Below are positions 1 to 64,000 of a stretch of 64,000 nt of DNA, piece after piece. Position 1 is the stretch's first letter, and each line of letters starts with the position of its first letter. A program made the translations under genes and the position numbers. Source of the stretch: Paludisphaera soli. Lineage in GTDB: Bacteria > Planctomycetota > Planctomycetia > Isosphaerales > Isosphaeraceae. The stretch is taken from assembly GCF_011064595.1 (NCBI RefSeq), contig NZ_JAALJI010000002.1:539028-603027 (forward strand), given 5' to 3'. Under the pieces are notes generated by a model that was given only the letters and a program-made list of their open reading frames with translations, did no database searches and was not told the origin of the DNA.

Positions 1-26
1 GTTTCAGGTTCCGCCGATCCGAGTCC

Positions 27-689
27 TCAGCCCCCCGGACCGGCCTCGGCCAGCCGCCGATCCAGCATCTCCGGAAACCTCGCGTACCACCGCCGATTGA
101 GCGGCGACGGGTGCGGCAGCGGCCGGATCAGGACGAGCTTTTCCGCCCCTCCCGAGACCGGCAGCCGGCACTCGTAGGCCTCGTCGAACCGCGCGTCGGT
201 CGCCGCCGACGCCGGGAAAGCCCCCCCTTCCGCGTAGGGTTCGAACCAACGGAAGGCCTCGGTCCCCAGCGTCAGGACCTGCGAGCCCGACCAGAACCGC
301 GCCAGCAGCTCGGCGACGAACGGACGGAACCGGGCGCGCACGGACTCGGCGTAGGCCTTGTTTCCCGGCGGCTTGAAAGGGACCGTGTTGGTCAGGAGGG
401 CGAACCGCAGGGCCTGCTCCAGCTCGCTGGCGTCGTGAGCCCGGACGATCCCGGCCCGGACGAGCTTCCCCCCCGCCCCGATCAGGGGCTGGCCGGCGGC
501 CACCTCGTCGCGGCCCAGGTCGCGCGCCAGCACCGCGACCGGGGCGTCGAGGGCCCCGGCGTACAGGATCGGCCGCAGCGGATCCTTGCCCGCCTTCTGG
601 TAGACCGGCTCGTCGACCGGGAAGGCTTCGCGACGGGCCTCGGCCCCGGCCGCCTCGATCAGGCCTTCGATAGTCCCGGCTTTCGCCAC
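27..689 (-). CDS. Uracil-DNA glycosylase superfamily protein
   Basis: Predicted 220-residue cytoplasmic DNA-repair enzyme of the uracil-DNA glycosylase fold, which removes uracil or related bases from DNA. Seen: a motif of the type LLTNTVPFKPPGNKAY near residue 97, a GSQVLTLGTEAF strand near 135, and the C-terminal HPSPLN motif (about residues 193-198) typical of the superfamily's nucleotide-flipping loop. The start is GTG at 687-689, preceded on the minus strand by a good AAGGAG ribosome-binding site. It lies downstream of, and in the same direction as, the small membrane protein and gluconokinase genes, but nothing ties it functionally to them. I cannot assign it to a specific UDG family (4, 5 or other) by eye, and no iron-sulfur cysteine cluster is evident. 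Confidence 0.8.
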   Translation of the reverse strand: MAKAGTIEGLIEAAGAEARREAFPVDEPVYQKAGKDPLRPILYAGALDAPVAVLARDLGRDEVAAGQPLIGAGGKLVRAGIVRAHDASELEQALRFALLTNTVPFKPPGNKAYAESVRARFRPFVAELLARFWSGSQVLTLGTEAFRWFEPYAEGGAFPASAATDARFDEAYECRLPVSGGAEKLVLIRPLPHPSPLNRRWYARFPEMLDRRLAEAGPGG

Positions 690-722
690 GGCCCCGCTCC
701 TTCCCGAACCACGGACGGACCC

Positions 723-1070
723 TCAGGTCCCGAAGACAAGGGCCGCCATCAGGAGCATGGCGACCGCCTCGTCATAGTTTATCGCGCGGACCGGGAAAAG
801 CGACGCGACGAGTCTCCCCCAGAACTCCCGGAGGAAGGCCGCCGAGATCAGGACGACCGCCAGGAACCGCGCCGCGTCCAGCAGGGCGGACAGCGCGATT
901 CCCGCGAACGCCGCCTCCCGGGCGACCGACGCCGTCAGAAGGAATCGGCCGAGGCCCATCAAGGCCAGGAAGGCGAACAGGGCGACGTTGAACCGGGCCG
1001 TGAGCCCGCGATGGTAGACGACCGGGGGCTTGGAGGCGGGCTCGAAATCGAGGTCAATGGCGCGGCTCAT
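723..1070 (-). CDS. Small membrane protein of unknown function
   Basis: 115-residue protein, not recognised. A soluble N-terminus of about 27 residues is followed by hydrophobic stretches at roughly residues 28-46, 55-79 and 100-114, so three membrane segments are likely. The start chosen is the ATG at 1068-1070 because a GGAGGAG ribosome-binding site sits just upstream on the minus strand; the reading frame stays open further upstream but without a comparable site and with low-complexity sequence. It follows gluconokinase by about 115 bp in the same direction. Function is unknown. Confidence 0.65.
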   Translation of the reverse strand: MSRAIDLDFEPASKPPVVYHRGLTARFNVALFAFLALMGLGRFLLTASVAREAAFAGIALSALLDAARFLAVVLISAAFLREFWGRLVASLFPVRAINYDEAVAMLLMAALVFGT

Positions 1071-1186
1071 GGCGAAGCTCCTCCGGGATCGCGGCACGGG
1101 GCCGCCGGCCGGCGATGCGCCGCGCCGGGGCGACCCGGGGTATTCGTCCTGCAGGCGATGGTATTGAAGGACAGGAGGTCGCCGCC

Positions 1187-1675
1187 TCAAAGCCCCAGCC
1201 CCTCGCGGGCCTTCGCCACGACCTCGTCGGGCGTGGGCGAGACGTCCACGCGGAGGGCGTCCTCAGGAGGTTCGAGGGCCGCGTACTGGCTGTGGAGGAG
1301 GCTGGGGTTCATGAAGTGGCCGCGACGCTTCGCCAGGCGGGCGGCGATCAGCGGCTCCGGGCCGGTCAGGAAGACGTACTGCAGGGCCTCGGGGTCGATC
1401 GCCTCCAGGTATTGCTGATACGCGTGCTTCAGGGCCGAGCAGGCCAGGACGACGTCCTCGCCTGCGTCGCGCGCATTTTCCAAACGGCGGCGGATGGCCT
1501 CCAGCCAGGGGCGGCGGTCGGCGTCGTCCAGGGGGATCCCGGCGTGCATCTTGGCGACGTTCGCCTCCGGGTGCAGGTCGTCGGCGTCGACGAACGTCCA
1601 GCCGAGCGACCGGGCCAGCAGCCGGCCGATCGTCGTCTTCCCCGAGCCCGAGACCCCCATCACGACCACGATCAT
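1187..1675 (-). CDS. gntK: Gluconokinase
   Basis: 162-residue kinase that phosphorylates D-gluconate to 6-phosphogluconate with ATP, feeding the pentose-phosphate or Entner-Doudoroff route in the cytoplasm. The P-loop GVSGSGKT is at residues 7-14, the length matches the GntK family, and the family signature around GHFMNPSLLHSQYAALEPP is intact near residue 120. It lies 24 bp downstream of a 2-hydroxyacid dehydrogenase in the same direction, and a gluconate 5-dehydrogenase-like SDR diverges from that gene, so the three form a sugar-acid utilisation block. Family membership is clear; substrate specificity is inferred from family and context. Confidence 0.9.
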   Translation of the reverse strand: MIVVVMGVSGSGKTTIGRLLARSLGWTFVDADDLHPEANVAKMHAGIPLDDADRRPWLEAIRRRLENARDAGEDVVLACSALKHAYQQYLEAIDPEALQYVFLTGPEPLIAARLAKRRGHFMNPSLLHSQYAALEPPEDALRVDVSPTPDEVVAKAREGLGL

Positions 1676-1699
1676 GCGACATCCTCGATGTTGTTGCGA

Positions 1700-2644
1700 T
1701 CAGCCCAGGTCGACGCCCGTCGGCATCAGGCGGCCGGCGAAGTGGGCCTCCAGGTTGCGGACGACCAGGTCGGCCATCGCCTCGCGGGCGTCGACCGTCG
1801 CACTCCCCTGATGAGGCTGGAGCACGACGTTCGGCAGATTCCGAAGGGCCTCCGGGACGCGCGGCTCGTCCTCGAAGACGTCCAGGCCGGCCGCCGCCAA
1901 TCGGCCTTCGCGGAGGGCCTCGACCAAGGCGGCCTGGTCGACGACCGAGCCCCGCGCGACGTTCACGAGGATGCCGTCGGGCCCCAGGGCGTCGATCACG
2001 TCGCGGTCGACGAGCTTCCGGCTCCCCGCGCCGCCGGCGGCGGTGACGATCAGGAAGTCGACGGCCCGGGCGAGCGAGACCGGGTCCGCGTGGTAGTCAT
2101 AGGCGGACTCGATCGGCCGGCGGTTGTGGTAGGCGACCTGGACCTTGAGGGCCTCCAGCCGACGCGCCACGGCGCGGCCGATCCGGCCCAGGCCGAGGAT
2201 CCCCGCCCGCTTGCCGTGGACCCGTCGCGAAAGCGGCCGGTTCCCTTCGCGCTCCCACGCCCCCGACCGGACGTGGGCGTCGCCGAGGACCGCCTCGCGG
2301 GCTGCGGCCAGGAGCAGCAAAAGCGCCATGTCGGCCACGTCCTCGGTCAGCACGTCCGGGGTGTTGGCGACGACGATCCCGCGCCTCCGGGCGTGGTCCA
2401 GGTCCACGGCGTCGACGCCGACCCCGTTGACGGCCACGATCTCCAGGTTCGGCATGGCGTCCATCAGACCGGCCGACGCGCCGGCGCCGCCGTCGGTGGC
2501 GACCCCTCGGATCCTCGGGCCGATCTCCCGCAAGAACGTCGCGGGGTCCTCCGCCTCCCAGAGTTTGTGAACCGTGAACGACCGCGTCAGGGCCCCGGCC
2601 AGGTCGGTCGCGGCGGGCCTCGTCATCAGGACATCCGGCTTCAT
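1700..2644 (-). CDS. D-isomer-specific 2-hydroxyacid dehydrogenase (hydroxypyruvate/glyoxylate/2-ketogluconate reductase-like)
   Basis: 314-residue NAD(P)-dependent oxidoreductase reducing a 2-keto acid to the D-2-hydroxy acid. The Rossmann motif GLGRIG is at residues 151-156, and the catalytic triad of the family is visible as Arg231 (VNVARGSVVD), Glu260 (DVFEDEP) and His278 (LQPHQGS). Family length is about 310-330 residues, so it is complete. Its place upstream of gluconokinase and divergent from a gluconate 5-dehydrogenase-like gene suggests a role in 2-ketogluconate or glyoxylate reduction, but this is inference; the precise substrate cannot be read from the sequence. Confidence 0.85.
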   Translation of the reverse strand: MKPDVLMTRPAATDLAGALTRSFTVHKLWEAEDPATFLREIGPRIRGVATDGGAGASAGLMDAMPNLEIVAVNGVGVDAVDLDHARRRGIVVANTPDVLTEDVADMALLLLLAAAREAVLGDAHVRSGAWEREGNRPLSRRVHGKRAGILGLGRIGRAVARRLEALKVQVAYHNRRPIESAYDYHADPVSLARAVDFLIVTAAGGAGSRKLVDRDVIDALGPDGILVNVARGSVVDQAALVEALREGRLAAAGLDVFEDEPRVPEALRNLPNVVLQPHQGSATVDAREAMADLVVRNLEAHFAGRLMPTGVDLG

Positions 2645-2736
2645 GCTCGGCCCCCCCCTTCGCGCCCCCCGCGCCCGGCGGGCGGCGTCTTGAGCGAAGG
2701 GCCATCCTGGGGGATCTTAGGATCGTCGTAAAGGCC

Positions 2737-2754
2737 GTGCGGGCGAACCCGCAC
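2737..2754 (+). promoter_or_regulatory. Hairpin in the divergent region, leader of the SDR gene
   Basis: A perfect 7-bp stem GTGCGGG/CCCGCAC with a CGAA tetraloop lies 26 bp before the ATG of the SDR gene at 2780, in the 135-bp gap between the divergent 2-hydroxyacid dehydrogenase and SDR genes. It could be a 5' leader structure or an operator for a regulator of the sugar-acid genes. No cognate regulator is encoded nearby. Confidence 0.35.
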
Positions 2755-2779
2755 CGGAATACACCGGGAGTGGTGACGC

Positions 2780-3544
2780 ATGGGCGAGCGGCTGTTCGAC
2801 CTGTCGGGGCGGCGGATCCTGATCACGGGCTCCAACGGCGGCCTGGGCCTGGGGATGGCTCGCGGGCTGGCCGGGCTGGGGGCGACGGTGATCCTCAACG
2901 GCCGCGACGAGGCCAAGCTGCGCGCGGCGGCCGACCTCCTGCGGGGGGACGGGCTGGCCGTGGAGGAGGCCCGGTTCGACGTGACCGACGAGGCCGGCGT
3001 GGTCGCCGCGATCGACCGGCTGGAGGCCGAAGGTCCGATCGACGTCCTCATCAACAACGCCGGCGTCCAGCGCCGGTATCGGCTGGACGAGATCCCCACC
3101 GAGGCCTGGGACGAGGTCCTGCGGACGAACCTGACCAGCGCGATGCTGGCGTCGCGGCAGGCCTCGAGGGGGATGATCGCCCGGGGGAGGGGGAAGATCA
3201 TCCACATCGGCTCAGTGATGAGCGACCTGGCCCGGACCTCCACGGGCGCCTACGCGGCGGCCAAGGGGGGCCTCAAGATGCTGACCAAGGCCATGTGCGC
3301 GGACTGGGCGCCGCTGGGGCTCCAGGTCAACGCCATCGGCCCCGGCTACTTCGCCTCCGACATGACCCGGGCCCTGATGGAGGATCCGGAGTTCAACGCC
3401 TGGGTCGTCGCCCGAACCCCCGCTCGCCGCTGGGGGCGTCCCGAGGATCTCGTCGGCGCGGCGGCGTTCCTCAGCTCGTCCGCATCGGACTTCGTCAACG
3501 GCCAGATGCTCTTCGTGGACGGCGGCCTGACGGCCGTGATCTGA
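2780..3544 (+). CDS. idnO: SDR oxidoreductase, gluconate 5-dehydrogenase-like
   Basis: 254-residue short-chain dehydrogenase/reductase. The cofactor motif TGSNGGLG spans residues 16-23, NNAG is at 92-95, and the catalytic Ser145, Tyr158 and Lys162 (YAAAK) are present. The NNAGVQRR sequence after the NNAG motif is typical of gluconate 5-dehydrogenases (IdnO), which interconvert D-gluconate and 5-ketogluconate. The ATG at 2780 has GGGAG upstream. The gene is divergent from the 2-hydroxyacid dehydrogenase/gluconokinase pair, supporting a role in gluconate or idonate metabolism. The SDR assignment is certain; substrate is inferred. Confidence 0.8.
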   Translation: MGERLFDLSGRRILITGSNGGLGLGMARGLAGLGATVILNGRDEAKLRAAADLLRGDGLAVEEARFDVTDEAGVVAAIDRLEAEGPIDVLINNAGVQRRYRLDEIPTEAWDEVLRTNLTSAMLASRQASRGMIARGRGKIIHIGSVMSDLARTSTGAYAAAKGGLKMLTKAMCADWAPLGLQVNAIGPGYFASDMTRALMEDPEFNAWVVARTPARRWGRPEDLVGAAAFLSSSASDFVNGQMLFVDGGLTAVI

Positions 3545-3586
3545 CGGGGGCGTCCGGGACGACGGACATGGCCCCAAAAGATCGGC

Positions 3587-3625
3587 CTCGGCCCCGGAGA
3601 TGCATGTCTTCCGCCCCGGGCCGAG
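3587..3625 (+). terminator. Possible stem-loop after the SDR gene
   Basis: An 8-bp perfect stem CTCGGCCC/GGGCCGAG (3587-3594 with 3618-3625) with a 23-nt loop lies about 40 bp after the SDR stop. There is no T-tract, so its role as a terminator is uncertain. Confidence 0.3.
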
Positions 3626-3717
3626 TCGGTTCATGATGGAGGGAGTGATCCCGCCAAGGGCCGCCGTCGCGAGCGTCGTTCGGGCCGATCACGAAGGGAA
3701 CTCGGAGGAATCGAGGC

Positions 3718-6489
3718 GTGCCCGAAGGACAGAACGAGGTCGACCTCACGAATTGCGACCGGGAGCCCATCCGCATCCCGGGGGCGGTCCAGCCGCACGG
3801 CGCGCTGATCGCGGTCTGCTCTTCCCGGCTGTGCGTGACGCACGCCAGCGCCAACCTGGCGCGGTTCTACGGGATCGGGGCGGAGGAGGCGCTGGGGAGG
3901 CCGCTCTCGGACCTCTTCGAGCCGTCGGACTTCGCCAAGCTGGAGGAGACGATCTCGCGGCTGGCCGACGAGGACGTGCCGGGATACCTCTTCACGCTCC
4001 GCCCGAGGCTGGCCGGCGAGGCCTTCGACGCCATCGTCCACCGCGCCGGCGGCTGCCTGATCCTGGAGGTCGAGCCGGCCGTCCGTGCGGACGGCCGGGG
4101 GGTGATGGACCTCTACCGGGCGACCCAGAACTCCTTCATGGCCCTCGCCAGGGCCGGGTCGCTGGCGGAGATGTACCAGGTCTGCGCCCGGCGGGTCCGC
4201 GAGCTGTCCGGCTTCGACCGCGTGATGGTCTATCGATTCGACGACGAGTGGAACGGCGTCGTCGTGGCCGAGGAGAGGCGGGGGGACCTGGAGTCGTTCG
4301 TCGGCCACCACTACCCGGCCTCGGACATCCCGAGCCAGGCCCGCGAGCTGTACGCCCGGAACTGGCTCCGGTTCATCGCCGACCGGGACTACGCCCCCGT
4401 GCCGATCCTCCCCCCCTCCGGGCCCGGCTCGCCGGAGCCGCTGGACCTGGGCCACGCGGTGCTGAGGAGCGTCTCGCCGATCCACGTCGAATACCTGAGG
4501 AACATGGGAGTCGGCGCCTCGATGTCGATCTCGCTCCTGAAGGAGGGGCGGCTCTGGGGTCTGGTCGCCTGCCATCACTATTCGCCCCGCTACGTCCCGT
4601 ACGACGTGCGCACGGCCTGCGAGATCCTGGGCCAGGTCATGTCGATGCAGTTCGTCTCGCGGGAGGCGGAGGAGGAGAAGGGCTACGGCGAGCGGATGCG
4701 GGCCGTCCGGCGGTCGCTGGCCGATCGGGCCTCGCGCGCCCAGGACGTGGGGCTGGCCCTGACGGAGATGGACCCGACGCTGCTCGACTTCATCGAGGCG
4801 GGGGGGGCGGCCGTGGTCCTCGGGGGGAGCGTGAGCCGGGTGGGGCTGACGCCCGCCTCGGAGGACGTCCTGCACATCCGAGACCGGCTGGGGGCGACGG
4901 TGGCGGACGACGTCTTCGCCACCGACCGCCTCGGGCCGACGATGGGACTCGACGCCCAGGGGGCGGTGGCCGCCGGGCTCCTGGCCGTGCGGCTGGCGAA
5001 GGACGACTGGGTCATGTGGTTCCGCCCCGAGCAGGTCCGGGAGGTGGACTGGGCCGGCGACCCGAGGAAGAGCGTGACCAAGGGGGAGGGGGAGGCCCGC
5101 CTCAGCCCCCGCGGCTCGTTCGCCCTCTGGAAGGAGGTGGTCCGGGGCCGCGGCCGGCCCTGGGCCGCGAACGAGGCCGCCGCCGCGGCCGACCTGAGGC
5201 GGGATTTGGTCGACGTCCTGCTCTCGCGGGCGAGCCTCCACTCGCGGGAGAACCAGGAGCTGCGCCGGGGCGACGTGGAGAAGGAGGCGACGATCGCGAG
5301 CGAGCGGGCGGCGCGCTCGGCCGCCGAGCGGATGAGCCGCCTGAAGGACGAGTTCGTGGCCACCCTCTCCCACGAGCTGCGGACGCCGCTGAACGCCATC
5401 GTCGGCTGGACCCAGATCCTCCGTCGCACCAAGGACGCCGAAACCGTCGGCAAGGCCGGCGAGGTCATCGAGCGGAACGCCCGGGCCCAGGTCAACATGA
5501 TCGAGGACCTGCTGGACGTCTCCCGGATCGCCTCCGGCAAGCTGCGCCTCGACGTCCAGCCCCTGGACCTGGGGGGGGTCCTGGCCGCCGCCGTGGACAC
5601 GATCGCCCCGGCGGCCGAGGCGAAGGGGGTCCGGATCGACCGCCTGTTCGACTCGCTCGCCGACGTCGCCGTCTCCGGAGACGCGGTCCGCCTCCAGCAG
5701 GTCTTCTGGAACCTCCTCTCCAACGCCGTGAAGTTCACCCCGCGCGACGGCCGGATCCAGGTCCTGCTGGAGCGGGTGAATTCGCACGTCGAGGTGAGCG
5801 TCTCGGACTCGGGCCAGGGGATCGAGCCCGAGTTCCTCCCCCACCTCTTCGACCGCTTCCGCCAGGAGGACGCCTCGTCCAACCGCCGCCACGGCGGCCT
5901 CGGCCTGGGGCTCTCGATCGTCCGCCACGTCGTCGAGCTGCACGGCGGGACCGTCTACGCGCGGAGCGAGGGGGCCGGCAAGGGCTCGGTGTTCGTCGTC
6001 TCGCTCCCCGTCCGGGCGGTGTCCCGGGCCTCGCGGCCCGGCGCCGTGCACCCCACCCGGTCGGACGGCTCCGGCCCCGACCCCGAGCCCGGGGACATGC
6101 TCGACCTCTCGGGGGTCCGGCTGCTCATCCTCGACGACGAGGAGGACGCCCGCGGCATGATGCGCCGCGTCTTCGAAGACTGCCGGGCGGAGGTCGAGAC
6201 CGCCGGCTCGGCCGAGGAGGCCATCGAGGCCTACCGGCTCGGCGAGTTCGACGTGGTCGTGAGCGACATCGGCATGCCCGGCGTCGACGGCTTCGAGTTC
6301 ATGAAGCGCCTCCGCAAGCTGGAGGTCGACTCCGGCCGCCCCCGCACCCCGGCCGTCGCCCTGACCGCCTACGCCCGCCCCGAGGATCGCCGCCGCGTCC
6401 TCCTCTCCGGCTACCAGATCCACGTCGCCAAGCCCGTCGAGCCCGCCGAGATCGTCGCCGTCGCGGCCAACCTGGCGGGGAGGATCTAG
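3718..6489 (+). CDS. bphP: Bacteriophytochrome hybrid histidine kinase with C-terminal receiver
   Basis: 923-residue red/far-red photoreceptor kinase with domains PAS-GAF-PHY-HisKA-HATPase-REC. The biliverdin-binding cysteine of bacteriophytochromes is Cys13 (LTNCDREPI). The GAF domain carries the PASDIP motif with Asp203 and the conserved chromophore His256 (SPIHVEYL). The PHY tongue motif PRGSF is at 464-468. The H-box SHELRTP has phosphoacceptor His552, followed by N, G1 (DSGQGIEPE) and G2 (GGLGLGL) boxes. The receiver has Asp806/Asp807, phosphoacceptor Asp850 and Lys905. The start is GTG at 3718 with CGGAGGA upstream, giving the usual short N-terminal extension before the cysteine. It is expected to sense light and transfer phosphate to its own receiver. 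No heme oxygenase gene for biliverdin and no separate output regulator is adjacent. Confidence 0.93.
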   Translation: MPEGQNEVDLTNCDREPIRIPGAVQPHGALIAVCSSRLCVTHASANLARFYGIGAEEALGRPLSDLFEPSDFAKLEETISRLADEDVPGYLFTLRPRLAGEAFDAIVHRAGGCLILEVEPAVRADGRGVMDLYRATQNSFMALARAGSLAEMYQVCARRVRELSGFDRVMVYRFDDEWNGVVVAEERRGDLESFVGHHYPASDIPSQARELYARNWLRFIADRDYAPVPILPPSGPGSPEPLDLGHAVLRSVSPIHVEYLRNMGVGASMSISLLKEGRLWGLVACHHYSPRYVPYDVRTACEILGQVMSMQFVSREAEEEKGYGERMRAVRRSLADRASRAQDVGLALTEMDPTLLDFIEAGGAAVVLGGSVSRVGLTPASEDVLHIRDRLGATVADDVFATDRLGPTMGLDAQGAVAAGLLAVRLAKDDWVMWFRPEQVREVDWAGDPRKSVTKGEGEARLSPRGSFALWKEVVRGRGRPWAANEAAAAADLRRDLVDVLLSRASLHSRENQELRRGDVEKEATIASERAARSAAERMSRLKDEFVATLSHELRTPLNAIVGWTQILRRTKDAETVGKAGEVIERNARAQVNMIEDLLDVSRIASGKLRLDVQPLDLGGVLAAAVDTIAPAAEAKGVRIDRLFDSLADVAVSGDAVRLQQVFWNLLSNAVKFTPRDGRIQVLLERVNSHVEVSVSDSGQGIEPEFLPHLFDRFRQEDASSNRRHGGLGLGLSIVRHVVELHGGTVYARSEGAGKGSVFVVSLPVRAVSRASRPGAVHPTRSDGSGPDPEPGDMLDLSGVRLLILDDEEDARGMMRRVFEDCRAEVETAGSAEEAIEAYRLGEFDVVVSDIGMPGVDGFEFMKRLRKLEVDSGRPRTPAVALTAYARPEDRRRVLLSGYQIHVAKPVEPAEIVAVAANLAGRI

Positions 6490-6672
6490 AGGAGGCCGCC
6501 GCGTCCCGAATGGGCGCGGGGCCCGGCCCCTCGAACCCGCATCGCGGCCCGGCCGTCCGTATGTCCGGCCCGGCGGGGGTTGTGCTAGAATGCCTTGCTT
6601 GGGTTTTGGGCATCCCGCAGGCGGCGTCTCCACTCCCCGCCACACCTCTGGGAACGAAGCGAACGGACGGCG

Positions 6673-8274
6673 ATGACGCGAATTGCGATCTACGACACGA
6701 CCTTGCGCGACGGCAGCCAGGGCGAGGGGGTGAACTTCTCGCTCCAGGACAAGCTGCTGATCACGGCCAAGCTGGACGAACTGGGGGTCGACTACGTCGA
6801 GGGGGGGTATCCCCTCTCCAACCCCAAGGACGCCGCGTACTTCCGCGCCGTGCGCGACCTGCCGCTGGAGCACGCCCGGGTGGCGGCCTTCGGGATGACC
6901 CGCCGGCGCGACATCGCGGCCGAGGACGACACGGGGATGAAGGCCCTGGTCGCCGCCGGGACGCCGGTCGTCACGGTCGTCGGCAAGACGTGGGACCTGC
7001 ACGCCCGCGAGGTCCTGGGCGTGTCGCTGGAGGAGAACCTCCGGATGATCGGCGACTCGGTCGCGTTCCTCGTCGCCAACGTCTCCGAGGTCGTCTACGA
7101 CGCCGAGCACTTCTTCGACGGCTACCGCCGCAACCCCGACTACGCGCTGGAGACGATCCGCAAGGCGGCCGACGCCGGCGCGGCCTGGATCGCCCTGTGC
7201 GACACCAACGGCGGCTCGCTGCCCGAGGAGGTCGCCGAGGCCGTGGCGGCCGTCGCGAGAGAAGTCAGCGTCCCGCTGGGGATCCACACCCATAACGACG
7301 GCGAGCTGGCCGTCGCCAACGCGCTGGCCGCCGTCCGCCTGGGGGCGAGGCAGGTGCAGGGGACGATCAACGGCCTGGGCGAGCGCTGCGGCAACGCCGA
7401 CCTGTGCAGCGTGATCGCCAACCTGTCGCTGAAGTACCCGGAGTTCTCGGCCCTCGCCCCGGGGAAGCTCGCCCGGCTGACGGAGGTCTCGCGGTACGTC
7501 TACGAGACGGCCAACATGAACTTCCGGCCCGGCCAGGCGTTCGTGGGCTCCAGCGCGTTCGCCCACAAGGGGGGGATGCACGTCCACGGCGTCCGCAAGA
7601 TCGCTTCGAGCTACGAGCACGTCGACCCGACGACCGTGGGCAACGAGCGCCGGATCCTCGTGAGCGAGCTGTCCGGCAAGTCGAACATCGCCGAGAAGCT
7701 CGCCGAGCACGACCTGGACCAGGACCAGGAGCTGCTCTCCCGGGTGCTCGACCGGGTGCAGGACCTGGAAAACGAGGGCTACCAGTTCGAGGCGGCCGAG
7801 GCGTCGTTCGTCCTGCTGGTGGAGAAGCTGGCCGGGCGGCACCGCGAGGCCTTCCAGAGCCGGGGCTTCCGCGTCAGCGTGGCGGGCGTCGGCGACGGCG
7901 CGTCGCTCACCGAGGCGACCGCCAAGCTGCAGGTCGGCGAGGCCCTGGAGCACACCGTCGGCGAGGGGGACGGCCCGGTCGACGCGCTGGACAACGCCCT
8001 GCGGAAGGCCCTGGAGCACCACTTCCCGGGCCTGCGGTCGATGCACTTGGTCGACTACAAGGTCCGGGTCATCAACGCCCGCGCCGGCACCGCCGCGCGG
8101 GTCCGCGTGGTCATCGAAAGCTCGGACGAGGACGCCGTCTGGGGCACCATCGGCGTCTCCGAGAACGTCATCGAGGCGAGTTGGCTGGCCCTCCTGGATG
8201 CCTTCGAGTACAAGCTCTCCAAGGACGCCCGCCAGCCCCGCCCCGCCCGGCCCGAGCCGGCCGCGGCCCGCTGA
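6673..8274 (+). CDS. cimA: (R)-citramalate synthase
   Basis: 533-residue enzyme condensing pyruvate and acetyl-CoA to (R)-citramalate, the entry to threonine-independent isoleucine synthesis. The N-terminal HMGL-like TIM barrel begins with the signature IYDTTLRDGSQGEGV; GIHTHNDGELAVAN (about residues 201-214) and the Cys/Asn-rich segment GLGERCGNADL follow. The C-terminal third is the LeuA allosteric regulatory domain, in which isoleucine feedback is known for the family. I chose ATG 6673 because homology begins there; the open frame continues upstream but is not protein-like. The long-subfamily features (GGYPLSNPKD) separate it from 2-isopropylmalate and homocitrate synthases. A Uma2 gene follows after 15 bp. 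Confidence 0.9.
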   Translation: MTRIAIYDTTLRDGSQGEGVNFSLQDKLLITAKLDELGVDYVEGGYPLSNPKDAAYFRAVRDLPLEHARVAAFGMTRRRDIAAEDDTGMKALVAAGTPVVTVVGKTWDLHAREVLGVSLEENLRMIGDSVAFLVANVSEVVYDAEHFFDGYRRNPDYALETIRKAADAGAAWIALCDTNGGSLPEEVAEAVAAVAREVSVPLGIHTHNDGELAVANALAAVRLGARQVQGTINGLGERCGNADLCSVIANLSLKYPEFSALAPGKLARLTEVSRYVYETANMNFRPGQAFVGSSAFAHKGGMHVHGVRKIASSYEHVDPTTVGNERRILVSELSGKSNIAEKLAEHDLDQDQELLSRVLDRVQDLENEGYQFEAAEASFVLLVEKLAGRHREAFQSRGFRVSVAGVGDGASLTEATAKLQVGEALEHTVGEGDGPVDALDNALRKALEHHFPGLRSMHLVDYKVRVINARAGTAARVRVVIESSDEDAVWGTIGVSENVIEASWLALLDAFEYKLSKDARQPRPARPEPAAAR

Positions 8275-8289
8275 CCGAGGGAGACCTCC

Positions 8290-8922
8290 ATGGCGACCGA
8301 CATCCAGGCCGAAGCCAAGACCCTCGACGCGGACCGCCGCCCGTATCGGTTCACGGCCGACCAACTGTGGCGGATGCTCAAGGCTGGGATCATCCCCGAC
8401 GAGGTGGACGTCGAGCTGCTGCGAGGGCGGATCTATCGCATGACCAAACGCGAGCCGCATTGCTTCGCCGTGGGCGAACTCGCCGACCGGCTCCGCGGCA
8501 TGCTCCCCGACGGCTTCCACGTCCGCGAGGAGAAGCCATTGAGTCATGATCAGCGGTCGATCCCCGAGCCCGACGTGGCCGTCGTCCGGGGCGCCCGCGC
8601 CGATTATCGGCTCGAGCCGCCGTCCACCGCCCGGGCGGCCTTGCTCGTCGAGGTCTGCGCCAGCACCCGCACGGGCGACTACCGCGACAAGGTCCGCCTG
8701 TACGCCTCGGCCGGCGTGCCGACTTACTGGGTCGTCGACGTCGACGGCCGCAAGCTCGACGTCTACTCCGAGCCGCAGGGCTCGGGACGCGACGCCTCCT
8801 ACGCCAGGCACGCCGCCTTCCCCGAAGGCGAGGCCGCCCCGGTGATCCTGGACGGCCGCGAGGTCGGCCGGGTCGCCGCCAGGGACCTGCTCCCCCCGCT
8901 TGAACAACCCTCCAAATCTTGA
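8290..8922 (+). CDS. Uma2-family (DUF820) putative restriction-endonuclease-fold protein
   Basis: 210-residue member of the Uma2 family, abundant in cyanobacteria and planctomycetes. Seen: an N-terminal FTADQLWRMLKAGIIPDEVDVELLRGRIYRM segment (about 22-53), then EPDVAVVRG (about 95-103), LLVEVCASTR (about 118-127) and the YWVVDVDGRKLDVY strand pair. The family has a PD-(D/E)XK nuclease-like fold, with Asp of EPD and Glu of VEV as likely metal ligands; no biochemical function is established. GGGAG is well placed before ATG 8290. It sits between citramalate synthase and valS, overlapping valS if that gene uses its upstream TTG, but no functional link is known. Confidence 0.85.
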   Translation: MATDIQAEAKTLDADRRPYRFTADQLWRMLKAGIIPDEVDVELLRGRIYRMTKREPHCFAVGELADRLRGMLPDGFHVREEKPLSHDQRSIPEPDVAVVRGARADYRLEPPSTARAALLVEVCASTRTGDYRDKVRLYASAGVPTYWVVDVDGRKLDVYSEPQGSGRDASYARHAAFPEGEAAPVILDGREVGRVAARDLLPPLEQPSKS

Positions 8923-8932
8923 CAGCGACGGC

Positions 8933-11737
8933 ATGAACATCAACGACATCCCCAAGCAGTACGATCCCAAGGACGCCCAGGACCGCTGGTACCAGATCTG
9001 GCTGGAGCGAGGGTACTTCCACGCCGACCCGGCGGGCGAGAAGCCGCCCTACTGCATCGTCATCCCGCCGCCGAACGTGACCGGGGCGCTCCACCTCGGC
9101 CACGCGCTCAACAACACGCTGCAAGACGTGCTCATCCGCTGGCGGCGGATGCAGGGCTACGACTGCCTCTGGATGCCCGGCACCGACCACGCCGGCATCG
9201 CCACCCAGGCGGTCGTCGAGCGCCGGCTGCTGGAGGAGCAGAAGCTCACCCGCCACGACGTCGGCCGCGAGGCGCTCGTCGAGAAGATCTGGGCCTGGAA
9301 GGACGAGTACGAGAAGCGGATTTTGGGCCAGCTCCGCCTGATGGGCTGCTCGTGCGACTGGGAGCGCACCCGGTTCACGCTCGACGAGGTCTGCTCGCGG
9401 GCCGTCCGCCGGACGTTCTTCAACCTGTTCCGGGCCGGCAAGATCTTCCGGGGCAAGCGGCTGGTCAACTGGGACGTCCAGCTCCGCACGGCCGTCGCCG
9501 ACGACGAGATCTACTACGAGGACAAGCCCGGCAAGCTCTGGACGATCAAGTACCCCGTCGCCGGGTCCGAGACGGGCGAGGCGCTCCACGTCGCCACGAC
9601 CCGCCCGGAGACCATGCTGGGCGACACGGCCGTCGCCGTCCACCCCGAGGACCCGCGCTACAAGCACCTCATCGGCCGCGAGCTGGAGCTGCCGCTGACG
9701 GGGCGTCGGATCCCGATCGTCGGCGACGCGATCCTCGTCGACCCCAAGTTCGGCACGGGCTGCGTGAAGGTCACCCCCGCGCACGACCCGAACGACTACC
9801 AGACGGGCCAGCGCCACGGCCTGCCGATGATCAACCTGCTGAACCCGGACGGCACCTACAACGAGAACGCCGGGCCGAAGTACGCCGGTCTCGACCGCGT
9901 GGTGGTCCGCAAGCGGGTCGTCGCCGACCTGGAAGCCGCCGGCCTGCTGGTCAAGGACGAGCCCTACAACGTCCGGCTCAACTACTCCGACCGCAGCAAG
10001 ACCCCCATCGAGCCCTACCTCTCGGACCAGTGGTTCGTCCGCATGGCCGACGACCCCGACGGCGCGCCCGGCTTCGCCCAGAAGGCGATCGACGCGGTGG
10101 CTTCCGGCGAGGTGAGGATCACCCCCGAGCGCTACGCCAAGAGCTACGCCGACTGGCTGGGCGAGAAGCGCGATTGGTGCATCAGCCGGCAGCTCTGGTG
10201 GGGCCACCGCATCCCCATCTGGTACTGCTCCACCTGCACGGCCGAGGACCTGGAGCTGGCTTTCGGCGGCCGATCCGACGTGGCCTGGACCGAGGCCGAG
10301 TCCGGCGGCTGGCTCGTGTGCGCCGAGCGCGACCTGCAAGCCGACGCCCTGCCCGGCCACGCGCTGACGCAGGACGCGGACGTGCTCGACACCTGGTTCA
10401 GCTCAGCCCTCTGGCCGCACTCGACCCTGGGCTGGCCCGAGGCGACGCCCGAGCTGGCGAAGTTCTACCCGACGAGCGTCCTCTCCACGGCGCGCGACAT
10501 CATCACGCTCTGGGTCGCCCGGATGGTGATCTTCGGCCAGTTCAACATGCGTCAGGTCCCCTTCCGCGACGTCTACATCCACCCCGTGATCCAGGACGGC
10601 CAGGGCAAGCGGATGTCCAAGTCGGCCGGCAACGGCGTGGACCCGGTCGACATCATCGAGATCTACGGGGCCGACGCCCTCCGCTACACCCTGGCCGCCG
10701 GCGCGACCGAGACGCAGGACCTGCGGATGCCCGTCGAGAAGCTCAAGCTCCCCGACGGCCGCGAGATCAACACGTCCGACCGCTTCGAGCAGGGCCGGAA
10801 CTTCGGCAACAAGATCTGGAACGTCGCCCGCCTGGTCATGATGAACCTGGAAGGCTACGAGCCCGCCCCGGTGGACGTCGCCGCGCTGCCAGTGGAGGAC
10901 CGCTGGATCCTCGCCGAGCTGGACGCGACGGTCGCCGCGACGACCGCCGACCTCGACGCCTTCCGGTTCGCCGAGGCCGCCAAGCGGCTCCGCGAATTCT
11001 CCTGGGGCGAGTTCTGCGACTGGTACGTCGAGTTCGTCAAGGGCCGGCTCCGCGACCCCGAGTCCCGGCCGGTCGCCCAGCGCACGGCGGCGGCGGTGCT
11101 CGACGCCCTCTGCCGGCTCCTGCACCCCTTCATGCCGTTCCTGACCGAGCAGATCTGGGCCCCGCTCGGCGAGCTGGCCCCCGTCCGCGGCGTCCCCCTC
11201 CCCTCCCCCGCCGAGCCGCACGCCTGCGTCGCCGCCTGGCCGGCGCCGAAGGGCCTGGAGGACGCCGAGGCCCGCGCCACGGTCGACCAGTGGAAGGAGA
11301 AGATCCAGGCGATCCGCAACCTGAGGGCCGAGCGGAACGTCCCCAAGGACGCCAAGATCGCCCCCCGGATCGTCGCCGAGGGAGCCGTCGCCGACCGGCT
11401 CCGCCTGGGCGAGGAGTTCATCAAGTCGCTGACGGGGGCCGGGTCCGTGGCCGTCGGCCCCGACCAGGCCCGGCCGGCCGACTCCGCCGTGGCCGTCCTA
11501 GCCGACGCCGAGGTCGTCCTGCCTCTGGAAGGGCTGATCGACAAGGAGGCCGAGCGGGCCAAGCTCGCCAAGAGCCTGGCCGACCTCGACAAGCAGATCA
11601 ACCCGCTCCGGGGCAAGCTCTCCAACGAGGGCTTCACCTCCCGCGCCCCGGCCGAGGTCGTGGCCTCCTCGCGGGCCAAGCTCGCCGAGCTGGAGGCCCA
11701 GCGGGCCTCGGTCGCGAGCCTGCTGGAAACCACCTGA
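8933..11737 (+). CDS. valS: Valyl-tRNA synthetase
   Basis: 934-residue class Ia aminoacyl-tRNA synthetase charging tRNA-Val. Present are the HIGH-type motif HLGHALN (about residue 53), the editing domain, the KMSKS-type motif KRMSKS at 559-564, the anticodon-binding domain and the C-terminal coiled-coil (about 870-934; EAERAKLAKSLADLDKQ) characteristic of ValRS. Length fits the family. I use ATG 8933, 10 bp after the Uma2 stop; an in-frame TTG at 8900 would add 11 residues and overlap Uma2. Neither has a strong ribosome-binding site, so translation may be coupled to Uma2. A 15-bp stem-loop follows at 11744. Confidence 0.97.
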   Translation: MNINDIPKQYDPKDAQDRWYQIWLERGYFHADPAGEKPPYCIVIPPPNVTGALHLGHALNNTLQDVLIRWRRMQGYDCLWMPGTDHAGIATQAVVERRLLEEQKLTRHDVGREALVEKIWAWKDEYEKRILGQLRLMGCSCDWERTRFTLDEVCSRAVRRTFFNLFRAGKIFRGKRLVNWDVQLRTAVADDEIYYEDKPGKLWTIKYPVAGSETGEALHVATTRPETMLGDTAVAVHPEDPRYKHLIGRELELPLTGRRIPIVGDAILVDPKFGTGCVKVTPAHDPNDYQTGQRHGLPMINLLNPDGTYNENAGPKYAGLDRVVVRKRVVADLEAAGLLVKDEPYNVRLNYSDRSKTPIEPYLSDQWFVRMADDPDGAPGFAQKAIDAVASGEVRITPERYAKSYADWLGEKRDWCISRQLWWGHRIPIWYCSTCTAEDLELAFGGRSDVAWTEAESGGWLVCAERDLQADALPGHALTQDADVLDTWFSSALWPHSTLGWPEATPELAKFYPTSVLSTARDIITLWVARMVIFGQFNMRQVPFRDVYIHPVIQDGQGKRMSKSAGNGVDPVDIIEIYGADALRYTLAAGATETQDLRMPVEKLKLPDGREINTSDRFEQGRNFGNKIWNVARLVMMNLEGYEPAPVDVAALPVEDRWILAELDATVAATTADLDAFRFAEAAKRLREFSWGEFCDWYVEFVKGRLRDPESRPVAQRTAAAVLDALCRLLHPFMPFLTEQIWAPLGELAPVRGVPLPSPAEPHACVAAWPAPKGLEDAEARATVDQWKEKIQAIRNLRAERNVPKDAKIAPRIVAEGAVADRLRLGEEFIKSLTGAGSVAVGPDQARPADSAVAVLADAEVVLPLEGLIDKEAERAKLAKSLADLDKQINPLRGKLSNEGFTSRAPAEVVASSRAKLAELEAQRASVASLLETT

Positions 11738-11743
11738 CGCGCG

Positions 11744-11778
11744 GGCCCCGCCGCGCGTTGACGACGCGCGGCGGGGCC
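11744..11778 (+). terminator. Strong stem-loop downstream of valS
   Basis: A perfect 15-bp inverted repeat (11744-11758 with 11764-11778, arm GGCCCCGCCGCGCGT) with a 5-nt loop begins 6 bp after the valS stop. It lacks a T-tract, as is common in very GC-rich genomes. It probably separates valS from the DUF151 gene, or acts as an RNA-stabilising 3' end. Confidence 0.7.
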
Positions 11779-11880
11779 GATACGATCAGATCAGCCCGCC
11801 GCGGACGTCGCCGCGGGGGGCGGGGGCCGGGACGCGACGGGACGTCGCGTCGGGCGAGGCGAGAGGAAAGGGTGGGTGCC

Positions 11881-12276
11881 GTGCCGGTCCAGATGGATCT
11901 CATGCGGATCATCATCAACGAGAACAGCGATCAGCATATCATCTTCCTCAAGGAAGTGGACGGCGAGCGCATGTTCCCGATCGTGATCGGCATCTTCGAG
12001 GCCACGAGCATCGACCGCCGGGTCAAGAACCAGCCGACCGTGCGCCCCCTGACGCACGACCTGCTGGCCAGCACGATCGAGTCCCTGGGGGGCGAGCTCC
12101 AGGACATCTACATCAGCGAGCTTCGCAACCACACCTACTTCGCCAAGCTTCGGATCCGCCACGAAGGCGAGACGATCGAGGTCGACTCCCGCCCGAGCGA
12201 CGCCATCGCCCTGGCCGTCGCGGTCGACGTCCCTATCTACGTCGCCGAGGACATCATCGACGAGGCCAGCCAGTAA
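11881..12276 (+). CDS. Bifunctional nuclease family protein (DUF151)
   Basis: 131-residue single-domain protein of the BFN/DUF151 family, whose plant founding member shows DNase and RNase activity; the bacterial role is unclear. Seen: the N-terminal strand with LMRIIINENSDQHIIFL, the MFPIVIGIFEATSI motif, the RPLTHDLL helix and the family C-terminal signature SRPSDAIALAVAVDVPIYVAE. GTG 11881 is preferred because GAGAGGAAAG lies about 8 bp upstream; an in-frame GTG at 11872 is too close to that site. It converges with a small membrane-protein gene, their 3' ends overlapping by 23 bp. Confidence 0.85.
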   Translation: MPVQMDLMRIIINENSDQHIIFLKEVDGERMFPIVIGIFEATSIDRRVKNQPTVRPLTHDLLASTIESLGGELQDIYISELRNHTYFAKLRIRHEGETIEVDSRPSDAIALAVAVDVPIYVAEDIIDEASQ

Positions 12277-12550
12277 GGCCCCCCCGCCGGCGGCCCCCGA
12301 ACGCGAGCCGTCGCAGCCGTCGAGCCGCCAGCCAGCCCAGCGACGCCAGGCAGCCGACGACCAGCCCGGACCTCAGCCAGGCCGCGACCGGGGCCGAGAG
12401 CGCGACCCCCGTCCCGACGGCGACGTAGGCGGCCAGGCAGGCCGGGCACTTCGGCAGGAGAGTCAGGACGGCCCCGGGGACGAGCCACCCAAGGACCTCC
12501 GCGAAGGTCCGTCGCGCCGGCCGTTCCCCGCAGCAGCGGCCCGCGCTCAA
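12254..12550 (-). CDS. Small cysteine-containing membrane protein
   Basis: 98-residue protein, unrecognised function. Two or three hydrophobic helices cover about residues 19-80. The first contains LLPKCPACLAAY, a CxxC motif inside a membrane helix similar to those seen in MerC-like or thiol-metal membrane proteins. The TTG start at 12548-12550 overlaps the stop of the DUF899 gene as TTGA, so it is the translationally coupled last gene of the ArsR-led operon. The last 23 bp overlap the end of the convergent DUF151 gene. Whether it moves or senses a metal is speculation. Confidence 0.6.
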   Translation of the reverse strand: MSAGRCCGERPARRTFAEVLGWLVPGAVLTLLPKCPACLAAYVAVGTGVALSAPVAAWLRSGLVVGCLASLGWLAARRLRRLAFGGRRRGGLTGWPRR

Positions 12551-13320
12551 CTTTCAGCCCCGTCCGCGCCCCGTGTTGGCCGGTACAGGCTCATGCCGTC
12601 GACGAACCCGTCGAAGCCGTAGCGGTCATGGTGCCGCACCCAGTCCATCAGGTTGCGGTGCGGCCCGTTCTCGTCCCGGCCCTTGGGCGTCAGATCCAGG
12701 TAGAAGTAGGCCCCGATCGAACCCTCCCCGCCCCTCGCGTAGCAGGAGTAGGTGTGGAAGACGTCGCCGGCCGCGTCTTTCGCGAACACGCTGATCCCGG
12801 ACAGGTCCTCGATCGGAACCGGGGTGGTGCGGTAGTTGTACAACGGCTCGCCGCTCGCCAGGTCCTCCTTGGTGAACGACGCGCCGTAGTCGTAGTTGAA
12901 GGTGCTCCCGGCCGACGAGACCCACTTCGCCGTCCAGCCCATGCGGCGGTTGAAGGCCTGGATCTTGGCCAGCGGCGCCCGCGAGACCCGGACGAAGCTC
13001 ACGTCGTGGTTCGCCAGGTGGACGAGCGAGCCCTCGACGTGATCGGCCTGGAACGAGCAGCCGACGCACCCCTCCTCCCACTCCGGGCTGAACATGAAAT
13101 GCTGGACGACGAGCTGGCTCCTCCCGGCGAACAGGTCCCCGAGCGATCCCCGGCCGTCCGGCCCGTCGAACACATACGGCGTCTCCACCCTGACCCAGGG
13201 GAGTTCGCGACGCCTTCGGCCCAGCTCGTCGGAGAGCCGCGTCAGCTCCTTCTCCCTCCTCAGCAGCTCCATGCGAGCGGCGAGCCATTCCTCGCGCGAA
13301 GCGACGGCGTGATCGGCCAT
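12547..13320 (-). CDS. DUF899 thioredoxin-like family protein
   Basis: 257-residue cytoplasmic protein of the DUF899 family, which has a thioredoxin-like fold. Seen: an N-terminal EEWLAARMELLRREKELTR helix, the LFAGRSQLVVQHFMF strand, the cysteine region EEGCVGCSFQAD (CxxC, about 85-88), the RVSRAPLAKIQAF helix, and the C-terminal LDLTPKGRDE and MDWVRHHDRY motifs characteristic of the family. No enzymatic function is proven; it is often annotated as a dithiol-disulfide isomerase. The ATG at 13318-13320 has GGGAG upstream. It follows DinB by 74 bp and precedes the small membrane protein with start-stop overlap. Confidence 0.85.
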   Translation of the reverse strand: MADHAVASREEWLAARMELLRREKELTRLSDELGRRRRELPWVRVETPYVFDGPDGRGSLGDLFAGRSQLVVQHFMFSPEWEEGCVGCSFQADHVEGSLVHLANHDVSFVRVSRAPLAKIQAFNRRMGWTAKWVSSAGSTFNYDYGASFTKEDLASGEPLYNYRTTPVPIEDLSGISVFAKDAAGDVFHTYSCYARGGEGSIGAYFYLDLTPKGRDENGPHRNLMDWVRHHDRYGFDGFVDGMSLYRPTRGADGAES

Positions 13321-13394
13321 GATCTTCTCCCAGAGGATCGCGGATCGGACGGGAAAGTAGGGACGAAGACGGCCCGCGTCCCTCAAAGGGCGGT

Positions 13395-13889
13395 TCAGAC
13401 GAACGGTTCCTTGCCCGCGGTGCGGCGGGCGTCGGCGACTTGGCCGAGGTGGAACATCTGGTGCAGGGCGATCAGGTGGAAGGTCCTCCCGATCGTCTTC
13501 ATCTCATTCTCGAAGCCGGCGGGGATCGACCGGGGCTCGCGGCCCAGGCCCTCCTCGCCGATCTCTTCGAGCCGCGCGAGGTTCTTCGCCCGCAGGTCGC
13601 GATAGGTCGCCAGCACCTCGTCGAACGGCGGATACGAGGCGGCGTCGTCGGACGGCCGCGAGCCGGTGCCGAACAGCGGCCACCAGTGCTGGACGGGGTT
13701 CGGCTCGCCGAAGACGACGTGCGGCACCATCCCCTCGACCACGGCCAGGTGGCCGACGACCCACAGGGGGTGGTTGCCGCCGTTCGGGGTCGGCCGGGTC
13801 AGGGGCGCGTCGCGAAGGTCCCCGACGAGCCGTGTCGTCGACTCGTCGACCAGGCCGAGCGCCCAGCGGATCTGCTCGATTGCGGACAT
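13395..13889 (-). CDS. DinB-family protein
   Basis: 164-residue four-helix-bundle protein of the DinB/YfiT superfamily, whose members are metal-binding and often act in thiol transfer or stress responses. The conserved metal-ligand histidines are visible as HPLWVVGHLAV (about residues 40-50) and IALHQMFHLGQ (near 143-153). ATG 13887-13889 overlaps the stop of the upstream SRPBCC gene in a TGATG arrangement, indicating translational coupling. Gene order ArsR-SRPBCC-DinB is recurrent in planctomycetes. The substrate is unknown. Confidence 0.85.
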   Translation of the reverse strand: MSAIEQIRWALGLVDESTTRLVGDLRDAPLTRPTPNGGNHPLWVVGHLAVVEGMVPHVVFGEPNPVQHWWPLFGTGSRPSDDAASYPPFDEVLATYRDLRAKNLARLEEIGEEGLGREPRSIPAGFENEMKTIGRTFHLIALHQMFHLGQVADARRTAGKEPFV

Positions 13890-14368
13890 CACCGCGCCCC
13901 CTTTCGCTCGCCCATCAGGCGTGCGGCGATGACGGCGATCCGAGGGAGGCAGTAGTCCCAGCCGGTCCCCATGTCCTCGCGCATCCCCTCGGGGAACGGC
14001 CCCATCGACCGATGGCTGAACAGCAGGCGCGTTCGATCGCCCTCGGCGACCAGGCGATACTGGACGTGGTTGATCGCCGGGAACGACATGAACATCGGCC
14101 CGGTCAGTTCCAGGAGCGCCGGCGGCTTGATGACCTGCACGTGCCCCCAGAGATGCCCGGAGTCCTCGCCCAGGTCGCGAAACCAGCGACCCCCCGGGCG
14201 CGGCTCGACCACCATGGGGAACGGCTTGCCCCCCGGCATCTCCCCCCCCGGGCCGATCTCTTCGAGGATCGCCTCGAACGCGATCTCGATCGGCGCGGCG
14301 ATCTCGACCTCCCGAGTGATGGTGACGGTCTGGACGTCCATCGCGACATCAGTCATCGACATGCTCAT
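13889..14368 (-). CDS. SRPBCC/AHSA1-type START-domain protein
   Basis: 159-residue protein with the SRPBCC hydrophobic-ligand fold: ITREVEIAAPIEIAFEAIL opens the domain (about residues 16-34), followed by the PGGRWFRDLG turn, VQVIKPPALLELTGP and a C-terminal helix GTGWDYCLPRIAVIAARL. Members bind small hydrophobic ligands or act like Aha1. It overlaps the ArsR gene upstream (ATGA) and DinB downstream, so all three are probably made at a fixed ratio. ArsR-SRPBCC pairs commonly form a self-contained regulatory unit, but the ligand here is unknown. Confidence 0.85.
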   Translation of the reverse strand: MSMSMTDVAMDVQTVTITREVEIAAPIEIAFEAILEEIGPGGEMPGGKPFPMVVEPRPGGRWFRDLGEDSGHLWGHVQVIKPPALLELTGPMFMSFPAINHVQYRLVAEGDRTRLLFSHRSMGPFPEGMREDMGTGWDYCLPRIAVIAARLMGERKGAR

Positions 14369-14730
14369 TCCCCCTTATCGGTCCCTTCGGGCTCAGCGGC
14401 CCGCTCCCGGGCCAGGCGCTCGGCGCGATCCTTGATCCGGTCGATCTGGTGATCCCAGAACGGTTCGAAAGTCTTCACCCAGTCGTGGATCGCCTTCAGG
14501 CGTTCGGCGTTCAGCGTATAAAGCCGCCGCCGGCCCTCGTCGCGGACGCGGACGAGCCCCACCTCCCGCAAGACCCGAAGGTGCTTGGAGACCTGCGGCT
14601 GCCCCAGCCCGAGCGCGTCGACCAGGTCGTTCACCGGCCTCTCGCCCCGAGCCAGGAGATCGAGGATCTGTCGCCGTCGCGGCTCCGCGACCGCGTTGAA
14701 TGCGTCCGACGTCGTGGGTGATCGTGCCAT
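14365..14730 (-). CDS. ArsR/SmtB-family transcriptional regulator
   Basis: 121-residue winged-helix repressor heading the operon. The recognition segment LGLGQPQVSKHLRVLREVGLV (about residues 41-61) and the wing VRDEGRRRLYTLN are typical. The ELxCxxC metal site of ArsR/SmtB sensors is absent, so this belongs to the non-metal group linked to SRPBCC proteins. Its stop overlaps the SRPBCC start. A dyad at 14741-14758 just upstream of its start is a plausible autoregulatory operator. Confidence 0.9.
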   Translation of the reverse strand: MARSPTTSDAFNAVAEPRRRQILDLLARGERPVNDLVDALGLGQPQVSKHLRVLREVGLVRVRDEGRRRLYTLNAERLKAIHDWVKTFEPFWDHQIDRIKDRAERLARERAAEPEGTDKGE

Positions 14731-14740
14731 GCCGAGATCG

Positions 14741-14758
14741 TATACCCTAATGGGAATA
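14741..14758 (-). promoter_or_regulatory. Candidate ArsR operator
   Basis: TATACCC-TAAT-GGGAATA is a 7-4-7 dyad with one mismatch lying 11 bp upstream of the ArsR start codon, in an AT-rich island. Position and symmetry fit an autoregulatory operator overlapping the promoter; binding is inferred. Confidence 0.45.
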
Positions 14759-14982
14759 TTTCAAGCGGAGTTCCGGGGAATATCCCGAAGCCCCTCCCAA
14801 GCCTGGAGAAGCGTCTTGCCCTCGGCGCCGCCCCGAGCGTCTCGCCGGAAGATCACGCCGGCCGCCCCCCTGGTTCTTCCACGGGGCGACGGCCGACGGG
14901 CGAGGAGAGGCCTGGTCCGGGCGGTTTTTCCGCCCCGTCCAGGTGACGCAACGCCCACGATTTGCTAGTCTCGACGAAGTCG

Positions 14983-15069
14983 GGAGGGGTGCCAGAGTGG
15001 TCGATTGGGACGGTCTTGAAAACCGTAGAAGGGTCACACCTTCCGTGGGTTCGAATCCCACCCCCTCCG
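14983..15069 (+). tRNA. tRNA-Ser (anticodon TGA)
   Basis: 87-nt class II tRNA. The acceptor stem GGAGGGG pairs with CCCCTCC at 15062-15068 and G is the discriminator. The anticodon loop CTTGAAA gives TGA, reading UCA. A long variable arm and the T-arm GTGGG-TTCGAAT-CCCAC are present. CCA is not encoded. Confidence 0.95.
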
Positions 15070-15096
15070 CTTCCGACAGGCCTTCGACCCCCGCCC

Positions 15097-15181
15097 GCCG
15101 GCGTGGCGGAACGGCAGACGCTGGGGACTTAAAATCCTCTGGGCGGGAACGCCCGTGTGGGTTCGAATCCCACCGCCGGCA
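15097..15181 (+). tRNA. tRNA-Leu (anticodon TAA)
   Basis: 85-nt class II tRNA. The acceptor GCCGGCG pairs with CGCCGGC at 15174-15180, with A as discriminator. The anticodon loop CTTAAAA gives TAA, reading UUA. The variable arm contains GGGCGGGAACGCCC and the T-arm is GTGGG-TTCGAAT-CCCAC. It lies 27 bp after tRNA-Ser. An integrase gene starts 97 bp further on, so the 3' end of this tRNA is the likely attachment site. Confidence 0.95.
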
Positions 15182-15277
15182 TTAGAGTTACGCCAAATCC
15201 CAGCAACGGATTATGCCTGGCTTGCTGCAATTTCGCTGCACTCGCTTGGGTGACGGGGACGTGGCGTTGGAGGGCCG

Positions 15278-16603
15278 ATGGCTTCGCTGCAAGAACGCGA
15301 CGGACGCTGGCAGTGCCAGTTCCTCTATCGGGGCAAGCGTCGCACCTTCGCCCTCGGCCGCGTCACCGAGGCCGAGGCGAAGGCCAAGGCCGACCAGGTC
15401 GACTACCTGCTGATGCGGGTGGGCCAGGGGCTGATCGCCCTGCCGCCCGGCGTCGACGTCGTGGCCTTCGTCAAGCACGACGGCTCCGTCCCGAAGGCGG
15501 ATCACGCCCCGCCGGAACGTGACGAGCCGACGCTGGCCGACCTGCGCGACCGGTACCTGGAGACCCACGGCAATGGCACGCTCGAGGCTAACACGCTGCG
15601 GGGCGTCCGGCGGCACTTCAAGCACCTGACCTCGGCCCTCGGAGAACGGTTCCCCATCCGCAAACTGACCCTGCTCGAGCTGCAAGGCTACGTCGACCGG
15701 CGATCGAAGGCGAAAGGGAGGCGGGGCCAACCGCTCAACCCCGCCACGATCAAGAAGGAGATCGTGACGCTCCGCACCGCCTGGAACTGGGGCGTCCGTA
15801 TGAAAATCGTTTCGGGCCGCTACCCCTACGAAGGCCTGCGGTATCCCAAGACGGACGAGAAGCCGCCGTTCCAGAACCGCGATGAGATCCTTCGCCAGCT
15901 ACCCGGCCTGTCTGCCGCAAAGGCCGACGAGCTGTGGGAATCGCTCTACCTCACGCTGCCCGAGATCGAACGCCTGCTGGCTTACGTCGAATCGCACGCC
16001 GCCCATCTCTGGATCCACCCGCTGGTCGCCGCCGCCGCCCACACCGGGGCGAGGAAGGGCGAGTTGCTCAAGATGCGGGTCGGCGACGTGGATCTCGTCG
16101 CCGGCACGATCAGCATCCAGGAGCGGAAACGCGCCCACGGACGTCGGACGACCCGGCGTGTGCCGCTGTCGACCGCGCTGGCCGCGATCCTGAGGGGCTG
16201 GCTGGCCGTCCATCCCGGCGGCACGCAGCTCTTCGCCCATGCCGAGGAGGTTCGGGGGAGCAAGAAACGCAGCCCAACCACCGGGCACTTGTGGAAGGAC
16301 CGGCCGGGCCCGATGGGTGAGCGGCTGGCGGGCGTCCGGGGAAGGGAGAGGCCCGGCATCCTGCCGCTGACCGAGTTCGAGGTGCACCACCACGTCAAGC
16401 GGACGCTGAAGGGCTCGGAATGGGAGGTGGTCCGGGGGCTGCACTGCCTGCGGCACAGCTTCATCTCGGCTATGGCGTCGAAGGGTGTAGACCAGCGGAT
16501 CATCGACGAGGTGGTCGGCCATCAATCGGAGGAGCAGCGGCGGAGGTATAGACACCTGTATCCAGCGACGATCAGGGAGGCGGTCAGGGGGGTGTTCGGT
16601 TGA
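15278..16603 (+). CDS. Tyrosine recombinase / integrase
   Basis: 441-residue site-specific recombinase. An N-terminal arm-type region with the strand pattern of arm-binding domains (WQCQFLYRGKRRTFALG) is followed by a SAM-like core-binding domain (about 85-190) and the catalytic domain. Catalytic residues seen are Arg259 (HTGARKGELL), His389 and Arg392 (LHCLRHSF), His415 (VVGHQ) and nucleophile Tyr424, nine residues after His415. GGAGG precedes ATG 15278. Its position just past tRNA-Leu is typical of integrases of genomic islands that recombine into tRNA 3' ends. The catalytic set is complete, so it may be active. Confidence 0.92.
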   Translation: MASLQERDGRWQCQFLYRGKRRTFALGRVTEAEAKAKADQVDYLLMRVGQGLIALPPGVDVVAFVKHDGSVPKADHAPPERDEPTLADLRDRYLETHGNGTLEANTLRGVRRHFKHLTSALGERFPIRKLTLLELQGYVDRRSKAKGRRGQPLNPATIKKEIVTLRTAWNWGVRMKIVSGRYPYEGLRYPKTDEKPPFQNRDEILRQLPGLSAAKADELWESLYLTLPEIERLLAYVESHAAHLWIHPLVAAAAHTGARKGELLKMRVGDVDLVAGTISIQERKRAHGRRTTRRVPLSTALAAILRGWLAVHPGGTQLFAHAEEVRGSKKRSPTTGHLWKDRPGPMGERLAGVRGRERPGILPLTEFEVHHHVKRTLKGSEWEVVRGLHCLRHSFISAMASKGVDQRIIDEVVGHQSEEQRRRYRHLYPATIREAVRGVFG

Positions 16604-17520
16604 CCGGTCCGAAGGGATTCACGGCTTCACGAACAGTCGAGCCGCTGCCGAGGGGGGCAACGGAGGGGCCCACCCCCCGCCCGGCAGGTGCCCGGTCGAC
16701 ACCTCGCAGCCCTGACGGCTCGACTAATCGGGACCGATCTCCTGGTGACGGCGCGTTCGGCACTCAGGCCACCTCGTCGGCCGCCCCGCAGCCGAGGGAC
16801 GCCGGGCCGCGGCTAGGCCCCGTCGGGCGAGGCACCGACCAGGTCGCGCCGATGCGTCCTCGTGGGCTGCACTTTCCTATACATCGCCGGCACTACGAAC
16901 ACGCCGACCCAAGCGGTGGAGTCGTTGGGAACCTACTTCAACGTCCGGCAGGCGTTGCGCCGGACGACACGCCGGATGTCGAGCGTGCGTGCTGGCCGGC
17001 TGCAAACTGGAACATCAGGCGTCATCTCGCCGAGTTTGTTGCCCAGCCAGTCAGGATCGCCGTTGCGGCCCGTGCTCCGGTCGTCCCCATGGCGGCTCGT
17101 CGCCAGGTCTCGGCCGGTAACGTGGAGTCCCCATGGGAACGCCACGCGGGCCTCTTCAGCTGCGCGACGACCTCTCGGCGAGCGGACGCGAGGACGTGAC
17201 GCTTGGCTTGATGCGCAGTCTCTCGAGCACGAGCACCTCGCCGGCTCCCAACACGGCCGCCATGAGCAGTCCCGACAAGATCAAGCGGCCTTCAGGTCAG
17301 GCCCACCTCACCCTATCTTCCCATCGGCCGCATGACGTGGAACATGCTTCGAAAAAGTGGCGAGCCTGCCGTAGGAAACAGGCCCCACCCAGCGTCGCCT
17401 GTCGACGCCGCGCGAGTCGACGCCTCCAAGCGTACGACGGCGCCGCCCCACTGAGCGGCCTCGCGGTCGAATTCGTCGGCTACGCTCCCGGAGCCGCCTG
17501 AGGCCGACTTCATGAAGCGG
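16604..17520. other. Gene-poor stretch after the integrase
   Basis: 917 bp between the integrase and the excisionase-like gene. Open frames exist on both strands but none has a credible ribosome-binding site, family motif or consistent codon pattern. I see no repeat of the tRNA-Leu 3' end here. It may contain decayed element genes; nothing identifiable. Confidence 0.5.
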
Positions 17521-17790
17521 TCAGGCCGACCTCGGGGAAGGGAGGAGCCCTTCCCTGCGATAGCGCAACAACTCCTGGTGGCTCAGGACCCAAGCCGGAT
17601 GCGCCCCCCTGCCCGACCGCCGCTTCTGGGCCTCGAGGCGGCCCAGGCGGCAATGCTCCCTCACGGTGAACTCGGCCTTGCCGATCAGCCTGCCGAACTC
17701 GCCGGTGGAGTACCAATCCTTGATCGTCTCCCGCTGGAGGATCATGTCCAACTTCTGTTCGATCCGCTCCAGCCGCTCGTCCCCGGTCAT
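17521..17790 (-). CDS. Excisionase-like helix-turn-helix protein
   Basis: 89-residue protein. A short N-terminal helix (ERLERIEQKLDMIL) is followed by a MerR/Xis-type winged-helix domain: YSTGEFGRLIGKAEFTVREHCRLGRLEAQKR (about 27-57), then a wing and VLSHQELLRYRREGLLP. This pattern of helix-turn-helix plus R-x-G-R-L is typical of excisionase-family DNA-binding proteins of planctomycete elements. The ATG has GGAG about 8 bp upstream. It lies 0.9 kb from the tRNA-adjacent integrase on the opposite strand, consistent with a recombination directionality factor, though it could be another small regulator. Confidence 0.75.
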   Translation of the reverse strand: MTGDERLERIEQKLDMILQRETIKDWYSTGEFGRLIGKAEFTVREHCRLGRLEAQKRRSGRGAHPAWVLSHQELLRYRREGLLPSPRSA

Positions 17791-18310
17791 GGCTCGCTCC
17801 GTTCATGTCGCATATCTCGGGACGCCCCCCGCCCCTTCGCCCGGCGGCCCGTCGGCGCCCCCGATCTCGATCACCTTTATCCCCGGAGGCCGCACGCCGC
17901 ACCAAGGGCGATTTCGGGCTGAACGAGGCCAGATCGGTCGTAGGCTCGGTCGCACGATGGATCAACGGCCGTCGCGGCCGCCCGTGGCCGCGTTGCCTAT
18001 CGGGATGACGCACGTGCCGGGCTGCCCCTCACGCCCCCCGACGCCCCGCCGCTCGGCCCAGGAGCGTACGTCCGTCGGCGACGCCGAAGTTTCGCTCGAG
18101 CGCCGCCGCGGGTTCCGCCGAACGGCTCGCCATGTCGAAGCCTCTCGACCCGCCTCGAGTCGCCCGCTCGCCCGAGCCTCCGCCGCCGAGATACGTGGAG
18201 CCGGAGCGGTCTCGCCGGCCGTCTCCGCACGCGGACCTCCCGTCCGGCGGAGCCCGGGGGCGAGCGGATCGTCCAACGCTGGACCAAGGTCCCGATTGAT
18301 GAGCCCTGAC

Positions 18311-18350
18311 GGAGAGGTCGGCCGGTCCTGCCGTCCACCTCGACCTCTCC
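18311..18350. repeat. Inverted repeat, 10-bp stem
   Basis: GGAGAGGTCG and its exact complement CGACCTCTCC are separated by 20 bp, 52 bp before the dispersed palindrome at 18402. It could fold in RNA or serve as a protein-binding dyad; no adjacent gene explains it. Confidence 0.5.
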
Positions 18351-18401
18351 GCCCCTCGGCCTCAAACCTCCGTCGTCGGGCACGCCCGACTCTCTCCCCG
18401 A

Positions 18402-18417
18402 TGAATCACGTAATTCA
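18402..18417. repeat. Dispersed palindrome, copy 1
   Basis: TGAATCACGTAATTCA, one mismatch from the consensus TGAATSNYGNGATTCA found nine times in this window, always outside genes. It lies in an otherwise GC-rich stretch about 0.6 kb upstream of the excisionase-like gene. Confidence 0.75.
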
Positions 18418-19756
18418 CGAGTTGAGAGTCGTGCAACGAGGCTGGGAAGAGGTAGGGCTGGTAGGTGGACCAATCGCGATACGTCTTGGTCATGCCACCC
18501 TCGGACCGGGCTGGTACCTATCGGGGGACGGGCCTCGGCATTCTTCGAAAGTCATCGGCCAAAGGCGATACTCGGACCGTCTCCTAGGCGACGGCCGACC
18601 CGTCCCGGTTCCGCCACACGAATTCCGAGCGTCCCGACTATGGGCAGGCGTGGGACTGGAGGTCCAACCGTCCGTCATCGTGTCGCCCCGTTAAGTCGCA
18701 GCGGGATGTCGCGTTTCCGCGTCCGCATGGCCCGCTCCCCTGGGAGCGAGGGTGCGCCTCCGTTCGGCTGCTCACGTCCGGGGACGGGGCCGCCGCGGCG
18801 ATGGGGCCGTCTCGGCGAAGGGTGGCGTCCCGGAGGAGGATGCGTCCGCAGCCGTGCCCGGCGACGACGTCATTCGCTCCCATCGGAAGGCAGGCGAGCT
18901 GGCCGAGGCCCAGAATGCCAGGGGCGGACGACGCTCCCCTTCCGGTCGAGGGAGGACCGGTTCGGCGAGGAGCAGCATCGATTCCAGCGTAGCCGACCCG
19001 GTCCGGCCGATCGCTCTTCGGCTTCACACGCCAGCCGTGCGACTCCGCAGGACGCGAGAGGAGGTGTCGCATGAGCTGGACCTGAGCGGGGCCGTGGTCG
19101 GTTCGGCCCGCGACGCCTGCACTCGACCTCGCAAACGTGCCCGAACTTCGGATCCGGACGATCCGAGAGGGGGGCCCGCCCCGAAGATCGGGGAGGTCGG
19201 TGGAGAGTCGGAGGAATTTATCCCGCCCGAGCGGCCCCTCGGGCCGCCCCCCCTCCTCGTCTCCGCTTAATCCGCGGTGGAATCGCGTCATCGGGAAACG
19301 GGGCCGTTAGACCCTCCACTTGCTTCGCGACGGCATCCGCGGCCCGAACGCCGCGTGGTGGGGGCAAATCGCCGACCATGGACTCGGCAGGAAAGGGAGC
19401 TCCGGGCCGAGGTCCCTCCTTCCCCCGTCGGAATGGCCGAGGGGCCGGGCGTCCCCGGCCGGGGCTCGCGGCTCGGGCGGGCCGGCCCCTCTTCGCGGCG
19501 TTCCCCGCCGCCTGGGGCCGCGTGCGTCCGGGGGCCGCTCGGCGTGGCGGTCGGCCCCTCCCCGCCTTCGCGAAGGCCGCCCGGCGTTGCCCCGCGACGC
19601 GACGTCCGCACGCCCGAGCCGCTCTGGCGAGGGCTCGCCGGCCGGCATCTCGGCCCCGGCGAGTGCTCGCCTGTCACCGACAGACCCGCACGAGCCCGGA
19701 CGCTCGCCGGGCCGCCGGCCCGGGACCGGACCGGGCCGACTTCCAGGAGCCGCCCC

Positions 19757-20494
19757 ATGTCGAATCGCCTCGAAATCCTGGCGTCCGCCCCCGGCCCCGC
19801 CGCCGCCCGCCCCCCGCTGCTCTGCCGGGGGAATGCGAAACTGGGGCGGGAGCTGATCTGGAGCTTCTCGATCCCCGCGGTCGCCTCCTGCCCCGGGTCC
19901 ACCCCGGCCTGCCGGGCGGCCTGCTACGCCCGCTCGGGCCGCTTCGCGTTCCCGTCCGTGAAGGGCCGCCACGCCCGGAACCTGGCCCGGGCCGAGCGCC
20001 CCGGCTTCGTCGCCGACCTGGTCGATCAGGTCCGCCGCGACTTCGTCCGCGTGGTCCGCGTGCACGGCTCGGGCGACTTCCACTCGGCGGGCTACGTCGG
20101 CCGCTGGGCCGAGGCCGCGCGGATCTGCCGCTCGACCGTCTTCTACGCCTACACGCGGTCCTGGAGGGTCCCGGAGATCCGCGGGGCGTTGGCGGACTTC
20201 GCCGGCCTGCCCAACGTGCGGCTGTGGTACTCCGGCGACCGCGACTCCGGCCCCCCGCCCCGCGACCCGGGCGTCCGGACGGCCTGGATGATCGGGCCGG
20301 GCGAGCCGACCGGCTCGGTCCCGGCGACGGCCGACCTGGCCTTCCGCGTCCGCCGGTCGGGGCCGCTCAAGCGGGCCAACGGAGTGCTCGTCTGCCCGTA
20401 CGAGCAGGCGGTCCCGAGGTCCTGCCCGCCGATCACCTGCGAACGCTGCCGCATCTGCTTCGACAGGCCGCCGCGCCCGCCGGCCCGGCCCTGA
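19757..20494 (+). CDS. GP88-like (phage gene product 88 domain) protein
   Basis: 245-residue protein resembling the 'gene product 88' domain of actinobacteriophages, found sporadically in bacterial elements. Seen: GNAKLGRELIWSFSIPA (about 26-42), the cysteine cluster CPGSTPACRAACYARSGRF (about 45-63), a histidine/aspartate motif RVHGSGDFHSAGYV (about 95-108), and a C-terminal cysteine set (CPYEQAVPRSCPPITCERC...C). The many ordered cysteines suggest a metal-binding or iron-sulfur protein; no activity is established. ATG 19757 has AGGAG upstream. It stands alone between gene-poor stretches, consistent with phage-derived or mobile-element cargo. Confidence 0.7.
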   Translation: MSNRLEILASAPGPAAARPPLLCRGNAKLGRELIWSFSIPAVASCPGSTPACRAACYARSGRFAFPSVKGRHARNLARAERPGFVADLVDQVRRDFVRVVRVHGSGDFHSAGYVGRWAEAARICRSTVFYAYTRSWRVPEIRGALADFAGLPNVRLWYSGDRDSGPPPRDPGVRTAWMIGPGEPTGSVPATADLAFRVRRSGPLKRANGVLVCPYEQAVPRSCPPITCERCRICFDRPPRPPARP

Positions 20495-20984
20495 CCCGCC
20501 GAGATCTTCCATAGTCGTCCGGCGGGGTTTCGGCCCGCGGCGGCCGGATCCTTCCCAGCCCCACCGCCCCCCTGGAGTTCGACGGCCTGACGTCGACGAC
20601 GCCGACCGTCGGGCGGCGGCCGGGGGGGACGGCGGGCTCGGGAGCACTGCACGGCGGTCGTTTTTTTAGCTCCCGCGAGATGAAGGGGCGGATCCCTCTC
20701 GACGCGGACGCCGCTTGGGACTTCGCCGGCGAGCTCCGACGCGAGCGGCCCGGGCCGCTCGGAATCGAGCGGCGGCGGGCCGTCCCGGAGAGGGCGCGAC
20801 ATGGACGGTCGCGGCGTCCTACGCCGGCTCGGGCGCCGGACGAGCGGCCCGAGTTTCGTGAATCTCGGGATTCACTCCAGGGCATGTCAGTCATCATTTT
20901 CAGATCATCACATCGAGGCTGGACTCGCTCGAAGAGGGCAGGTCAGCGACGGTCGGCCCCCGTCGCCGGCCAGCACGGGCGCGT
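20495..20984. other. Intergenic stretch with T-tract and palindrome
   Basis: 490 bp between the convergent GP88-like gene and the first sulfatase. It contains a T7 tract at 20661-20667 behind GC-rich sequence, a possible weak terminator for the GP88-like gene, and the dispersed palindrome at 20859-20874. No gene seen. Confidence 0.5.
20859..20874. repeat. Dispersed palindrome, copy 2
   Basis: TGAATCTCGGGATTCA; the dyad extends one base each side as GTGAATC...GATTCAC. It lies 111 bp beyond the stop of the leftward sulfatase gene. Confidence 0.8.
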
Positions 20985-22607
20985 TCAGGGGTTGGTCAGG
21001 TTCGGCGACCACACCCCGGGGCGAATCTCGGGCGTCTGGCCGGACGGGGGGAACGTCGTCTTCACGGCGGCGTGCAACTGCTGCGACAGTTCCTCGACTT
21101 GGGCCGCGTGCTCCGTCTTCTCGGCGAGATTCGTCAGCTCGCGCGGATCCGCGTCATGGTCGTACAGCTCGCAGCCCTTGCGGCCTTCGTCCCATTCGGT
21201 GTATCGCCAGCGAGGTGTCCGAATGCTGTAGCCGAAGAAGCGACCGGCGGGGCCCTGCCCTCCGGCCGCATTCTGACCTCCGCCCGCACCCGGGTCGCCC
21301 AGCGGACGCCGAACTCCTCCAACGCCCTCGCCGGCGCCCGCGTCCCGTCGTCCGTCCGCGACGGCTCCCGGCGCTCCGCCCGGTCGCGGGCCGGCCCCGC
21401 CGCGGGAGACCTGGGTGAGAGCCCAGCCTCGTCCCACGGCGTCGGGGTCCTTGAGGATCGGCACGAGGCTCTGGCCCTGGAGGTCGGCGGGACGTTCGAC
21501 GCCGCTCAGCTCGGTGAGGGTCGGATAGAGATCGATCAGGGAGACGGGGGTCTTCGCAACCCGGCCCTTGGTCGCCAAGCCCGGCGCGACGATCAGGAGC
21601 GGCACGCGGGCGCTCTCCTCGAAGAGGCTCATCTTCTGCCATAGCCCGTGCTCGCCGACGAGATAGCCGTGGTCGCTGGTGAACACGATGATCGTGTTTT
21701 CGGCGAGCCCCAGACGGTCCAGCGCGTCGATCACGCGACCGACCTGGGCGTCCATGAAGCTGATGCTGGCGTTGTAGGCCTGCCGCGCCTGGCGGCGTTT
21801 CGCATCGTCGAAGTCGTCCCGATCCCGCCTGCCGCCGGGGCGCGCGGGGGCGGGTATGTCGGCCAAGTCCTCCTCCACGCCCTGGACGACTGGCATCTCC
21901 GACTCGGGATGGAGGTCGAAGTACGGCCTCGGCGCGACGTAAGGCGTATGCGGCCGGAAGAATCCTACGGCGAGGAAGAACGGACGATCGTTCCGCCTGG
22001 CGCACCGCTCGAGGACCCATTCGGCGTCGTCCGCCATGAGGCCGTCGGTGTGCTCGCGGTCCCCCTTCGGCGAGGCGTACCAGCTGAGCGTCCCCCCGAA
22101 CTGGCCGGGCGTCAGGGAATAGATCTGAGGCTCCTCCTCCAGCCGGTCGACGCCCGCCGGGTTCAGCTCCAGCTCCCAACTCCCGGGATCGTCGTGGCCG
22201 TTCGTGCCGACCGACATGGGCACGTTGTAGTGGTAGAGCTTGCCGATCCGCGCGGCGAAGTAGCCGGAGTTTCGGAAAGCCTGGGGCAGGCTCCGGTGCG
22301 AGGGGATCGTCTGCCGGAAGATCTGCCCGTTGGTCAGGATGCCCGTGCTATTGGGATAGAGCCCCGTGAGGAAGGAATTCCGGCTCGGGCCGCAGAGCGG
22401 GAACGCGCAGTACGCGGCGTCGAACCGGACGCCCCGGGCCGCGAGCTTGTCGAGGTTCGGCGTCTTCGCGAGCGGATCGCCGTATGCGCCGATCAGGTTG
22501 TTGAGGTCGTCAGAGACGATGAACAGGACGTTCGGCCGCCGCTCCTCGGCGGACACGGGACCGGCCGTCAGGCACAACAGGGCGAGCGAAAGCCAGCTTC
22601 TTCGCAT
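20985..22607 (-). CDS. Secreted sulfatase, iduronate-2-sulfatase-like
   Basis: 540-residue type I sulfatase hydrolysing sulfate esters, probably on sulfated polysaccharides outside the cytoplasm. A Sec signal peptide (about residues 1-20, ending PVSA) is followed by the metal-binding Asp pair (VSDDLNN, 33-34) and the formylglycine motif CGPSR with Cys72. HTPYVAPRPYF, FTSDHGYLVGEHG and the C-terminal WRYTEWDEG...ELYDHDADP segment are typical of iduronate-2-sulfatase-like members. The ATG at 22605-22607 is chosen for the signal peptide. An unusual Gly/Ala/Arg-rich insertion of about 50 residues (about 400-450) interrupts a normally short loop. A formylglycine-generating enzyme is required but not encoded here. 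It lies downstream of DUF1559 copy 1. Confidence 0.9.
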   Translation of the reverse strand: MRRSWLSLALLCLTAGPVSAEERRPNVLFIVSDDLNNLIGAYGDPLAKTPNLDKLAARGVRFDAAYCAFPLCGPSRNSFLTGLYPNSTGILTNGQIFRQTIPSHRSLPQAFRNSGYFAARIGKLYHYNVPMSVGTNGHDDPGSWELELNPAGVDRLEEEPQIYSLTPGQFGGTLSWYASPKGDREHTDGLMADDAEWVLERCARRNDRPFFLAVGFFRPHTPYVAPRPYFDLHPESEMPVVQGVEEDLADIPAPARPGGRRDRDDFDDAKRRQARQAYNASISFMDAQVGRVIDALDRLGLAENTIIVFTSDHGYLVGEHGLWQKMSLFEESARVPLLIVAPGLATKGRVAKTPVSLIDLYPTLTELSGVERPADLQGQSLVPILKDPDAVGRGWALTQVSRGGAGPRPGGAPGAVADGRRDAGAGEGVGGVRRPLGDPGAGGGQNAAGGQGPAGRFFGYSIRTPRWRYTEWDEGRKGCELYDHDADPRELTNLAEKTEHAAQVEELSQQLHAAVKTTFPPSGQTPEIRPGVWSPNLTNP

Positions 22608-22841
22608 AGGGGAGGACTCCGGTAGGCGGCTGCATCCAGGACCGGCGGCGTCATGTAGGACGCCACAACCTATCGCGTTCCGAGCCGAGGCCGGAACCCA
22701 TGTGATTTTGGGCGGGAGGCCCGGACGACCCGGCGACGAACAACCGGGACGGGCGACGGATCTCTCGCGCCCGGGACCCATCGGGGAGATCACCGGGACT
22801 CATCCGTCGCGGGTCGTCCAGCTTCCGTGTGGGATCGATCC

Positions 22842-23993
22842 TCAATAGGCGTCGGAGCTGATCACTTCGCCGCCGGCCCTGGTCCCGAGCGCCCAGTAGG
22901 TCCGAAGGTCGATGGTGCTCTTGATGAAGCGGACGCTGCCGTCGGCGAAGGTGTAGTTGGATCCCCCCGAATGGTTGCTGGTCGAGTTGACGAACCCCGA
23001 GAGCCCCCACGTAAACAGGGGGTCCGCCTGGCACGAGTTGAAGGCGTATTGCGGATTGTTGGGCGGCGCGATCGTGTTGAAGAGCGTCGTGCCCAGGTAG
23101 CCGGCTTGCCACGTGGCCCCGCTGAAACTGGACCCCACGGACCTATCGGTCGTGCCCACATTAGCCCGGGCGTACGCGCCGCAGGCCGCGAGGGCCTGGA
23201 CGACTTGCGGGTAAAGCGGGCTGGCGTCGAGAGAGACCACGCCGGCGACCTCGGACACTCTCCCGAAGCTGGCGCGACGCGGGTCGGCGACCGCCGGCCC
23301 AATTCCACCCACCAGGCGCTCGGAGTAAGCGATGGTGTTGGACAGGCCATCGGTCACGCTCGCCACGTTGTAGGCGGGGACGCCATGCACGATCGGGTTG
23401 TCAAAGCCGAAGATGCCCGTCGTCCGTTGGCTCACCACGGTCTGTTGCACGGCCCCGATCGCCTCGACGGTCGTCCCCGTGCTGCCTACGTAGTTGCAGT
23501 TGAAATTCATCCTCTGTGCCTCCAGGACCGTGGGGGAGAGGCCGTCGGAGGGGCAGAGGAACAATTTCAAGGGCGTGAAGAGGATCGTGGAATTGGTGTA
23601 GTAGGCCTGGTTCAGCGCCTGGGCCGGGGCGAAACTGAAGTTGATCGCGTTGTAGACCGGCGCCTGCTCCAGGTGGTGGAGTACTTGTGCGTGGATGCTC
23701 CACGGGTTGCCCCCGTAGTTGGGGCCGGGCGTGGTCTTGGCCCAAGACTGGCCGATGGGGAACGAGCCGATCGAGGAGTGGTAGTTGTGCAGTGCGAGCC
23801 CGAACTGCTTGAGGTTGTTGACGCAGTGGATCCGTCGGGCGGCCTCGCGGGCCGACTGGACGGCGGGCAGCAGCAGGGCGATGAGCACGGCGATGATGGC
23901 GATGACCACCAGCAGCTCGATCAGGGTGAAGGCGTGGAGGCGCGACCGAGCGTCGACCTTTCGCAACTGGTCGTCGCGATGCAATATCGGCAT
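22842..23993 (-). CDS. DUF1559 prepilin-like protein, copy 1
   Basis: 383-residue protein with a type IV prepilin-like N-terminus ([34 protein letters not shown]), a single membrane helix for pseudopilin-type processing, and the planctomycete-specific DUF1559 C-terminal domain ([10 protein letters not shown] and [14 protein letters not shown]). The family is hugely expanded in Planctomycetota; its role in the envelope or secretion is unknown. I prefer the ATG at 23991-23993 because GGAGA sits 5-7 bp upstream; an in-frame ATG four codons earlier lies in a hairpin. It is near-identical over most of its length to the copy at 29991-31142, and both are upstream of a sulfatase gene. Confidence 0.9.
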
Positions 23994-23997
23994 GTAA

Positions 23998-24011
23998 GTC
24001 TCCATAGAGAC
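23998..24011 (-). promoter_or_regulatory. Hairpin over the ribosome-binding site, DUF1559 copy 1
   Basis: On the sense strand GTCTC-TATG-GAGAC forms a 5-bp stem that contains the GGAG ribosome-binding site of the preferred start and an alternative ATG in its loop. The same hairpin is present before copy 2 (31147-31160), suggesting a conserved translational control element. Confidence 0.45.
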
Positions 24012-24373
24012 CGGACGCCTCCGGCTGGCGCGGTCGGCGATATCCGGGGGTTCGACTCAACACACCTCTCGTCGACGAGTCGGCATCAACCGGGCGGGGA
24101 GGAGGCGGGAGGATCCTCGTCCATGGGGTTGCGATTCTGCTCAGACTCGGAGGAACCTGTCAAGGGGAATGCCTATTATTCCTATAGGGTTTCCACAGCC
24201 CGCTTGCGTCAGCCCAAGAGACGGCTTGAGCTGCCCACAGAGACCGGACAATCGCACGCGAGGATTCGGATGCGATTGCCCCTGCCCCTATGTTGTCGCC
24301 GGGGTCGATTCACCCTTCTTGGGCCTAGAAGCTCTCTCGGCCGGTCCGACTCCCCAGGGTGCCCCTGATTAGT
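24006..24373 (-). other. Leader and promoter region of DUF1559 copy 1
   Basis: 368 bp between the sulfite oxidase-like gene and DUF1559 copy 1, holding the 5' leader, which is conserved with copy 2 for about 90 bp from the start codon, the promoter at 24134-24163, and AT-richer sequence upstream. No gene seen. Confidence 0.55.
24134..24163 (-). promoter_or_regulatory. Promoter of DUF1559 copy 1
   Basis: Reading leftward, TTGACA (24163-24158), an 18-bp spacer and CAGAAT (24139-24134) form a sigma-70-like promoter. The same boxes with the same spacing stand before copy 2. Transcription from here would give a leader of roughly 130 nt. Confidence 0.6.
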
Positions 24374-25615
24374 TCAGGCCACGGTGACCGGGTGGCCGGC
24401 GATGGCCGAGAAGAGATAGCCCTGGCTGTTGTAGGGCACGGTCAGCGGTTGGGCGTTGCCCTGGTCGTCCACGGCGCGGGCCTTGAGGACGTACTTCCCG
24501 GGTCGCGCCGCCCATGGGATCTGCCATTCCGCCCAGGCTTGGTGGCCGTTGCCGCCCGGCTTCAACGCGGCTCGGATGTACGTGTCCCCGCCATTGAAGC
24601 TGACTTCCACGAGGGCGATCGAACCCTCGGCCGACCACGAGCGGCCGGTGATGAGGTTGAGGCCCGGCCTGAGGGAGGCCGGGAACGGCAGTTCGAACGC
24701 GCTCTTGATGGTCTGCGTCGTGAGGATCGGCTGTCCGGGGTAGTCGTCCTCGTTGCCGAAGAATCGGTACTGCGTGGTGTTCCACGCCGTGAACACAGGC
24801 TCCTCGGAGACCGTGACGCGGCCGAGCCACTTGACGTTCGCGATCCCGATCCAGCCCGGCACCAGCAGCCGCGCCGGGAAGCCGTGGTCGGGCGGGAGCA
24901 GCTCGCCGTTCAGGCCGTAGGCGACGAGCAAGTCGTCGGCGAGCGCGCGGCCGATGGGGATCGGTCGTCGAACGTGTCCGCTGGCGCCGACCTCGTCGTC
25001 GAGCCCCTCCGGCAAGACGTCCACCGCCGTCGGCTTGACCCCGGCCAGCTCCAGCAGCGTCGACAGCCTCACGCCGGTCCATTCGCCGACCCCGATGGCT
25101 CCGAGGAGCCATGCGGTCCCGGCCACCGCCTGGCCCTGCTGGCCGGCGAAGAAGCTGCGGCCGTTCCCGGCGCATTCGATCGCGCGAGTCAGCCTTTCCG
25201 TCGGGAGCGAGATCAGATCGTCCAGCGTGAACGTCCTGGGCCTGGCGACGCCTCCTCCCTCGACGCTCAGCGACCAGGTCTCGGCGTCGATCAGCGGCGT
25301 GCTGGTGTGGTTGCGGACGAAGAACAGGGACGCGGGCGTGAGATACCCGCGGCCCTTGAACGCGTGGAAGAGGGTCTCGCGATTCGTCCCCAGGATCCTG
25401 AACTTGTCCGGCGGCGTCGGCTTGACGATCGTGGCCGGCGCCTGCGCGAAACCGCGCGAGGGCAAGCTCCCGAACGCGGACGCGCCCGCCGCCAGGCCGG
25501 CGAGCGTCCTGACGACCTGGCGCCGTGTCTGGCCGGTGGCGTGTCGACGCTTCCAGACTTCCATCTCGAAACGCTCGCGATCGTAGTCCTGCTCGTTCTT
25601 GAACGCGTTGTTCAT
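24374..25615 (-). CDS. Tat-exported sulfite oxidase-family molybdopterin oxidoreductase
   Basis: 413-residue molybdoenzyme of the sulfite oxidase fold, probably oxidising sulfite to sulfate in the periplasm or paryphoplasm. A twin-arginine signal (TRRQVVRTLAGLAAG, RR at 31-32) precedes the Moco domain, with the molybdenum-ligand Cys148 in AIECAGNGRSFF and a DHGFPARLLVPGWIGIANVKWL motif, then the Mo-co dimerisation domain (about 290-413). No heme domain is fused, so an external cytochrome is needed. It sits among sulfatase genes, suggesting detoxification of sulfite from sulfur compounds, although sulfatases themselves release sulfate; the link is an inference. SoxC-like sulfane dehydrogenase is an alternative. 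Confidence 0.85.
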   Translation of the reverse strand: MNNAFKNEQDYDRERFEMEVWKRRHATGQTRRQVVRTLAGLAAGASAFGSLPSRGFAQAPATIVKPTPPDKFRILGTNRETLFHAFKGRGYLTPASLFFVRNHTSTPLIDAETWSLSVEGGGVARPRTFTLDDLISLPTERLTRAIECAGNGRSFFAGQQGQAVAGTAWLLGAIGVGEWTGVRLSTLLELAGVKPTAVDVLPEGLDDEVGASGHVRRPIPIGRALADDLLVAYGLNGELLPPDHGFPARLLVPGWIGIANVKWLGRVTVSEEPVFTAWNTTQYRFFGNEDDYPGQPILTTQTIKSAFELPFPASLRPGLNLITGRSWSAEGSIALVEVSFNGGDTYIRAALKPGGNGHQAWAEWQIPWAARPGKYVLKARAVDDQGNAQPLTVPYNSQGYLFSAIAGHPVTVA

Positions 25616-25670
25616 ATGAGTCGCCGGGGTTGAGACTTGAGCGAACGGGCGATCGGCCGTGTCGAAGGAT

Positions 25671-26384
25671 TCATGACGAGCGATTTGGGGCGAGACGCCG
25701 TCGAAGCGCCGTCGCGCCGATCAAACCCGTGGCCAGCAGTGCGGCGGCCCCGGGCTCCGGGACGACCGTGTACGCCTGGATGGTGATCGTCGACGCCGCG
25801 GCGTCGTCCGGCCCGATATATTCGAGGACCTTGACCACCAGCAGATTCGTCCCGGCCGAGATCGGGTCGAAGGTAAAGCCCGCAAGCTTGGAGCCCAGGT
25901 TGACCCGAAGGCCGCCCACCGGTTCTGAGGCGGCGTCGTCGTAGATCAGGCCGTCGCTCCACCGCCAGCCGGGGGTGAGGATCTCCTGATACCAATTCGA
26001 GAGCGTGAAGTCCCCGACCCCGATTGTGAGGAACTCCAGGACGAAGAAGGCGTCGCCCGTCCGCAGATTGCGCGACCCGTCCTCGAAGGCCAGTTCCTGG
26101 GTCCAGCGGCCGGCATCCAGGCTGGGCGAGATTTCCAGATGTGTCGGCGTGACGGGGTCGCTCAGGTCGGCGATCAGCCACGCGGCGTAATCGTCCTGAT
26201 AGGTGAATCGGCCGACGGCCCCGCCAGCGAGGTTCGAACCGACCGAGATCGGGCCCGCGGAAGCGGGTTGCAAGCCGAGCGCGGCGAAGAGGCAGGCGAG
26301 AAGCAGGTGTCCGACGTATCGCCTCGTCTGACGCGGCGGATCGGCCCGACCTTCCGCCCTAGAGCTAAATAAACGCGTGGTCAT
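25671..26384 (-). CDS. PEP-CTERM sorting-domain protein
   Basis: 237-residue exported protein. A signal peptide (LLLACLFAALGLQPASA, cleaved near residue 45) leads into a beta-rich domain of unknown function, ending with the sorting signal VPEPGAAALLATGLIGATALRRR (PEP motif, hydrophobic helix, Arg tail), which is recognised by exosortase and usually associated with exopolysaccharide. The ATG at 26382-26384 is chosen because the signal peptide follows; the frame continues upstream without protein character. Its neighbours are a sulfite oxidase and sulfatases, suggesting a surface role in polysaccharide handling. No exosortase gene lies in the window. Confidence 0.8.
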   Translation of the reverse strand: MTTRLFSSRAEGRADPPRQTRRYVGHLLLACLFAALGLQPASAGPISVGSNLAGGAVGRFTYQDDYAAWLIADLSDPVTPTHLEISPSLDAGRWTQELAFEDGSRNLRTGDAFFVLEFLTIGVGDFTLSNWYQEILTPGWRWSDGLIYDDAASEPVGGLRVNLGSKLAGFTFDPISAGTNLLVVKVLEYIGPDDAAASTITIQAYTVVPEPGAAALLATGLIGATALRRRLAPNRSS

Positions 26385-26565
26385 AATTTGAATTCTCTCG
26401 AATGATTGGACCTGTCTCGATGGCGGGACGGGTCGCGTGGAGATCGACGTGGAGCCTCTCGAGGCCCCGCATGCCGGCAGTACGAGGCACGCGTGCCCGT
26501 CCGCTCGCGCGGAGCCCACGACGCCGAGGGTCGCCGTCGGCCCGGGACTAGGTTTGCGGGCTTCG

Positions 26566-28116
26566 TCATGGGGCGCCCGCATCCCGCCCGAAGAGCACGA
26601 TCGGCGAGCCGTCGTTGCGCCGGGGAGTGCCGGGTGTGCTCCGGCCGTCGGCGACGAGCTGCTTGATCTGATTCGTCAGTCGCGAGACCACTTCGGGATG
26701 GTCGGCCTGGACGTTGTGCCGCTCGGCGGAATCCTTCGAGAGGTCGTAGAGCTGGATCGGGGGCAGTGCCTTCGCCTCGGCGCTCCCCGGCTTGGGGGCG
26801 CTCCAACCCCCCGAGTCGGGGCCGAGGATCAGCTTCCAGCTTCCGTCCCGGATCGCGAAGGAGCCGTTGATGGAATGGTGGACGATCGACGTGCGATGCG
26901 GGCCGTCCCCGATCGCCAGCAACGCCGGCAGGAAGCTGACGCTGTCTTCGGCCGCCGTGTCGGCGGGCTTCGACCCGACCATCTCGGCGCAGGTCGCAAA
27001 GAGGTCGGTGAGGCAGACCGGTTGGTCGTGGACCGAACCCGGCTTGACCTTCGTCGGCCATCGCACGATGAAGGGGACGCGATGCCCACCCTCGAAGATG
27101 TCGGCCTTCGCGCCGCGATACCCCGCGCTCGGATCGTGACCCTTCGCCAGCAGCTCGGGGTAGTTCGCAACGGGGGAGCAGCCGTTGTCGCTCGTGAAGA
27201 TCAGCAGCGTGTCGTCGGCCAGCCCGCTCGCCTCCAACGAGGCCGCAATCCGCCCGACCGCGTCGTCGACCTGCATCACGAAGTCGCCATAGTCGTTGAG
27301 CCCTGACTTGCCCCGCCACTCCGCGGTCGGCAGGACAGGCGCGTGCGGCGCGGCTAGCGGGACGTAGAGGAAGAACGGCTTGCCGCCGCGGGCCGCCTCG
27401 GCGTTCGACTCGATGAAGGACGTCGCCGCCCTCGTCAGGGCCGGCAGGACGTCGATGGCCTCGAAATCGGCCGCGGCCGGCCCCTTTCGCACGTAAGTCT
27501 TCTCGACCGTGGGGATGCCCTCCGTGCGATCGTCGCGGATGAACACGTAAGGGGGCATATCGAGCGACGCGCTGATGCCGAAATACTCGTCGAACCCGAC
27601 CGTCAGCGGCCCGTTTGCGATCGGCTTGCGGTAGTCGACCTCCCATCCCGTCACGATCTTCCCGGTCCGATGGCCCTCGTCGAGCGCCCAATCCATGCCG
27701 AGATGCCATTTGCCGACGCAGGCCGTACGATATCCTTGCTGATGCAAGAACTCCGGCACGGTCTGCCTGCCGGGCTCGATCAGGTGGCTGGAATAGCCGT
27801 AGAGCACGCCCGACTTGAGCGACGACCGCCAACTGTAGCGCCCGGTCAGGATCCCGTAGCGGGTCGGCGTGCAGACCGCTGAGCCCGAATGAGCGTCGGT
27901 GAATCGCAACCCCTCCGCGGCGAGCCGATCCAGGCGGGGGGTGGCGATCTTGCCCTGGGCGTTGAAGCAACGGACGTCGCCGTAGCCCAGGTCGTCCGCC
28001 AGGATGTAGACGATGTTGGGCTTCCGCGCGACGGGACCTTCCGCCGCCGATGCCAGGGACGCGGACGCGACGGCCAGGACGCATCCCATCGTCAGCGATC
28101 GATAACGCATCTTCAT
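26566..28116 (-). CDS. Secreted arylsulfatase A-like sulfatase
   Basis: 516-residue sulfatase. The signal peptide ends about residue 24 (ASLASA); metal ligands Asp41/Asp42 are in ILADDLGYGD; the formylglycine motif CTPTR has Cys82, the Thr variant of CxPSR that is also accepted. GKWHLG, APHAPVLP, FTSDNGCSP and the C-terminal SWKLIL..YDLSKDSAE segment complete the fold. The ATG at 28114-28116 is preferred for its GAGGG ribosome-binding site six bases upstream. It precedes the PEP-CTERM gene by 181 bp in the same direction and follows another sulfatase by 54 bp. The substrate is probably a sulfated sugar; exact specificity unknown. Confidence 0.9.
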   Translation of the reverse strand: MKMRYRSLTMGCVLAVASASLASAAEGPVARKPNIVYILADDLGYGDVRCFNAQGKIATPRLDRLAAEGLRFTDAHSGSAVCTPTRYGILTGRYSWRSSLKSGVLYGYSSHLIEPGRQTVPEFLHQQGYRTACVGKWHLGMDWALDEGHRTGKIVTGWEVDYRKPIANGPLTVGFDEYFGISASLDMPPYVFIRDDRTEGIPTVEKTYVRKGPAAADFEAIDVLPALTRAATSFIESNAEAARGGKPFFLYVPLAAPHAPVLPTAEWRGKSGLNDYGDFVMQVDDAVGRIAASLEASGLADDTLLIFTSDNGCSPVANYPELLAKGHDPSAGYRGAKADIFEGGHRVPFIVRWPTKVKPGSVHDQPVCLTDLFATCAEMVGSKPADTAAEDSVSFLPALLAIGDGPHRTSIVHHSINGSFAIRDGSWKLILGPDSGGWSAPKPGSAEAKALPPIQLYDLSKDSAERHNVQADHPEVVSRLTNQIKQLVADGRSTPGTPRRNDGSPIVLFGRDAGAP

Positions 28117-28170
28117 CGAATCCCTCGCCATCACGCTCGGAGGAGGGGCTGTCGGCCCGCGTGACTCCCC

Positions 28171-29943
28171 CTAATCGACCAACGTCAGCACGACCGTACG
28201 CAGGTCGATCACGCGACGGCCGGGGACGTGCGTCGCCCGGATCGTCAGCGAACCTCGGCCCTTGTTCAGGTCGAGGACGCCCAGTTTCAGGGGCTTGAAG
28301 TCCTTGACGTACGACTCGCCGCCCCGCTTAACCCGATCATGCTCCGCCCCGCGTTGCGGCGGGTCGAAGGGTTCGACGACCGTGGCAAGGACGCGACGTT
28401 CACCCAGGCTCAATTCGAGCGTGGCGCCCACGTCCTCGGCCGAGGCCGTGTAGTAGACCTCGGCCTGGTAGCGGCCTTCCGTCGCGATCTCGACGTCCCA
28501 GGTGATCGAGTCGTCCTTGCTCGTCCAGTTCGTGAAGTACGAGCAGTTGGGAGCCCCGGCGCTCCGCTTGATGGCACCATGGGGCACCCCGTCGCGCGCC
28601 GGCAGCCATGTGATGGGGAAGGCGCGATACCCAACCGGAAACGGGCGGGCGTCGTCCCTCGATCCGGCCAGCAACTCCCGCGACCAGCTAGCCACGGCCT
28701 CCTCGAGCTGCTTGGCGACCTCCGGCCGGTCTCCGGAGACGTCCTTCGTTTGGCCGGGATCCGCCGTCATGTCATGGAGCCGTCCGGAGGCGTCGAGTCG
28801 GTACTGCTGGGTCCGCACGCTCACCTTGCCGTTCCAGTGGCTGAAGATTCGGCGGTCCGGCCAGTCCGCGTCCGGGCCCCCCAGCAGGAGGGGCGCGACG
28901 CTGGTCCCGTCGAGCATCTTGGTCGAGACGACGCGGATGCCAGCCAGGTCGGCCAGGGTGGGTAGGAGATCGATGGCCCCGGCGATCGCGCCGATCCTCG
29001 TGCCCGGCTTGACGTGTCCGGGCCATCGCAGCAGGAGGGGCGAGCGGACGCCCCCCTCGTCGGTCGAGCCCTTCCGCCCCCGCATCCCCCCGTTCCACCG
29101 CCAACCATTAGGGCCGTTGTCGCAGAAGTAGAGGACGATCGTGTCGTCCGACAGCTTCAGCTCTTCGAGACGCGCGAGCACGCGGCCCACGTTCCAGTCG
29201 AGGTTCTCGCACATCGCCAGGGCGGCCCGGGTATGCTCGACGTCCTCGCGCCCCTCGCCCGCATAACGCATCTTCAGGTCCGCATGCTTGAATTTTTCAT
29301 AGAATCGGTCGGGGACCTGCATCGGCGAGTGGGGCGTGTTGAAGGGGAGGTAGCAGAAGAAGTTGCGGTCGCGATTGGCCTCGATGAACGCCAGGGCGTG
29401 GTCGGTCAGGTCGTCGGCGATGAAGCCACGCCCCCGGACGAGCCGCCCGTTCCGCTCGAGCGGGGGATCGAAATACTCCCCCCAATGTCCCGAGCAGAAC
29501 CCGTAGAACTCGTCGAACCCGCGGGCGTTGGGATGATATGGATATTGCGTCCCGTTGTGCCACTTGCCGAACGCCCCCACAACGTAGCCCGCGGCCTTGA
29601 ACGCGTCGCCGATGGTCTTCTCGTCGAGGTTGAGCCGCTCGCCGCCGCTCGTGACATTCCACACGCCGCCTCGCGGATGATACCGCCCCGTGAGGAACTC
29701 GGCGCGCGTCGGCGAGCAGACCGGGCAGACGAAGAAACGCTCGAACAGGGCCCCGTCGCGGGCGAGGGAATCGATGTTCGGAGTGCTGAGGTTGGAGTTG
29801 CCGTTGACGCCGAGGTCCCCCCAGCCCTGGTCGTCGCTCAGGATGACCACCACGTTGGGCCTGGCCGCCACGACGGGCCGGGGCGTGAGCGAGTTCGTCG
29901 CCACGGCGAGCAACACCGTCGAGAAGAGGCGTCGTGAGAACAT
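28171..29943 (-). CDS. Secreted sulfatase with C-terminal beta-sandwich extension
   Basis: 590-residue arylsulfatase-like enzyme. The signal peptide ends near residue 26 (RPVVA); Asp37/Asp38 (LSDDQGWGD) and formylglycine motif CSPTR with Cys76 are intact, as are [17 protein letters not shown] and YFCDNGPNG. After the catalytic domain (about residue 460) a C-terminal extension of about 130 residues with a jelly-roll-like strand pattern ([21 protein letters not shown]... [19 protein letters not shown]) may bind carbohydrate, as in other planctomycete sulfatases. It lies 47 bp downstream of DUF1559 copy 2, repeating the DUF1559-sulfatase order seen at 21-24 kb. Confidence 0.9.
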
Positions 29944-29990
29944 CTGTGGGTCCAGCTTATTCGGGGATGGGGGCGGCCTCGACGCGGGAT

Positions 29991-31142
29991 TTAATATGAG
30001 TCGGAAGAGATGACCTCGCCGCCGGCCCTGCTGCCGAGCGCCCAGTAGGTCCGCAGGTCGATGGTGCTCTTGATGAAGCGGACGCTGCCGTCGGCGAAGG
30101 TGAAGTTGGAACCCCCTGGATGATTGCTGGTCGAGTTGACGAACCCGGCGAGCCCCCACATGTTCACGGATTCCGCCTGGCACGAGTTGAAGGCGTATTG
30201 CGTATGGTTGGGCGGCGTGACCGTGTTGAAGAGCGTCGTGCCCAGGTAGCCGGCCATCCAGGTGGCTCCGCTGAAACTGACTCCCACCGCCCGATCGGTC
30301 GTGGCTGCATTGGTCCGGGCGTACGCGCCGCAAGCTGCAAGGGCCTGGACGACTTGCGGATAGAGGGGGCCGGGATCGAGGGACACCGCGGCGGCCACCT
30401 CAGGCACCAATCCGAAGCTCGCGCGGCGCGTGTCGGCGACCCTGGGCCCGACCCCTCCGACCAGGCGCTCCGAGTAGGCGATGGTGTTGGACGTGCCGTC
30501 GGTCACGCTCGCCACGCTGTAGGTGGGCACGTTGTGCAGGACCCGGTCGTCGAAGCCGAAGATGCCCGACGGATTTTGGATCGTCACGCTCTGCCCCGGG
30601 ATCAGGACCGCCTGGACGGTCGGCCCAGTGCTGCCTACGTAGTTGCAGTTGAAATAAATTCTTATGTCGGCCAAGGTCGTGGGAGAGACGCCGTCCGAGG
30701 GGCAGATGAAGACGTTCAGGGGCGTGAAAAGGACTGTGGAATTGGTGTAGTACGCCATGTTCAGCGCCTGGGCCGGGGCGAAGCTGAAGTTGATCGCGTT
30801 GTAGACGTTCGACTGCTCCAGGTGGCCGAGTATCTGCGCATGCGCGCTCCACGGATTGCCCCCGTAGTTGGGGCCGGGCGTGGTCTTCGCCCAGGATTGG
30901 GCGATGGGGAACGAGCCGATCGTGGAGAGGTAATTGTGCAGCCCGAGCCCGAGTTGCTTCAGGTTGTTGACGCAGTGGATCCGTCGGGCGGCCTCGCGGG
31001 CCGACTGGACGGCGGGCAGCAGCAGGGCGATGAGCACGGCGATGATGGCGATGACCACCAACAGTTCGATCAGCGTGAACCCTGTCCTAAGCACCTGTGC
31101 GCAGGCGCGCCTCGACCGCATGTTGCGATAAGCAATCGGCAT
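29991..31142 (-). CDS. DUF1559 prepilin-like protein, copy 2
   Basis: 383-residue paralogue of the protein at 22842-23993, same length and identical at most positions. The prepilin-type peptidase site is canonical here (TGFTLIELL), whereas copy 1 has Ala in place of Gly. The rest follows the DUF1559 pattern with [10 protein letters not shown] and [14 protein letters not shown]. The preferred ATG at 31140-31142 uses the GGAGA site in a conserved hairpin. The upstream hairpin, leader and promoter match copy 1, so the whole unit including control region was duplicated or exchanged. It heads a run with the sulfatase at 28171-29943. Confidence 0.9.
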
Positions 31143-31146
31143 GGAA

Positions 31147-31160
31147 GTCTCCATAGAGAC
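31147..31160 (-). promoter_or_regulatory. Hairpin over the ribosome-binding site, DUF1559 copy 2
   Basis: Same GTCTC-TATG-GAGAC element as at 23998-24011, enclosing the GGAG site before the preferred start. Confidence 0.45.
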
Positions 31161-31274
31161 CGGACGCCTCCGGCTGGCGCGGTCGGCGATGCCCGGCTAA
31201 TGACTCAACATGCCTCTCGGCGACGAGTCGGCTCCATGTGGGAGAGGGGGTAGGCCCTTCGTTGTGCGGCCGCC

Positions 31275-31304
31275 ATTCTGCTCAAGCGAGATCTTGCGTG
31301 TCAA
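31275..31304 (-). promoter_or_regulatory. Promoter of DUF1559 copy 2
   Basis: TTGACA (31304-31299), an 18-bp spacer and CAGAAT (31280-31275) read leftward. The upstream sequence to about 31350 is strikingly AT-rich for this genome and could act as an UP element. Both boxes and spacing match copy 1. Confidence 0.65.
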
Positions 31305-31341
31305 GGCAGATTTACTACTTAGTTTATAGAATTAATAGGAA

Positions 31342-31737
31342 TCACCTCTGGTCTGCAGGCTTGGCAGCATTTGCGGTTTCGACGGTGATAGGTCGCGTGC
31401 CGAGGTATGCCCGGGACGACGCCGACCGCCTCACTGCGAGGCCCAGGGATCCCTTCGACGCCCGGGCGAAATCTCGGGCCTTGCGCCACGAATCCGCCGC
31501 CGATTCGGCGAACCTCTTCGCCCGCGTCAACGCCTCGGCCGGCGGTTCCTGTCCGTAACGACGGTAGGAATAGATGGCTGCATCGGCGTTGAACGAGTGC
31601 ACCATCGCTTCGGTTTCATGTCGACGAGCCATCTCGGCATAGCGGGCCGACCGACCCGCCATGACGAACGACCAGACGATGGCGGCGGCGGCCAGGGTCG
31701 CCGCCGCCATCGTCCTACAACGAAAGCGGAATTTCAT
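31342..31737 (-). CDS. Small membrane-anchored protein of unknown function
   Basis: 131-residue protein with one N-terminal membrane helix (about residues 10-28) and a charged, helical remainder containing RYAEMARRHETEAMVHSF and a Tyr-rich IYSYRRYG segment. The ATG at 31735-31737 is preferred because AAGG is seven bases upstream. No family recognised. It lies upstream of the DUF1559 copy 2 promoter and downstream of a DUF1559 pseudogene. Confidence 0.55.
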   Translation of the reverse strand: MKFRFRCRTMAAATLAAAAIVWSFVMAGRSARYAEMARRHETEAMVHSFNADAAIYSYRRYGQEPPAEALTRAKRFAESAADSWRKARDFARASKGSLGLAVRRSASSRAYLGTRPITVETANAAKPADQR

Positions 31738-31865
31738 GGACATGCCTTGCTACGGGTGATGGCGCCGATCACGCTCGAGAGCCGCTCGAAGGCTCCTCGT
31801 TGTCCGATTGGAGTGAGGCGGCCGGCCGGAAGATCGGCACCGGCCGACGCGCCGGGGGCGTCCGG

Positions 31866-32344
31866 TCAGTACGAATCGGCGTTGAGGATCTCGTCCCCTG
31901 CACGCGTCGATAACGCCTGATAGGTCCGGGGGGCGGCCGTGCCGTACAGATACTCGCCGCATGAGTGGTACGCCACCCCGACCGGGTCGCCCAGGTTGTT
32001 CAGGTCGATGTCCCAGGTGCTCACCGTCTCCTTCACGAACCGGACCGACCCGTCGACGAACGCGAAGTTCGCGCCGCCCGGTTGGAAGCTCGAGGTCGCC
32101 TGGAAGTAGATCCAGCTCCAACCTCGGTCCTGGATCAGGGATATGTACTTCCGGTGCGCGTTGAGGGGAAATTGGTGCCGAAGAATGTGTCGTATTGATG
32201 GCCGTTCTGCCACCAGCCCGAATCCAGCTGATCCTCGGCCGCGAGGAACGACCTCGCACGCTCGCCGAACAGGAACGTGTTGCTCGTCCCGTCGGTGACG
32301 CCTGAGATCCGTATGGTCGAATAAGACGTGAACGTGCCCGTCAT
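31866..32344 (-). pseudogene. Truncated, frameshifted DUF1559 gene
   Basis: Two overlapping minus-strand frames together encode the C-terminal part of a DUF1559 protein. One (from 32344) gives [20 protein letters not shown] up to TFFGTNFP. The other continues with LNAHRKYISLIQDRG, FAFVDGSVRFVKETVS and the family end AGDEILNADSY at 31866. The switch falls at the G4 run near 32164-32167 (CCCC on the sense strand), a single-base indel. The prepilin N-terminus and first half are missing. Most likely a decayed gene; a sequencing indel in the homopolymer would explain only the frameshift. Confidence 0.8.
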
Positions 32345-33543
32345 GGAGTTCCCCCAGTGTCGTCCGCAAGGAGGTTGATCCGGCTCCCGACGGAGGAGTG
32401 CACGGTCGGGAGTCGGGCCGGGCCCCGGCGTCGGGGGTGGCCGGCTCGATCGACGATCGGACGTCGGACTTGGAGTGCACGATGGGTGACGGGTCCGCGC
32501 CCATGGTCCTTTGTCGGGGAAGGACCTACGGGCGGCGGCCGTCCCCGCCCGAGACGGTCACGACCAAGGCCTCCTCGGGAGTCGGGGATACGGGCGGGAC
32601 GTCCTCGCCGCGGGTAAGCCATGCGGCCGCTCGGAACGTCGGCCGGATTCCCCCGCCCCGCCGTCCGCGACCGGCTCGGTCGGCTGCGACGGTTCCGGCC
32701 GAGGCGGCCGCTCGACCTCCCGGGGCCTCGACCGCGCGGTCGACGGTGGGAAGGACGTCCGATGATTCGGCGAGGTCGTCCCGGCGGTCCGCGGTATCAT
32801 CGAACTTAGATTCGGCGTCCCCCCGCGGCCCCGCCGGGCCATCGGCCCGGTGGGGCTTTCCCATCCGCCCTGCGACAGTCGCGAGGAAGTCGGCACCGCA
32901 CCTCATCCAGCGGAGCCTCCACCCCACTCGCAGGGCGTCGTCCCATCAGCCTCGAGGGCGACGTTTCGGGCCGACCCGTAGCGATCCCCGGCCCATCGGA
33001 GCCCTCCCTCCCGCATCAGGAGGACGGCGATCGGTCCATTCCGTCCAGGGCGTACGCCGGTCGGACGCCTCGAGGTGCGGCCTGCGTGGGGGCTGGGCGG
33101 CGAGAGGATCGGCCGGCCGCGGCGGGTCGGGCGGATCCAGTGGACGGGGGCGAGTCCAGATCTGCGGGCCGGGGGGCGTCGGTGAGGCCCTCTCGGAGCC
33201 CCGCCTCGCCGCGCGGCGGGACGACCGGGGCCGAGTCGCCCCGCCCGGGCGGCACCGGCGGGCGAGGCTCTCGAGTCCTCGACGGGGCGAGGCGACCCGT
33301 CTCGGGAGTTCGCCTCGGCCCTCGAGGATCCTCGGGCAGGGCCTGACGGTTCGCTGGACCGCAGCGTGACAGGGCGGAGACCGCCCCGCCGGTGGTCCAT
33401 GGCGACCGCCTCGCGCGAGAGCGAGCGAGGGGGGATCCCGCGAAAGGTCCCCGAGGACCCGCGAGGCGCCCGATGACGAAGGGCTCGCAGGGACGTGGTC
33501 GGAGCGTGCCCCGCCCGAGCCCGGCCGGATCACGCGAGGGCTC

Positions 33544-33870
33544 GATTCACCGCCCCTCCCATCGAGCCGCATTCGGTGAATCAAGCCGGCATACACTGGG
33601 CGCGAAAGAACTTGCGCCGTTTCACGTTCCCGGGTCGATTCGGTGAATCGGCGCGCTTCGGTGAATCGGCCGGCAGCGGAGGCCGGCTCATCGCCGGGGG
33701 GCCTAGCCCAAGCTCCGAGGACCGGCCCACGTCCTGAGGGGTGAATTCACCGAATGGCCCGGATTCACAAAACTCGGAATCTCTCCGTGAATGACACTTA
33801 ACCATCGTTTATGGAAGGAGATCCGAACCACATTCACGAAATGGAGGGGTGTCCGAGGTTGCGGTGAATC
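33544..33870. repeat. Cluster of TTCGGTGAATC-type repeats (iteron/operator-like)
   Basis: Nine related sites in 327 bp: GATTCACCG at 33544; ATTCGGTGAATC at 33571 and 33638; CTTCGGTGAATC at 33656; GGTGAATTCACCGAAT at 33740, which is palindromic; GGATTCAC at 33761; GTGAATG at 33787; CATTCACGAA at 33831; CGGTGAATC at 33862. Both orientations occur, and the centre is AT-richer than its surroundings. This resembles an iteron array of an origin or a multi-site operator. The core TGAATC is also the half-site of the dispersed palindrome. Confidence 0.65.
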
Positions 33871-34596
33871 GGCCCTCCGAGGGTGGGTCGGCCACGCCCT
33901 GATCCCCGTGTCGGCAGGCCCCTTCCCCCCCGGGCCGCACGCCCGTCGGAGCGGATCCGCAGCTCCCTGCCCGGGTCGGTACGCCCGGGGTCGGACGCCG
34001 GGCGCCGGACCAGAAGTCGGAGCGGGACGGCGTCGTCCTTCCGCGAGCGCGTCTCGACCCGGGAGTCGCCGCCCCGCGCAGGCAGAGGCGAGGGCCCTTC
34101 CCCGCCACACCGATCCCGCGAGATGGGACGGGAGCGGTCTTGGCCCGGCTTCCCGATCGCCCCGCATCGAGTTCTCCCCCCGCCCGCCGACACGTCATGA
34201 CTCTCGACGCCCGACGGACGAAGCGGCCGGTCCCCCCGGGGCGGGCTGTTTCATCGTCCTGCGAGCGCGGGATCACGACGAGGGTCGCCCGACAGGCCGG
34301 ATGGACGGGGGTCGCGGGCGTCGGCGGCCGATCTGCCGGGCAGGCTCGACGAGGAGGAGCCGTCGTCCCGGGGCGGTCACCCGCAGCAGGGCCGCCTCTC
34401 GGGGCGTTCGAGGAAGGGGCCGGGCGAAGTCTTCAAGGCCTCCCGAGTCCCGGCATCGTCACCCGCCCTTCGTCCTCGACGCCCGCCCCGGGGGTCGCCC
34501 GGAGGCGGCGTGGCCCGCCGATCGAGGCCGAGGCCTGCCCCGCGGCGGATCCGGACCTCCGCCCGCGTCTCACCCCCCGCCGTCCTCAACTTCGGG

Positions 34597-34612
34597 TGAT
34601 TCATGTGATTCA
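34597..34612. repeat. Dispersed palindrome, copy 3
   Basis: TGATTCATGTGATTCA, one mismatch from consensus. The following 120 bp align with the sequence after copy 7: GTGCGACGGCCGG lies 66 bp from the palindrome start here and 65 bp there, and GATCCCGGACGCCGG lies 120 and 118 bp away. Confidence 0.75.
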
Positions 34613-35130
34613 GCCGAGGGCCGCGAGGGGGCCCCAGTCCCCGCCCGCCGCCGGGATGGCATGTGCGACGGCCGGAAGCCTCCAGGACCCGGCCATGGCC
34701 GCCCGCGGTCCCTCGGGATCCCGGACGCCGGATGGGGAGGAGACGGCGGGCCCCCGCCGTCGGCGCATCCTCGCCAGGGAAGTCGGGGGTCGAACGCGTG
34801 CACCGGCCGAGATGGGTCACGGGGGTCGCGCAGGCCCCGGACCCCGGCGGATCCCCGGCCTTCGATCGATCCACCCAGGGACCTGGCACCGGCGTCGAAC
34901 ACCTCCATGATCGGCTTCTCATCGAACGGCGGCGTGTCGTCGCGTTGCGGAACCCAGTTCGGCGGCCGTCTCAAAGGGGTGGGCCGGAGTCACTACATCC
35001 GCGTCGTCGCAGTGCGGGAGATCCTCATTCTTCCTGCATAATCGGACTCCGGCGGGGTAACTACCGCACTGGCTTCGAAAGGTCCAGGTCGCGGCTTTCG
35101 CGTTCGGACTCCAACGGGCAGGGTCACCAC

Positions 35131-35955
35131 GTGTACATCGTCTGGCGTAATCGGCCCGTGCGAAGCGACGCCCGGGCCGCGTTTCTCAAGGAGCCCGAAT
35201 GGATGCACGGCATGGATTTGGAGGAGCCCTGGAGGCCGCTGTCCTGCGAGCATCGCGGCCCGGATCGGATCGCCCTCACGCCGCTGGTCGTGCATTCGAA
35301 GCGGACGGACGGCGGGCCGCGGCAAGAAGTCCTCGCGCGGCTGCCGACGATCCGATCCTGCTGCCTCGCCGACCGCTTCGCGCGGGCCGCCTGGTGGTAC
35401 GAAGTGGACCGGACCTTCGGCTCCTGGCGCGAGGGCGGCTACGGCCGGCCGCGGGACGACGTACGGCGGTTCGAGGGCGAGCTGCGAAAGGCGCTCCTGG
35501 CGGGCGTCCCGGCGGCGACCAGGGCCGGCGTCCGCGACTTCGCGGCGTATCGGCTGCTCAAGGAGCGGGAGCACGAGGGACGCGAGCGTGCGGCGGAAGC
35601 GGCCTGGGCCGCCGCGGAGGCGGCCCGGCTCGCGGAAGAGATACGGGGAGAAGAAGAACGATTCCGGGCCGAGCAGGAGCGGCTCGACGCCGAGTTTTGG
35701 CGGCTCCGCGCCGAGTATGAGCGGCTCCGGGCCGACGAGGAACGGGCCCGGGGCGGGCGGACGGCGGGCGCGACCGTCTCGCCCGAGTGCCTCGACGTCC
35801 TGGGCCTCCCCCGCGACGCCTCCCCGGAGGAGGTGAAGCGGCGGCACCGGGAACCGGCCAAGGAACATCATCCGGACCGCGGCGGCGACCCGGAGGAGTT
35901 CCGGCGTTTCCGGGAGGCCTACGAGGCCGCGATGAAACCGCGGGGCCGCCCGTGA
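35131..35955 (+). CDS. Protein with C-terminal J domain and coiled coil
   Basis: 274-residue protein. The N-terminal 100 residues (VYIVWRNRPVRS..., EVLARLPTIRSCCLADRFARAAWWYEVD) form an unrecognised domain. A charged coiled coil rich in Glu, Arg and Ala covers about 150-210 (EEIRGEEERFRAEQERLD). A truncated J domain ends the protein, with the HPD motif at 247-249 (EHHPDRGGDPEEFRRFREAYEAA), so it may recruit an Hsp70. I use GTG 35131 because conserved-looking sequence begins at VYIVW; the frame is open upstream, so the start is uncertain. It is flanked by gene-poor DNA. Client unknown. Confidence 0.7.
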   Translation: MYIVWRNRPVRSDARAAFLKEPEWMHGMDLEEPWRPLSCEHRGPDRIALTPLVVHSKRTDGGPRQEVLARLPTIRSCCLADRFARAAWWYEVDRTFGSWREGGYGRPRDDVRRFEGELRKALLAGVPAATRAGVRDFAAYRLLKEREHEGRERAAEAAWAAAEAARLAEEIRGEEERFRAEQERLDAEFWRLRAEYERLRADEERARGGRTAGATVSPECLDVLGLPRDASPEEVKRRHREPAKEHHPDRGGDPEEFRRFREAYEAAMKPRGRP

Positions 35956-37367
35956 AGGACCTCCACGCCCGCCCCCTCGACGTCGGCGCGAGCCGCCTCT
36001 CGTCGCACACGCCGCACCGCCGACTCCGGCGTCGCCGAGGGGACCCTCGGGCGGTCGCCGTCGCAGCGAGGGCATGAGACCCGTCGGGACCGCCCAGGAG
36101 TCGGGGCGTCGCCTTCGTCACGCCGTCGAGCTGACGCGGCGGGGGGAGTCGCCCACCGTCGTCGCCAGCATCCCGGGCGGCGGCGCCGGCCGTTGGCCCC
36201 GGAAGCCTCCTTGTCGGTGCGCGTGGGCGGCCCGACTGGGGGCGAATCAACCTCCATCGGCATGGGGCAAGCCGATGACCCGCGCCGCGCCGCCGGCACC
36301 GCCCCACAAGCCGGGGGGCGACGGGCGAGGCGCGTCGCACGGCGCTCGCATCCCGATCGCCCCGGCAACCTCTCTCGTCCGCCGCTCCGCTTCGGTCGGA
36401 GTGCGGGCTCCCGGAGTGCGAGGCCGCGTCCCCGGCCGACGAGGCCCACGTCTCGCCCGAGGGGGCGTCGGTATTGAATCCCGCGATTCATCCGCGGGCG
36501 AGTTCCTCGCTCGCCGGCGTGCCGGGACCGGCCGTACTCACGAAGTCCCGCGGACGAAAGTCATGCTCGGGCGGTCCGCCCCAGGGGCGAGGCCGCGACC
36601 GCCTCGGGCGTCCACGGCCGGCGGGCGGCCGCGGCGCCACCTCGCGCTTCGATCCACCCGAGGGAGGCGAGAACAGAGACGGCAGCTCCGCTCGGCGGCC
36701 GAGGCCGCGAGCCTCTCGCAGGCCCCCCTCGCACGGCTCCAGGTCGGACGCGGGTCCTGCGTCTCGCGCTTCGGGCCCGATGCGTGAGTTGCCGGCGGGG
36801 ACCCGCCCTCCCCCCTCGGGCCGCCGGCGTCCGAGCCGGCACGGGACGTCGGCGGGATCCCACGAGCCGTCGATGAGCCGAACGGCCTTCGGTCGCCTCG
36901 TCTCGCGAAGTCGCGCCGCTCGCGGAGCCGCCGCGGATGAGGGGCGGCCCATCCTTCGGACGCTGGGAGGCGACTTTCGCGGTCGGCAGGCTGGGCGGGC
37001 CGAGTCGCGAGGCCGCCCGTCTATAGGGGCCGGGCGCCGGCCCGCGCGATGCACGGCAGGTTCCGGGCCGACGAGCCGGCCCGCCTCGTGTCGAGGGATC
37101 GCGAGGCGGGGCGGCCTGACCGCGATATCGGGAAATCGGGCTAACCGCCGATGCGAGACCGGCCGTACCCTGCTCCGGCCTCGCCCCCCCCGTTCTAGGT
37201 CTGTGGAGGATCGAGCCGGGCGGGGGGCTCCCGATGTAGTACGGGCGGCGCGGACGGAGGCCGCGATCGGGAAAGTGAGCCGGCCCCGTCCGCCGCGGCG
37301 GACGCCGAGGCGGGAGCGCCGTCGGCGCACGATCTCAAGCCACGAACCCAAGCCGGAGGACCACGCC
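35956..37367. other. Gene-poor stretch
   Basis: 1.4 kb without a supportable gene. It contains palindrome copy 4 at 36475-36490 and, at 37141, the motif CTAACCGCCGAT shared with the region before the gene at 54421. Long overlapping open frames are compositional artefacts. Confidence 0.5.
36475..36490. repeat. Dispersed palindrome, copy 4
   Basis: TGAATCCCGCGATTCA in gene-poor DNA between the J-domain protein and the gene at 37368. Confidence 0.8.
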
Positions 37368-37784
37368 ATGAACCCCGCCACCTCCTCGAAGGACCATGCC
37401 ATGCGGCCGATCGCCGCCTCCGGGGCATGCCCTGCGTTCTTTCAGGCCTTGTGCCGCACCGCGTCCCGGGACGTCCGGGCGGGCTACGAGGAGGCCGGCC
37501 GCGGGCTCGTCGCCGCCCTGGCGACCTTGGGCCCCGACTCGACGACCCTCGACGAGTGGGCCGAGGACGTGGACGTCCTGATCGGGCTGGCGTGCCCCGC
37601 GGCCCCGTTCGGCCGCGGGTCGGGATGGACCCCGTGGGCCCTCCCCGACGACGACGGCGTGCCCGACAGGTTCGAGTCCCGGCTCCCGCGCTGCACGGCC
37701 TGCGTGCCCCGGCGGCGTCGCGATTCGTTCCTGCGGGGCGTCTATGAATACCTCCGCGAGAAAGAGGGCGACGTGGGCTTCTGA
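37368..37784 (+). CDS. Hypothetical protein
   Basis: 138-residue protein, not recognised. It is supported by an excellent ribosome-binding site (GGAGGA eight bases before ATG 37368) and strong codon bias. A helical acidic middle (YEEAGRGLVAALATL... LDEWAEDVDVLIGLA) is followed by a C-terminal segment with two cysteines (RCTACVPRRRR) and YEYLREKEGDVGF. It is probably soluble. It stands alone between gene-poor stretches. Confidence 0.65.
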   Translation: MNPATSSKDHAMRPIAASGACPAFFQALCRTASRDVRAGYEEAGRGLVAALATLGPDSTTLDEWAEDVDVLIGLACPAAPFGRGSGWTPWALPDDDGVPDRFESRLPRCTACVPRRRRDSFLRGVYEYLREKEGDVGF

Positions 37785-38263
37785 CCTCGCCGGGCCGTGG
37801 TCCGGGCCCGCTCGGACTCGCCGTCGGCCCTCGGCCCCCTTCGAGGTCGTGCACGGCGTCGACGAATGCCGCCGTGCCAGACTTCGGTGGCGAAACGCCG
37901 GGCGGCGGGCCGCGACCACCTAAGTTGGAGGCGCCTCGTCCGATAGGCCCCTCTCGGGATCGCACTCGTCGCGGCGAGGAGAGGGGCGTCCTCCCGGCGG
38001 GTTCGGGCGGAACCGCGAGGACGTCTAAGGCGGCGGTCAGGCGGACGGAAACGACTCGGCGGCCCATCGGTTGGCCGACGGGCCGCCGCCTCCCCGGGAC
38101 GAGGGAGGCCTCGATCGACGATGCCGAAGGTAGCAACCGCGACGCAGGTCTTCAATCAGGCCGCCCTCGCTCGTCCCACGGGCTTGCCGGCGGGCCGCCC
38201 GCCCGATATAACGGGCCTTCGCCGGCGGAACGGTGCAAATGTCGACCATCCGAGGGACGCGCG
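37785..38263. other. Intergenic stretch
   Basis: 479 bp between the hypothetical gene and the ligase-like gene. No repeat, hairpin with T-tract or credible gene seen. Confidence 0.5.
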
Positions 38264-39556
38264 ATGCCCGACCTGCTCGACGGCGAGACCCTGGAGATCA
38301 AGGGGTCGGGGGCGAGGCCCTACGTCCTGAAGAACACCGGGGGCCTCTACTCCTGCTCCTGCTCGGCCTGGCGCAACCAGTCGGTCGCGATCGAGTCGCG
38401 CACCTGCAAACACCTGCGGAAGCTCCGCGGCGACGAGGCCGAGCTGGCTCGCGTCGGGTCCGTTCCCCCGCCGCGGCCCGATGGCGAAGCCGGAGGGGGC
38501 GAGGCCAAGGCCGGCCCGCCGCTGCTCCTGGCCGAGCGTTGGGACGACGCCCAGGACCTCGCCGGCTGGTGGATGAGCGAGAAGCTCGACGGCGTCCGCG
38601 CATACTGGGATGGACGCGGGCTGATCTCACGCCTCGGCAACGCGTTCCATGCGCCCGCTTGGTTCCTGGAGGGGTTCCCCGGGACGCCCCTCGACGGCGA
38701 GCTGTGGATCGGCCGCAGGCAGTTCCAGAAGACCGTCGGGATCGTCCGCCGGCAGGACCGGAGCGACCATTGGAAGCAGGTCTCGTACGTGGCCTTCGAC
38801 GCCCCGGCGCTCGACGGCCCGTTCGAGGCGAGGCTCGCCTCCGTCCGCGACCATGTCGAGCAGCGTCTCCCGCCCCACCTCCGCGCCCACGAGCACGCGG
38901 CCTGCGAGGGGGTCGACCATCTCCGCGCCGAGCTGGCGCGGGTCGAGGCCCTGGGCGGCGAAGGGCTCATGATGCGCCGGCCGGCGTCGGCCTACGAGGT
39001 CGGGCGTTCGGTGAGCCTCCTCAAGGTCAAGAGCTTCCTCGACGCCGAGGCTCGAGTGCTGGAGCACCTGCCCGGCGCCGGCCGGCACAGGGGCCGGCTC
39101 GGGGCCCTGCTCGTGGAGCTGGCCGACGGGACGAGGTTCTCGGTAGGCACCGGGTTGTCGGACGCCCTGCGCGAGCGGCCGCCGGCCGTCGGGGCGCTGA
39201 TCACATTCCGGTATCAGGAGCTCTCCGAGGGCGGGGTCCCCCGGTTCCCGTCGTTCCTCGGCGTGCGCCATGACGTCGCCTCGCCCGCGGAGCCGGGGGC
39301 GGCTGCGGCCCCGTACGCGACCGGCGCCGCGACCGTCGAGGTCTCGGGGGCGACCCGACGATTCGAGTTGATCGACGGCGGCTCGGAGAAGTTCTGGGAG
39401 GTCGCTCGGGACGGTTGCGAGGTCACCGTCCGGTACGGGAGGATCGGGACGACCGGGCAAGCGAAGTCGAAGACGCTCGCCGACGAGGCGGCGGCGATGC
39501 GCTACATCGAGGGGCTCGTCCTGGAGAAGACGGGCAAGGGGTATGCGGAGGTCTAA
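38264..39556 (+). CDS. SWIM - ATP-dependent DNA ligase - WGR fusion protein
   Basis: 430-residue protein with three recognisable parts. An N-terminal SWIM zinc finger uses Cys31, Cys33, Cys48 and His50 (SCSCSAW ... RTCKH). A minimal ATP-dependent DNA ligase core has the nucleotidyl-acceptor Lys107 in SEKLDGVRAYWDG, DGELWIGR and GGEGLMMRRP, with Lys-rich LLKVKSF closing the adenylation domain, then an OB-like domain (about 255-345). A C-terminal WGR domain (about 365-430) has VRYGRIGTTGQAKSKT; WGR and SWIM are DNA-binding modules in PARPs and repair proteins. The ATG has GAGGGA upstream. It likely seals nicks in a repair or element-maintenance role. Confidence 0.85.
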   Translation: MPDLLDGETLEIKGSGARPYVLKNTGGLYSCSCSAWRNQSVAIESRTCKHLRKLRGDEAELARVGSVPPPRPDGEAGGGEAKAGPPLLLAERWDDAQDLAGWWMSEKLDGVRAYWDGRGLISRLGNAFHAPAWFLEGFPGTPLDGELWIGRRQFQKTVGIVRRQDRSDHWKQVSYVAFDAPALDGPFEARLASVRDHVEQRLPPHLRAHEHAACEGVDHLRAELARVEALGGEGLMMRRPASAYEVGRSVSLLKVKSFLDAEARVLEHLPGAGRHRGRLGALLVELADGTRFSVGTGLSDALRERPPAVGALITFRYQELSEGGVPRFPSFLGVRHDVASPAEPGAAAAPYATGAATVEVSGATRRFELIDGGSEKFWEVARDGCEVTVRYGRIGTTGQAKSKTLADEAAAMRYIEGLVLEKTGKGYAEV

Positions 39557-39949
39557 GCTCGGCCGTCGCCTTTCCCTCGTCGCGAAGGCGCGGGGCCCGG
39601 GGTCGCGATCCATCCCGGGATGGGCGACGCCGGCGCAAGCGGCAGGGACGGCGAACTTCAACGCCGCCGTCTCCGCGACGTGATCGACGGCTTGACGCCG
39701 ACGGCCTTCGGCGGGTCGCGGTCGACCGGAGCAGCACGAACGGCCCCGGCCGACGACGCCGGAACAGGCGACGCTCTGCCGATACGGCAAAGCGCCGGAC
39801 GTCCGACCCGTCCTGGCCAAGCCCTTCGACGCTCACGGCGACCGCCGACCCGCCGCGCCCCGACGGCGGCGGATCGGTGAGAGTCTCCCGGTCGTCCTCG
39901 ACGGTTCAAGCCGCGTCTTCGGGCGGAGGTCGTGCTCGAGACACCGTCG
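39557..39949. other. Intergenic stretch between convergent genes
   Basis: 393 bp. A weak 6-bp stem CGCCTT/AAGGCG (39567-39590) follows the ligase gene without a T-tract. Nothing else seen. Confidence 0.45.
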
Positions 39950-41587
39950 TCACAGCCGCTTGAATCGGATGTCGCGGACTACCGGGTTGCTGTAGTCGAC
40001 GGCCAGGACCTTTCCGGCCTCGTCCCGGGCGAAGCGCACCATCATCCCGCCGACCTGGAACGCGTCGCGGTCCACCGGCTTGAACTCCACGCTCCGGGCC
40101 GGCGAGTGTTCGAGCCGCATCGCCAGGCCGTCGCCGCGGGGCTCGATCCGGACGACCGTCCCGACCTCGTCGCTTTCGTACCGGCCTGCGAAAGCCCTCA
40201 GGTCCTCCGCGGTGGGGGCGAAAGGTTCGGCTCGGCGGTACCGCATCGTCGCGCCCTCCATGGAACGCAGGTCGAACTGATCCTTGGACAGGAAGTGCAG
40301 CTCGAACTCGTCCTGCGACATGAAGAACAGGTCGCCTCGCGGGTTGCGGAAGCGGCCCTCGGCCGCCGCGACGAGGGCGGGCCCGCCGGCGACGCGCAGC
40401 GTGGCGTCGCTCACGACCAGGCGCAGAGGCTGGCCGGCGCCCTCGGGGAAGAACAGCCCCGCCTTGCCGTCCAGGTCGAGCCCGGCAACTGCGACCGGGG
40501 TCGGCGCCTCGGCACCCGCCCGTGGGGCGTCCAGGGACGGCGCGAACAGCTTGCCGACGCGCTTCGCGAGCTCCGATGCGGACGTCACGTCCGCGTTGCA
40601 CAGGACGGCGATCGAGAGCCCCTCCGCGGGAAGGCGCCCCGACCACGCGCTGTAGCCGGCCGCGCCGCCGGAATGCGACACCAGCGTGCCGCCCGGCGAC
40701 GGGCTGACGATCAGGCCGCGGGCGTAGCGGAGCCGCCTGCCGTTGTTCAGCCTCGCCGGCTCCTGAAGCTTTTCGGTGACGAACGCCCCCAATCGCTTGG
40801 CTGTCAGCGCGTCGTTCCAGGTCGCGAGGTCCGCCGCCGTGCTGAGGACGGCACCCCCCTCGCTGCCGCGCTCGTCGCCGACGTACATCGCCACGCGCCA
40901 GCCGTCGCCCTCCTTCCTGTAGCCGAGGGCGCGGTCCTTGACGACGTCTCGCAACTCCCTGGGGGACGTGGTCGCCTTCATCCCGAGCGGCTCGAACAGG
41001 CGGCTGCGGGCGAAATCGGGGAATGACATCCCGCTCACGCGGGCGACGAGGTCCGTCAGCAGCACGTAGCCGCTGTTGGAGTAGGACCACTCCTCGCCGG
41101 GCGCGAAGTTGAGGCCGCGCTGGCGCAGGATCAGGGCCACGACGTCGGGATTCTCCCCCACCAGGGGCCTGAGCCCGGTCCAGTCGCGGATCCCGGAGGT
41201 GTGGGTGAGCAGGTGGTCCACCGTGACCTTGCGGCCATAGTCGGGGAGTTCCGGGAAGTGCTCGCGGACGTCGTCGGAGAGGGAGAGCTTGCCGTCCTCG
41301 ACGAGCAGGAGGACCGCCGCCGCGACGAACTGCTTCCTCACCGATCCGACGTCGAAGACCGAGTTCGGCCCGAGCGGGACGTCGCGCTCCAGGTCGGCCG
41401 ACCCGTACGCGCGGTTCACGACGAGTTCGCCGCGGAGCGAGACGGCGACCACGCCCCCGGGCGAGGCGGGCTTGGCCCAGCTGAAAATCCCGTCGATCTC
41501 GGCGGTCCTGTCCTGCGCATCGGCGGGCGTCCCGCCGAGCAAGGCGGCGACCGCGAGCGATCCAAGAAGGGGAAAGCAACGGTTCAT
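39950..41587 (-). CDS. Exported serine hydrolase, beta-lactamase/class C family
   Basis: 545-residue enzyme of the S12/class C beta-lactamase family (esterases, D-aminopeptidases, penicillin-binding proteins). The signal peptide ends near residue 24 (GGTPADA). The SxxK motif has Ser82 and Lys85 (GSVRKQF), YSN is at 169-171, and the third motif HSG is at 305-307. A C-terminal lipocalin-like domain (about 400-545; LRAFAGRYESDEVGT) follows. The ATG at 41585-41587 has GAGG six bases upstream. A resistance role is not implied; substrate unknown. Confidence 0.88.
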   Translation of the reverse strand: MNRCFPLLGSLAVAALLGGTPADAQDRTAEIDGIFSWAKPASPGGVVAVSLRGELVVNRAYGSADLERDVPLGPNSVFDVGSVRKQFVAAAVLLLVEDGKLSLSDDVREHFPELPDYGRKVTVDHLLTHTSGIRDWTGLRPLVGENPDVVALILRQRGLNFAPGEEWSYSNSGYVLLTDLVARVSGMSFPDFARSRLFEPLGMKATTSPRELRDVVKDRALGYRKEGDGWRVAMYVGDERGSEGGAVLSTAADLATWNDALTAKRLGAFVTEKLQEPARLNNGRRLRYARGLIVSPSPGGTLVSHSGGAAGYSAWSGRLPAEGLSIAVLCNADVTSASELAKRVGKLFAPSLDAPRAGAEAPTPVAVAGLDLDGKAGLFFPEGAGQPLRLVVSDATLRVAGGPALVAAAEGRFRNPRGDLFFMSQDEFELHFLSKDQFDLRSMEGATMRYRRAEPFAPTAEDLRAFAGRYESDEVGTVVRIEPRGDGLAMRLEHSPARSVEFKPVDRDAFQVGGMMVRFARDEAGKVLAVDYSNPVVRDIRFKRL

Positions 41588-42169
41588 GATCATCCTCGTT
41601 TGATGGACGCGCGGAACTCCATCCACCCTCGCCGGCGTCGGCCAGGGGCGGATACACGGGTGGGCTGACCTTCGACTCGGCGCCGTGATGCGACGGCCGA
41701 GGCTCCGGCCGGTCGATGGACGGTGCCGCTTAGCGTCGCGAGCCGTGGCCGGGCGTGACGGGTCTCGCCATTCGCAGGGCGGACCTCGTGGATCTGGCGC
41801 TGTGCGTCGCGAAGCTCTGTGGCCCTCGCAAGCGGGAGTGGAAACCAGGACTGCACTCGGCAAAACCGAGTGCTTTGCGTTTTAAAGTATCAACCCCGCG
41901 GAGGGCGGTCAAGTGAGATGGGGGGGCTTCCAGTAAGGAGCGAGAACGGGCGCCCGGCGGTGGATCACCTGGAGATCGTCCGGGGCACTCTGCTGCGGAT
42001 TTGGCCTCGTCGTCTCCGCACGGCCGCAGGTATTGCCCTGGCTGACGAAACGGCCGCCCCGCTGTTTACCGGTCGGGCAGGTGGGCGAACCTGAGACTGC
42101 GGGACGCAAGGGCCATGGAAGGCTCGAGGGCGGGAGCACGCGCGCGCCGGTCCGCCAAGCCGATGGGCC
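41588..42169. other. Intergenic stretch with orphan terminator
   Basis: 582 bp between two leftward genes. Its notable content is the plus-strand terminator at 41853-41883, which has no protein-coding gene in front of it. No CDS supported. Confidence 0.5.
41853..41883 (+). terminator. Orphan intrinsic terminator
   Basis: GCACTCGG-CAAAA-CCGAGTGC followed by TTTGCGTTTT: a perfect 8-bp stem, 5-nt loop and T-rich tail, the best classical terminator in the window. It is oriented rightward, but both neighbouring genes run leftward, so it would end an unrecognised plus-strand transcript starting between about 41590 and 41850. Confidence 0.75.
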
Positions 42170-43273
42170 TCAGGAGAGGTCCACCTTCGGGGCGCCGAGC
42201 ACGTCCATCCTGGGCGTGATCCCCAGGCCCGGCGCGGTCGAAGCGGCCATCCGGCCGTCCACTCGCCGCGGGGCGCCTTCGGCCGTGCTCACCGTCACGT
42301 AGCTGTTGAAGTCGGTGGCCGTGAACCGGAACTCCTCCGGCGTGCTGTGGGCGAGATGCGCGATGGCCGCCGTGGCGATGTCGCCGCCCCAGCTGTCTTC
42401 GAGGGTCATGGCGACGCCCAGCGTCACGCAGAGGTCGCGCGCCTGACGCGTCTTCGTCAGTCCTCCGAGCTTGGAGAGCTTCAGGTTCACCACGTCCATG
42501 GCCCCGTCGGCGTTGCCCCTCAGCAGCATGTCGAGGCCGTCCACCGACTCGTCGAGCACGAACGGGTGGTCGGTCCGGCGGCGGATCGACAGGCACTCCT
42601 GGTAGCCCAGGCAGGGCTGCTCGATGTAGACGTCGACGTCGCCCACGCCGCGCACGACGCGGGCGGCCTCGTGCATGAGCCAGCCGGTGTTCGCGTCCGC
42701 GACGAGCACCTCGCCCGGCCCGAGCAGCGCGGCCACGGCCCGGATCCGAGCGACGTCGAGGTCGGGGGCGCCCCCGACCTTGAGCTGGAACCGGCGATAA
42801 CCCTGGCCTCGGTAGCCCGCCACGCTCTCGGCCATCGCGTCGGGCTCGGCCTGGGAGATGGCGCGATAGAGCGTGACGCCCTCGCCGTACCGCCCGCCGA
42901 GCAAGGTGCAGACCGGCAGGCCGGCGGCCTGGCCGAGGATGTCCCAGCAGGCGATGTCGAGCCCGGATTTGACGTACGGGTGCCCCTTCAAGGCCGCGTC
43001 CATGATCCGGTTCAAGCGGTCGAGCTGCGTGGGGTCCTCGCCGAGCAGGTGCGGGCCCAGCTCGGCTAGGCCCGCCCGTACGCCCTCGGCGTAGGCGGGC
43101 AGGTAGAAGGGCCCCAGGGGGCAGACCTCGCCGTGCCCGACGATCCCCGCGTCCGTCTCCACGCGGACGATCGTGCTGTCGAAGACGTCCACCGACTTCC
43201 CGCCCGACCAGCGGTAGCTCCCCTCGTTCAGGGGCAGGTCGACCCGATAGGCCGCGATGCGCGTGATCTTCAT
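42170..43273 (-). CDS. Enolase-superfamily (mandelate racemase/muconate lactonizing) enzyme
   Basis: 367-residue enzyme with an N-terminal capping domain and a TIM barrel. Acid/base residues Lys165 (FQLKVGG) and Lys265 (NLKLSKLGG) and metal ligands Asp193 (ADANTGW), Glu219 (IEQPC) and Asp241/Glu242 (LDES) are in place. The pattern resembles the proline-derivative group, with cis-3-hydroxy-L-proline dehydratases and hydroxyproline-betaine or proline-betaine epimerases. The exact reaction cannot be read from the sequence. No transporter or partner enzyme is adjacent. ATG 43271-43273 fits the family N-terminus ([11 protein letters not shown]). Confidence 0.87.
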
Positions 43274-43663
43274 GGGATTCGGATCCGGGAGGGGGGTTGT
43301 GGGCCGACCAGGACGATAGCGGATGGCGATGGGGCGGACAATGCGCCGCCGGACCGGCCGCTCGCTCGCGGCGCCCGGTCCGAGTGATCTCGTCGGGTCG
43401 AGCAGATGGTTCATGGAGAGACCGATGAAGCGATCTCGCATGGCCTCGACCTGCCGCCCGGCCCTGGGGACGGCGGCCGCCGCGGAGGCCAAGGCCCCGG
43501 TCCTTCCCGCCTCACCCTCGATCGGATCATCTCGGCCGATGGATTCCGCACCGACGGGTTCGGGCCGGTCCGCCGGCTCGACGTCTCCGTACCTCTTCTG
43601 ACGCTCGGCCGTCGACCTGGGTAGATTGTTGGGGGGGATGAGACGGGTTGGGAGGGCGAGCAG
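43274..43663. other. Divergent intergenic region
   Basis: 390 bp between the enolase-superfamily gene and the rightward repeat-protein gene; it should hold both promoters. GGGAGGG at 43649 is the ribosome-binding site of the latter. No other feature seen. Confidence 0.45.
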
Positions 43664-46600
43664 ATGACGAACGGCGGCCTGCCGATCGAGTGGGAGTCGA
43701 TCTCGCATTCGGCGCGAGTCCGGAAGGCGGTCGAGGTCGGGCGACGGTCTCGATCGGACCCCTCGGCTGCGCGGCTTCTCCGCGATTGGAGCTCCGGTGG
43801 ATTCACGCAGCGCCTCCTGGCGACCTTCGCCTGCCACGGCAGCCGCGACCCCGCCGTCCTTCTGACGATGGCCGCCGACCCCTCCCGTACGATCGCCCGC
43901 ATCGCGGTCTCGGTCCTGTGCGACGTCGGGGACGACGATTCCCTCCTCGCCGCGCTCCGCGACGTCCCGCCTCGGCGCGCGGCCAGGGCGCTCTTCCGCC
44001 TCCGCAGCTCTCGGCCGGACGTGGTCGACCGCCTCGTCACCGAGCGTGCGACCGAGGGCGACGTCGATGCATGGCCGCTCGTAGCGCTCGGCTCCTCGGC
44101 CGTCCTCGAAAGATACTTCGACTTCGCCGCCGAGCGCGGCGGGGTCGTCTTCTGGCGACGACTCGCGGTACTGCACTCGAGCCGCGCCGCGGCCGAGATT
44201 CTCGCCAGGCTCGGTGCGACCGCCACCACCGACGGCCTTCGCTTCAGCTACGCGCGGGTCGTGATTTCAATCCTGTCGGACCGCGCACCGGACGCAGCCC
44301 TGACGGTCGTCGAGGCGCTTCGTCGGCATGTCCCGCTCGCTTCGATCCCGCTGCAAACGCTCGTCGTCCGCCGGCCGGTCGCCGTAGCCGACCTCGTCAT
44401 CAGCTCGAGCGAACCAGTCGCGGCGCACTTCCAGCCGTCCGCGCACAAGCTCGACGCGGCTCGGATCGTCGGACTCTTCCGCCGAGGCGCAGGTCATCTC
44501 GGCGATCCAGGCCGGTGGCTCGCGCGGCTGCCGGCTCCCGACCGAGAAGCGGTCTACCGAGAACTCGCCCCGGCCTGGACCGCCCCCGACGGCCTCGTCG
44601 CCGCGACCGTCCTCCGACGGCTCCCCGCCGCGACGCGGCGGGAGGAGGCTCGCCGGGTGGCTGCTCTCCCGGTGCTCGCGACCCGCCCGCTCCAGCGGCT
44701 CCCGTTCGTCGGCCTTATGCCGTGGGACGAGGCGCGTTCCGAGGCGAAACCGTGGCTGGCGCACCCGGAGGCGGAGAATCGGGCCGCGGCGCTCGTCGCC
44801 CTGTGCGAGGCGGCGAGGTTCGACCGATCGCGGCTGGCGGTCCTGCTCGAGCTGGTCACGGCCCGCAGGCACGAACAGGATCCGGTGCGGTCGGCTTTCC
44901 TCGGCGCCCTGTCCTCGCTCCCGCCCGGCCGCTGGGCGGACGTGCACCTGACGGGAATCGCGCAGGTCATCCGCGACGCACTCGACGCCGGGGACCTGTC
45001 GCCCGGCAGCGTCGCCTCGCTCGGCAGGCTCGTCCGCTCCCTGCTGCCGTTTCACCCTGCGTGGGCCGCCCGACAGTTGGCCGAGGTGACTCGCGAGCGG
45101 GGCTGCCCCCTCTGGGCCGACGGGGCGCCGACGGCCGAGGAGGTGCGGAGAATCGCCCCGGGGCTGACGCCGATCGCCGACGCGTGGCTCAACCGCGAGG
45201 ACGAGGGGCGTGTGGTCGCCCTGGCGGCCTCCGTCGGTCTTCGGCTGCCGGACTGGCCGGATCTGGTCGGCTTCCTGGAGCGACTCGTCCGCACCGGCCG
45301 CGACCACACGGCGGCCGCCGCGATGGCCTTGATCGCGAGGCACGTCCCGGCCGAGCGAGAGCGCGTCGTCACCGAGTCGCTCGCGAATGACGAGAGCTGG
45401 GCGCTCCAGTCGCCGGTGATGAACTTCCTGCACGCCCGGCGACAGGATCTGATCACGCCGTTTCTCGGCCAGCGGTCGTACTCCGGCCGATTCAGCTCCG
45501 GGAAGGTGAGGCACGTGCTGCCGCTGGCCGCCGGCTTCTTCCGATGGACCGACGCGCAGCAAGAGACCTTCGCCGGGTCGCTCGCGGAGCTGGCGAGCCC
45601 GCCCTCCCGCGAGAAGGACGCGCAGGTGACCTGGGACGTGCTGTTCGCGGTCCGCCGCCTGCCGGACCTGCCCGCAGTCGGTCCGGAGCGGCTCGTGAGT
45701 CTCGCCGGCGACCAGAGGCCGGCGGTCCGGGAGACGGCCGTGCGTGCGCTCGGCCGTCTCGACGCCCGACAGGGCATCCCCGAACTGCTCGAATCGCTCG
45801 GCGATGCGCGGGCGAGGTGGGCCGTATACGCCTTGCGGCAGGCGCTCAACGACCTGCCGCAGTCGCGGGTCCTCGAGGTGATGCGCGGCGTACCGTTCGC
45901 GAAGGTCACGGTGGCGAAGGAGGCGGTGCGGTTGGCCGGCGAGCTGGGCGGGTCCGCGGCGCTCGGCTGGTTCGGGGAGCTCCGCCGTCAGGACCTCCAC
46001 CGGGATGTTCGCGGCGCGCTCCTGCGAGCGCTCTGGGACCACCTCGACCGGCCCGAAGCGTGGGCCATCCTCGACGCGTCGGTCGCTTCCCCGGACCCGG
46101 GGGTGGTGATCGGGCTGTCACGGATCCAGGCGGATCGAGCGTCGGATGCGGCCCGCGATCGCGTCGCGGACCTGTTTCGCCGGCTGCTCGACCACCCTGA
46201 GCCGACGGTCCGGGTCGCCGTGCTCGGCCGGCTGGCGGCCCAGCCGGTGCCGGACGCGAGGCGGGTGCTGCTGGCCGCGATGCTCGCCAAGCTCACGTCC
46301 GCCATCCCCGACGAGCGGACCGCGGGGCTCTCCGCGGCGCTGGCCGGGGCCACGGACGCCGACGCCCCGGCTTTCGCGTCGGCCTTCGCGCGGCTGCTGC
46401 CGGCTCGGCGAGAGCTGGCCGCGTCGGCGATCGACTTCGCGGCCGCGACCCGGACGTTCGGACGGCGGCTGCTGGAGGTGCGGTCGGCGGTGCTGGCCGC
46501 GGTCGAAGCGGACCCGGCGGTGACGAGCCTGCAAATCCGCCTCGCCGCCGCACGGTTCTCGGCCGAGCCGTTCGCCGGGTGGGTGCTCGGGCTCGTCGGC

Positions 46601-46894
46601 ACGGCTCGGTGGCACGCTTCGACGCAGGTCGCCGCATGGGAAGCCTTGTGCGAGACCGGGCGGTCGGCCGAGGAACTCGAGCGGGCCGAGGCGCTGTGGG
46701 CCCCATCCACCGACCCGGCGGCGCGGTGGCTGGCGCTGCAGGTACTCTGCCGGGTCGCGTCCACTCAGGGCTGGAGCGAACCTCGCCGCGAACGCCTTCA
46801 GCGCCTCCGGGAAGACCCGAGCCCGCTGGTCGCCGACGAGGCCGCTCTGACGTTCCCGCCGGAGCCAAAGCATCCCGCACCCGCGGCGATCTGA
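43664..46894 (+). CDS. Large HEAT-like helical repeat protein
   Basis: 1076-residue, predicted soluble protein built of alpha-helical repeats of about 30-40 residues, with HEAT-like elements such as [32 protein letters not shown] (about 685-720), [17 protein letters not shown] and [14 protein letters not shown]. There is no signal peptide, membrane segment or catalytic motif. HEAT-like solenoids are scaffolds for protein-protein interaction. ATG 43664 has GGGAGGG upstream. It stands alone between an enolase-superfamily gene and a small hypothetical gene. Similar large repeat proteins occur in actinobacteria and planctomycetes without known function. Confidence 0.75.
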
Positions 46895-47033
46895 ACTTCG
46901 CCTTCGTCTATCGACGCCTGGGGACCAGGCATCGAACGAATCGCTGCGGCCTACAGATCCCGAGCATCGATGTTCCGGTCCGCCATGCCGAAGCGAATCG
47001 AGCCCCGGCGTCAGGCTCATCAATCGCGGACAA

Positions 47034-47378
47034 ATGCTCGAGGCCTTGTTCGACCGGCAGAAGGAGGCGCTGGAGGCCGATTACGAGAAGGAGGGCGTCG
47101 ACGTCTTCGTCGCCTCCTTCACCGCAGGCCGGCGGCCGGACGGGTCGTCCGTGAGCTACGGCGTCCGGGGCGAGGGCGTGGAAACCTTGCTCCCGGAGGC
47201 CGAGAAGCTGGCGATCATGCGGGAAGGCGGGGCCATGGCCGCCATCGGCACGTTCGAGCGCGTGAAGGAGATCGCCGGGGATCCGCCCGAGGACGCGGGG
47301 ATGTGTCCGCCGCGGTGGCGCACGCGGGGCTTCCCGAGCATGGAGCAGATCGAGAGGATTGGGATAGGGCAGATGTGA
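47034..47378 (+). CDS. Hypothetical protein
   Basis: 114-residue protein, not recognised. Codon use is strongly gene-like (third-position GC). Content: LFDRQKEALEADYEKEGVDVFVASF, SYGVRGEGVETLLPEAEKLAI and a C-terminal FPSMEQIERIGIGQM. No good ribosome-binding site precedes the ATG, so the start may be wrong or the gene may be 5'-truncated. It lies 139 bp after the repeat protein and 68 bp before the acetyltransferase. Confidence 0.5.
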   Translation: MLEALFDRQKEALEADYEKEGVDVFVASFTAGRRPDGSSVSYGVRGEGVETLLPEAEKLAIMREGGAMAAIGTFERVKEIAGDPPEDAGMCPPRWRTRGFPSMEQIERIGIGQM

Positions 47379-47446
47379 CCGTGGTCGTGGTGCCGGTCGG
47401 CACTCCGGCCGCCGCCCTCCCCCGACGGCCCACGGAGCGTACGCCG

Positions 47447-47956
47447 ATGAAACCGCGCGAACCCATCACGCTTCGCCCCGCCAACCCCGGCGACCTTGAG
47501 ATGCTCCGCCACTGGGACGAACAGCCTCACGCCGTCGCGTCCGACCCGAACGACGATTGGGGTTGGGAAACGGAGCTGGTGCGGAACCCGCCGTGGCGTG
47601 AGCAGCTCATCGCGGAGCTGGACGGCCGTCCGATCGGGTTCCTGCAGATCATCGACCCGGCCGAGGAGGATTCGCACTACTGGGGCGACGCGCCTGCGAA
47701 CCTGCGGGCCATCGACATCTGGATCGGCGAGGCGGGCGACCTGAATCGCGGCTACGGCAAGGAGATGATGCGGCAGGCCGTAGCCCGCTGCTTCGCACCG
47801 CCCGAGGTCGCGGCGATCCTGATCGACCCCCTGGCGAGCAACGCGGCGGCCCACCGGTTCTACGAACGGCTCGGCTTCCGATACGTGGAGCGGAGGCGGT
47901 TCGGCGACGACGACTGCTTCGTCTACCGGCTGAGGCGTGAGGAGTGGGCGGGGTGA
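47447..47956 (+). CDS. GNAT acetyltransferase, aminoglycoside 6'-N-acetyltransferase-like
   Basis: 169-residue GNAT enzyme transferring acetyl from acetyl-CoA. The N-terminus TLRPANPGDLEMLRHWDEQPH, the acceptor region DDWGWETEL, the beta4 strand IDIWIGEAGDLNRGYGKEMM (acetyl-CoA loop R/Q-x-x-G-x-G variant NRGYGK) and the C-terminal AAHRFYERLGFRYVERRRFG match the AAC(6')-like group (DxWIG, FYxxxGF). Such chromosomal homologues often have other natural substrates, so antibiotic resistance should not be assumed. GGAG lies nine bases before the ATG. Confidence 0.82.
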   Translation: MKPREPITLRPANPGDLEMLRHWDEQPHAVASDPNDDWGWETELVRNPPWREQLIAELDGRPIGFLQIIDPAEEDSHYWGDAPANLRAIDIWIGEAGDLNRGYGKEMMRQAVARCFAPPEVAAILIDPLASNAAAHRFYERLGFRYVERRRFGDDDCFVYRLRREEWAG

Positions 47957-48467
47957 GCCGTCGGCCTCCCCTACGACGGAGCCGTCCCAAGCCCGCTTCA
48001 TCGACCGCCTGACGGCCGCCGCCGGCGCCTCGCTCGATGCCCTGGGGCGCCTTCGTCGTCGAGACCGATCGAGACAGCCGGCGGGGTGGCGTCGGCCGCC
48101 GTCGCGCCCGCCCGGACGTCGTGGCCCCGACTCCCGGCTCCGCCGTCGACCGCGACTACGCCCGCCCCGACGGCCGGGACCGTGAATCATGGGATTCATC
48201 ACGAGGCGGCGATCGGCCGACCGACCCGCCGCCCGCGAAGCGGCGAGCCGGGGGACGGGCCAACCTCGCCCCGCGAGACTCGTCCGGTCGTCGCGGGGGC
48301 CGCGCCCGACGACGGGAGGGTGCCGCCGCGCACGAGCGCAGTTTGCAGGAGGAGGCGAGCCCCGCGGCCGCCCTCCCGCGCGACGAGCCTGAGAGGGTCG
48401 CCCGGATCGACCGCCTCGCCGCCGAGCGCGACCGCGGCCCGCGTCCGGCGAGTCCCTCGGCGGGCCC
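47957..48467. other. Convergent intergenic stretch with palindrome
   Basis: 511 bp between the acetyltransferase and the leftward replication gene pair, containing palindrome copy 5 at 48183-48198. No gene seen. Confidence 0.5.
48183..48198. repeat. Dispersed palindrome, copy 5
   Basis: TGAATCATGGGATTCA, identical to copy 8, 270 bp beyond the stop of the AAA ATPase gene. Confidence 0.8.
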
Positions 48468-49904
48468 CTACGTCGGCTCCTCCGGGAGGCCGCCGGCCCC
48501 AGCCTCGCATGCGGGATCGGCCGGGCCGGACGGCGGCTCGTCCCCGCCGAGGTCGCGGAGCGAATAGACGGACAGAGCCCTGGTCCGGCCGGGCTCCCTG
48601 CGCTTCTCGACCTCGACGACGACCCCCAGGTCGACGAGGCTCGGGGCCGGGGCGTTGACCCGGGCGATCGCCCGGTCGATCTTGCGGCGGTCGGTCCAAC
48701 GGCCGTCCGGGCCCACCCGCCCGATCAGGCCGGCCGCGCCGGCGGCGTCCGCCAGCTCGACCCAGCCGACGGGCCGGCGCGCCCGCCGGAGGCGGTCGAC
48801 GATCCAGCGGGCGCAGGCGTCGGCCTCGTGGGCGGGCCTGGCCTCGCGGCCGACTGGGGAGAACACGACCCCGGCTTCGGCGTGCTCGACGTCGAGGGCC
48901 GGCCGGGCCTTGAAGTTCGACTCCTCGACGGCGAGCCGCAGCCTGGACCGGTCCTCCTCGCCGCGACGCTTCAGGCTCCAAAGGACGCGGGCCCGCTCGG
49001 TGATGCGGCGGCCGAGGGCGCCCCCCTGTCGGTTCTCGTGGATCAGGACCAGGAGCGCGACGGACCGCCTCGCCGCCAAATCCATGATCGGGTCCAGCAT
49101 CCGCTTCATGTCCTCGGGCTTGCCGAGGCTCAGGTGCGCGCCGTACGTCAGCGTGTCCACCACGATCAGCCGGTGGGCGGGGTCCTGCTCGATCAGGTAG
49201 TCCAGCAGGTCGATCAGGCGGGGGTCGTCGAGGTCGGGCACGCGAAGCCCCGCCTCGTCGTCGGGGTCGGTGGGGATCGTCACGGCGTCCTGCACCCCGA
49301 GCTTCATCAGCTCCTCGTCGAGCTCGGCGACGTTCTTGTCGTACGGGAGGACGAGCGTCCTGCCGCCCCGGTACGGGTTCGGGGCCCCGTCCCCCCAGGC
49401 GTCGCGCCCGTACAGGTCCCGGGCGATGGTCATGCAGATCCGAGTCTTCCCCACCTTGGGCCCCGATCGCAGCATGCTCATCTCGCCGAGGTACAGCCAT
49501 CCCTCCCAGAGGGGCCGGAGCCCGCCCAAGCTCTCGGAGATCTCGCGGGGCTTCCGGCCGCGGTACCCCGAGTCTCGCAGCCGGGCCGCCCGCTCGGCCT
49601 TCGCCCTCGCCTCCCGGGGGGCCCTGGACGCCTTCGGCCGGGCCGCCTCGGCCTCCAGCTTCGCGGCGAGCGCGTCCGCCTCGGGGGTCGACGGCCGGGC
49701 GGCGGGGATCCCCGTCGTCGGGCCATCCGCCCGGGGGGCTCCTTCGTCCGCGGCGACGGCCGGCTCCGAGACGCCGCGACCCGCTCGCGAAGTAGCCGCG
49801 TCGGCTTCGTCCGTCGCGGGGCCGGACCGATCGTCGACGACGCTCGGCGCCCCGGGCGCAGGGCCCCACGGCCCGTCCGGCCCCGATCCGTTGCAGTTGT
49901 CCAT
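48468..49904 (-). CDS. RepA/DnaB-like AAA ATPase of a replication module
   Basis: 478-residue ATPase. A disordered N-terminus (1-105) leads to a RecA-fold domain with Walker A SGPKVGKT (147-154, Lys153), Walker B LIVVD (246-250) and a sensor-like LLVLIHENRQGG near 290. A winged-helix-like C-terminus (about 375-450; WIVDRLRRARRPVGWVELADAAG) follows. This layout matches RepA-like helicases (AAA_25) of phages and integrative elements. The start is the ATG at 49902-49904. It follows a primase gene by 101 bp in the same direction; together they form a plausible replication unit. Confidence 0.78.
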   Translation of the reverse strand: MDNCNGSGPDGPWGPAPGAPSVVDDRSGPATDEADAATSRAGRGVSEPAVAADEGAPRADGPTTGIPAARPSTPEADALAAKLEAEAARPKASRAPREARAKAERAARLRDSGYRGRKPREISESLGGLRPLWEGWLYLGEMSMLRSGPKVGKTRICMTIARDLYGRDAWGDGAPNPYRGGRTLVLPYDKNVAELDEELMKLGVQDAVTIPTDPDDEAGLRVPDLDDPRLIDLLDYLIEQDPAHRLIVVDTLTYGAHLSLGKPEDMKRMLDPIMDLAARRSVALLVLIHENRQGGALGRRITERARVLWSLKRRGEEDRSRLRLAVEESNFKARPALDVEHAEAGVVFSPVGREARPAHEADACARWIVDRLRRARRPVGWVELADAAGAAGLIGRVGPDGRWTDRRKIDRAIARVNAPAPSLVDLGVVVEVEKRREPGRTRALSVYSLRDLGGDEPPSGPADPACEAGAGGLPEEPT

Positions 49905-50005
49905 GATCTTCGGCTTGCTCCCGAGACCCTCGGTTCGGCGGCCCGAGGGTCTTCCTTTATGCGTAATCCGATCTCCGCGACGCGCCGCCTCCCCGTCTTC
50001 CGTCC

Positions 50006-51196
50006 TCACAAGCCCGTCCGAGGCCTCCCCTTGCGAGAGGCGAAGGCGCGCCACAGCCGGTCCCGCTTCCGGCGGACGTCGCCGACCCGGATCCGGGCGT
50101 CCTCGAGCTTGTGTTCCAGCTCCTGCGCGGACCACTCGGGGTCGCAGTCGAGGTTGTAGGCCTCCAGAAACTCCATCTGGTCGTCCTCCGGGACGCCGGC
50201 CTCGACGACCGCGCACGCCGCCGCGAAGGTCGCGTCGTGGCCGCCGGCCCCGGAGATCGCCGGGCCGATCCGGGCGAAGTCCTCGAGGACGCGCCCGCGG
50301 CGGTACTCGATCCATTCGGCGTCGTCCTCGTCGACCTCCTCCGCCGCCTCGAAGTCGACGCCGCGGCCGCCGGCGTCATGTCCGTACGCCGCCCCGCCCT
50401 CCCGGGCGGCCACCCCCACCGCCCTCTCGCCGGCGGACCGGGTCTGGGCCGCCGAGAAGCCGAGGAGGCGGACGAGGGCGGCGTCCGGCAGCCAGGCGAC
50501 GGGGGACGCATCTACCCACGTCCTGGCGAACCCCCCGGTGGCCGTCGGCGGGACGCAGAACTGGACCCCCTTGGGCCGCCCCAGGCGGGCGTTCCAGCCG
50601 CCGATCCGGACCTCGAGGCCGGGGAAGGCGGGGTGGTTCTTGACGGGCCGCAGCAGGCGGGCGTGCAGTTCGGGGACCCAGGCCAGCCAGTGCGGGCCGC
50701 GGGAGGAGAGCCAGCAGGCCGTCCGCAACGGCCCCAGCAGGCCCTCGGCCGATTCCCGGCCCCCCGGGCCGTCGACCTCGACCTCAATCAGCCAGCGGTC
50801 CCGGTACGGCCCCAGGCGGCCGGCCAGGCCTAGCTCCGGGAAGACTCGCAGGACGTCGCGCAGCTCGGCGGGGTCCCGCCCGGCGGAGGCCCAGCCGGCC
50901 TGGGCGGGGAGCTTGGATTCGGGCCGAGTCGCGTGCAGCTCGATCCCCTGGCCCGCCAGGTAGTCGATCGACCAGGCGTGGGCGGCCGCCCGCCGGGAGC
51001 GGTGGCCGGGGCCCCTCTCCGGCTCGCGAGGGGAACCGAGCGACGCCCCGGGAGCGGGCGTGGGGGCGGCCTTCCACGCCGTCGCGTCTGGAAGATCGGA
51101 CGCGTCCTGCATGGGTACAGGCCCGTCGGGGCGGCCCGGCGGCGTCGGCCGCTCGAGCGTCTCTCGATGCCGAGGCGGGGGCGTGGCGGCTTCCAT
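50006..51196 (-). CDS. Primase / bifunctional DNA primase-polymerase-like protein
   Basis: 396-residue protein. The N-terminal part (about 75-260) resembles element-encoded prim-pol/replicase proteins: WSIDYLAGQGIELHATRPESK, LIEVEVDGPGG, PRTACWLSSRGPHWLAWVP-like strands and VQFCVPPTATGG. The C-terminal 60 residues carry a primase-C-terminal helical motif: HDATFAAACAVVEAG, EDDQMEFLEAYNLDCDPEWSAQELEHKLEDARIRVG. I do not see an unambiguous catalytic DxD/H set, so primase activity is inferred from the C-terminal domain and from its pairing with the helicase-like gene. The ATG at 51194-51196 has GAGAG upstream. Confidence 0.65.
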   Translation of the reverse strand: MEAATPPPRHRETLERPTPPGRPDGPVPMQDASDLPDATAWKAAPTPAPGASLGSPREPERGPGHRSRRAAAHAWSIDYLAGQGIELHATRPESKLPAQAGWASAGRDPAELRDVLRVFPELGLAGRLGPYRDRWLIEVEVDGPGGRESAEGLLGPLRTACWLSSRGPHWLAWVPELHARLLRPVKNHPAFPGLEVRIGGWNARLGRPKGVQFCVPPTATGGFARTWVDASPVAWLPDAALVRLLGFSAAQTRSAGERAVGVAAREGGAAYGHDAGGRGVDFEAAEEVDEDDAEWIEYRRGRVLEDFARIGPAISGAGGHDATFAAACAVVEAGVPEDDQMEFLEAYNLDCDPEWSAQELEHKLEDARIRVGDVRRKRDRLWRAFASRKGRPRTGL

Positions 51197-52474
51197 GGTG
51201 GTGCTCTCGGTCTTTCGGGGAGGGGGCGAACCGTTCGTCACCCCTCCACCCGTCCGCATCACGCTAGCCGGGACTTCCCGCCGCACGTACGCCGACTTCT
51301 CCGAGACCCGTCCGAAGGAAGGATCTCGCCTCTCGACCGTTGATGCGGGGGTCGGTGGACGGCCCGATCGTCCAAGTCGCTTCGGGGCCGGGATTTACGT
51401 CGGGCCATGCTCCTTGCCGCCTGAAGATGGCGGAGTGTCGCAGGTCATTCCCTGGAAACGACTTGCATTGGGCTACGGCCTCCCGAGCGGGGCGTGAGGG
51501 CCGGGGCCCAACCTCGGTCGATCCGATTCATGGTCGCGGAACGTTCGACGCGACCGTGGGCGCGCGACGAGCCGAATGGGGCCGGGCGTCCACGTCGCTC
51601 GTAGCCCGACCCAAGTTCCTTGTTGTTAGAGGATTACGTAGACTGGGCCATGAGGGACGCGCCCTATAGGAGGGCTTCCCCGACGAAGCGGGAGCGTGGC
51701 TTCCGACCGTGCTCGCCCCCCCCGATCCACCTCTCGCGCCCGCAGACGGTGGAAGCGTCGCGTGGACGTCGCGGCGCCCGCGTCCGGCTGATCTCCAGAG
51801 GGTGCAGCCCAACCAGCGGGACGACGAGGGTCGCATGAGTTCCCGGCGTAGAATCGCGGCGGTCGGGACGCCGATTCTCCGACTCGCGCCCGTCACGCTC
51901 GTCGGACGCTCCCGGGCCGCGTAGGAAGGGTCCCGATGGGCGAGGCCCGTCCCCGACGAGTCGACGCCGCCTTGACCGGGCCGGTCCGCCTCGGAGCGCG
52001 CCACGAGATGCGGGTCGCAAGGCCGGGCGGTCGCTCCGGGAGGCGAGGGGGATCGGGCCTCCACCGGCGGCTTCGCGGGCGTTTCCGACCGAGGCGGGTC
52101 CCGATCTGAATGACGTGATTCAAGTTTTCCCTCCCGGGCGGGGCGGCATGGGCCGAGATGGACGCGCCGAACCGGCGACACGGACGGCGGACTTGGTCCT
52201 CGTCCCCTGCACCGCCTCGACGCGAGGCATCCCTCCCGGTCGACCATCACCGCGATCCTCCCGCCGGTTCGGCGCTCGCGACGAGGCGAGGGTCGTCCGG
52301 CCTTCTCTGCATCCCCCGCCAGGCCGCCGAAGAGGGCCGTCGCCGATCGGCAATCCGACCAAGGGCGTCTCCAATACCGATCGACGACCCGCGATGACGG
52401 CCCCACCGAGGCTCCAACGGAGGGTGCCCGTCGGCCGGACGATCCTCGCAAGCCGTCGAGCGGGATCGGGGGGC
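51197..52474. other. Gene-poor stretch upstream of the primase
   Basis: 1.3 kb without a supportable gene, containing palindrome copy 6 at 52107-52122 and presumably the promoter of the primase-helicase pair in its first few hundred bases. No iteron array seen here. Confidence 0.5.
52107..52122. repeat. Dispersed palindrome, copy 6
   Basis: TGAATGACGTGATTCA in gene-poor DNA between the primase and glycosyltransferase genes. Confidence 0.75.
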
Positions 52475-53746
52475 CTACCGGGCCCATCCGCCGTCCAGCA
52501 GCTCGGTCTCGATCAACTCGGCGGCCTTCGGGGCGCCGCCACCCTCGCGGATGGACGATTGGATCCGCCGGGCCGCCTGCCGATAGGACGGATCTCGGAG
52601 CACCCGGGAGATCGCCGCGCGCATCGCCTCGGGCGTGAGCCGTTCGAACGGGGGGAGGGCCTCGCCGGCACCCACCCAGGCGACCCGCGCGGCGGTCCCG
52701 GGCTGTTCGTTGGCGACCGGCACGGCCACCATCGGCACCCCCAGGCTCAGGGCGTCGAGGACCGTATTCAGGCCGGCGTGCGTGACCGCCAGGGCGGCGA
52801 GGCCGAGCAACTCCAGCTGGGGCGCGTAGGAGACCACGACGGGTCGGCCCGGCAGGTCGCCGAGGGCCTCCGGCGCGATCCCGCGGCCCGTCGAGATCAC
52901 GAGCTGGGCGTCGAGCCCGGCGCAGGCTTCGGCGATCGTCCGGAAGGCGGCCGCGATCCGATTCTGGAGGGTGCCGAGCGAGGCGTAGATCAGCGGGCGG
53001 CCGTCCAGCCGGTCCCAGGGGAAGGCCACCGGGGGATAGCCGCAGGGGAGTCGCAATGGGCCCACGAATCGGACCGAGGCCGGCAACTTCGACCGGGGGA
53101 ACTCGAAGGCCTCCGGCTGCTGGCTGATCTGGAGCCGGTTCGACCAGGTGTCGGCGAGCCGGCGCGGGACGGACAGCCCGTGGCGCCGGCGGTGGTCGCG
53201 GATCCGGGCCAGGATCGGCCTGGCCTTCCAGTCCAGCCCCGCCCACGCCGTCCGGTTCCGCAGCCGCGACCACGCGCCCTCGGCGGGCGGCCACGGGGTG
53301 AAGTACGGCGGGGCGTCCGGGTCCGGGTGCAGGATCAACGCGTTGCAGATGGTCGCGGACGGCAGGCCGAGCCGGTCGGCCACGGTGCCGGCCGACGACG
53401 AGGCCTGGTCGACGAGCAGGTGGGTGATCCCGGCGTCGCGGACGGCGCCCGGCCCGACCGTCAGCACGGCTTCGGCCGAGCGGCCGAACACGGCGATCGT
53501 GTGCTCCAGGGCCGCGCGTCCCCGGAGCGAGCCGAGGCGCACGAAGTCCGCCCGATACTCGTCCGCCGGGTAGACGGATCCGCCCACCGGCACGACCTCG
53601 AAACCGGCGGCCGTCGCCGCCGCGGGCGGCTCGCCCAGCAGGAAGAAGGTGACGCGACGGCCGCGGGTGCGGATCGCATCGGCCAGGGCGACCATCGGGT
53701 TGACGTGCCCCGGCGCATTCGGGCAGACGATGCCGACATGGTCCAC
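52475..53746 (-). CDS. GT1-family glycosyltransferase (CrtX/UGT-like)
   Basis: 423-residue GT-B glycosyltransferase. The N-terminal acceptor domain opens with VDHVGIVCPNAPGHVNPMVALADAI, typical of zeaxanthin glucosyltransferase (CrtX) and macrolide or sterol glucosyltransferases. The C-terminal donor domain carries RPLIYASLGTLQNR (about 260) and the nucleotide-sugar motif THAGLNTVLDALSLGVPMVAVP followed by NEQPGTAARVAWVGAG. GTG at 53744-53746 is chosen because GGGAG is seven bases upstream and homology begins there. The acceptor (carotenoid, sterol or other lipid) cannot be decided; no carotenoid genes are adjacent. Confidence 0.85.
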   Translation of the reverse strand: MDHVGIVCPNAPGHVNPMVALADAIRTRGRRVTFFLLGEPPAAATAAGFEVVPVGGSVYPADEYRADFVRLGSLRGRAALEHTIAVFGRSAEAVLTVGPGAVRDAGITHLLVDQASSSAGTVADRLGLPSATICNALILHPDPDAPPYFTPWPPAEGAWSRLRNRTAWAGLDWKARPILARIRDHRRRHGLSVPRRLADTWSNRLQISQQPEAFEFPRSKLPASVRFVGPLRLPCGYPPVAFPWDRLDGRPLIYASLGTLQNRIAAAFRTIAEACAGLDAQLVISTGRGIAPEALGDLPGRPVVVSYAPQLELLGLAALAVTHAGLNTVLDALSLGVPMVAVPVANEQPGTAARVAWVGAGEALPPFERLTPEAMRAAISRVLRDPSYRQAARRIQSSIREGGGAPKAAELIETELLDGGWAR

Positions 53747-54420
53747 GCGTTCGCTCCCGACCGCCAAGCGGCCTCGACGGCCTGGGCCGGCTCCCACGAC
53801 CTGGGGCGATTATCGCTCGCCGGCCGGTTCTCGTCCACCGGAGGCGCATCGGCGGCCGCCGCGCCGCGACCTCGCCCCAGGGGACCTCCATGGGCACGCC
53901 CCCATCACCCCGTCCGTCCGCCGGCCGGCCTCCATCGCCGGGCGGTTGAGGAGGCGGCGGATCGGGCGGCTCCGGCGCCGTGTCCGACGACGGCCGTCAC
54001 GGCGGCGCGGAGCCGGAGGAGGGCTCGAGGCGACCGCCCGACGTCACCGACCTGGCCAGGAGGCCCGCGAGCAGCCGACGCGCCATGATCGTCGACGCCC
54101 GACGGACGAAGCGGTCGGCGGCGTCCTCGGTCACCGGGTGAATCACGTGATTCAATTCGAGCCGCGAGCCGGCCCCACCACTCGCCCGTCGCCGGGGTGG
54201 CGGGTGCGACGGCCGGATGGCTCCAGGATCCGCCGGGATCGCCCGCCGTCCCTCTAGATCCCGGACGCCGGCCGGTTCGGTCGGTCGCCGCTCGCCTCGG
54301 GCCCGCGAGGGACGGTGAGGAAGGTGATCGGTTCGATATCCGCCTAACCGCCGATCCGCGCCCGCGAGTACCCTCGGCCGCCGTGGTCCCAGCCTTCAAG
54401 CACCGTTTGAGAGCATTCCA
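53747..54420. other. Intergenic stretch with palindrome block
   Basis: 674 bp holding a 22-bp sequence at 54093-54114 repeated exactly at 34205-34226, palindrome copy 7 at 54139-54154 with its conserved 3' block to about 54271, and CTAACCGCCGAT at 54344. No gene seen. Confidence 0.55.
54139..54154. repeat. Dispersed palindrome, copy 7 (perfect)
   Basis: TGAATCACGTGATTCA is a perfect 16-bp palindrome. Its 3' flank matches that of copy 3 at constant spacing, so the two belong to a longer repeat unit of about 135 bp. Confidence 0.85.
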
Positions 54421-55533
54421 ATGGGCGTGAACGAATATGACGAATCGAACCAGAAGGGCGACGTCCCGGCCGCGGGCCTCGCATGCCGGACGAGTCCCGT
54501 CCAGAGCAGGGTCTCCGAGATCGAGACGCCGGGCGGACCGGAGCCGCTCAGGCGTGACGGGTCGCCGGGAGGGGTGCGGCCCGCCGGGCGGTTCGGGACC
54601 GGCGTCCCCCACCTCGACGCGCTGCTCGGCGAAGGCCAGGCGGGCGGCGAGGTCCACCTGATGGTCGGCCCGCACTACGCCGGCGGCTCCCATCACGCCG
54701 TCCAGGTCGCGATCGGCGGTGCCGGGCGCCTCCACGCCGCCCACCTCGCCGGCGGACCGATGAAGGCGGCCTATCTCGCCTCGTACCAGATCCCCCACGA
54801 GGAGCTCGGGCACCGCGTCTTCTCTTGCGGCGCGGCCGTCTCGTGGACCCGGCTGCTCCAGGGGATCGCCCCGGGGGCCGAAAGGCCGTGCTCCACCCGG
54901 GGGGCGCTACTCCCCTACGGAGAGGAAATGTATCGGCGTCGGGGCGAAAGCCGCCTCGACGACCTGCCGGGCGAGGAGGAGCGGATCCGGGAGTTCACGG
55001 CCGGCCCCGGCCGCGCCCTGCAGGCCCTCGAGATGACCGGGAGGGGCGACGGCCGCTGGCACCGCTGCGGCGGCGTGGGCGAGCTCGCCTCGCACTTCTA
55101 GTTGGCGGACCAGGGATCGCCCCCGGGCCTCCCGGTCGTCGACTGCGTCGACGAGGCCCTCCGGAGGAGCCTGGCGCGCGAGGACGGGGGCCCGGCCCCG
55201 AGCCCCGCATGCGGGACGCCGTCCGGTCGTTCCTCGTCGAGGCGGCCGACAAGATCGCCGCCCCGTTCGGCATCCCCGCCTGGCTGATCGTCAGGCGCGG
55301 CCCCCTGGGGCCTTCGGTCGTCGCCGGTCGGGCGGCTCCATCGGGCCCTCGTCGCCGAGGCGAAGCGTTTCGGCCCGTACGCCCACGGGGTCTTCCACCT
55401 GGGCGTGCCGGACCGCGCGTCTCGGCCCCTCCGCGTCACCTGCGGGCTCTCCCGCCGCGGGGAGGCGGCCGGGGACCGCGTCCTGGAGCTCGAGCACGAA
55501 TTCTCCCGCTTCCGCGACGTCGCGGCCCTGTAG
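54421..55533 (+). pseudogene. Decayed RecA/KaiC-like ATPase gene
   Basis: The first 226 codons (54421-55101) encode a RecA-superfamily start: FGTGVPHLDALLGEG followed by a P-loop position reading GPHYAGGS (83-90), in which the Walker Lys is Gly. A TAG at 55099 interrupts a frame that plausibly continues (LPVVDCVDEALRRSLARED). From about 55209 a second frame carries VRSFLVEAADKIAAPFGIPAWLIV, and from about 55339 a third carries RALVAEAKRFGPYAHGVFHLGVPD and ends at TAG 55531. One stop, two frameshifts and the lost lysine indicate a pseudogene. ATG 54421 retains GAGAG upstream. The first 226 codons might still be translated. Confidence 0.7.
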
Positions 55534-56355
55534 GAGAGCGGCCGGCGGGCTCACGCCGCTCATCGCGGCCGGGCGGCGCCGTTCGTCTAATCTCACCGCG
55601 CATAGGCCCACGGACGGCCGGCTGGGCCGCCCGCACCCTTCGCCGATGAACCGTCGCGCCGCGACCGGAGGAGCGATCGTCTCCACGCCGCTCGCGTTCC
55701 GGCCCGAAGGCGGGCCGGCGGTCCGCTGCCGATCGACGGAGCAGCGACGAGAGTGCGCGATCCCTACCAATAGGTGCGCATGCGCACAGGAAACCATCGC
55801 GACCCTTCCCCGCGTGAATGCTCGAGGGGCGATCGCCCCCGGTCCCGCCGCCCGCCTCTCGGGGCCGATCACGGCGGGGCAGGCGGGTTCTCCCGAGCCG
55901 TGGGGGAGGAGCTGGGTCGCCGAGGTCGCGCGGCCCGCCGCCCCGGGCACGACTCGATCCCGCCTTGAATCCCACCTGACCGGAGCCGGCCCGTCCATCC
56001 ACGACCTTGGAACGGCCAACGCCGAACGGTCGCCCGCCGGGCGGTCGCGGCGGGTCGGCTAGGTCCGGCCGCGACCTCGAGTCTCGAGCACGGCCGGCGA
56101 GCGAACCGTCGTCCTCGCCTGGGCGGGGAAGTCGCCCCTGCGGAGGTCGGCCGCGGTCATATGCAACGCCGGGCGGACGGGAAAGGCCGATGAGTTCGCC
56201 CCTTGCCGTGCGAAGACCGGACGGGTCGTACGGACGTATGTAGACGATGCGACCCCCCGACGCCGGCGAAGGCGAGGAGTTTCGACCCCTCGAGGACGAA
56301 GCCAACCCGCCCGCAGGTTGGATGTAGTGCGCGCGGCCCAGGAGCGGTCGCGAGT

Positions 56356-56371
56356 GAATCATGGGATTCAC
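56356..56371. repeat. Dispersed palindrome, copy 8
   Basis: TGAATCATGGGATTCA; the dyad extends to GTGAATC...GATTCAC. Identical core to copy 5. Confidence 0.8.
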
Positions 56372-56619
56372 CGTTAGAGGGCGAGTAGACTTCCGACGGA
56401 GGACACTTCGGATCGCCTCAGGGGTGGAGCCGCGTGGCGGAAGACGACGACCCAACGACGCCTGAGGCGCTTTCGACGTCCGTTCGCTCGCTACAAGGAG
56501 ATCTGGGGAGCGGCCGGCGCCCGATCGCCTCGGGGCGGGCCGCGACGAGCGAGGCCGGCCCACCGCCGGGAAGCCGGTTCGACGGCTCACTCCTCCCTCC
56601 AGCTCGCCGGGCCCGCCCT

Positions 56620-57170
56620 CCGAGGATCGGCGATCCCGACGAGCGTCCTCGGCCCCTTCGACGGCCGGATCTCGCCGGGGACGGCGATGCGAAGCCGGGA
56701 GCGGTCTCGTCCCGGCGAGGCGGAAGGCGGGTCGAGCCCGGCGGGGCGATCGCCCGACAGCCGAAGGCACGGTCGAGACTCCGGACTTGCCCGCGTCGCA
56801 CCCGCCGGGCCGACCTCGTGACCGGCGTCGGGGAGTCCGCGCGTCGGAGCATCGGGTTCGACGGGCCCGGTGCCCGAAGACGGCCGCCGCGGCCCCAGCA
56901 TCGTGCTCGCGGCGAGAAATCCCGCGGTGGTCCGCGGCCGGTGTGGAGACCTCGCGACGCCTTGGCTCGACGTCGGGCGCTCGTGGCGGAGTCGGCCGGC
57001 GGGCACCCTCCCGATCGGTAGTCCCGGGGGCGAGGCGCCGATCGCCGTCGCAACGACCGTGCGAGGGCGATTCGGCGTAGGGCTCGCGTACGCCGCCCGG
57101 CGTAGAGTCGCACGCGTTTCGCTTCGAGGCCCAGGCCGGGCCGAGTCGGCGTCCCCGCGCACTCGGACGG
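56620..57170. repeat. Long diverged direct repeat, left copy
   Basis: Aligns in order with 59450-60000: the segment with GCGTCCTCGGCCCC at about 56643, CCTCGCGACGCC at 56950, CCGGCCGGCGGGC about 56994 and a nearly identical run of about 38 bp centred on GCGCCGATCGCCGTCGCAAC (57036). Identity is patchy outside these blocks and indels occur. No conserved reading frame explains it. Confidence 0.65.
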
Positions 57171-57986
57171 CCGCCGCGGCAATCCCCGGCCGTCGGCCTT
57201 TCGGGGAGCTGGGGGCGGTTCCCGCCCGGCCGGACGGGAGCCCCGGCCGCCCCAGGCGGTGGACCGGTTTCAACCGGACGCCGGAGGCCGAGATGCCCGA
57301 GCGACGCGCACGAGCTACGCCGAGGCTTTCGAAGCCGACATCAGAGGTGTTCCGGAAGTTCGTGATGGGCCCGTGGTCGAGCGGGCGATAACGGGACGAC
57401 CTACACGCCCGGGACGCGATCATCCCCGTCGACGCGTCGCTCGGTTCGAAGCGCCGTCGGGGGCGGCTTCCGGGCCTTCCTCCTTTCGGGTCGCCGCCGC
57501 TGCGGGGGGGGGACGGACGAGGGGACGCTCTCCCCGACCGTCCCCCGACCATCTCGGCTCGCCCTTCCGGGGCCGTCGGGGTCCTCGGCTGCAGGTCGAC
57601 TTCGGAACGCGAGATCCAAGGACGGCCGCGTCGCGGCGACCGAGGACTCGACGCGTCGAGGCCGGTTTCGCCCCCCGGCCGGCATCGGCCCCCGCGGGGG
57701 CGGACGGGAATTTCCCGACATGCAGAGATCGGGGTACCTGCAGTTTTGAACCTCGCCTTACTCTCTCAGCGGTTCGAATCGAATCTCGTCGCAGGAGATC
57801 GCGATAGGTCCATGGCGGCCCGTCGATTCGGGATCGACGAGTCGGCCTTGGGCCGATTGCCCTCGGGCGGGCGGGGTGTGAACCTCGCACGGCCGGCCGG
57901 CCGGGGCGTTCAGCCCGGCCGTCGAAGTCACGGTGCAGCACTAACCGCGTCCCTTGCTGAGCGGACGCAAACCCAAGGAGAAGCCG

Positions 57987-58367
57987 ATGCCGAAAGCGTC
58001 GAAGGGCCTGATCGATTGGCGGAGGTTGGCGCAGGATCTGGCGCTCCATGCGTGTGAGGACCACTTCCCTACCCGACGCGGGGTCTGGTTCATCGAGGAG
58101 GCGGGCGTGCTCTGCTTGTTCAACAACAACCCCTACGAGGGATTCCCGACTCTCCGCGACGAGGAATTGGCCGAATTCCGCCGCCTCCTGGACGTGGAGG
58201 GGCTGCGGGAGTTGGCGTACGCCACCTATCCGCCCGAAGGCGATGAGGATCCAGGCTACACCTACGCGATGATCATCGAGGCCGGCCAGGAGAAGCTGGG
58301 CTGGGCCGAGGACGCGATGGGGGAGATCGTGCGTCGCTCGCATGTGATGCTTGATGAGAGGTGCTGA
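57987..58367 (+). CDS. Hypothetical acidic protein
   Basis: 126-residue soluble protein, not recognised. An excellent ribosome-binding site (AAGGAG) precedes ATG 57987. Content: DWRRLAQDLALHACEDHFPTRRG, a strand pair VWFIEEAGVLCLFNNNPYEGFP, EELAEFRRLLDVEGLRELAYATYPPEGDE and YTYAMIIEAGQEKLGWAEDAMGEIVRRSHVMLDERC. The last 16 codons and following bases are imperfectly repeated at about 58389-58448, a remnant of a partial duplication. It lies between the two copies of the long repeat and next to a broken transposase. Confidence 0.7.
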   Translation: MPKASKGLIDWRRLAQDLALHACEDHFPTRRGVWFIEEAGVLCLFNNNPYEGFPTLRDEELAEFRRLLDVEGLRELAYATYPPEGDEDPGYTYAMIIEAGQEKLGWAEDAMGEIVRRSHVMLDERC

Positions 58368-58491
58368 GATCGAACGCCGCCCGGAGGTCGAGCGGGATCC
58401 TGCGCCGCTCGCTGGTGGTGCTTCATGAGAGCCTGAGTTCGAGCGCTGCCGGTTCGTGCCGCCTGGGACGGCGGGTAGGAATAGGCCCACG

Positions 58492-59276
58492 CCGGCCTGA
58501 GTCGCTCGAGCGTGGGATGGATCATCGACGATCTCGCCATCGCCTCGCTCGACTCGACCAGGCGTTCGTAGTCGCGGGCCGGCCGTCGGCTATTCATCAG
58601 CCGGCCGCCGGCCGCTCGTCAGGCGGCCGAAGGTCCGCTCGACCGCCCAACGCCGAGGCGGGACGACGAAGCCCTTCCGGTCCTCGGGCTTGCGGACCAT
58701 TTCCAGGAGCCGGCCGGCGAACTCCCTCGCCCGGCCAACGGCCGCCTCGTAGTCGGAGTCGGCCCGGATCGGCCGCAGCCGCGGCGTGCGGCCCTTCAAT
58801 CGGGGCAGGACCAGCTTCACCGCGTCGCGGTCCTCGACGCTCGCCGAGCGGACCACGACCGCCGGGATCAAGCCCAGCGTGTCGATGACCATGGCCCGTT
58901 TGCGGACGAGCGCCCTCTTGCCCGCGTCGTAGACCTGCACGCCCCCCTCGGCCGTGCGGACCGTCCGGCTGTCTACGATCGCCGCCGACGGGCTCTTCTT
59001 CCGGCCGTCGGCGTGCCGCAGGCGGGCCCGTAGGGCCTCCATGATCCGGTCCCGGGTCCCGTCGAGCCGCCGGCGGCGGTAGCAGTACTGGACCGCGCCC
59101 CAGGGGGGCAGGTCGTTCGGGAGCGTCCGCAAGTGGACGCCGCCCCGGACGGCGTACAGGACCTCGCGGAGGTCGACCGAGGGCTGGCGGCCGCCGGGCT
59201 CGGCCTTCGGAAGCAGCGGCCGCACGAGGTCCCACAGCTCGTCGGTCGGGTCGGCGGGGTGGTTCTTGCGTCTCAT
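58492..59276 (-). pseudogene. IS5-family transposase, frameshifted
   Basis: The intact frame 59276-58590 (228 residues) has IS5-type features: N-terminal DELWDLVRPLLPK, the first catalytic Asp in AIVDSRTVRTAEGG with YDAGKRALVRKRAMVIDTLG, a second in RADSDYEAAV and Glu in RRWAVERTFGRL. It ends prematurely with TSGRRPADE. The expected C-terminus (MNSRRPARDYERLVESSEAMA) follows in another frame from 58597. The cause is a 22-bp imperfect tandem duplication: 58579-58600 and 58601-58622 match at 17 of 22 positions, and 22 is not a multiple of three. The ATG is at 59274-59276. Terminal inverted repeats were not identified. Confidence 0.8.
58579..58622. repeat. 22-bp imperfect tandem duplication in the transposase gene
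   Basis: Two adjacent 22-bp units (58579-58600, 58601-58622) match at 17 positions. Removing one restores a continuous transposase frame, so the duplication is the inactivating mutation. Confidence 0.7.
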
Positions 59277-60364
59277 GGGCGACATGGCCCGCGAATCCCA
59301 GGCCTTGCAGGCCACTCCTTGCACGGGCTCTGCGGAGCGGTCGAACTCTCGATCACCCCCGGGCGGACCGAGTGGAGCGGGCCCTGCCCCATCGCCGGGA
59401 GGCCCGACTCGACGACTCGGGGCTCCTTCCGGCTCGATTGGCTCGCCGAAGTATCGCCGATCCCCGACGGGCGTCCTCGGCCCCTGCAACGGCCGGGATC
59501 GCGACGTGAAAGACGAAGCGAGGCCGCGAGCGGCACCCTCGAGTTGGGGCGGGTCGGGGTCGATAAGGCGGTCGATCACACGGCCGCCGTTCTGCCGGCC
59601 GCAAATCCGACCAGCCTCGCGTCGCTCCTACCTGGCCGACGTCGAGGCCGGCCGCGGAGGGATCGCGTGTCGGAGCGTGGGTTTCGACGCGTGCGCGGCG
59701 TGATCGACGGCCTCCACGGCCTGGGAAGCGTGGTCGGGGCGAGAACCCGGGGTGGTGCGCGGCGGGCCATGGGACCCTCGCGACGCCGAGGATCTCCCCG
59801 GGCCGACGTCCGAGCGGGATTGACGGAGCCGGCCGGCGGGCGGCCTCCCGATCGGTTGTCCTGGGGGCGAGGCGCCGATCGCCGTCGCAACGACCGTGCA
59901 TGGGCGTTTCGTCGGGCCCATCGCGTCCGCAGCCCGGGACGGTTTCGCACGCGAGCCGCTTCCGGGGCCGGTCCGGACCGAGTCGCCGTTCCCGCGACTA
60001 CCCCTCTCCGTACCCCTCAGGTCCCATGCCCGCCGGAAGTTCGGCGTGGCCGGCCCCCGGGAGGGCGAATCATGCGTCGTCCCGCGGGATTCCGCCCGGC
60101 GGCCCGGCGAGCCCTCGGACGGCCGCCGACGAAATGTCCCGGCGTATGACCCTTGGAGGGGTCGGAGCGGCACGCGCCGGCCCCGACGGGAGTCGCGTCC
60201 GCCCCTCGGCGCGGGACCGGCCGAGCCCCTCCACGTCGCTGCTCAGGCGAACGGCGTGGGCCGAGACGGGGCCGATGCAAGGAATCCACCTGTCCGCAGA
60301 AACGAGGTCGAGCTTACGTTCGTTCGCGGCTGCCCCATTTTTCCCCCTCTTTAGGAGCTTGCTG
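59277..60364. other. Gene-poor stretch
   Basis: 1.1 kb between the transposase and the gene at 60365, mostly occupied by the right copy of the long diverged repeat. No gene supported. Confidence 0.5.
59450..60000. repeat. Long diverged direct repeat, right copy
   Basis: Same order of conserved blocks as 56620-57170, including CCTCGCGACGCC near 59775 and the near-identical 38-bp run around 59865-59900. With the left copy it brackets the hypothetical gene at 57987 and the transposase. Confidence 0.65.
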
Positions 60365-61087
60365 ATGTACGGATGGTTTATGCCCCGCCGCGACGAGACC
60401 CCTGAAGGAACCCCGCCTCGCCCGACCCCGAAGAACCGGCGGCGGGGACGGAGCGCGAAGCGCCCGCGGAGGCGCGGCGAGGCCCGCGAACCGGAACGGT
60501 CCTGGCTGCGGCCCTGGGAGGTCGACGCGCTCCTCGCCGCCCTGATCGCCCGACCCAGGGCCGCGAGGGCGGCGGCCCGCGAACTGGATCCGGCATACTT
60601 CTCCCGCGAGCCGTTCCATCGGGTCGTCTGGGAGTGCCTGCTCCAGTCCTTCTCGCACTACGAGCCTGGGGAGGTCCCCTACGACGTCCTCCGCGCCGCC
60701 GTCGCCTCCCGCCTCGCCGCCTGGCCCGTCGCGATCGACCCGACGGACCGGGCCGCGCTGCTCGCCGAGCCCGGGGACGTCGGCCGGCCGATCGTCGCGG
60801 GCCGGCCGAATCCCGTCGTGCGGTCGCCGGGCCTGCTCTTCCGCGCGTATGAAGAGGCGAAGCGGCTCGACCCTTCCCCGAGGGAAGGCCTTGAGGAGCT
60901 GAAACTGTTCCTGCTCGAGCGAGGCGTGAGGGACGAGCTGGCGAGGCTCGTCGCCCGGGGAGGCGCCGACTCCATCCCCGGCGACTTCTTCCCCGCCTTC
61001 CGGGCCATCCTCGATCGGAAGGATCGGCTCGCGTGGCTGGACCTGCCGCCGAGGTATCGTTTCGACAGGTTTCCGGACGATCGGTAG
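60365..61087 (+). CDS. DnaB N-terminal-domain-like protein
   Basis: 240-residue protein. A basic N-terminus (KNRRRGRSAKRPRRRGE) is followed by a helical domain resembling the N-terminal domain of replicative helicases: EVDALLAALIARPRAARAAARELDPAYFSREPFHRVVWECLLQ (about 52-95), then LLFRAYEEAKRL and LKLFLLERGVRDELARLVA. No ATPase domain is attached. ATG 60365 has AGGAG at ideal distance; an in-frame ATG at 60380 is less favoured. It could pair in trans with a RecA-like ATPase such as the decayed one at 54421 or the helicase at 48468. The DnaB-N call is tentative. Confidence 0.55.
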   Translation: MYGWFMPRRDETPEGTPPRPTPKNRRRGRSAKRPRRRGEAREPERSWLRPWEVDALLAALIARPRAARAAARELDPAYFSREPFHRVVWECLLQSFSHYEPGEVPYDVLRAAVASRLAAWPVAIDPTDRAALLAEPGDVGRPIVAGRPNPVVRSPGLLFRAYEEAKRLDPSPREGLEELKLFLLERGVRDELARLVARGGADSIPGDFFPAFRAILDRKDRLAWLDLPPRYRFDRFPDDR

Positions 61088-63330
61088 CCGCCGACGTTCG
61101 GCGAGGACGACTGCGATCGACCGATGGGCGATGCAGAGCCGATTATCGGTCATCAAGAGACTCCAGGTCCCACCGTCGGGAGCGCTGATTCCGAAGATCG
61201 TCCCGACCCCGGAACGGGGCTGAGGCGGCGGCGAGCACCAAGGTGGGGGGACGCGCCGCGTCCCGCAGGCGCACTCGCGCGTTTCGCGAAGGGCGTCGAG
61301 ACGAGCCGGGGCGACACGGCGACGCCTCCCATTTGCAGGGGCCCGCAGGCTCATCCGGCATCGTCTCGACCGCCGACCGGCACATCGGCCCGGGAGCCTG
61401 ATGGCGGCCGACGGCTGCGGGCGGACGCCATGTCCGTCGTCGTCGCTCGTCCCTCCCGCGTCATGCACGGGCCCCCGAGTAGGCGTGGTTCGTCCGCCTG
61501 CGGTGCGACCGGCCGAAGGCTGCGGGGCCACAAGCCCGACACGTGCGTCCGGTGCGGGCCGCAGGGCGGCGGGACGCGCCAGTCCGACGAATCACGGCGA
61601 CGACCGAAAGATCGGAGCTCCCGCCCCGAGCGGCCTCCTCCGCGAGATCCCGCGCGAAACTTGCGAACGACGCTGAGGGCCCCGAGCTCGACGTCCCGAT
61701 CTTCCGCCGGTGCGTGAGGGGTCGACTTCCGGCTCGCGGTGGGAGATCGGACCTGCCGACGCGCCGGGAGACGCGAGGATCCTCATCGGCGACTCGCGCC
61801 TCGATCCGGAAGGTCGTCGCCCGGCGGCGGGTGCGCCCGTCAGGCAAGACCGACCTTCGTTTTCTCGACGCCGACGCTCGCGGTTCGTCCCGGCCCCTGG
61901 CTGCCGGTCGGCGGGAGTTCCGACAGGGCCGCCAGGTCGTTCTCGATTCGGTCGTAGCCTCGAACGGCTGTGAACCCTCCGGGATCGGCGGGGGTCGATC
62001 CTCTACGACGGGCTTGGTTCCGGCCTTCGCGACATGATCGGAAGTTGCATGCCGGATCTTGCAAGAGAGCCGGGCGAGACGTCGCGTGCAGGGACGACCT
62101 CATCATGGCCATCGGTCAGGGGGGAAGTCGGCGGCGCCCAGGGGCCGAGGTTCTACGGAACACGGCCCTCCGACGAAGGTGGTCGCGGGCTCGCAGAACG
62201 CCCTCCCGCCAGCCGAGTCGCGCTTCGTCGTCCACCTCCTTCTCGGCCGCCGACCTTGTGCTCGCAGGATCCGGCTCCAGATCGTGAAGAACGTCGGCAC
62301 CGGGAAATGAAGCCCTCCGACCCGGCCGTCCGCACCATCGGGGCGGGCGGACGCTCCTCCCCCGGGTCGCGAAAGATGAATGACGGGATTCAAATGTGGA
62401 CGAGGCGCGGTTCGATCCCTGCACCGAGCGAAAGCGGCCCGCCCTGCTGGACGGTCGTCGGTTCGAGCTCTCGAACCTAGCCGTCCCCCTGCCGGCGAGG
62501 GTCGGCCCCCTGGCGGCCGACCACCTTCGAGGGACGAGCCCTGTTCGTCTTCGCGGTCGAACTCCCGTGTTCGCTCTTCGACGAGCGCGCGCCAACCGCC
62601 GGTGGGCACAGTTCGCGTCCATGGACCTCGCGGAGGGAGCGAGGGAGCTTTGAAGGCGGCCGCCCTCTCGTCGGCACGACAATGACGGCCTCCTCGTGTG
62701 CGACGGGTGCGAGGCCCCGGATGGAGCCCCGACGCCGTCGACGGAGGACCAGCTCGAGATCACGAACGAAGTTCTCGACTATGGGCCGGGCGGCCTCAAA
62801 CGCCTACACCGCCTCGAAGCAGAGGGCCGAGGACGGAGGCCTCCAGGCGCGACTACAGGGCCTGGTCACGCATCGCTCGCCCCTGCGACGCCGACTCCGC
62901 AATTAGGACTAGCGGGTCGAGTACGTCGCCGATGCTGCGATCCGCGGACAACTGGAGGAGCGGGCCGACCACGATTCCCGCGAAGGCCGTGTCGAAGGCC
63001 CAGGACCACCGGAGGGATGCGGGTCGAGGACTCACCCCCCGCGGGAGGCCGCGATCGTCGCCGCGAAGGACGGCGACGTCGGCGGGATGGATCGCACGGG
63101 CGAACGCTTCGCCGCCGCCGAGGGGGGCCGCGTTCGGCTATGCGGGCGCGACTTCGGCCCCGCTTGCTGAGGGCCGTGACGCGTTGGACGACCCGGCCGC
63201 GCCGGCAGGCCTGACGACTGCGAAGGACGCTCGCCTCGAAGTCGACCTACCTGCAAATGCGAGCTTGGGCTTAGCCTCGGCCGGGGTCGTTTTCGTTTCA
63301 GGATTCGTAATCGAGAAGAGGAGAGCCATC
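61088..63330. other. Gene-poor stretch
   Basis: 2.2 kb without a firmly supported gene; palindrome copy 9 is at 62377-62392. A GTG-started frame at 62396-62653 (ARFDPCTERKRPALLDGRRF) and a frame around 62690-62830 (CDGCEAPDGAPTPSTEDQLE) have partly gene-like codon use and may be remnants of a decayed gene; neither has a ribosome-binding site. Confidence 0.45.
62377..62392. repeat. Dispersed palindrome, copy 9
   Basis: TGAATGACGGGATTCA, rightmost copy, directly before a possible decayed reading frame. Confidence 0.75.
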
Positions 63331-64000
63331 ATGCATATGGTCAAGACGGGTAAGACGGACGGCTGGGAGTCGGCGTCGCCGCTCCCGCGCGGGAAGGACG
63401 AGCTCGGCAACGAGACGCTGTTGTTCGGAGAGACTCCGATCCGGGCGGACTTCAGGGGCGGGCTTCCGATGCTCGCCCTGCCCGACGTGCTCGGGGTGTG
63501 CGGGCTCCACCCCAAGTCGAACAGGGGGAAGCTCGATCTGGGGGGCAGTACCGCGTACTACCCCTTCGAGACGGCCGGGGGTCGACAGCGAATCAAGACC
63601 GTCGACCTGGACGACGCCTACCGGATCGCCATGCAGGGGCGGTCCCCGGAGTGCAGGAAGTTCCGCGACTTCCTGGTCGAGATCCTGCGGAGGATCGAGC
63701 GGGGCGAGACGATCGACCCGAAGCCGCCCCACGCCGCGGCGGGCGATCCGGACGCGAGCCCGCTGGTCCATCAGGCGGCCTTGCTGCTGAAGATCGCGCT
63801 GAAGTCCGCCGAGCACGATCGGCAGCTCGCGGTGCTGAGGGCGGACGCCGACCGCGTCGAGGCTCGCCGCTTCGAGGCGGACCGGGCGATGCGGACGCTA
63901 CCCTCCGCGGCGATCCCGGTGCCGGCCATGTCCAAGATCGACCTGACCGAGCGACTGGTGCGGCTCTGGTGCAACGTCAACGGCTGCGACTTTCAGCTCG
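63331..64000 (+). CDS. BRO/antirepressor-like protein (partial, runs off the window)
   Basis: At least 223 residues, truncated by the window edge. The N-terminal domain (about 30-125) resembles the BRO-N domain of phage antirepressors: LLFGETPIRADFRGG, LPMLALPDVLGVCGLHPKS, IKTVDLDDAYRIAMQGRSPECRKFRDFLVEIL. A helical linker with LLLKIALKSAEHDRQLAVLRADADRVEARR follows, and then a new domain starts (IDLTERLVRLWCNVNGCDFQL). ATG 63331 has an AGGAGA ribosome-binding site, and a comparatively AT-rich stretch at about 63280-63320 suggests a promoter. BRO-N proteins usually act in phage or mobile-element regulation, fitting the accessory character of this part. Confidence 0.75.
   Translation, partial: MHMVKTGKTDGWESASPLPRGKDELGNETLLFGETPIRADFRGGLPMLALPDVLGVCGLHPKSNRGKLDLGGSTAYYPFETAGGRQRIKTVDLDDAYRIAMQGRSPECRKFRDFLVEILRRIERGETIDPKPPHAAAGDPDASPLVHQAALLLKIALKSAEHDRQLAVLRADADRVEARRFEADRAMRTLPSAAIPVPAMSKIDLTERLVRLWCNVNGCDFQL

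Follow-up and report, generated by a model that had tools for sequence, protein, structure and literature searches.

The 64,000-nucleotide stretch of Paludisphaera soli DNA analysed here (the window) carries nine copies of a 16-bp palindrome, all of them in gene-poor DNA, and the question raised by this locus is what keeps so short a sequence in place and which kind of protein would recognise it.

The palindrome copies and the island that carries them

The first-pass annotation had described nine palindromes, seven regular and two deviant, lying outside genes and to the right of a tRNA/integrase junction; all nine were recovered, one start being corrected from 56356 to 56355. The left end of the island is formed by a tyrosine integrase (15278..16603, + strand), beside a tRNA-Leu (taa) gene (15097..15181, +) that is the likely attachment site, and on contig C145 a 76-bp tRNA-Leu fragment (89% identical) is followed by a second integrase. 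All nine copies lie right of this junction, none within a called gene (0/9; home-made codon-usage gene caller), and the dense first 15 kb yielded only weak matches with three mismatches. By the same caller, ~91% (summed) of the first 14.9 kb is coding, in agreement with the gene-poor setting claimed for the copies. The window takes up the right-hand end of contig C110, and the island is thus cut by the assembly.

Seven copies fitted TGAATSNYGNGATTCA exactly on the + strand, and one deviation was present in each of the other two, the first (18402..18417, TGAATCACGTAATTCA) and the third (34597..34612, TGATTCATGTGATTCA). The second (20859..20874, TGAATCTCGGGATTCA) follows a GP88-family gene (19757..20494, +) with copies on contigs C135 (92% identical) and C165 (89%, holding a stop). 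A decayed AAA_25 helicase remnant, in pieces and with one internal stop (32442..32840, -), precedes the third copy, and a gene with a C-terminal DnaJ domain (35131..35955, +) separates it from the fourth (36475..36490, TGAATCCCGCGATTCA). The fifth (48183..48198, TGAATCATGGGATTCA) is located 269 bp beyond the end of an AAA_25 helicase-like gene (48468..49904, -), and the sixth (52107..52122, TGAATGACGTGATTCA) ~1 kb upstream of a Prim-Pol-like gene (50006..51112, -), whose Pfam match was below the cut-off and which gave no match with a longer reading frame and none in PHROGs. The seventh (54139..54154, TGAATCACGTGATTCA) is a perfect 16-bp palindrome equal to the consensus, and is followed by a DnaB-like helicase fragment (54421..55101, +), which gave no family match and was assigned from its sequence and its DNA similarity to a gene on C148. 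The eighth (56355..56370) again reads TGAATCATGGGATTCA, and the ninth (62377..62392, TGAATGACGGGATTCA) lies between an N-terminal DnaB-like helicase fragment (60380..61087, +; weak match, E 0.0097) and a Bro-N / anti-repressor Ant-like gene (63337..63999, +; weak matches) cut by the contig end.

With up to three mismatches allowed, 25 strand matches were found in the window against 6.45 expected (sd 2.99), a number reached by none of 100 dinucleotide shuffles of the window. Genome-wide, TGAATSNYRNSATTCA occurs exactly at 19 places in 7.97 Mb, 16 of which fall within related island DNA totalling 114,852 bp (window, C148, C165 from 1 to 46 kb, and C135; control, 0); neither a count at or below expectation nor an even spread over core DNA, the two outcomes that the first-pass annotation had named as refuting its proposal, was observed. 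The island sites avoid called genes (0/20 at a coding fraction of 0.585, P ~2e-8) and are spaced 1-14 kb apart. Their gene contexts, as tallied, were divergent in eight cases, convergent in seven and tandem in five, indicating that placement is not only at promoters.

The half-site is TGAATC(A/C)C and the centre pyrimidine-purine, the letter counts over 23 sites being T46, G45, A46, A45, T46, C38/G6/T2, A23/C14/T6/G3 and C40/T6. Three one-mismatch places were dropped before this count, two that overlap housekeeping genes (C1:497008 and C113:61452) and one between housekeeping genes (C111:73277).

The islands are likely a family of tRNA-linked mobile elements. AAA_25 profile scans of genome contigs and of viral contigs gave five distant loci each, a protein search with the C165 AAA_25 protein gave three matches (one from outside this genome's contigs), and searches of AAA_25 against plasmids and GP88 against phages gave one and two distant records, respectively. 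Rfam detected nothing beyond two tRNAs in the window from 14.9 kb onwards and seven island loci. No site cluster was seen in an IMG/VR scan with TGAATCNCGNGATTCA, since among the matches listed the 79 stretches (up to ~15 kb) held one site each.

Conservation of the arms and sister sites in relatives

Orthologous copies in related islands were compared. The left side of the 20859 copy is orthologous to C135:13662 and C165:37955; the 34597 copy has an ortholog at C165:36179 and is homologous also to the copy at window position 54139 and to C148:7526; C148:6954 is the ortholog of the 36475 copy, with one mismatch; and the orthologs of the 56355 copy keep 12/12 (C165:1458) and 11/12 (C148:3558) arm letters at a flank divergence of 44-47%. 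Over ten orthologous pairs, which share sequences and for the 20859 group include one flank only, nine arm mismatches were observed against 32.8 expected (P 2e-8); the copies at 52107 and 18402, where the homologous DNA does not extend across the site, were omitted. Element copies thus keep the arms while their flanks diverge by 9-47%, and unrelated loci in this genome have nothing in common beyond the 16 bp, which together support a two-fold site under selection in a family of integrated elements, with protein binding predicted. The part of the earlier proposal that invoked a binding site is therefore strengthened, and its two candidate binders, a regulator and a segregation protein, both stand. 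A role as an RNA hairpin or terminator was rejected because letters 6/11 depart from C-G in 8 of the 23 sites with no compensating change.

The strict form of the palindrome was absent from five genus mates. Sister sites of the form TGAATA/TATTCA made up four of the five TGAATN6ATTCA places in genome G005 and both such places in G028, and one TGAATG/CATTCA site was found in G001, so that letter 6 is mostly C in this genome (G000), A in G005 and G028, and G in the one G001 site. In the exact A-form sites of G005 and the two exact sites of G028, positions 6 and 11 read A and T and can still pair, as those of any two-fold protein site would. All four of these genomes have the site at a conserved AAA-ATPase locus, and two of them also next to a tRNA-Ser integrase. 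Letter 6 thus seems to be fixed separately in each genome, which would be expected of a site and a binder that change together. Stretches from six further genomes (G121, G252, G314, G332, G338 and G380) were covered by pattern counts only.

Candidate binding proteins and comparable systems

KorB-type proteins combine partition with repression. Tentatively, the copies are read as 16-bp two-fold sites for a predicted dimeric protein of ParB/KorB type that would, through scattered sites, both retain and silence tRNA-linked, likely mobile elements; the dispersed placement fits the scattered partition and repression sites of KorB-type systems. A study of IncC plasmids (PMC10954446) describes a comparable arrangement. 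Plasmid R55 bears 14 parS inverted repeats at scattered and mostly intergenic positions, all with one common core (TTTCACATGTGAAA, part of a 22-bp repeat); three of these sites were tested and shown to bind ParB, and SGI1 carries two such sites and no parAB of its own. The islands are similar in bearing scattered intergenic sites with no parAB in their assembled part; the differences lie in the core sequence and in the ParB binding shown for the plasmid sites.

No ParA or ParB gene was detected in the assembled island stretches (PF02195, PF17762), the island being cut by contig ends, and tblastn of ParA and four ParB-type proteins gave a best island match of E 0.30. None of five ParB-HTH genes was linked to sites; the ParB gene of C165 lies 235 kb from the island stretch on its contig. 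The binder would act in trans, its gene lying beyond the assembled island (on another element, in an assembly gap or on a lost plasmid), as IncC ParB does for SGI1, and changes in letter 6 would track changes in the binder. Four encoded proteins were considered and not favoured. For the host ParB (C187), the likely host parS sites read GTTTC, and the G005 ParB is 91% identical yet letter 6 differs. The C165 ParB has orthologs in G002 and G004, both without a TGAATC cluster; the C68 ParB-HTH protein is common to G001, G002, G004 and G005 at 74-79% and so stays a candidate; and the C123 ParB-HTH protein has a best match of 51% and no site on its contig.

Compared with chromosomal parS and Noc sites, as given in PMC7383237, the palindrome has the same 16-bp length, a CG centre, a loose letter 7 and 12 of 16 consensus letters equal to parS. 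Its half is TGTTTCAC with TT changed to AA, so that TGAATC(A/C)C agrees at six of eight letters; against giving this weight, agreement at six of eight arises by chance at ~0.4% per motif compared (our calculation). Letter 7, A or C, is one of the two letters that separate parS from the Noc site TATTTCCC. The palindrome differs in letters 3-4/13-14 (AA/TT, against TT/AA in parS), in not being clustered at the origin, in the variation of letter 6 between genomes, and from the likely parS of its own genome. Canonical parS was absent from this genome at up to two mismatches; the likely host sites beside parAB read GTTTCNCRTGRAAC, the same format with another address. A TC-N-CG-N-GA core with a loose letter 7 is present in this genome's sites, as in the likely host parS, and is missing in the G005 and G028 sister sites (TA at letters 5-6), where with A at letter 6 the likeness falls to five of eight letters. 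The 1-14 kb spacing is unlike most parS clusters, which counts against a ParB-type binder.

Nearly as likely is that the sites are operators of an element-borne repressor, placed between gene blocks and keeping the integrated element silent in the manner of Cluster A stoperators. Palindromic, intergenic and dispersed sites concentrated in integrated elements would suit such operators, the site at the AAA locus lies 47 bp (C145) or 35 bp (G028) ahead of a gene start, and the Bro/Ant anti-repressor-like gene is a hint of repressor control as in phages. LacI/GalR-type operators, too, would be compatible with a central CG next to a loose letter. However, the island genes scanned included no matching repressor, and 7 of the 20 sites (two of them, on C148, with a doubtful gene call) have convergent genes on either side, a placement in which a promoter would not be expected. 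Cluster A stoperators are likewise dispersed over a mobile element, where they bind protein, but they are asymmetric and oriented with transcription (PMC4351075), and the palindromes, occurring in divergent, convergent and tandem contexts, are neither.

The same source describes in Cluster O mycobacteriophages a 17-bp repeat (TGTTCGGNNNCCGAACA, 34 copies in Corndog), which is likewise a lineage-restricted dyad with fixed arms, a loose centre and occasional losses by single changes. Its sequence and spacer differ from those of the palindrome, about one third of the phage repeats lie in genes, and the phages have no integrase, whereas the elements here are integrated (PMC4351075).

Less probable readings and biological meaning

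Recognition by a host nucleoid or silencing protein as a mark of foreign DNA is improbable. Most sites do lie in element-like DNA, including that of C124, where a tRNA-Ser and an integrase-like ORF are adjacent, and sister sites occupy matching places in relatives, but a genus-wide host protein should keep one address, and letter 6 differs between G000, G005 and G001. Slightly less probable still is a recombination or insertion site for the exchange of cargo blocks between elements. This possibility, also raised by the first-pass annotation, gained one observation, in that an 11.5-11.8 kb block without counterpart in C135 and C165 starts within ~3 bp of the 20859 palindrome, and Cluster O phages have indels between their palindromes (PMC4351075). 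Against it, homology runs straight through the site in five orthologous groups or pairs. The usual recombinase sites are longer than 16 bp. An excess of BLAST segment ends within 20 bp of sites (9, against 1.7 at random) was not counted as support, because a conserved 16-mer anchors such ends, which moreover depend on one another. A core left by a miniature transposon or a REP-like repeat, the last of the earlier suggestions, is the least probable and largely refuted here, since no longer unit is conserved between unrelated loci and the arms outlast the flanks; it is true of another genome, G084, where, at 21 of the 23 places with inspected flanks, TGAATCATGGGATTCA or a close variant is part of a ~150-bp repeat that has inverted ends.

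For the preferred ParB/KorB-type sites, a further and more doubtful step is that the element family shares a centromere-like site network in which each genome resets letter 6 (to C, A or G) together with a co-evolving binder, the letter defining which elements would be held, silenced or excluded together. If the sites are of the centromere type, planctomycete elements would, like SGI1, carry sites but no partition genes, and the changes at letter 6 between relatives would offer a natural series for how a DNA-binding protein comes to recognise a new address; if they act as operators, this family of elements would be under an unusual element-wide control. The sites provide a marker for tracing this family through fragmented genomes.

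Palindromic sites in the P. soli genome

All nine palindromes claimed in the first-pass annotation were found in the window, with the start of the eighth corrected from 56356 to 56355; eight fitted the pattern TGAATN6ATTCA, and the copy at 34597 was one letter off. In the whole assembly (G000; 7.97 Mb, 197 contigs, the window being the last 64 kb of C110) this pattern occurred at 22 places and its reversed control at none, and 21 of the 22 had a pyrimidine-purine centre, the exception lying on C111. The 16-bp form TGAATSNYRNSATTCA gave 19 exact places plus seven with one mismatch (control, 0). Sixteen of the exact places fell in related island DNA (window, n = 7; first 46 kb of C165, n = 5; C148, n = 3; C135, n = 1) totalling 114,852 bp, or 1.4% of the genome, a density that is not free of bias, these three contigs having been picked for their sites, their kinship with the window being established afterwards by DNA similarity. 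The other three were on C124, C145 and C170, the last (C170:1203) without clear context. Four one-mismatch places also lay within island DNA (18402, 34597, C148:3558 and C148:6954); the remaining three looked like chance and were excluded.

None of the 20 island sites was within a called gene (coding fraction 0.585, P about 2e-8), a result obtained with a home-made gene caller that stood at stricter thresholds. Count and G+C filters left the palindrome as the one dyad that recurs in the window island and on C148 and C165. Unrelated loci had nothing beyond the 16 bp in common. Half-site counts over 23 sites were T46, G45, A46, A45, T46, C38/G6/T2, A23/C14/T6/G3 and C40/T6. Across ten orthologous pairs, not fully independent, the twelve arm positions showed 9 mismatches, where flank divergence predicts 32.8 (P 2e-8); in one pair the site was lost (C148:2375 versus window ~57607).

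Island anatomy

The island begins at a tRNA-Leu (15097-15181) accompanied by a tyrosine integrase, and its interior holds copies of one element family, many decayed. The window, C135, C148 and C165 share segments of ~0.1-3 kb that are 66-90% identical, many of them without codon-position bias and with frame-breaking gaps, indicating that many are non-coding or decayed. AAA_25 helicase genes were found in the window (48468-49904, the divergent one), C148 and C165, plus a decayed copy at 32442-32840, together with one weak Prim-Pol-like gene, several DnaB-like genes or fragments, DNA ligase, DnaJ and anti-repressor-like genes, three GP88 copies across the island family (one with a stop), and a DUF3987 gene, which is also present at the start of contig C9 of the genus mate G005. 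The window also carries sulfatase and DUF1559 genes; two of the latter form a direct repeat, 83% identical (22844-24084 and 29993-31232), in a sulfatase/molybdopterin oxidoreductase block absent from C135 and C165 at the same place.

Within the same island family, C165:9911-22730 (L033, L034) is likely a class XIII (UG13) reverse-transcriptase defence locus, encoding an RT_XIII protein, a 1075-aa and a 2120-aa HEAT-ARM_XIII protein, and a 625-aa protein between them. A large serine recombinase (618 aa) was located at C135:7787-10985 (L031), surrounded by repeated 0.4-kb segments, with a palindrome about 3-6 kb off. Another tRNA-Leu fragment (76 bp, 89%) lies on C145:15481-16932 (L030), and after it comes another integrase, called as two pieces; this is probably an adjacent or tandem island at that tRNA.

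Sites in other genomes

The form TGAATCNYRNGATTCA was present in 66 of 397 genomes of the class, with more than two copies only in G000 (n = 13) and G084 (n = 27), and was absent from the five genus mates. Of the 23 G084 places whose flanks were inspected, 21 sit inside one ~150-bp repeat with inverted ends (loci L095-L114; ends TAGCAGCCCGTTGAAAAAC and GTTTCTCAACACGCTGCTA, centre TGAATCATGGGATTCA or a close variant), which is a MITE separate from the G000 sites; TGAATCATGGGATTCA itself occurs twice in the window (48183 and 56355). Four genomes of genus g27, family f2 (G050, G054, G069 and G078) had 33-39 TGAATN6ATTCA places each versus 1-2 for the control, and 0-2 by a stricter pattern; these are perhaps the chromosomal regulon of another protein. 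No cluster of sites was seen in viral contigs.

Each genus mate had 1-5 TGAATN6ATTCA places. Four of the five in G005 read TGAATA/TATTCA (C9:7249, C9:23922, C9:37303 and C27:31386), the fifth being within a called gene (C6:72143); searching with this A-form added two one-mismatch sites (C9:27 and C9:1688). All six lay outside called genes, and letter 6 was A in their 12 half-sites, versus C38/G6/T2 in G000. In G028, from another genus of the family, both places were A-form (C1:790744, inside the final stretch of a 99-aa frame with a weak gene call, and C1:831244, overlapping a gene end by 7 bp), with a near one at 834027. The sole place in G001 was TGAATGACGTCATTCA at C1:858054. The A-form was found in 10 of 332 fetched loci, some of them overlapping and most fetched for other reasons.

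At a DUF1257-DUF2997-AAA ATPase locus whose proteins are 58-80% identical among G000, G005 and G028, a site follows the same 326-330 aa gene (C145:12689, C9:37303 and C1:790744, respectively). It precedes the next gene by 47 bp in C145 and 35 bp in G028, the downstream products matching at 39-41%; G001 keeps part of the locus, its site lying 1.1 kb from a 101-aa gene 70% identical to the C145 counterpart. CRISPR arrays were observed about 0.2 kb from this site in G001 (46 repeats, C1:854644-857890), 0.7 kb in G005 (52 repeats, C9:33203-36627) and 7 kb in G028 (about 12 repeats, C1:782634-783395), with genes that we read as cas1/cas2-like ahead of the first two. One site in G000 (C124:56433) and one in G005 (C27:31386) are each found ~0.9 kb beyond an integrase-like ORF next to a tRNA-Ser, the two ORFs being related (69% DNA identity; both integrase matches fall below the Pfam cut-off). 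These matching places indicate that the two single G000 sites on C145 and C124 are not stray.

Candidate binding proteins and alternative readings

Our leading, still tentative, reading is that a ParB/KorB-type protein binds the G000 sites. The half-site departs from that of parS (TGTTTCAC) at letters 3 and 4 only, and its letter 7 (A or C) is one of the two that separate parS from the Noc site, TATTTCCC (excerpt of PMC7383237). Fourteen scattered, mostly intergenic parS sites are described for IncC plasmid R55, and two parS sites without parAB for SGI1 (excerpt of PMC10954446). Against this reading, no ParA/ParB genes were found in the assembled island stretches, ParB-HTH genes elsewhere (C187, C165:280865, C68, C123 and, in broken form, C125) showed no linkage to sites, and a 6/8 likeness would arise by chance at about 0.4% per motif compared. 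Small proteins with a ParB-type HTH and no recognised ParB N-domain are encoded at C123:39487-40023, C68:144736-145293 and C125:34609-34872, the last gene being the broken one, adjoining an IS3-type element. A search of 40 kb around parAB on C187, with at most 5 mismatches allowed, gave CGTTTCCCATGAAACG, CGTTTCCCGTGAAACC, TGTTTCGCGTGGAACT and GGTTTCGCGTGGAACG, all no farther than 14 kb from parAB and likely the host parS, one or two of which could be chance; these sites (C187:58713-68844) are degenerate (GTTTCNCRTGRAAC), and G003, G014 and G017 retain GTTTCACGTGAAAC near parB. A ParB relative at 87% identity is named for Planctomyces sp. SH-PL62; like the DUF1559 and sulfatase genes, it points to a planctomycete host, probably one of the Isosphaeraceae.

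Close behind it, and nearly as likely, is the reading that the sites are plain repressor operators: the C of the parS core is missing from the sister sites in relatives, and at two places a gene starts shortly after the site, both of which weaken the ParB/KorB reading and raise the operator one. Much less probably, the palindrome could be a recombination site: relative to C135 and C165, an 11.5-11.8 kb window block (sulfatases, DUF1559 genes) begins within about 3 bp of the copy at 20859. Nine segment ends fell within 20 bp of sites versus 1.7 expected, in a biased test with non-independent ends. An RNA hairpin was ruled out, since the 6/11 pair was broken in 8 of 23 sites with no compensating change, and the site was read as double-stranded DNA. 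A different dyad, of unknown function, is present in 34 copies in the Cluster O mycobacteriophage Corndog (excerpt of PMC4351075), and the 16-mer TGAATCACGTGATTCA, the one form of the site looked for, did not occur in the literature searched.

The palindrome is a two-fold site under selection that belongs to an element family, lies mostly between genes and varies at letter 6 from one relative to another. KorB-type proteins both partition and repress. A predicted dimer would bind the palindrome and change together with its letters; under the ParB/KorB reading, a KorB-like protein combining these two roles would account for sites both at and off promoters.
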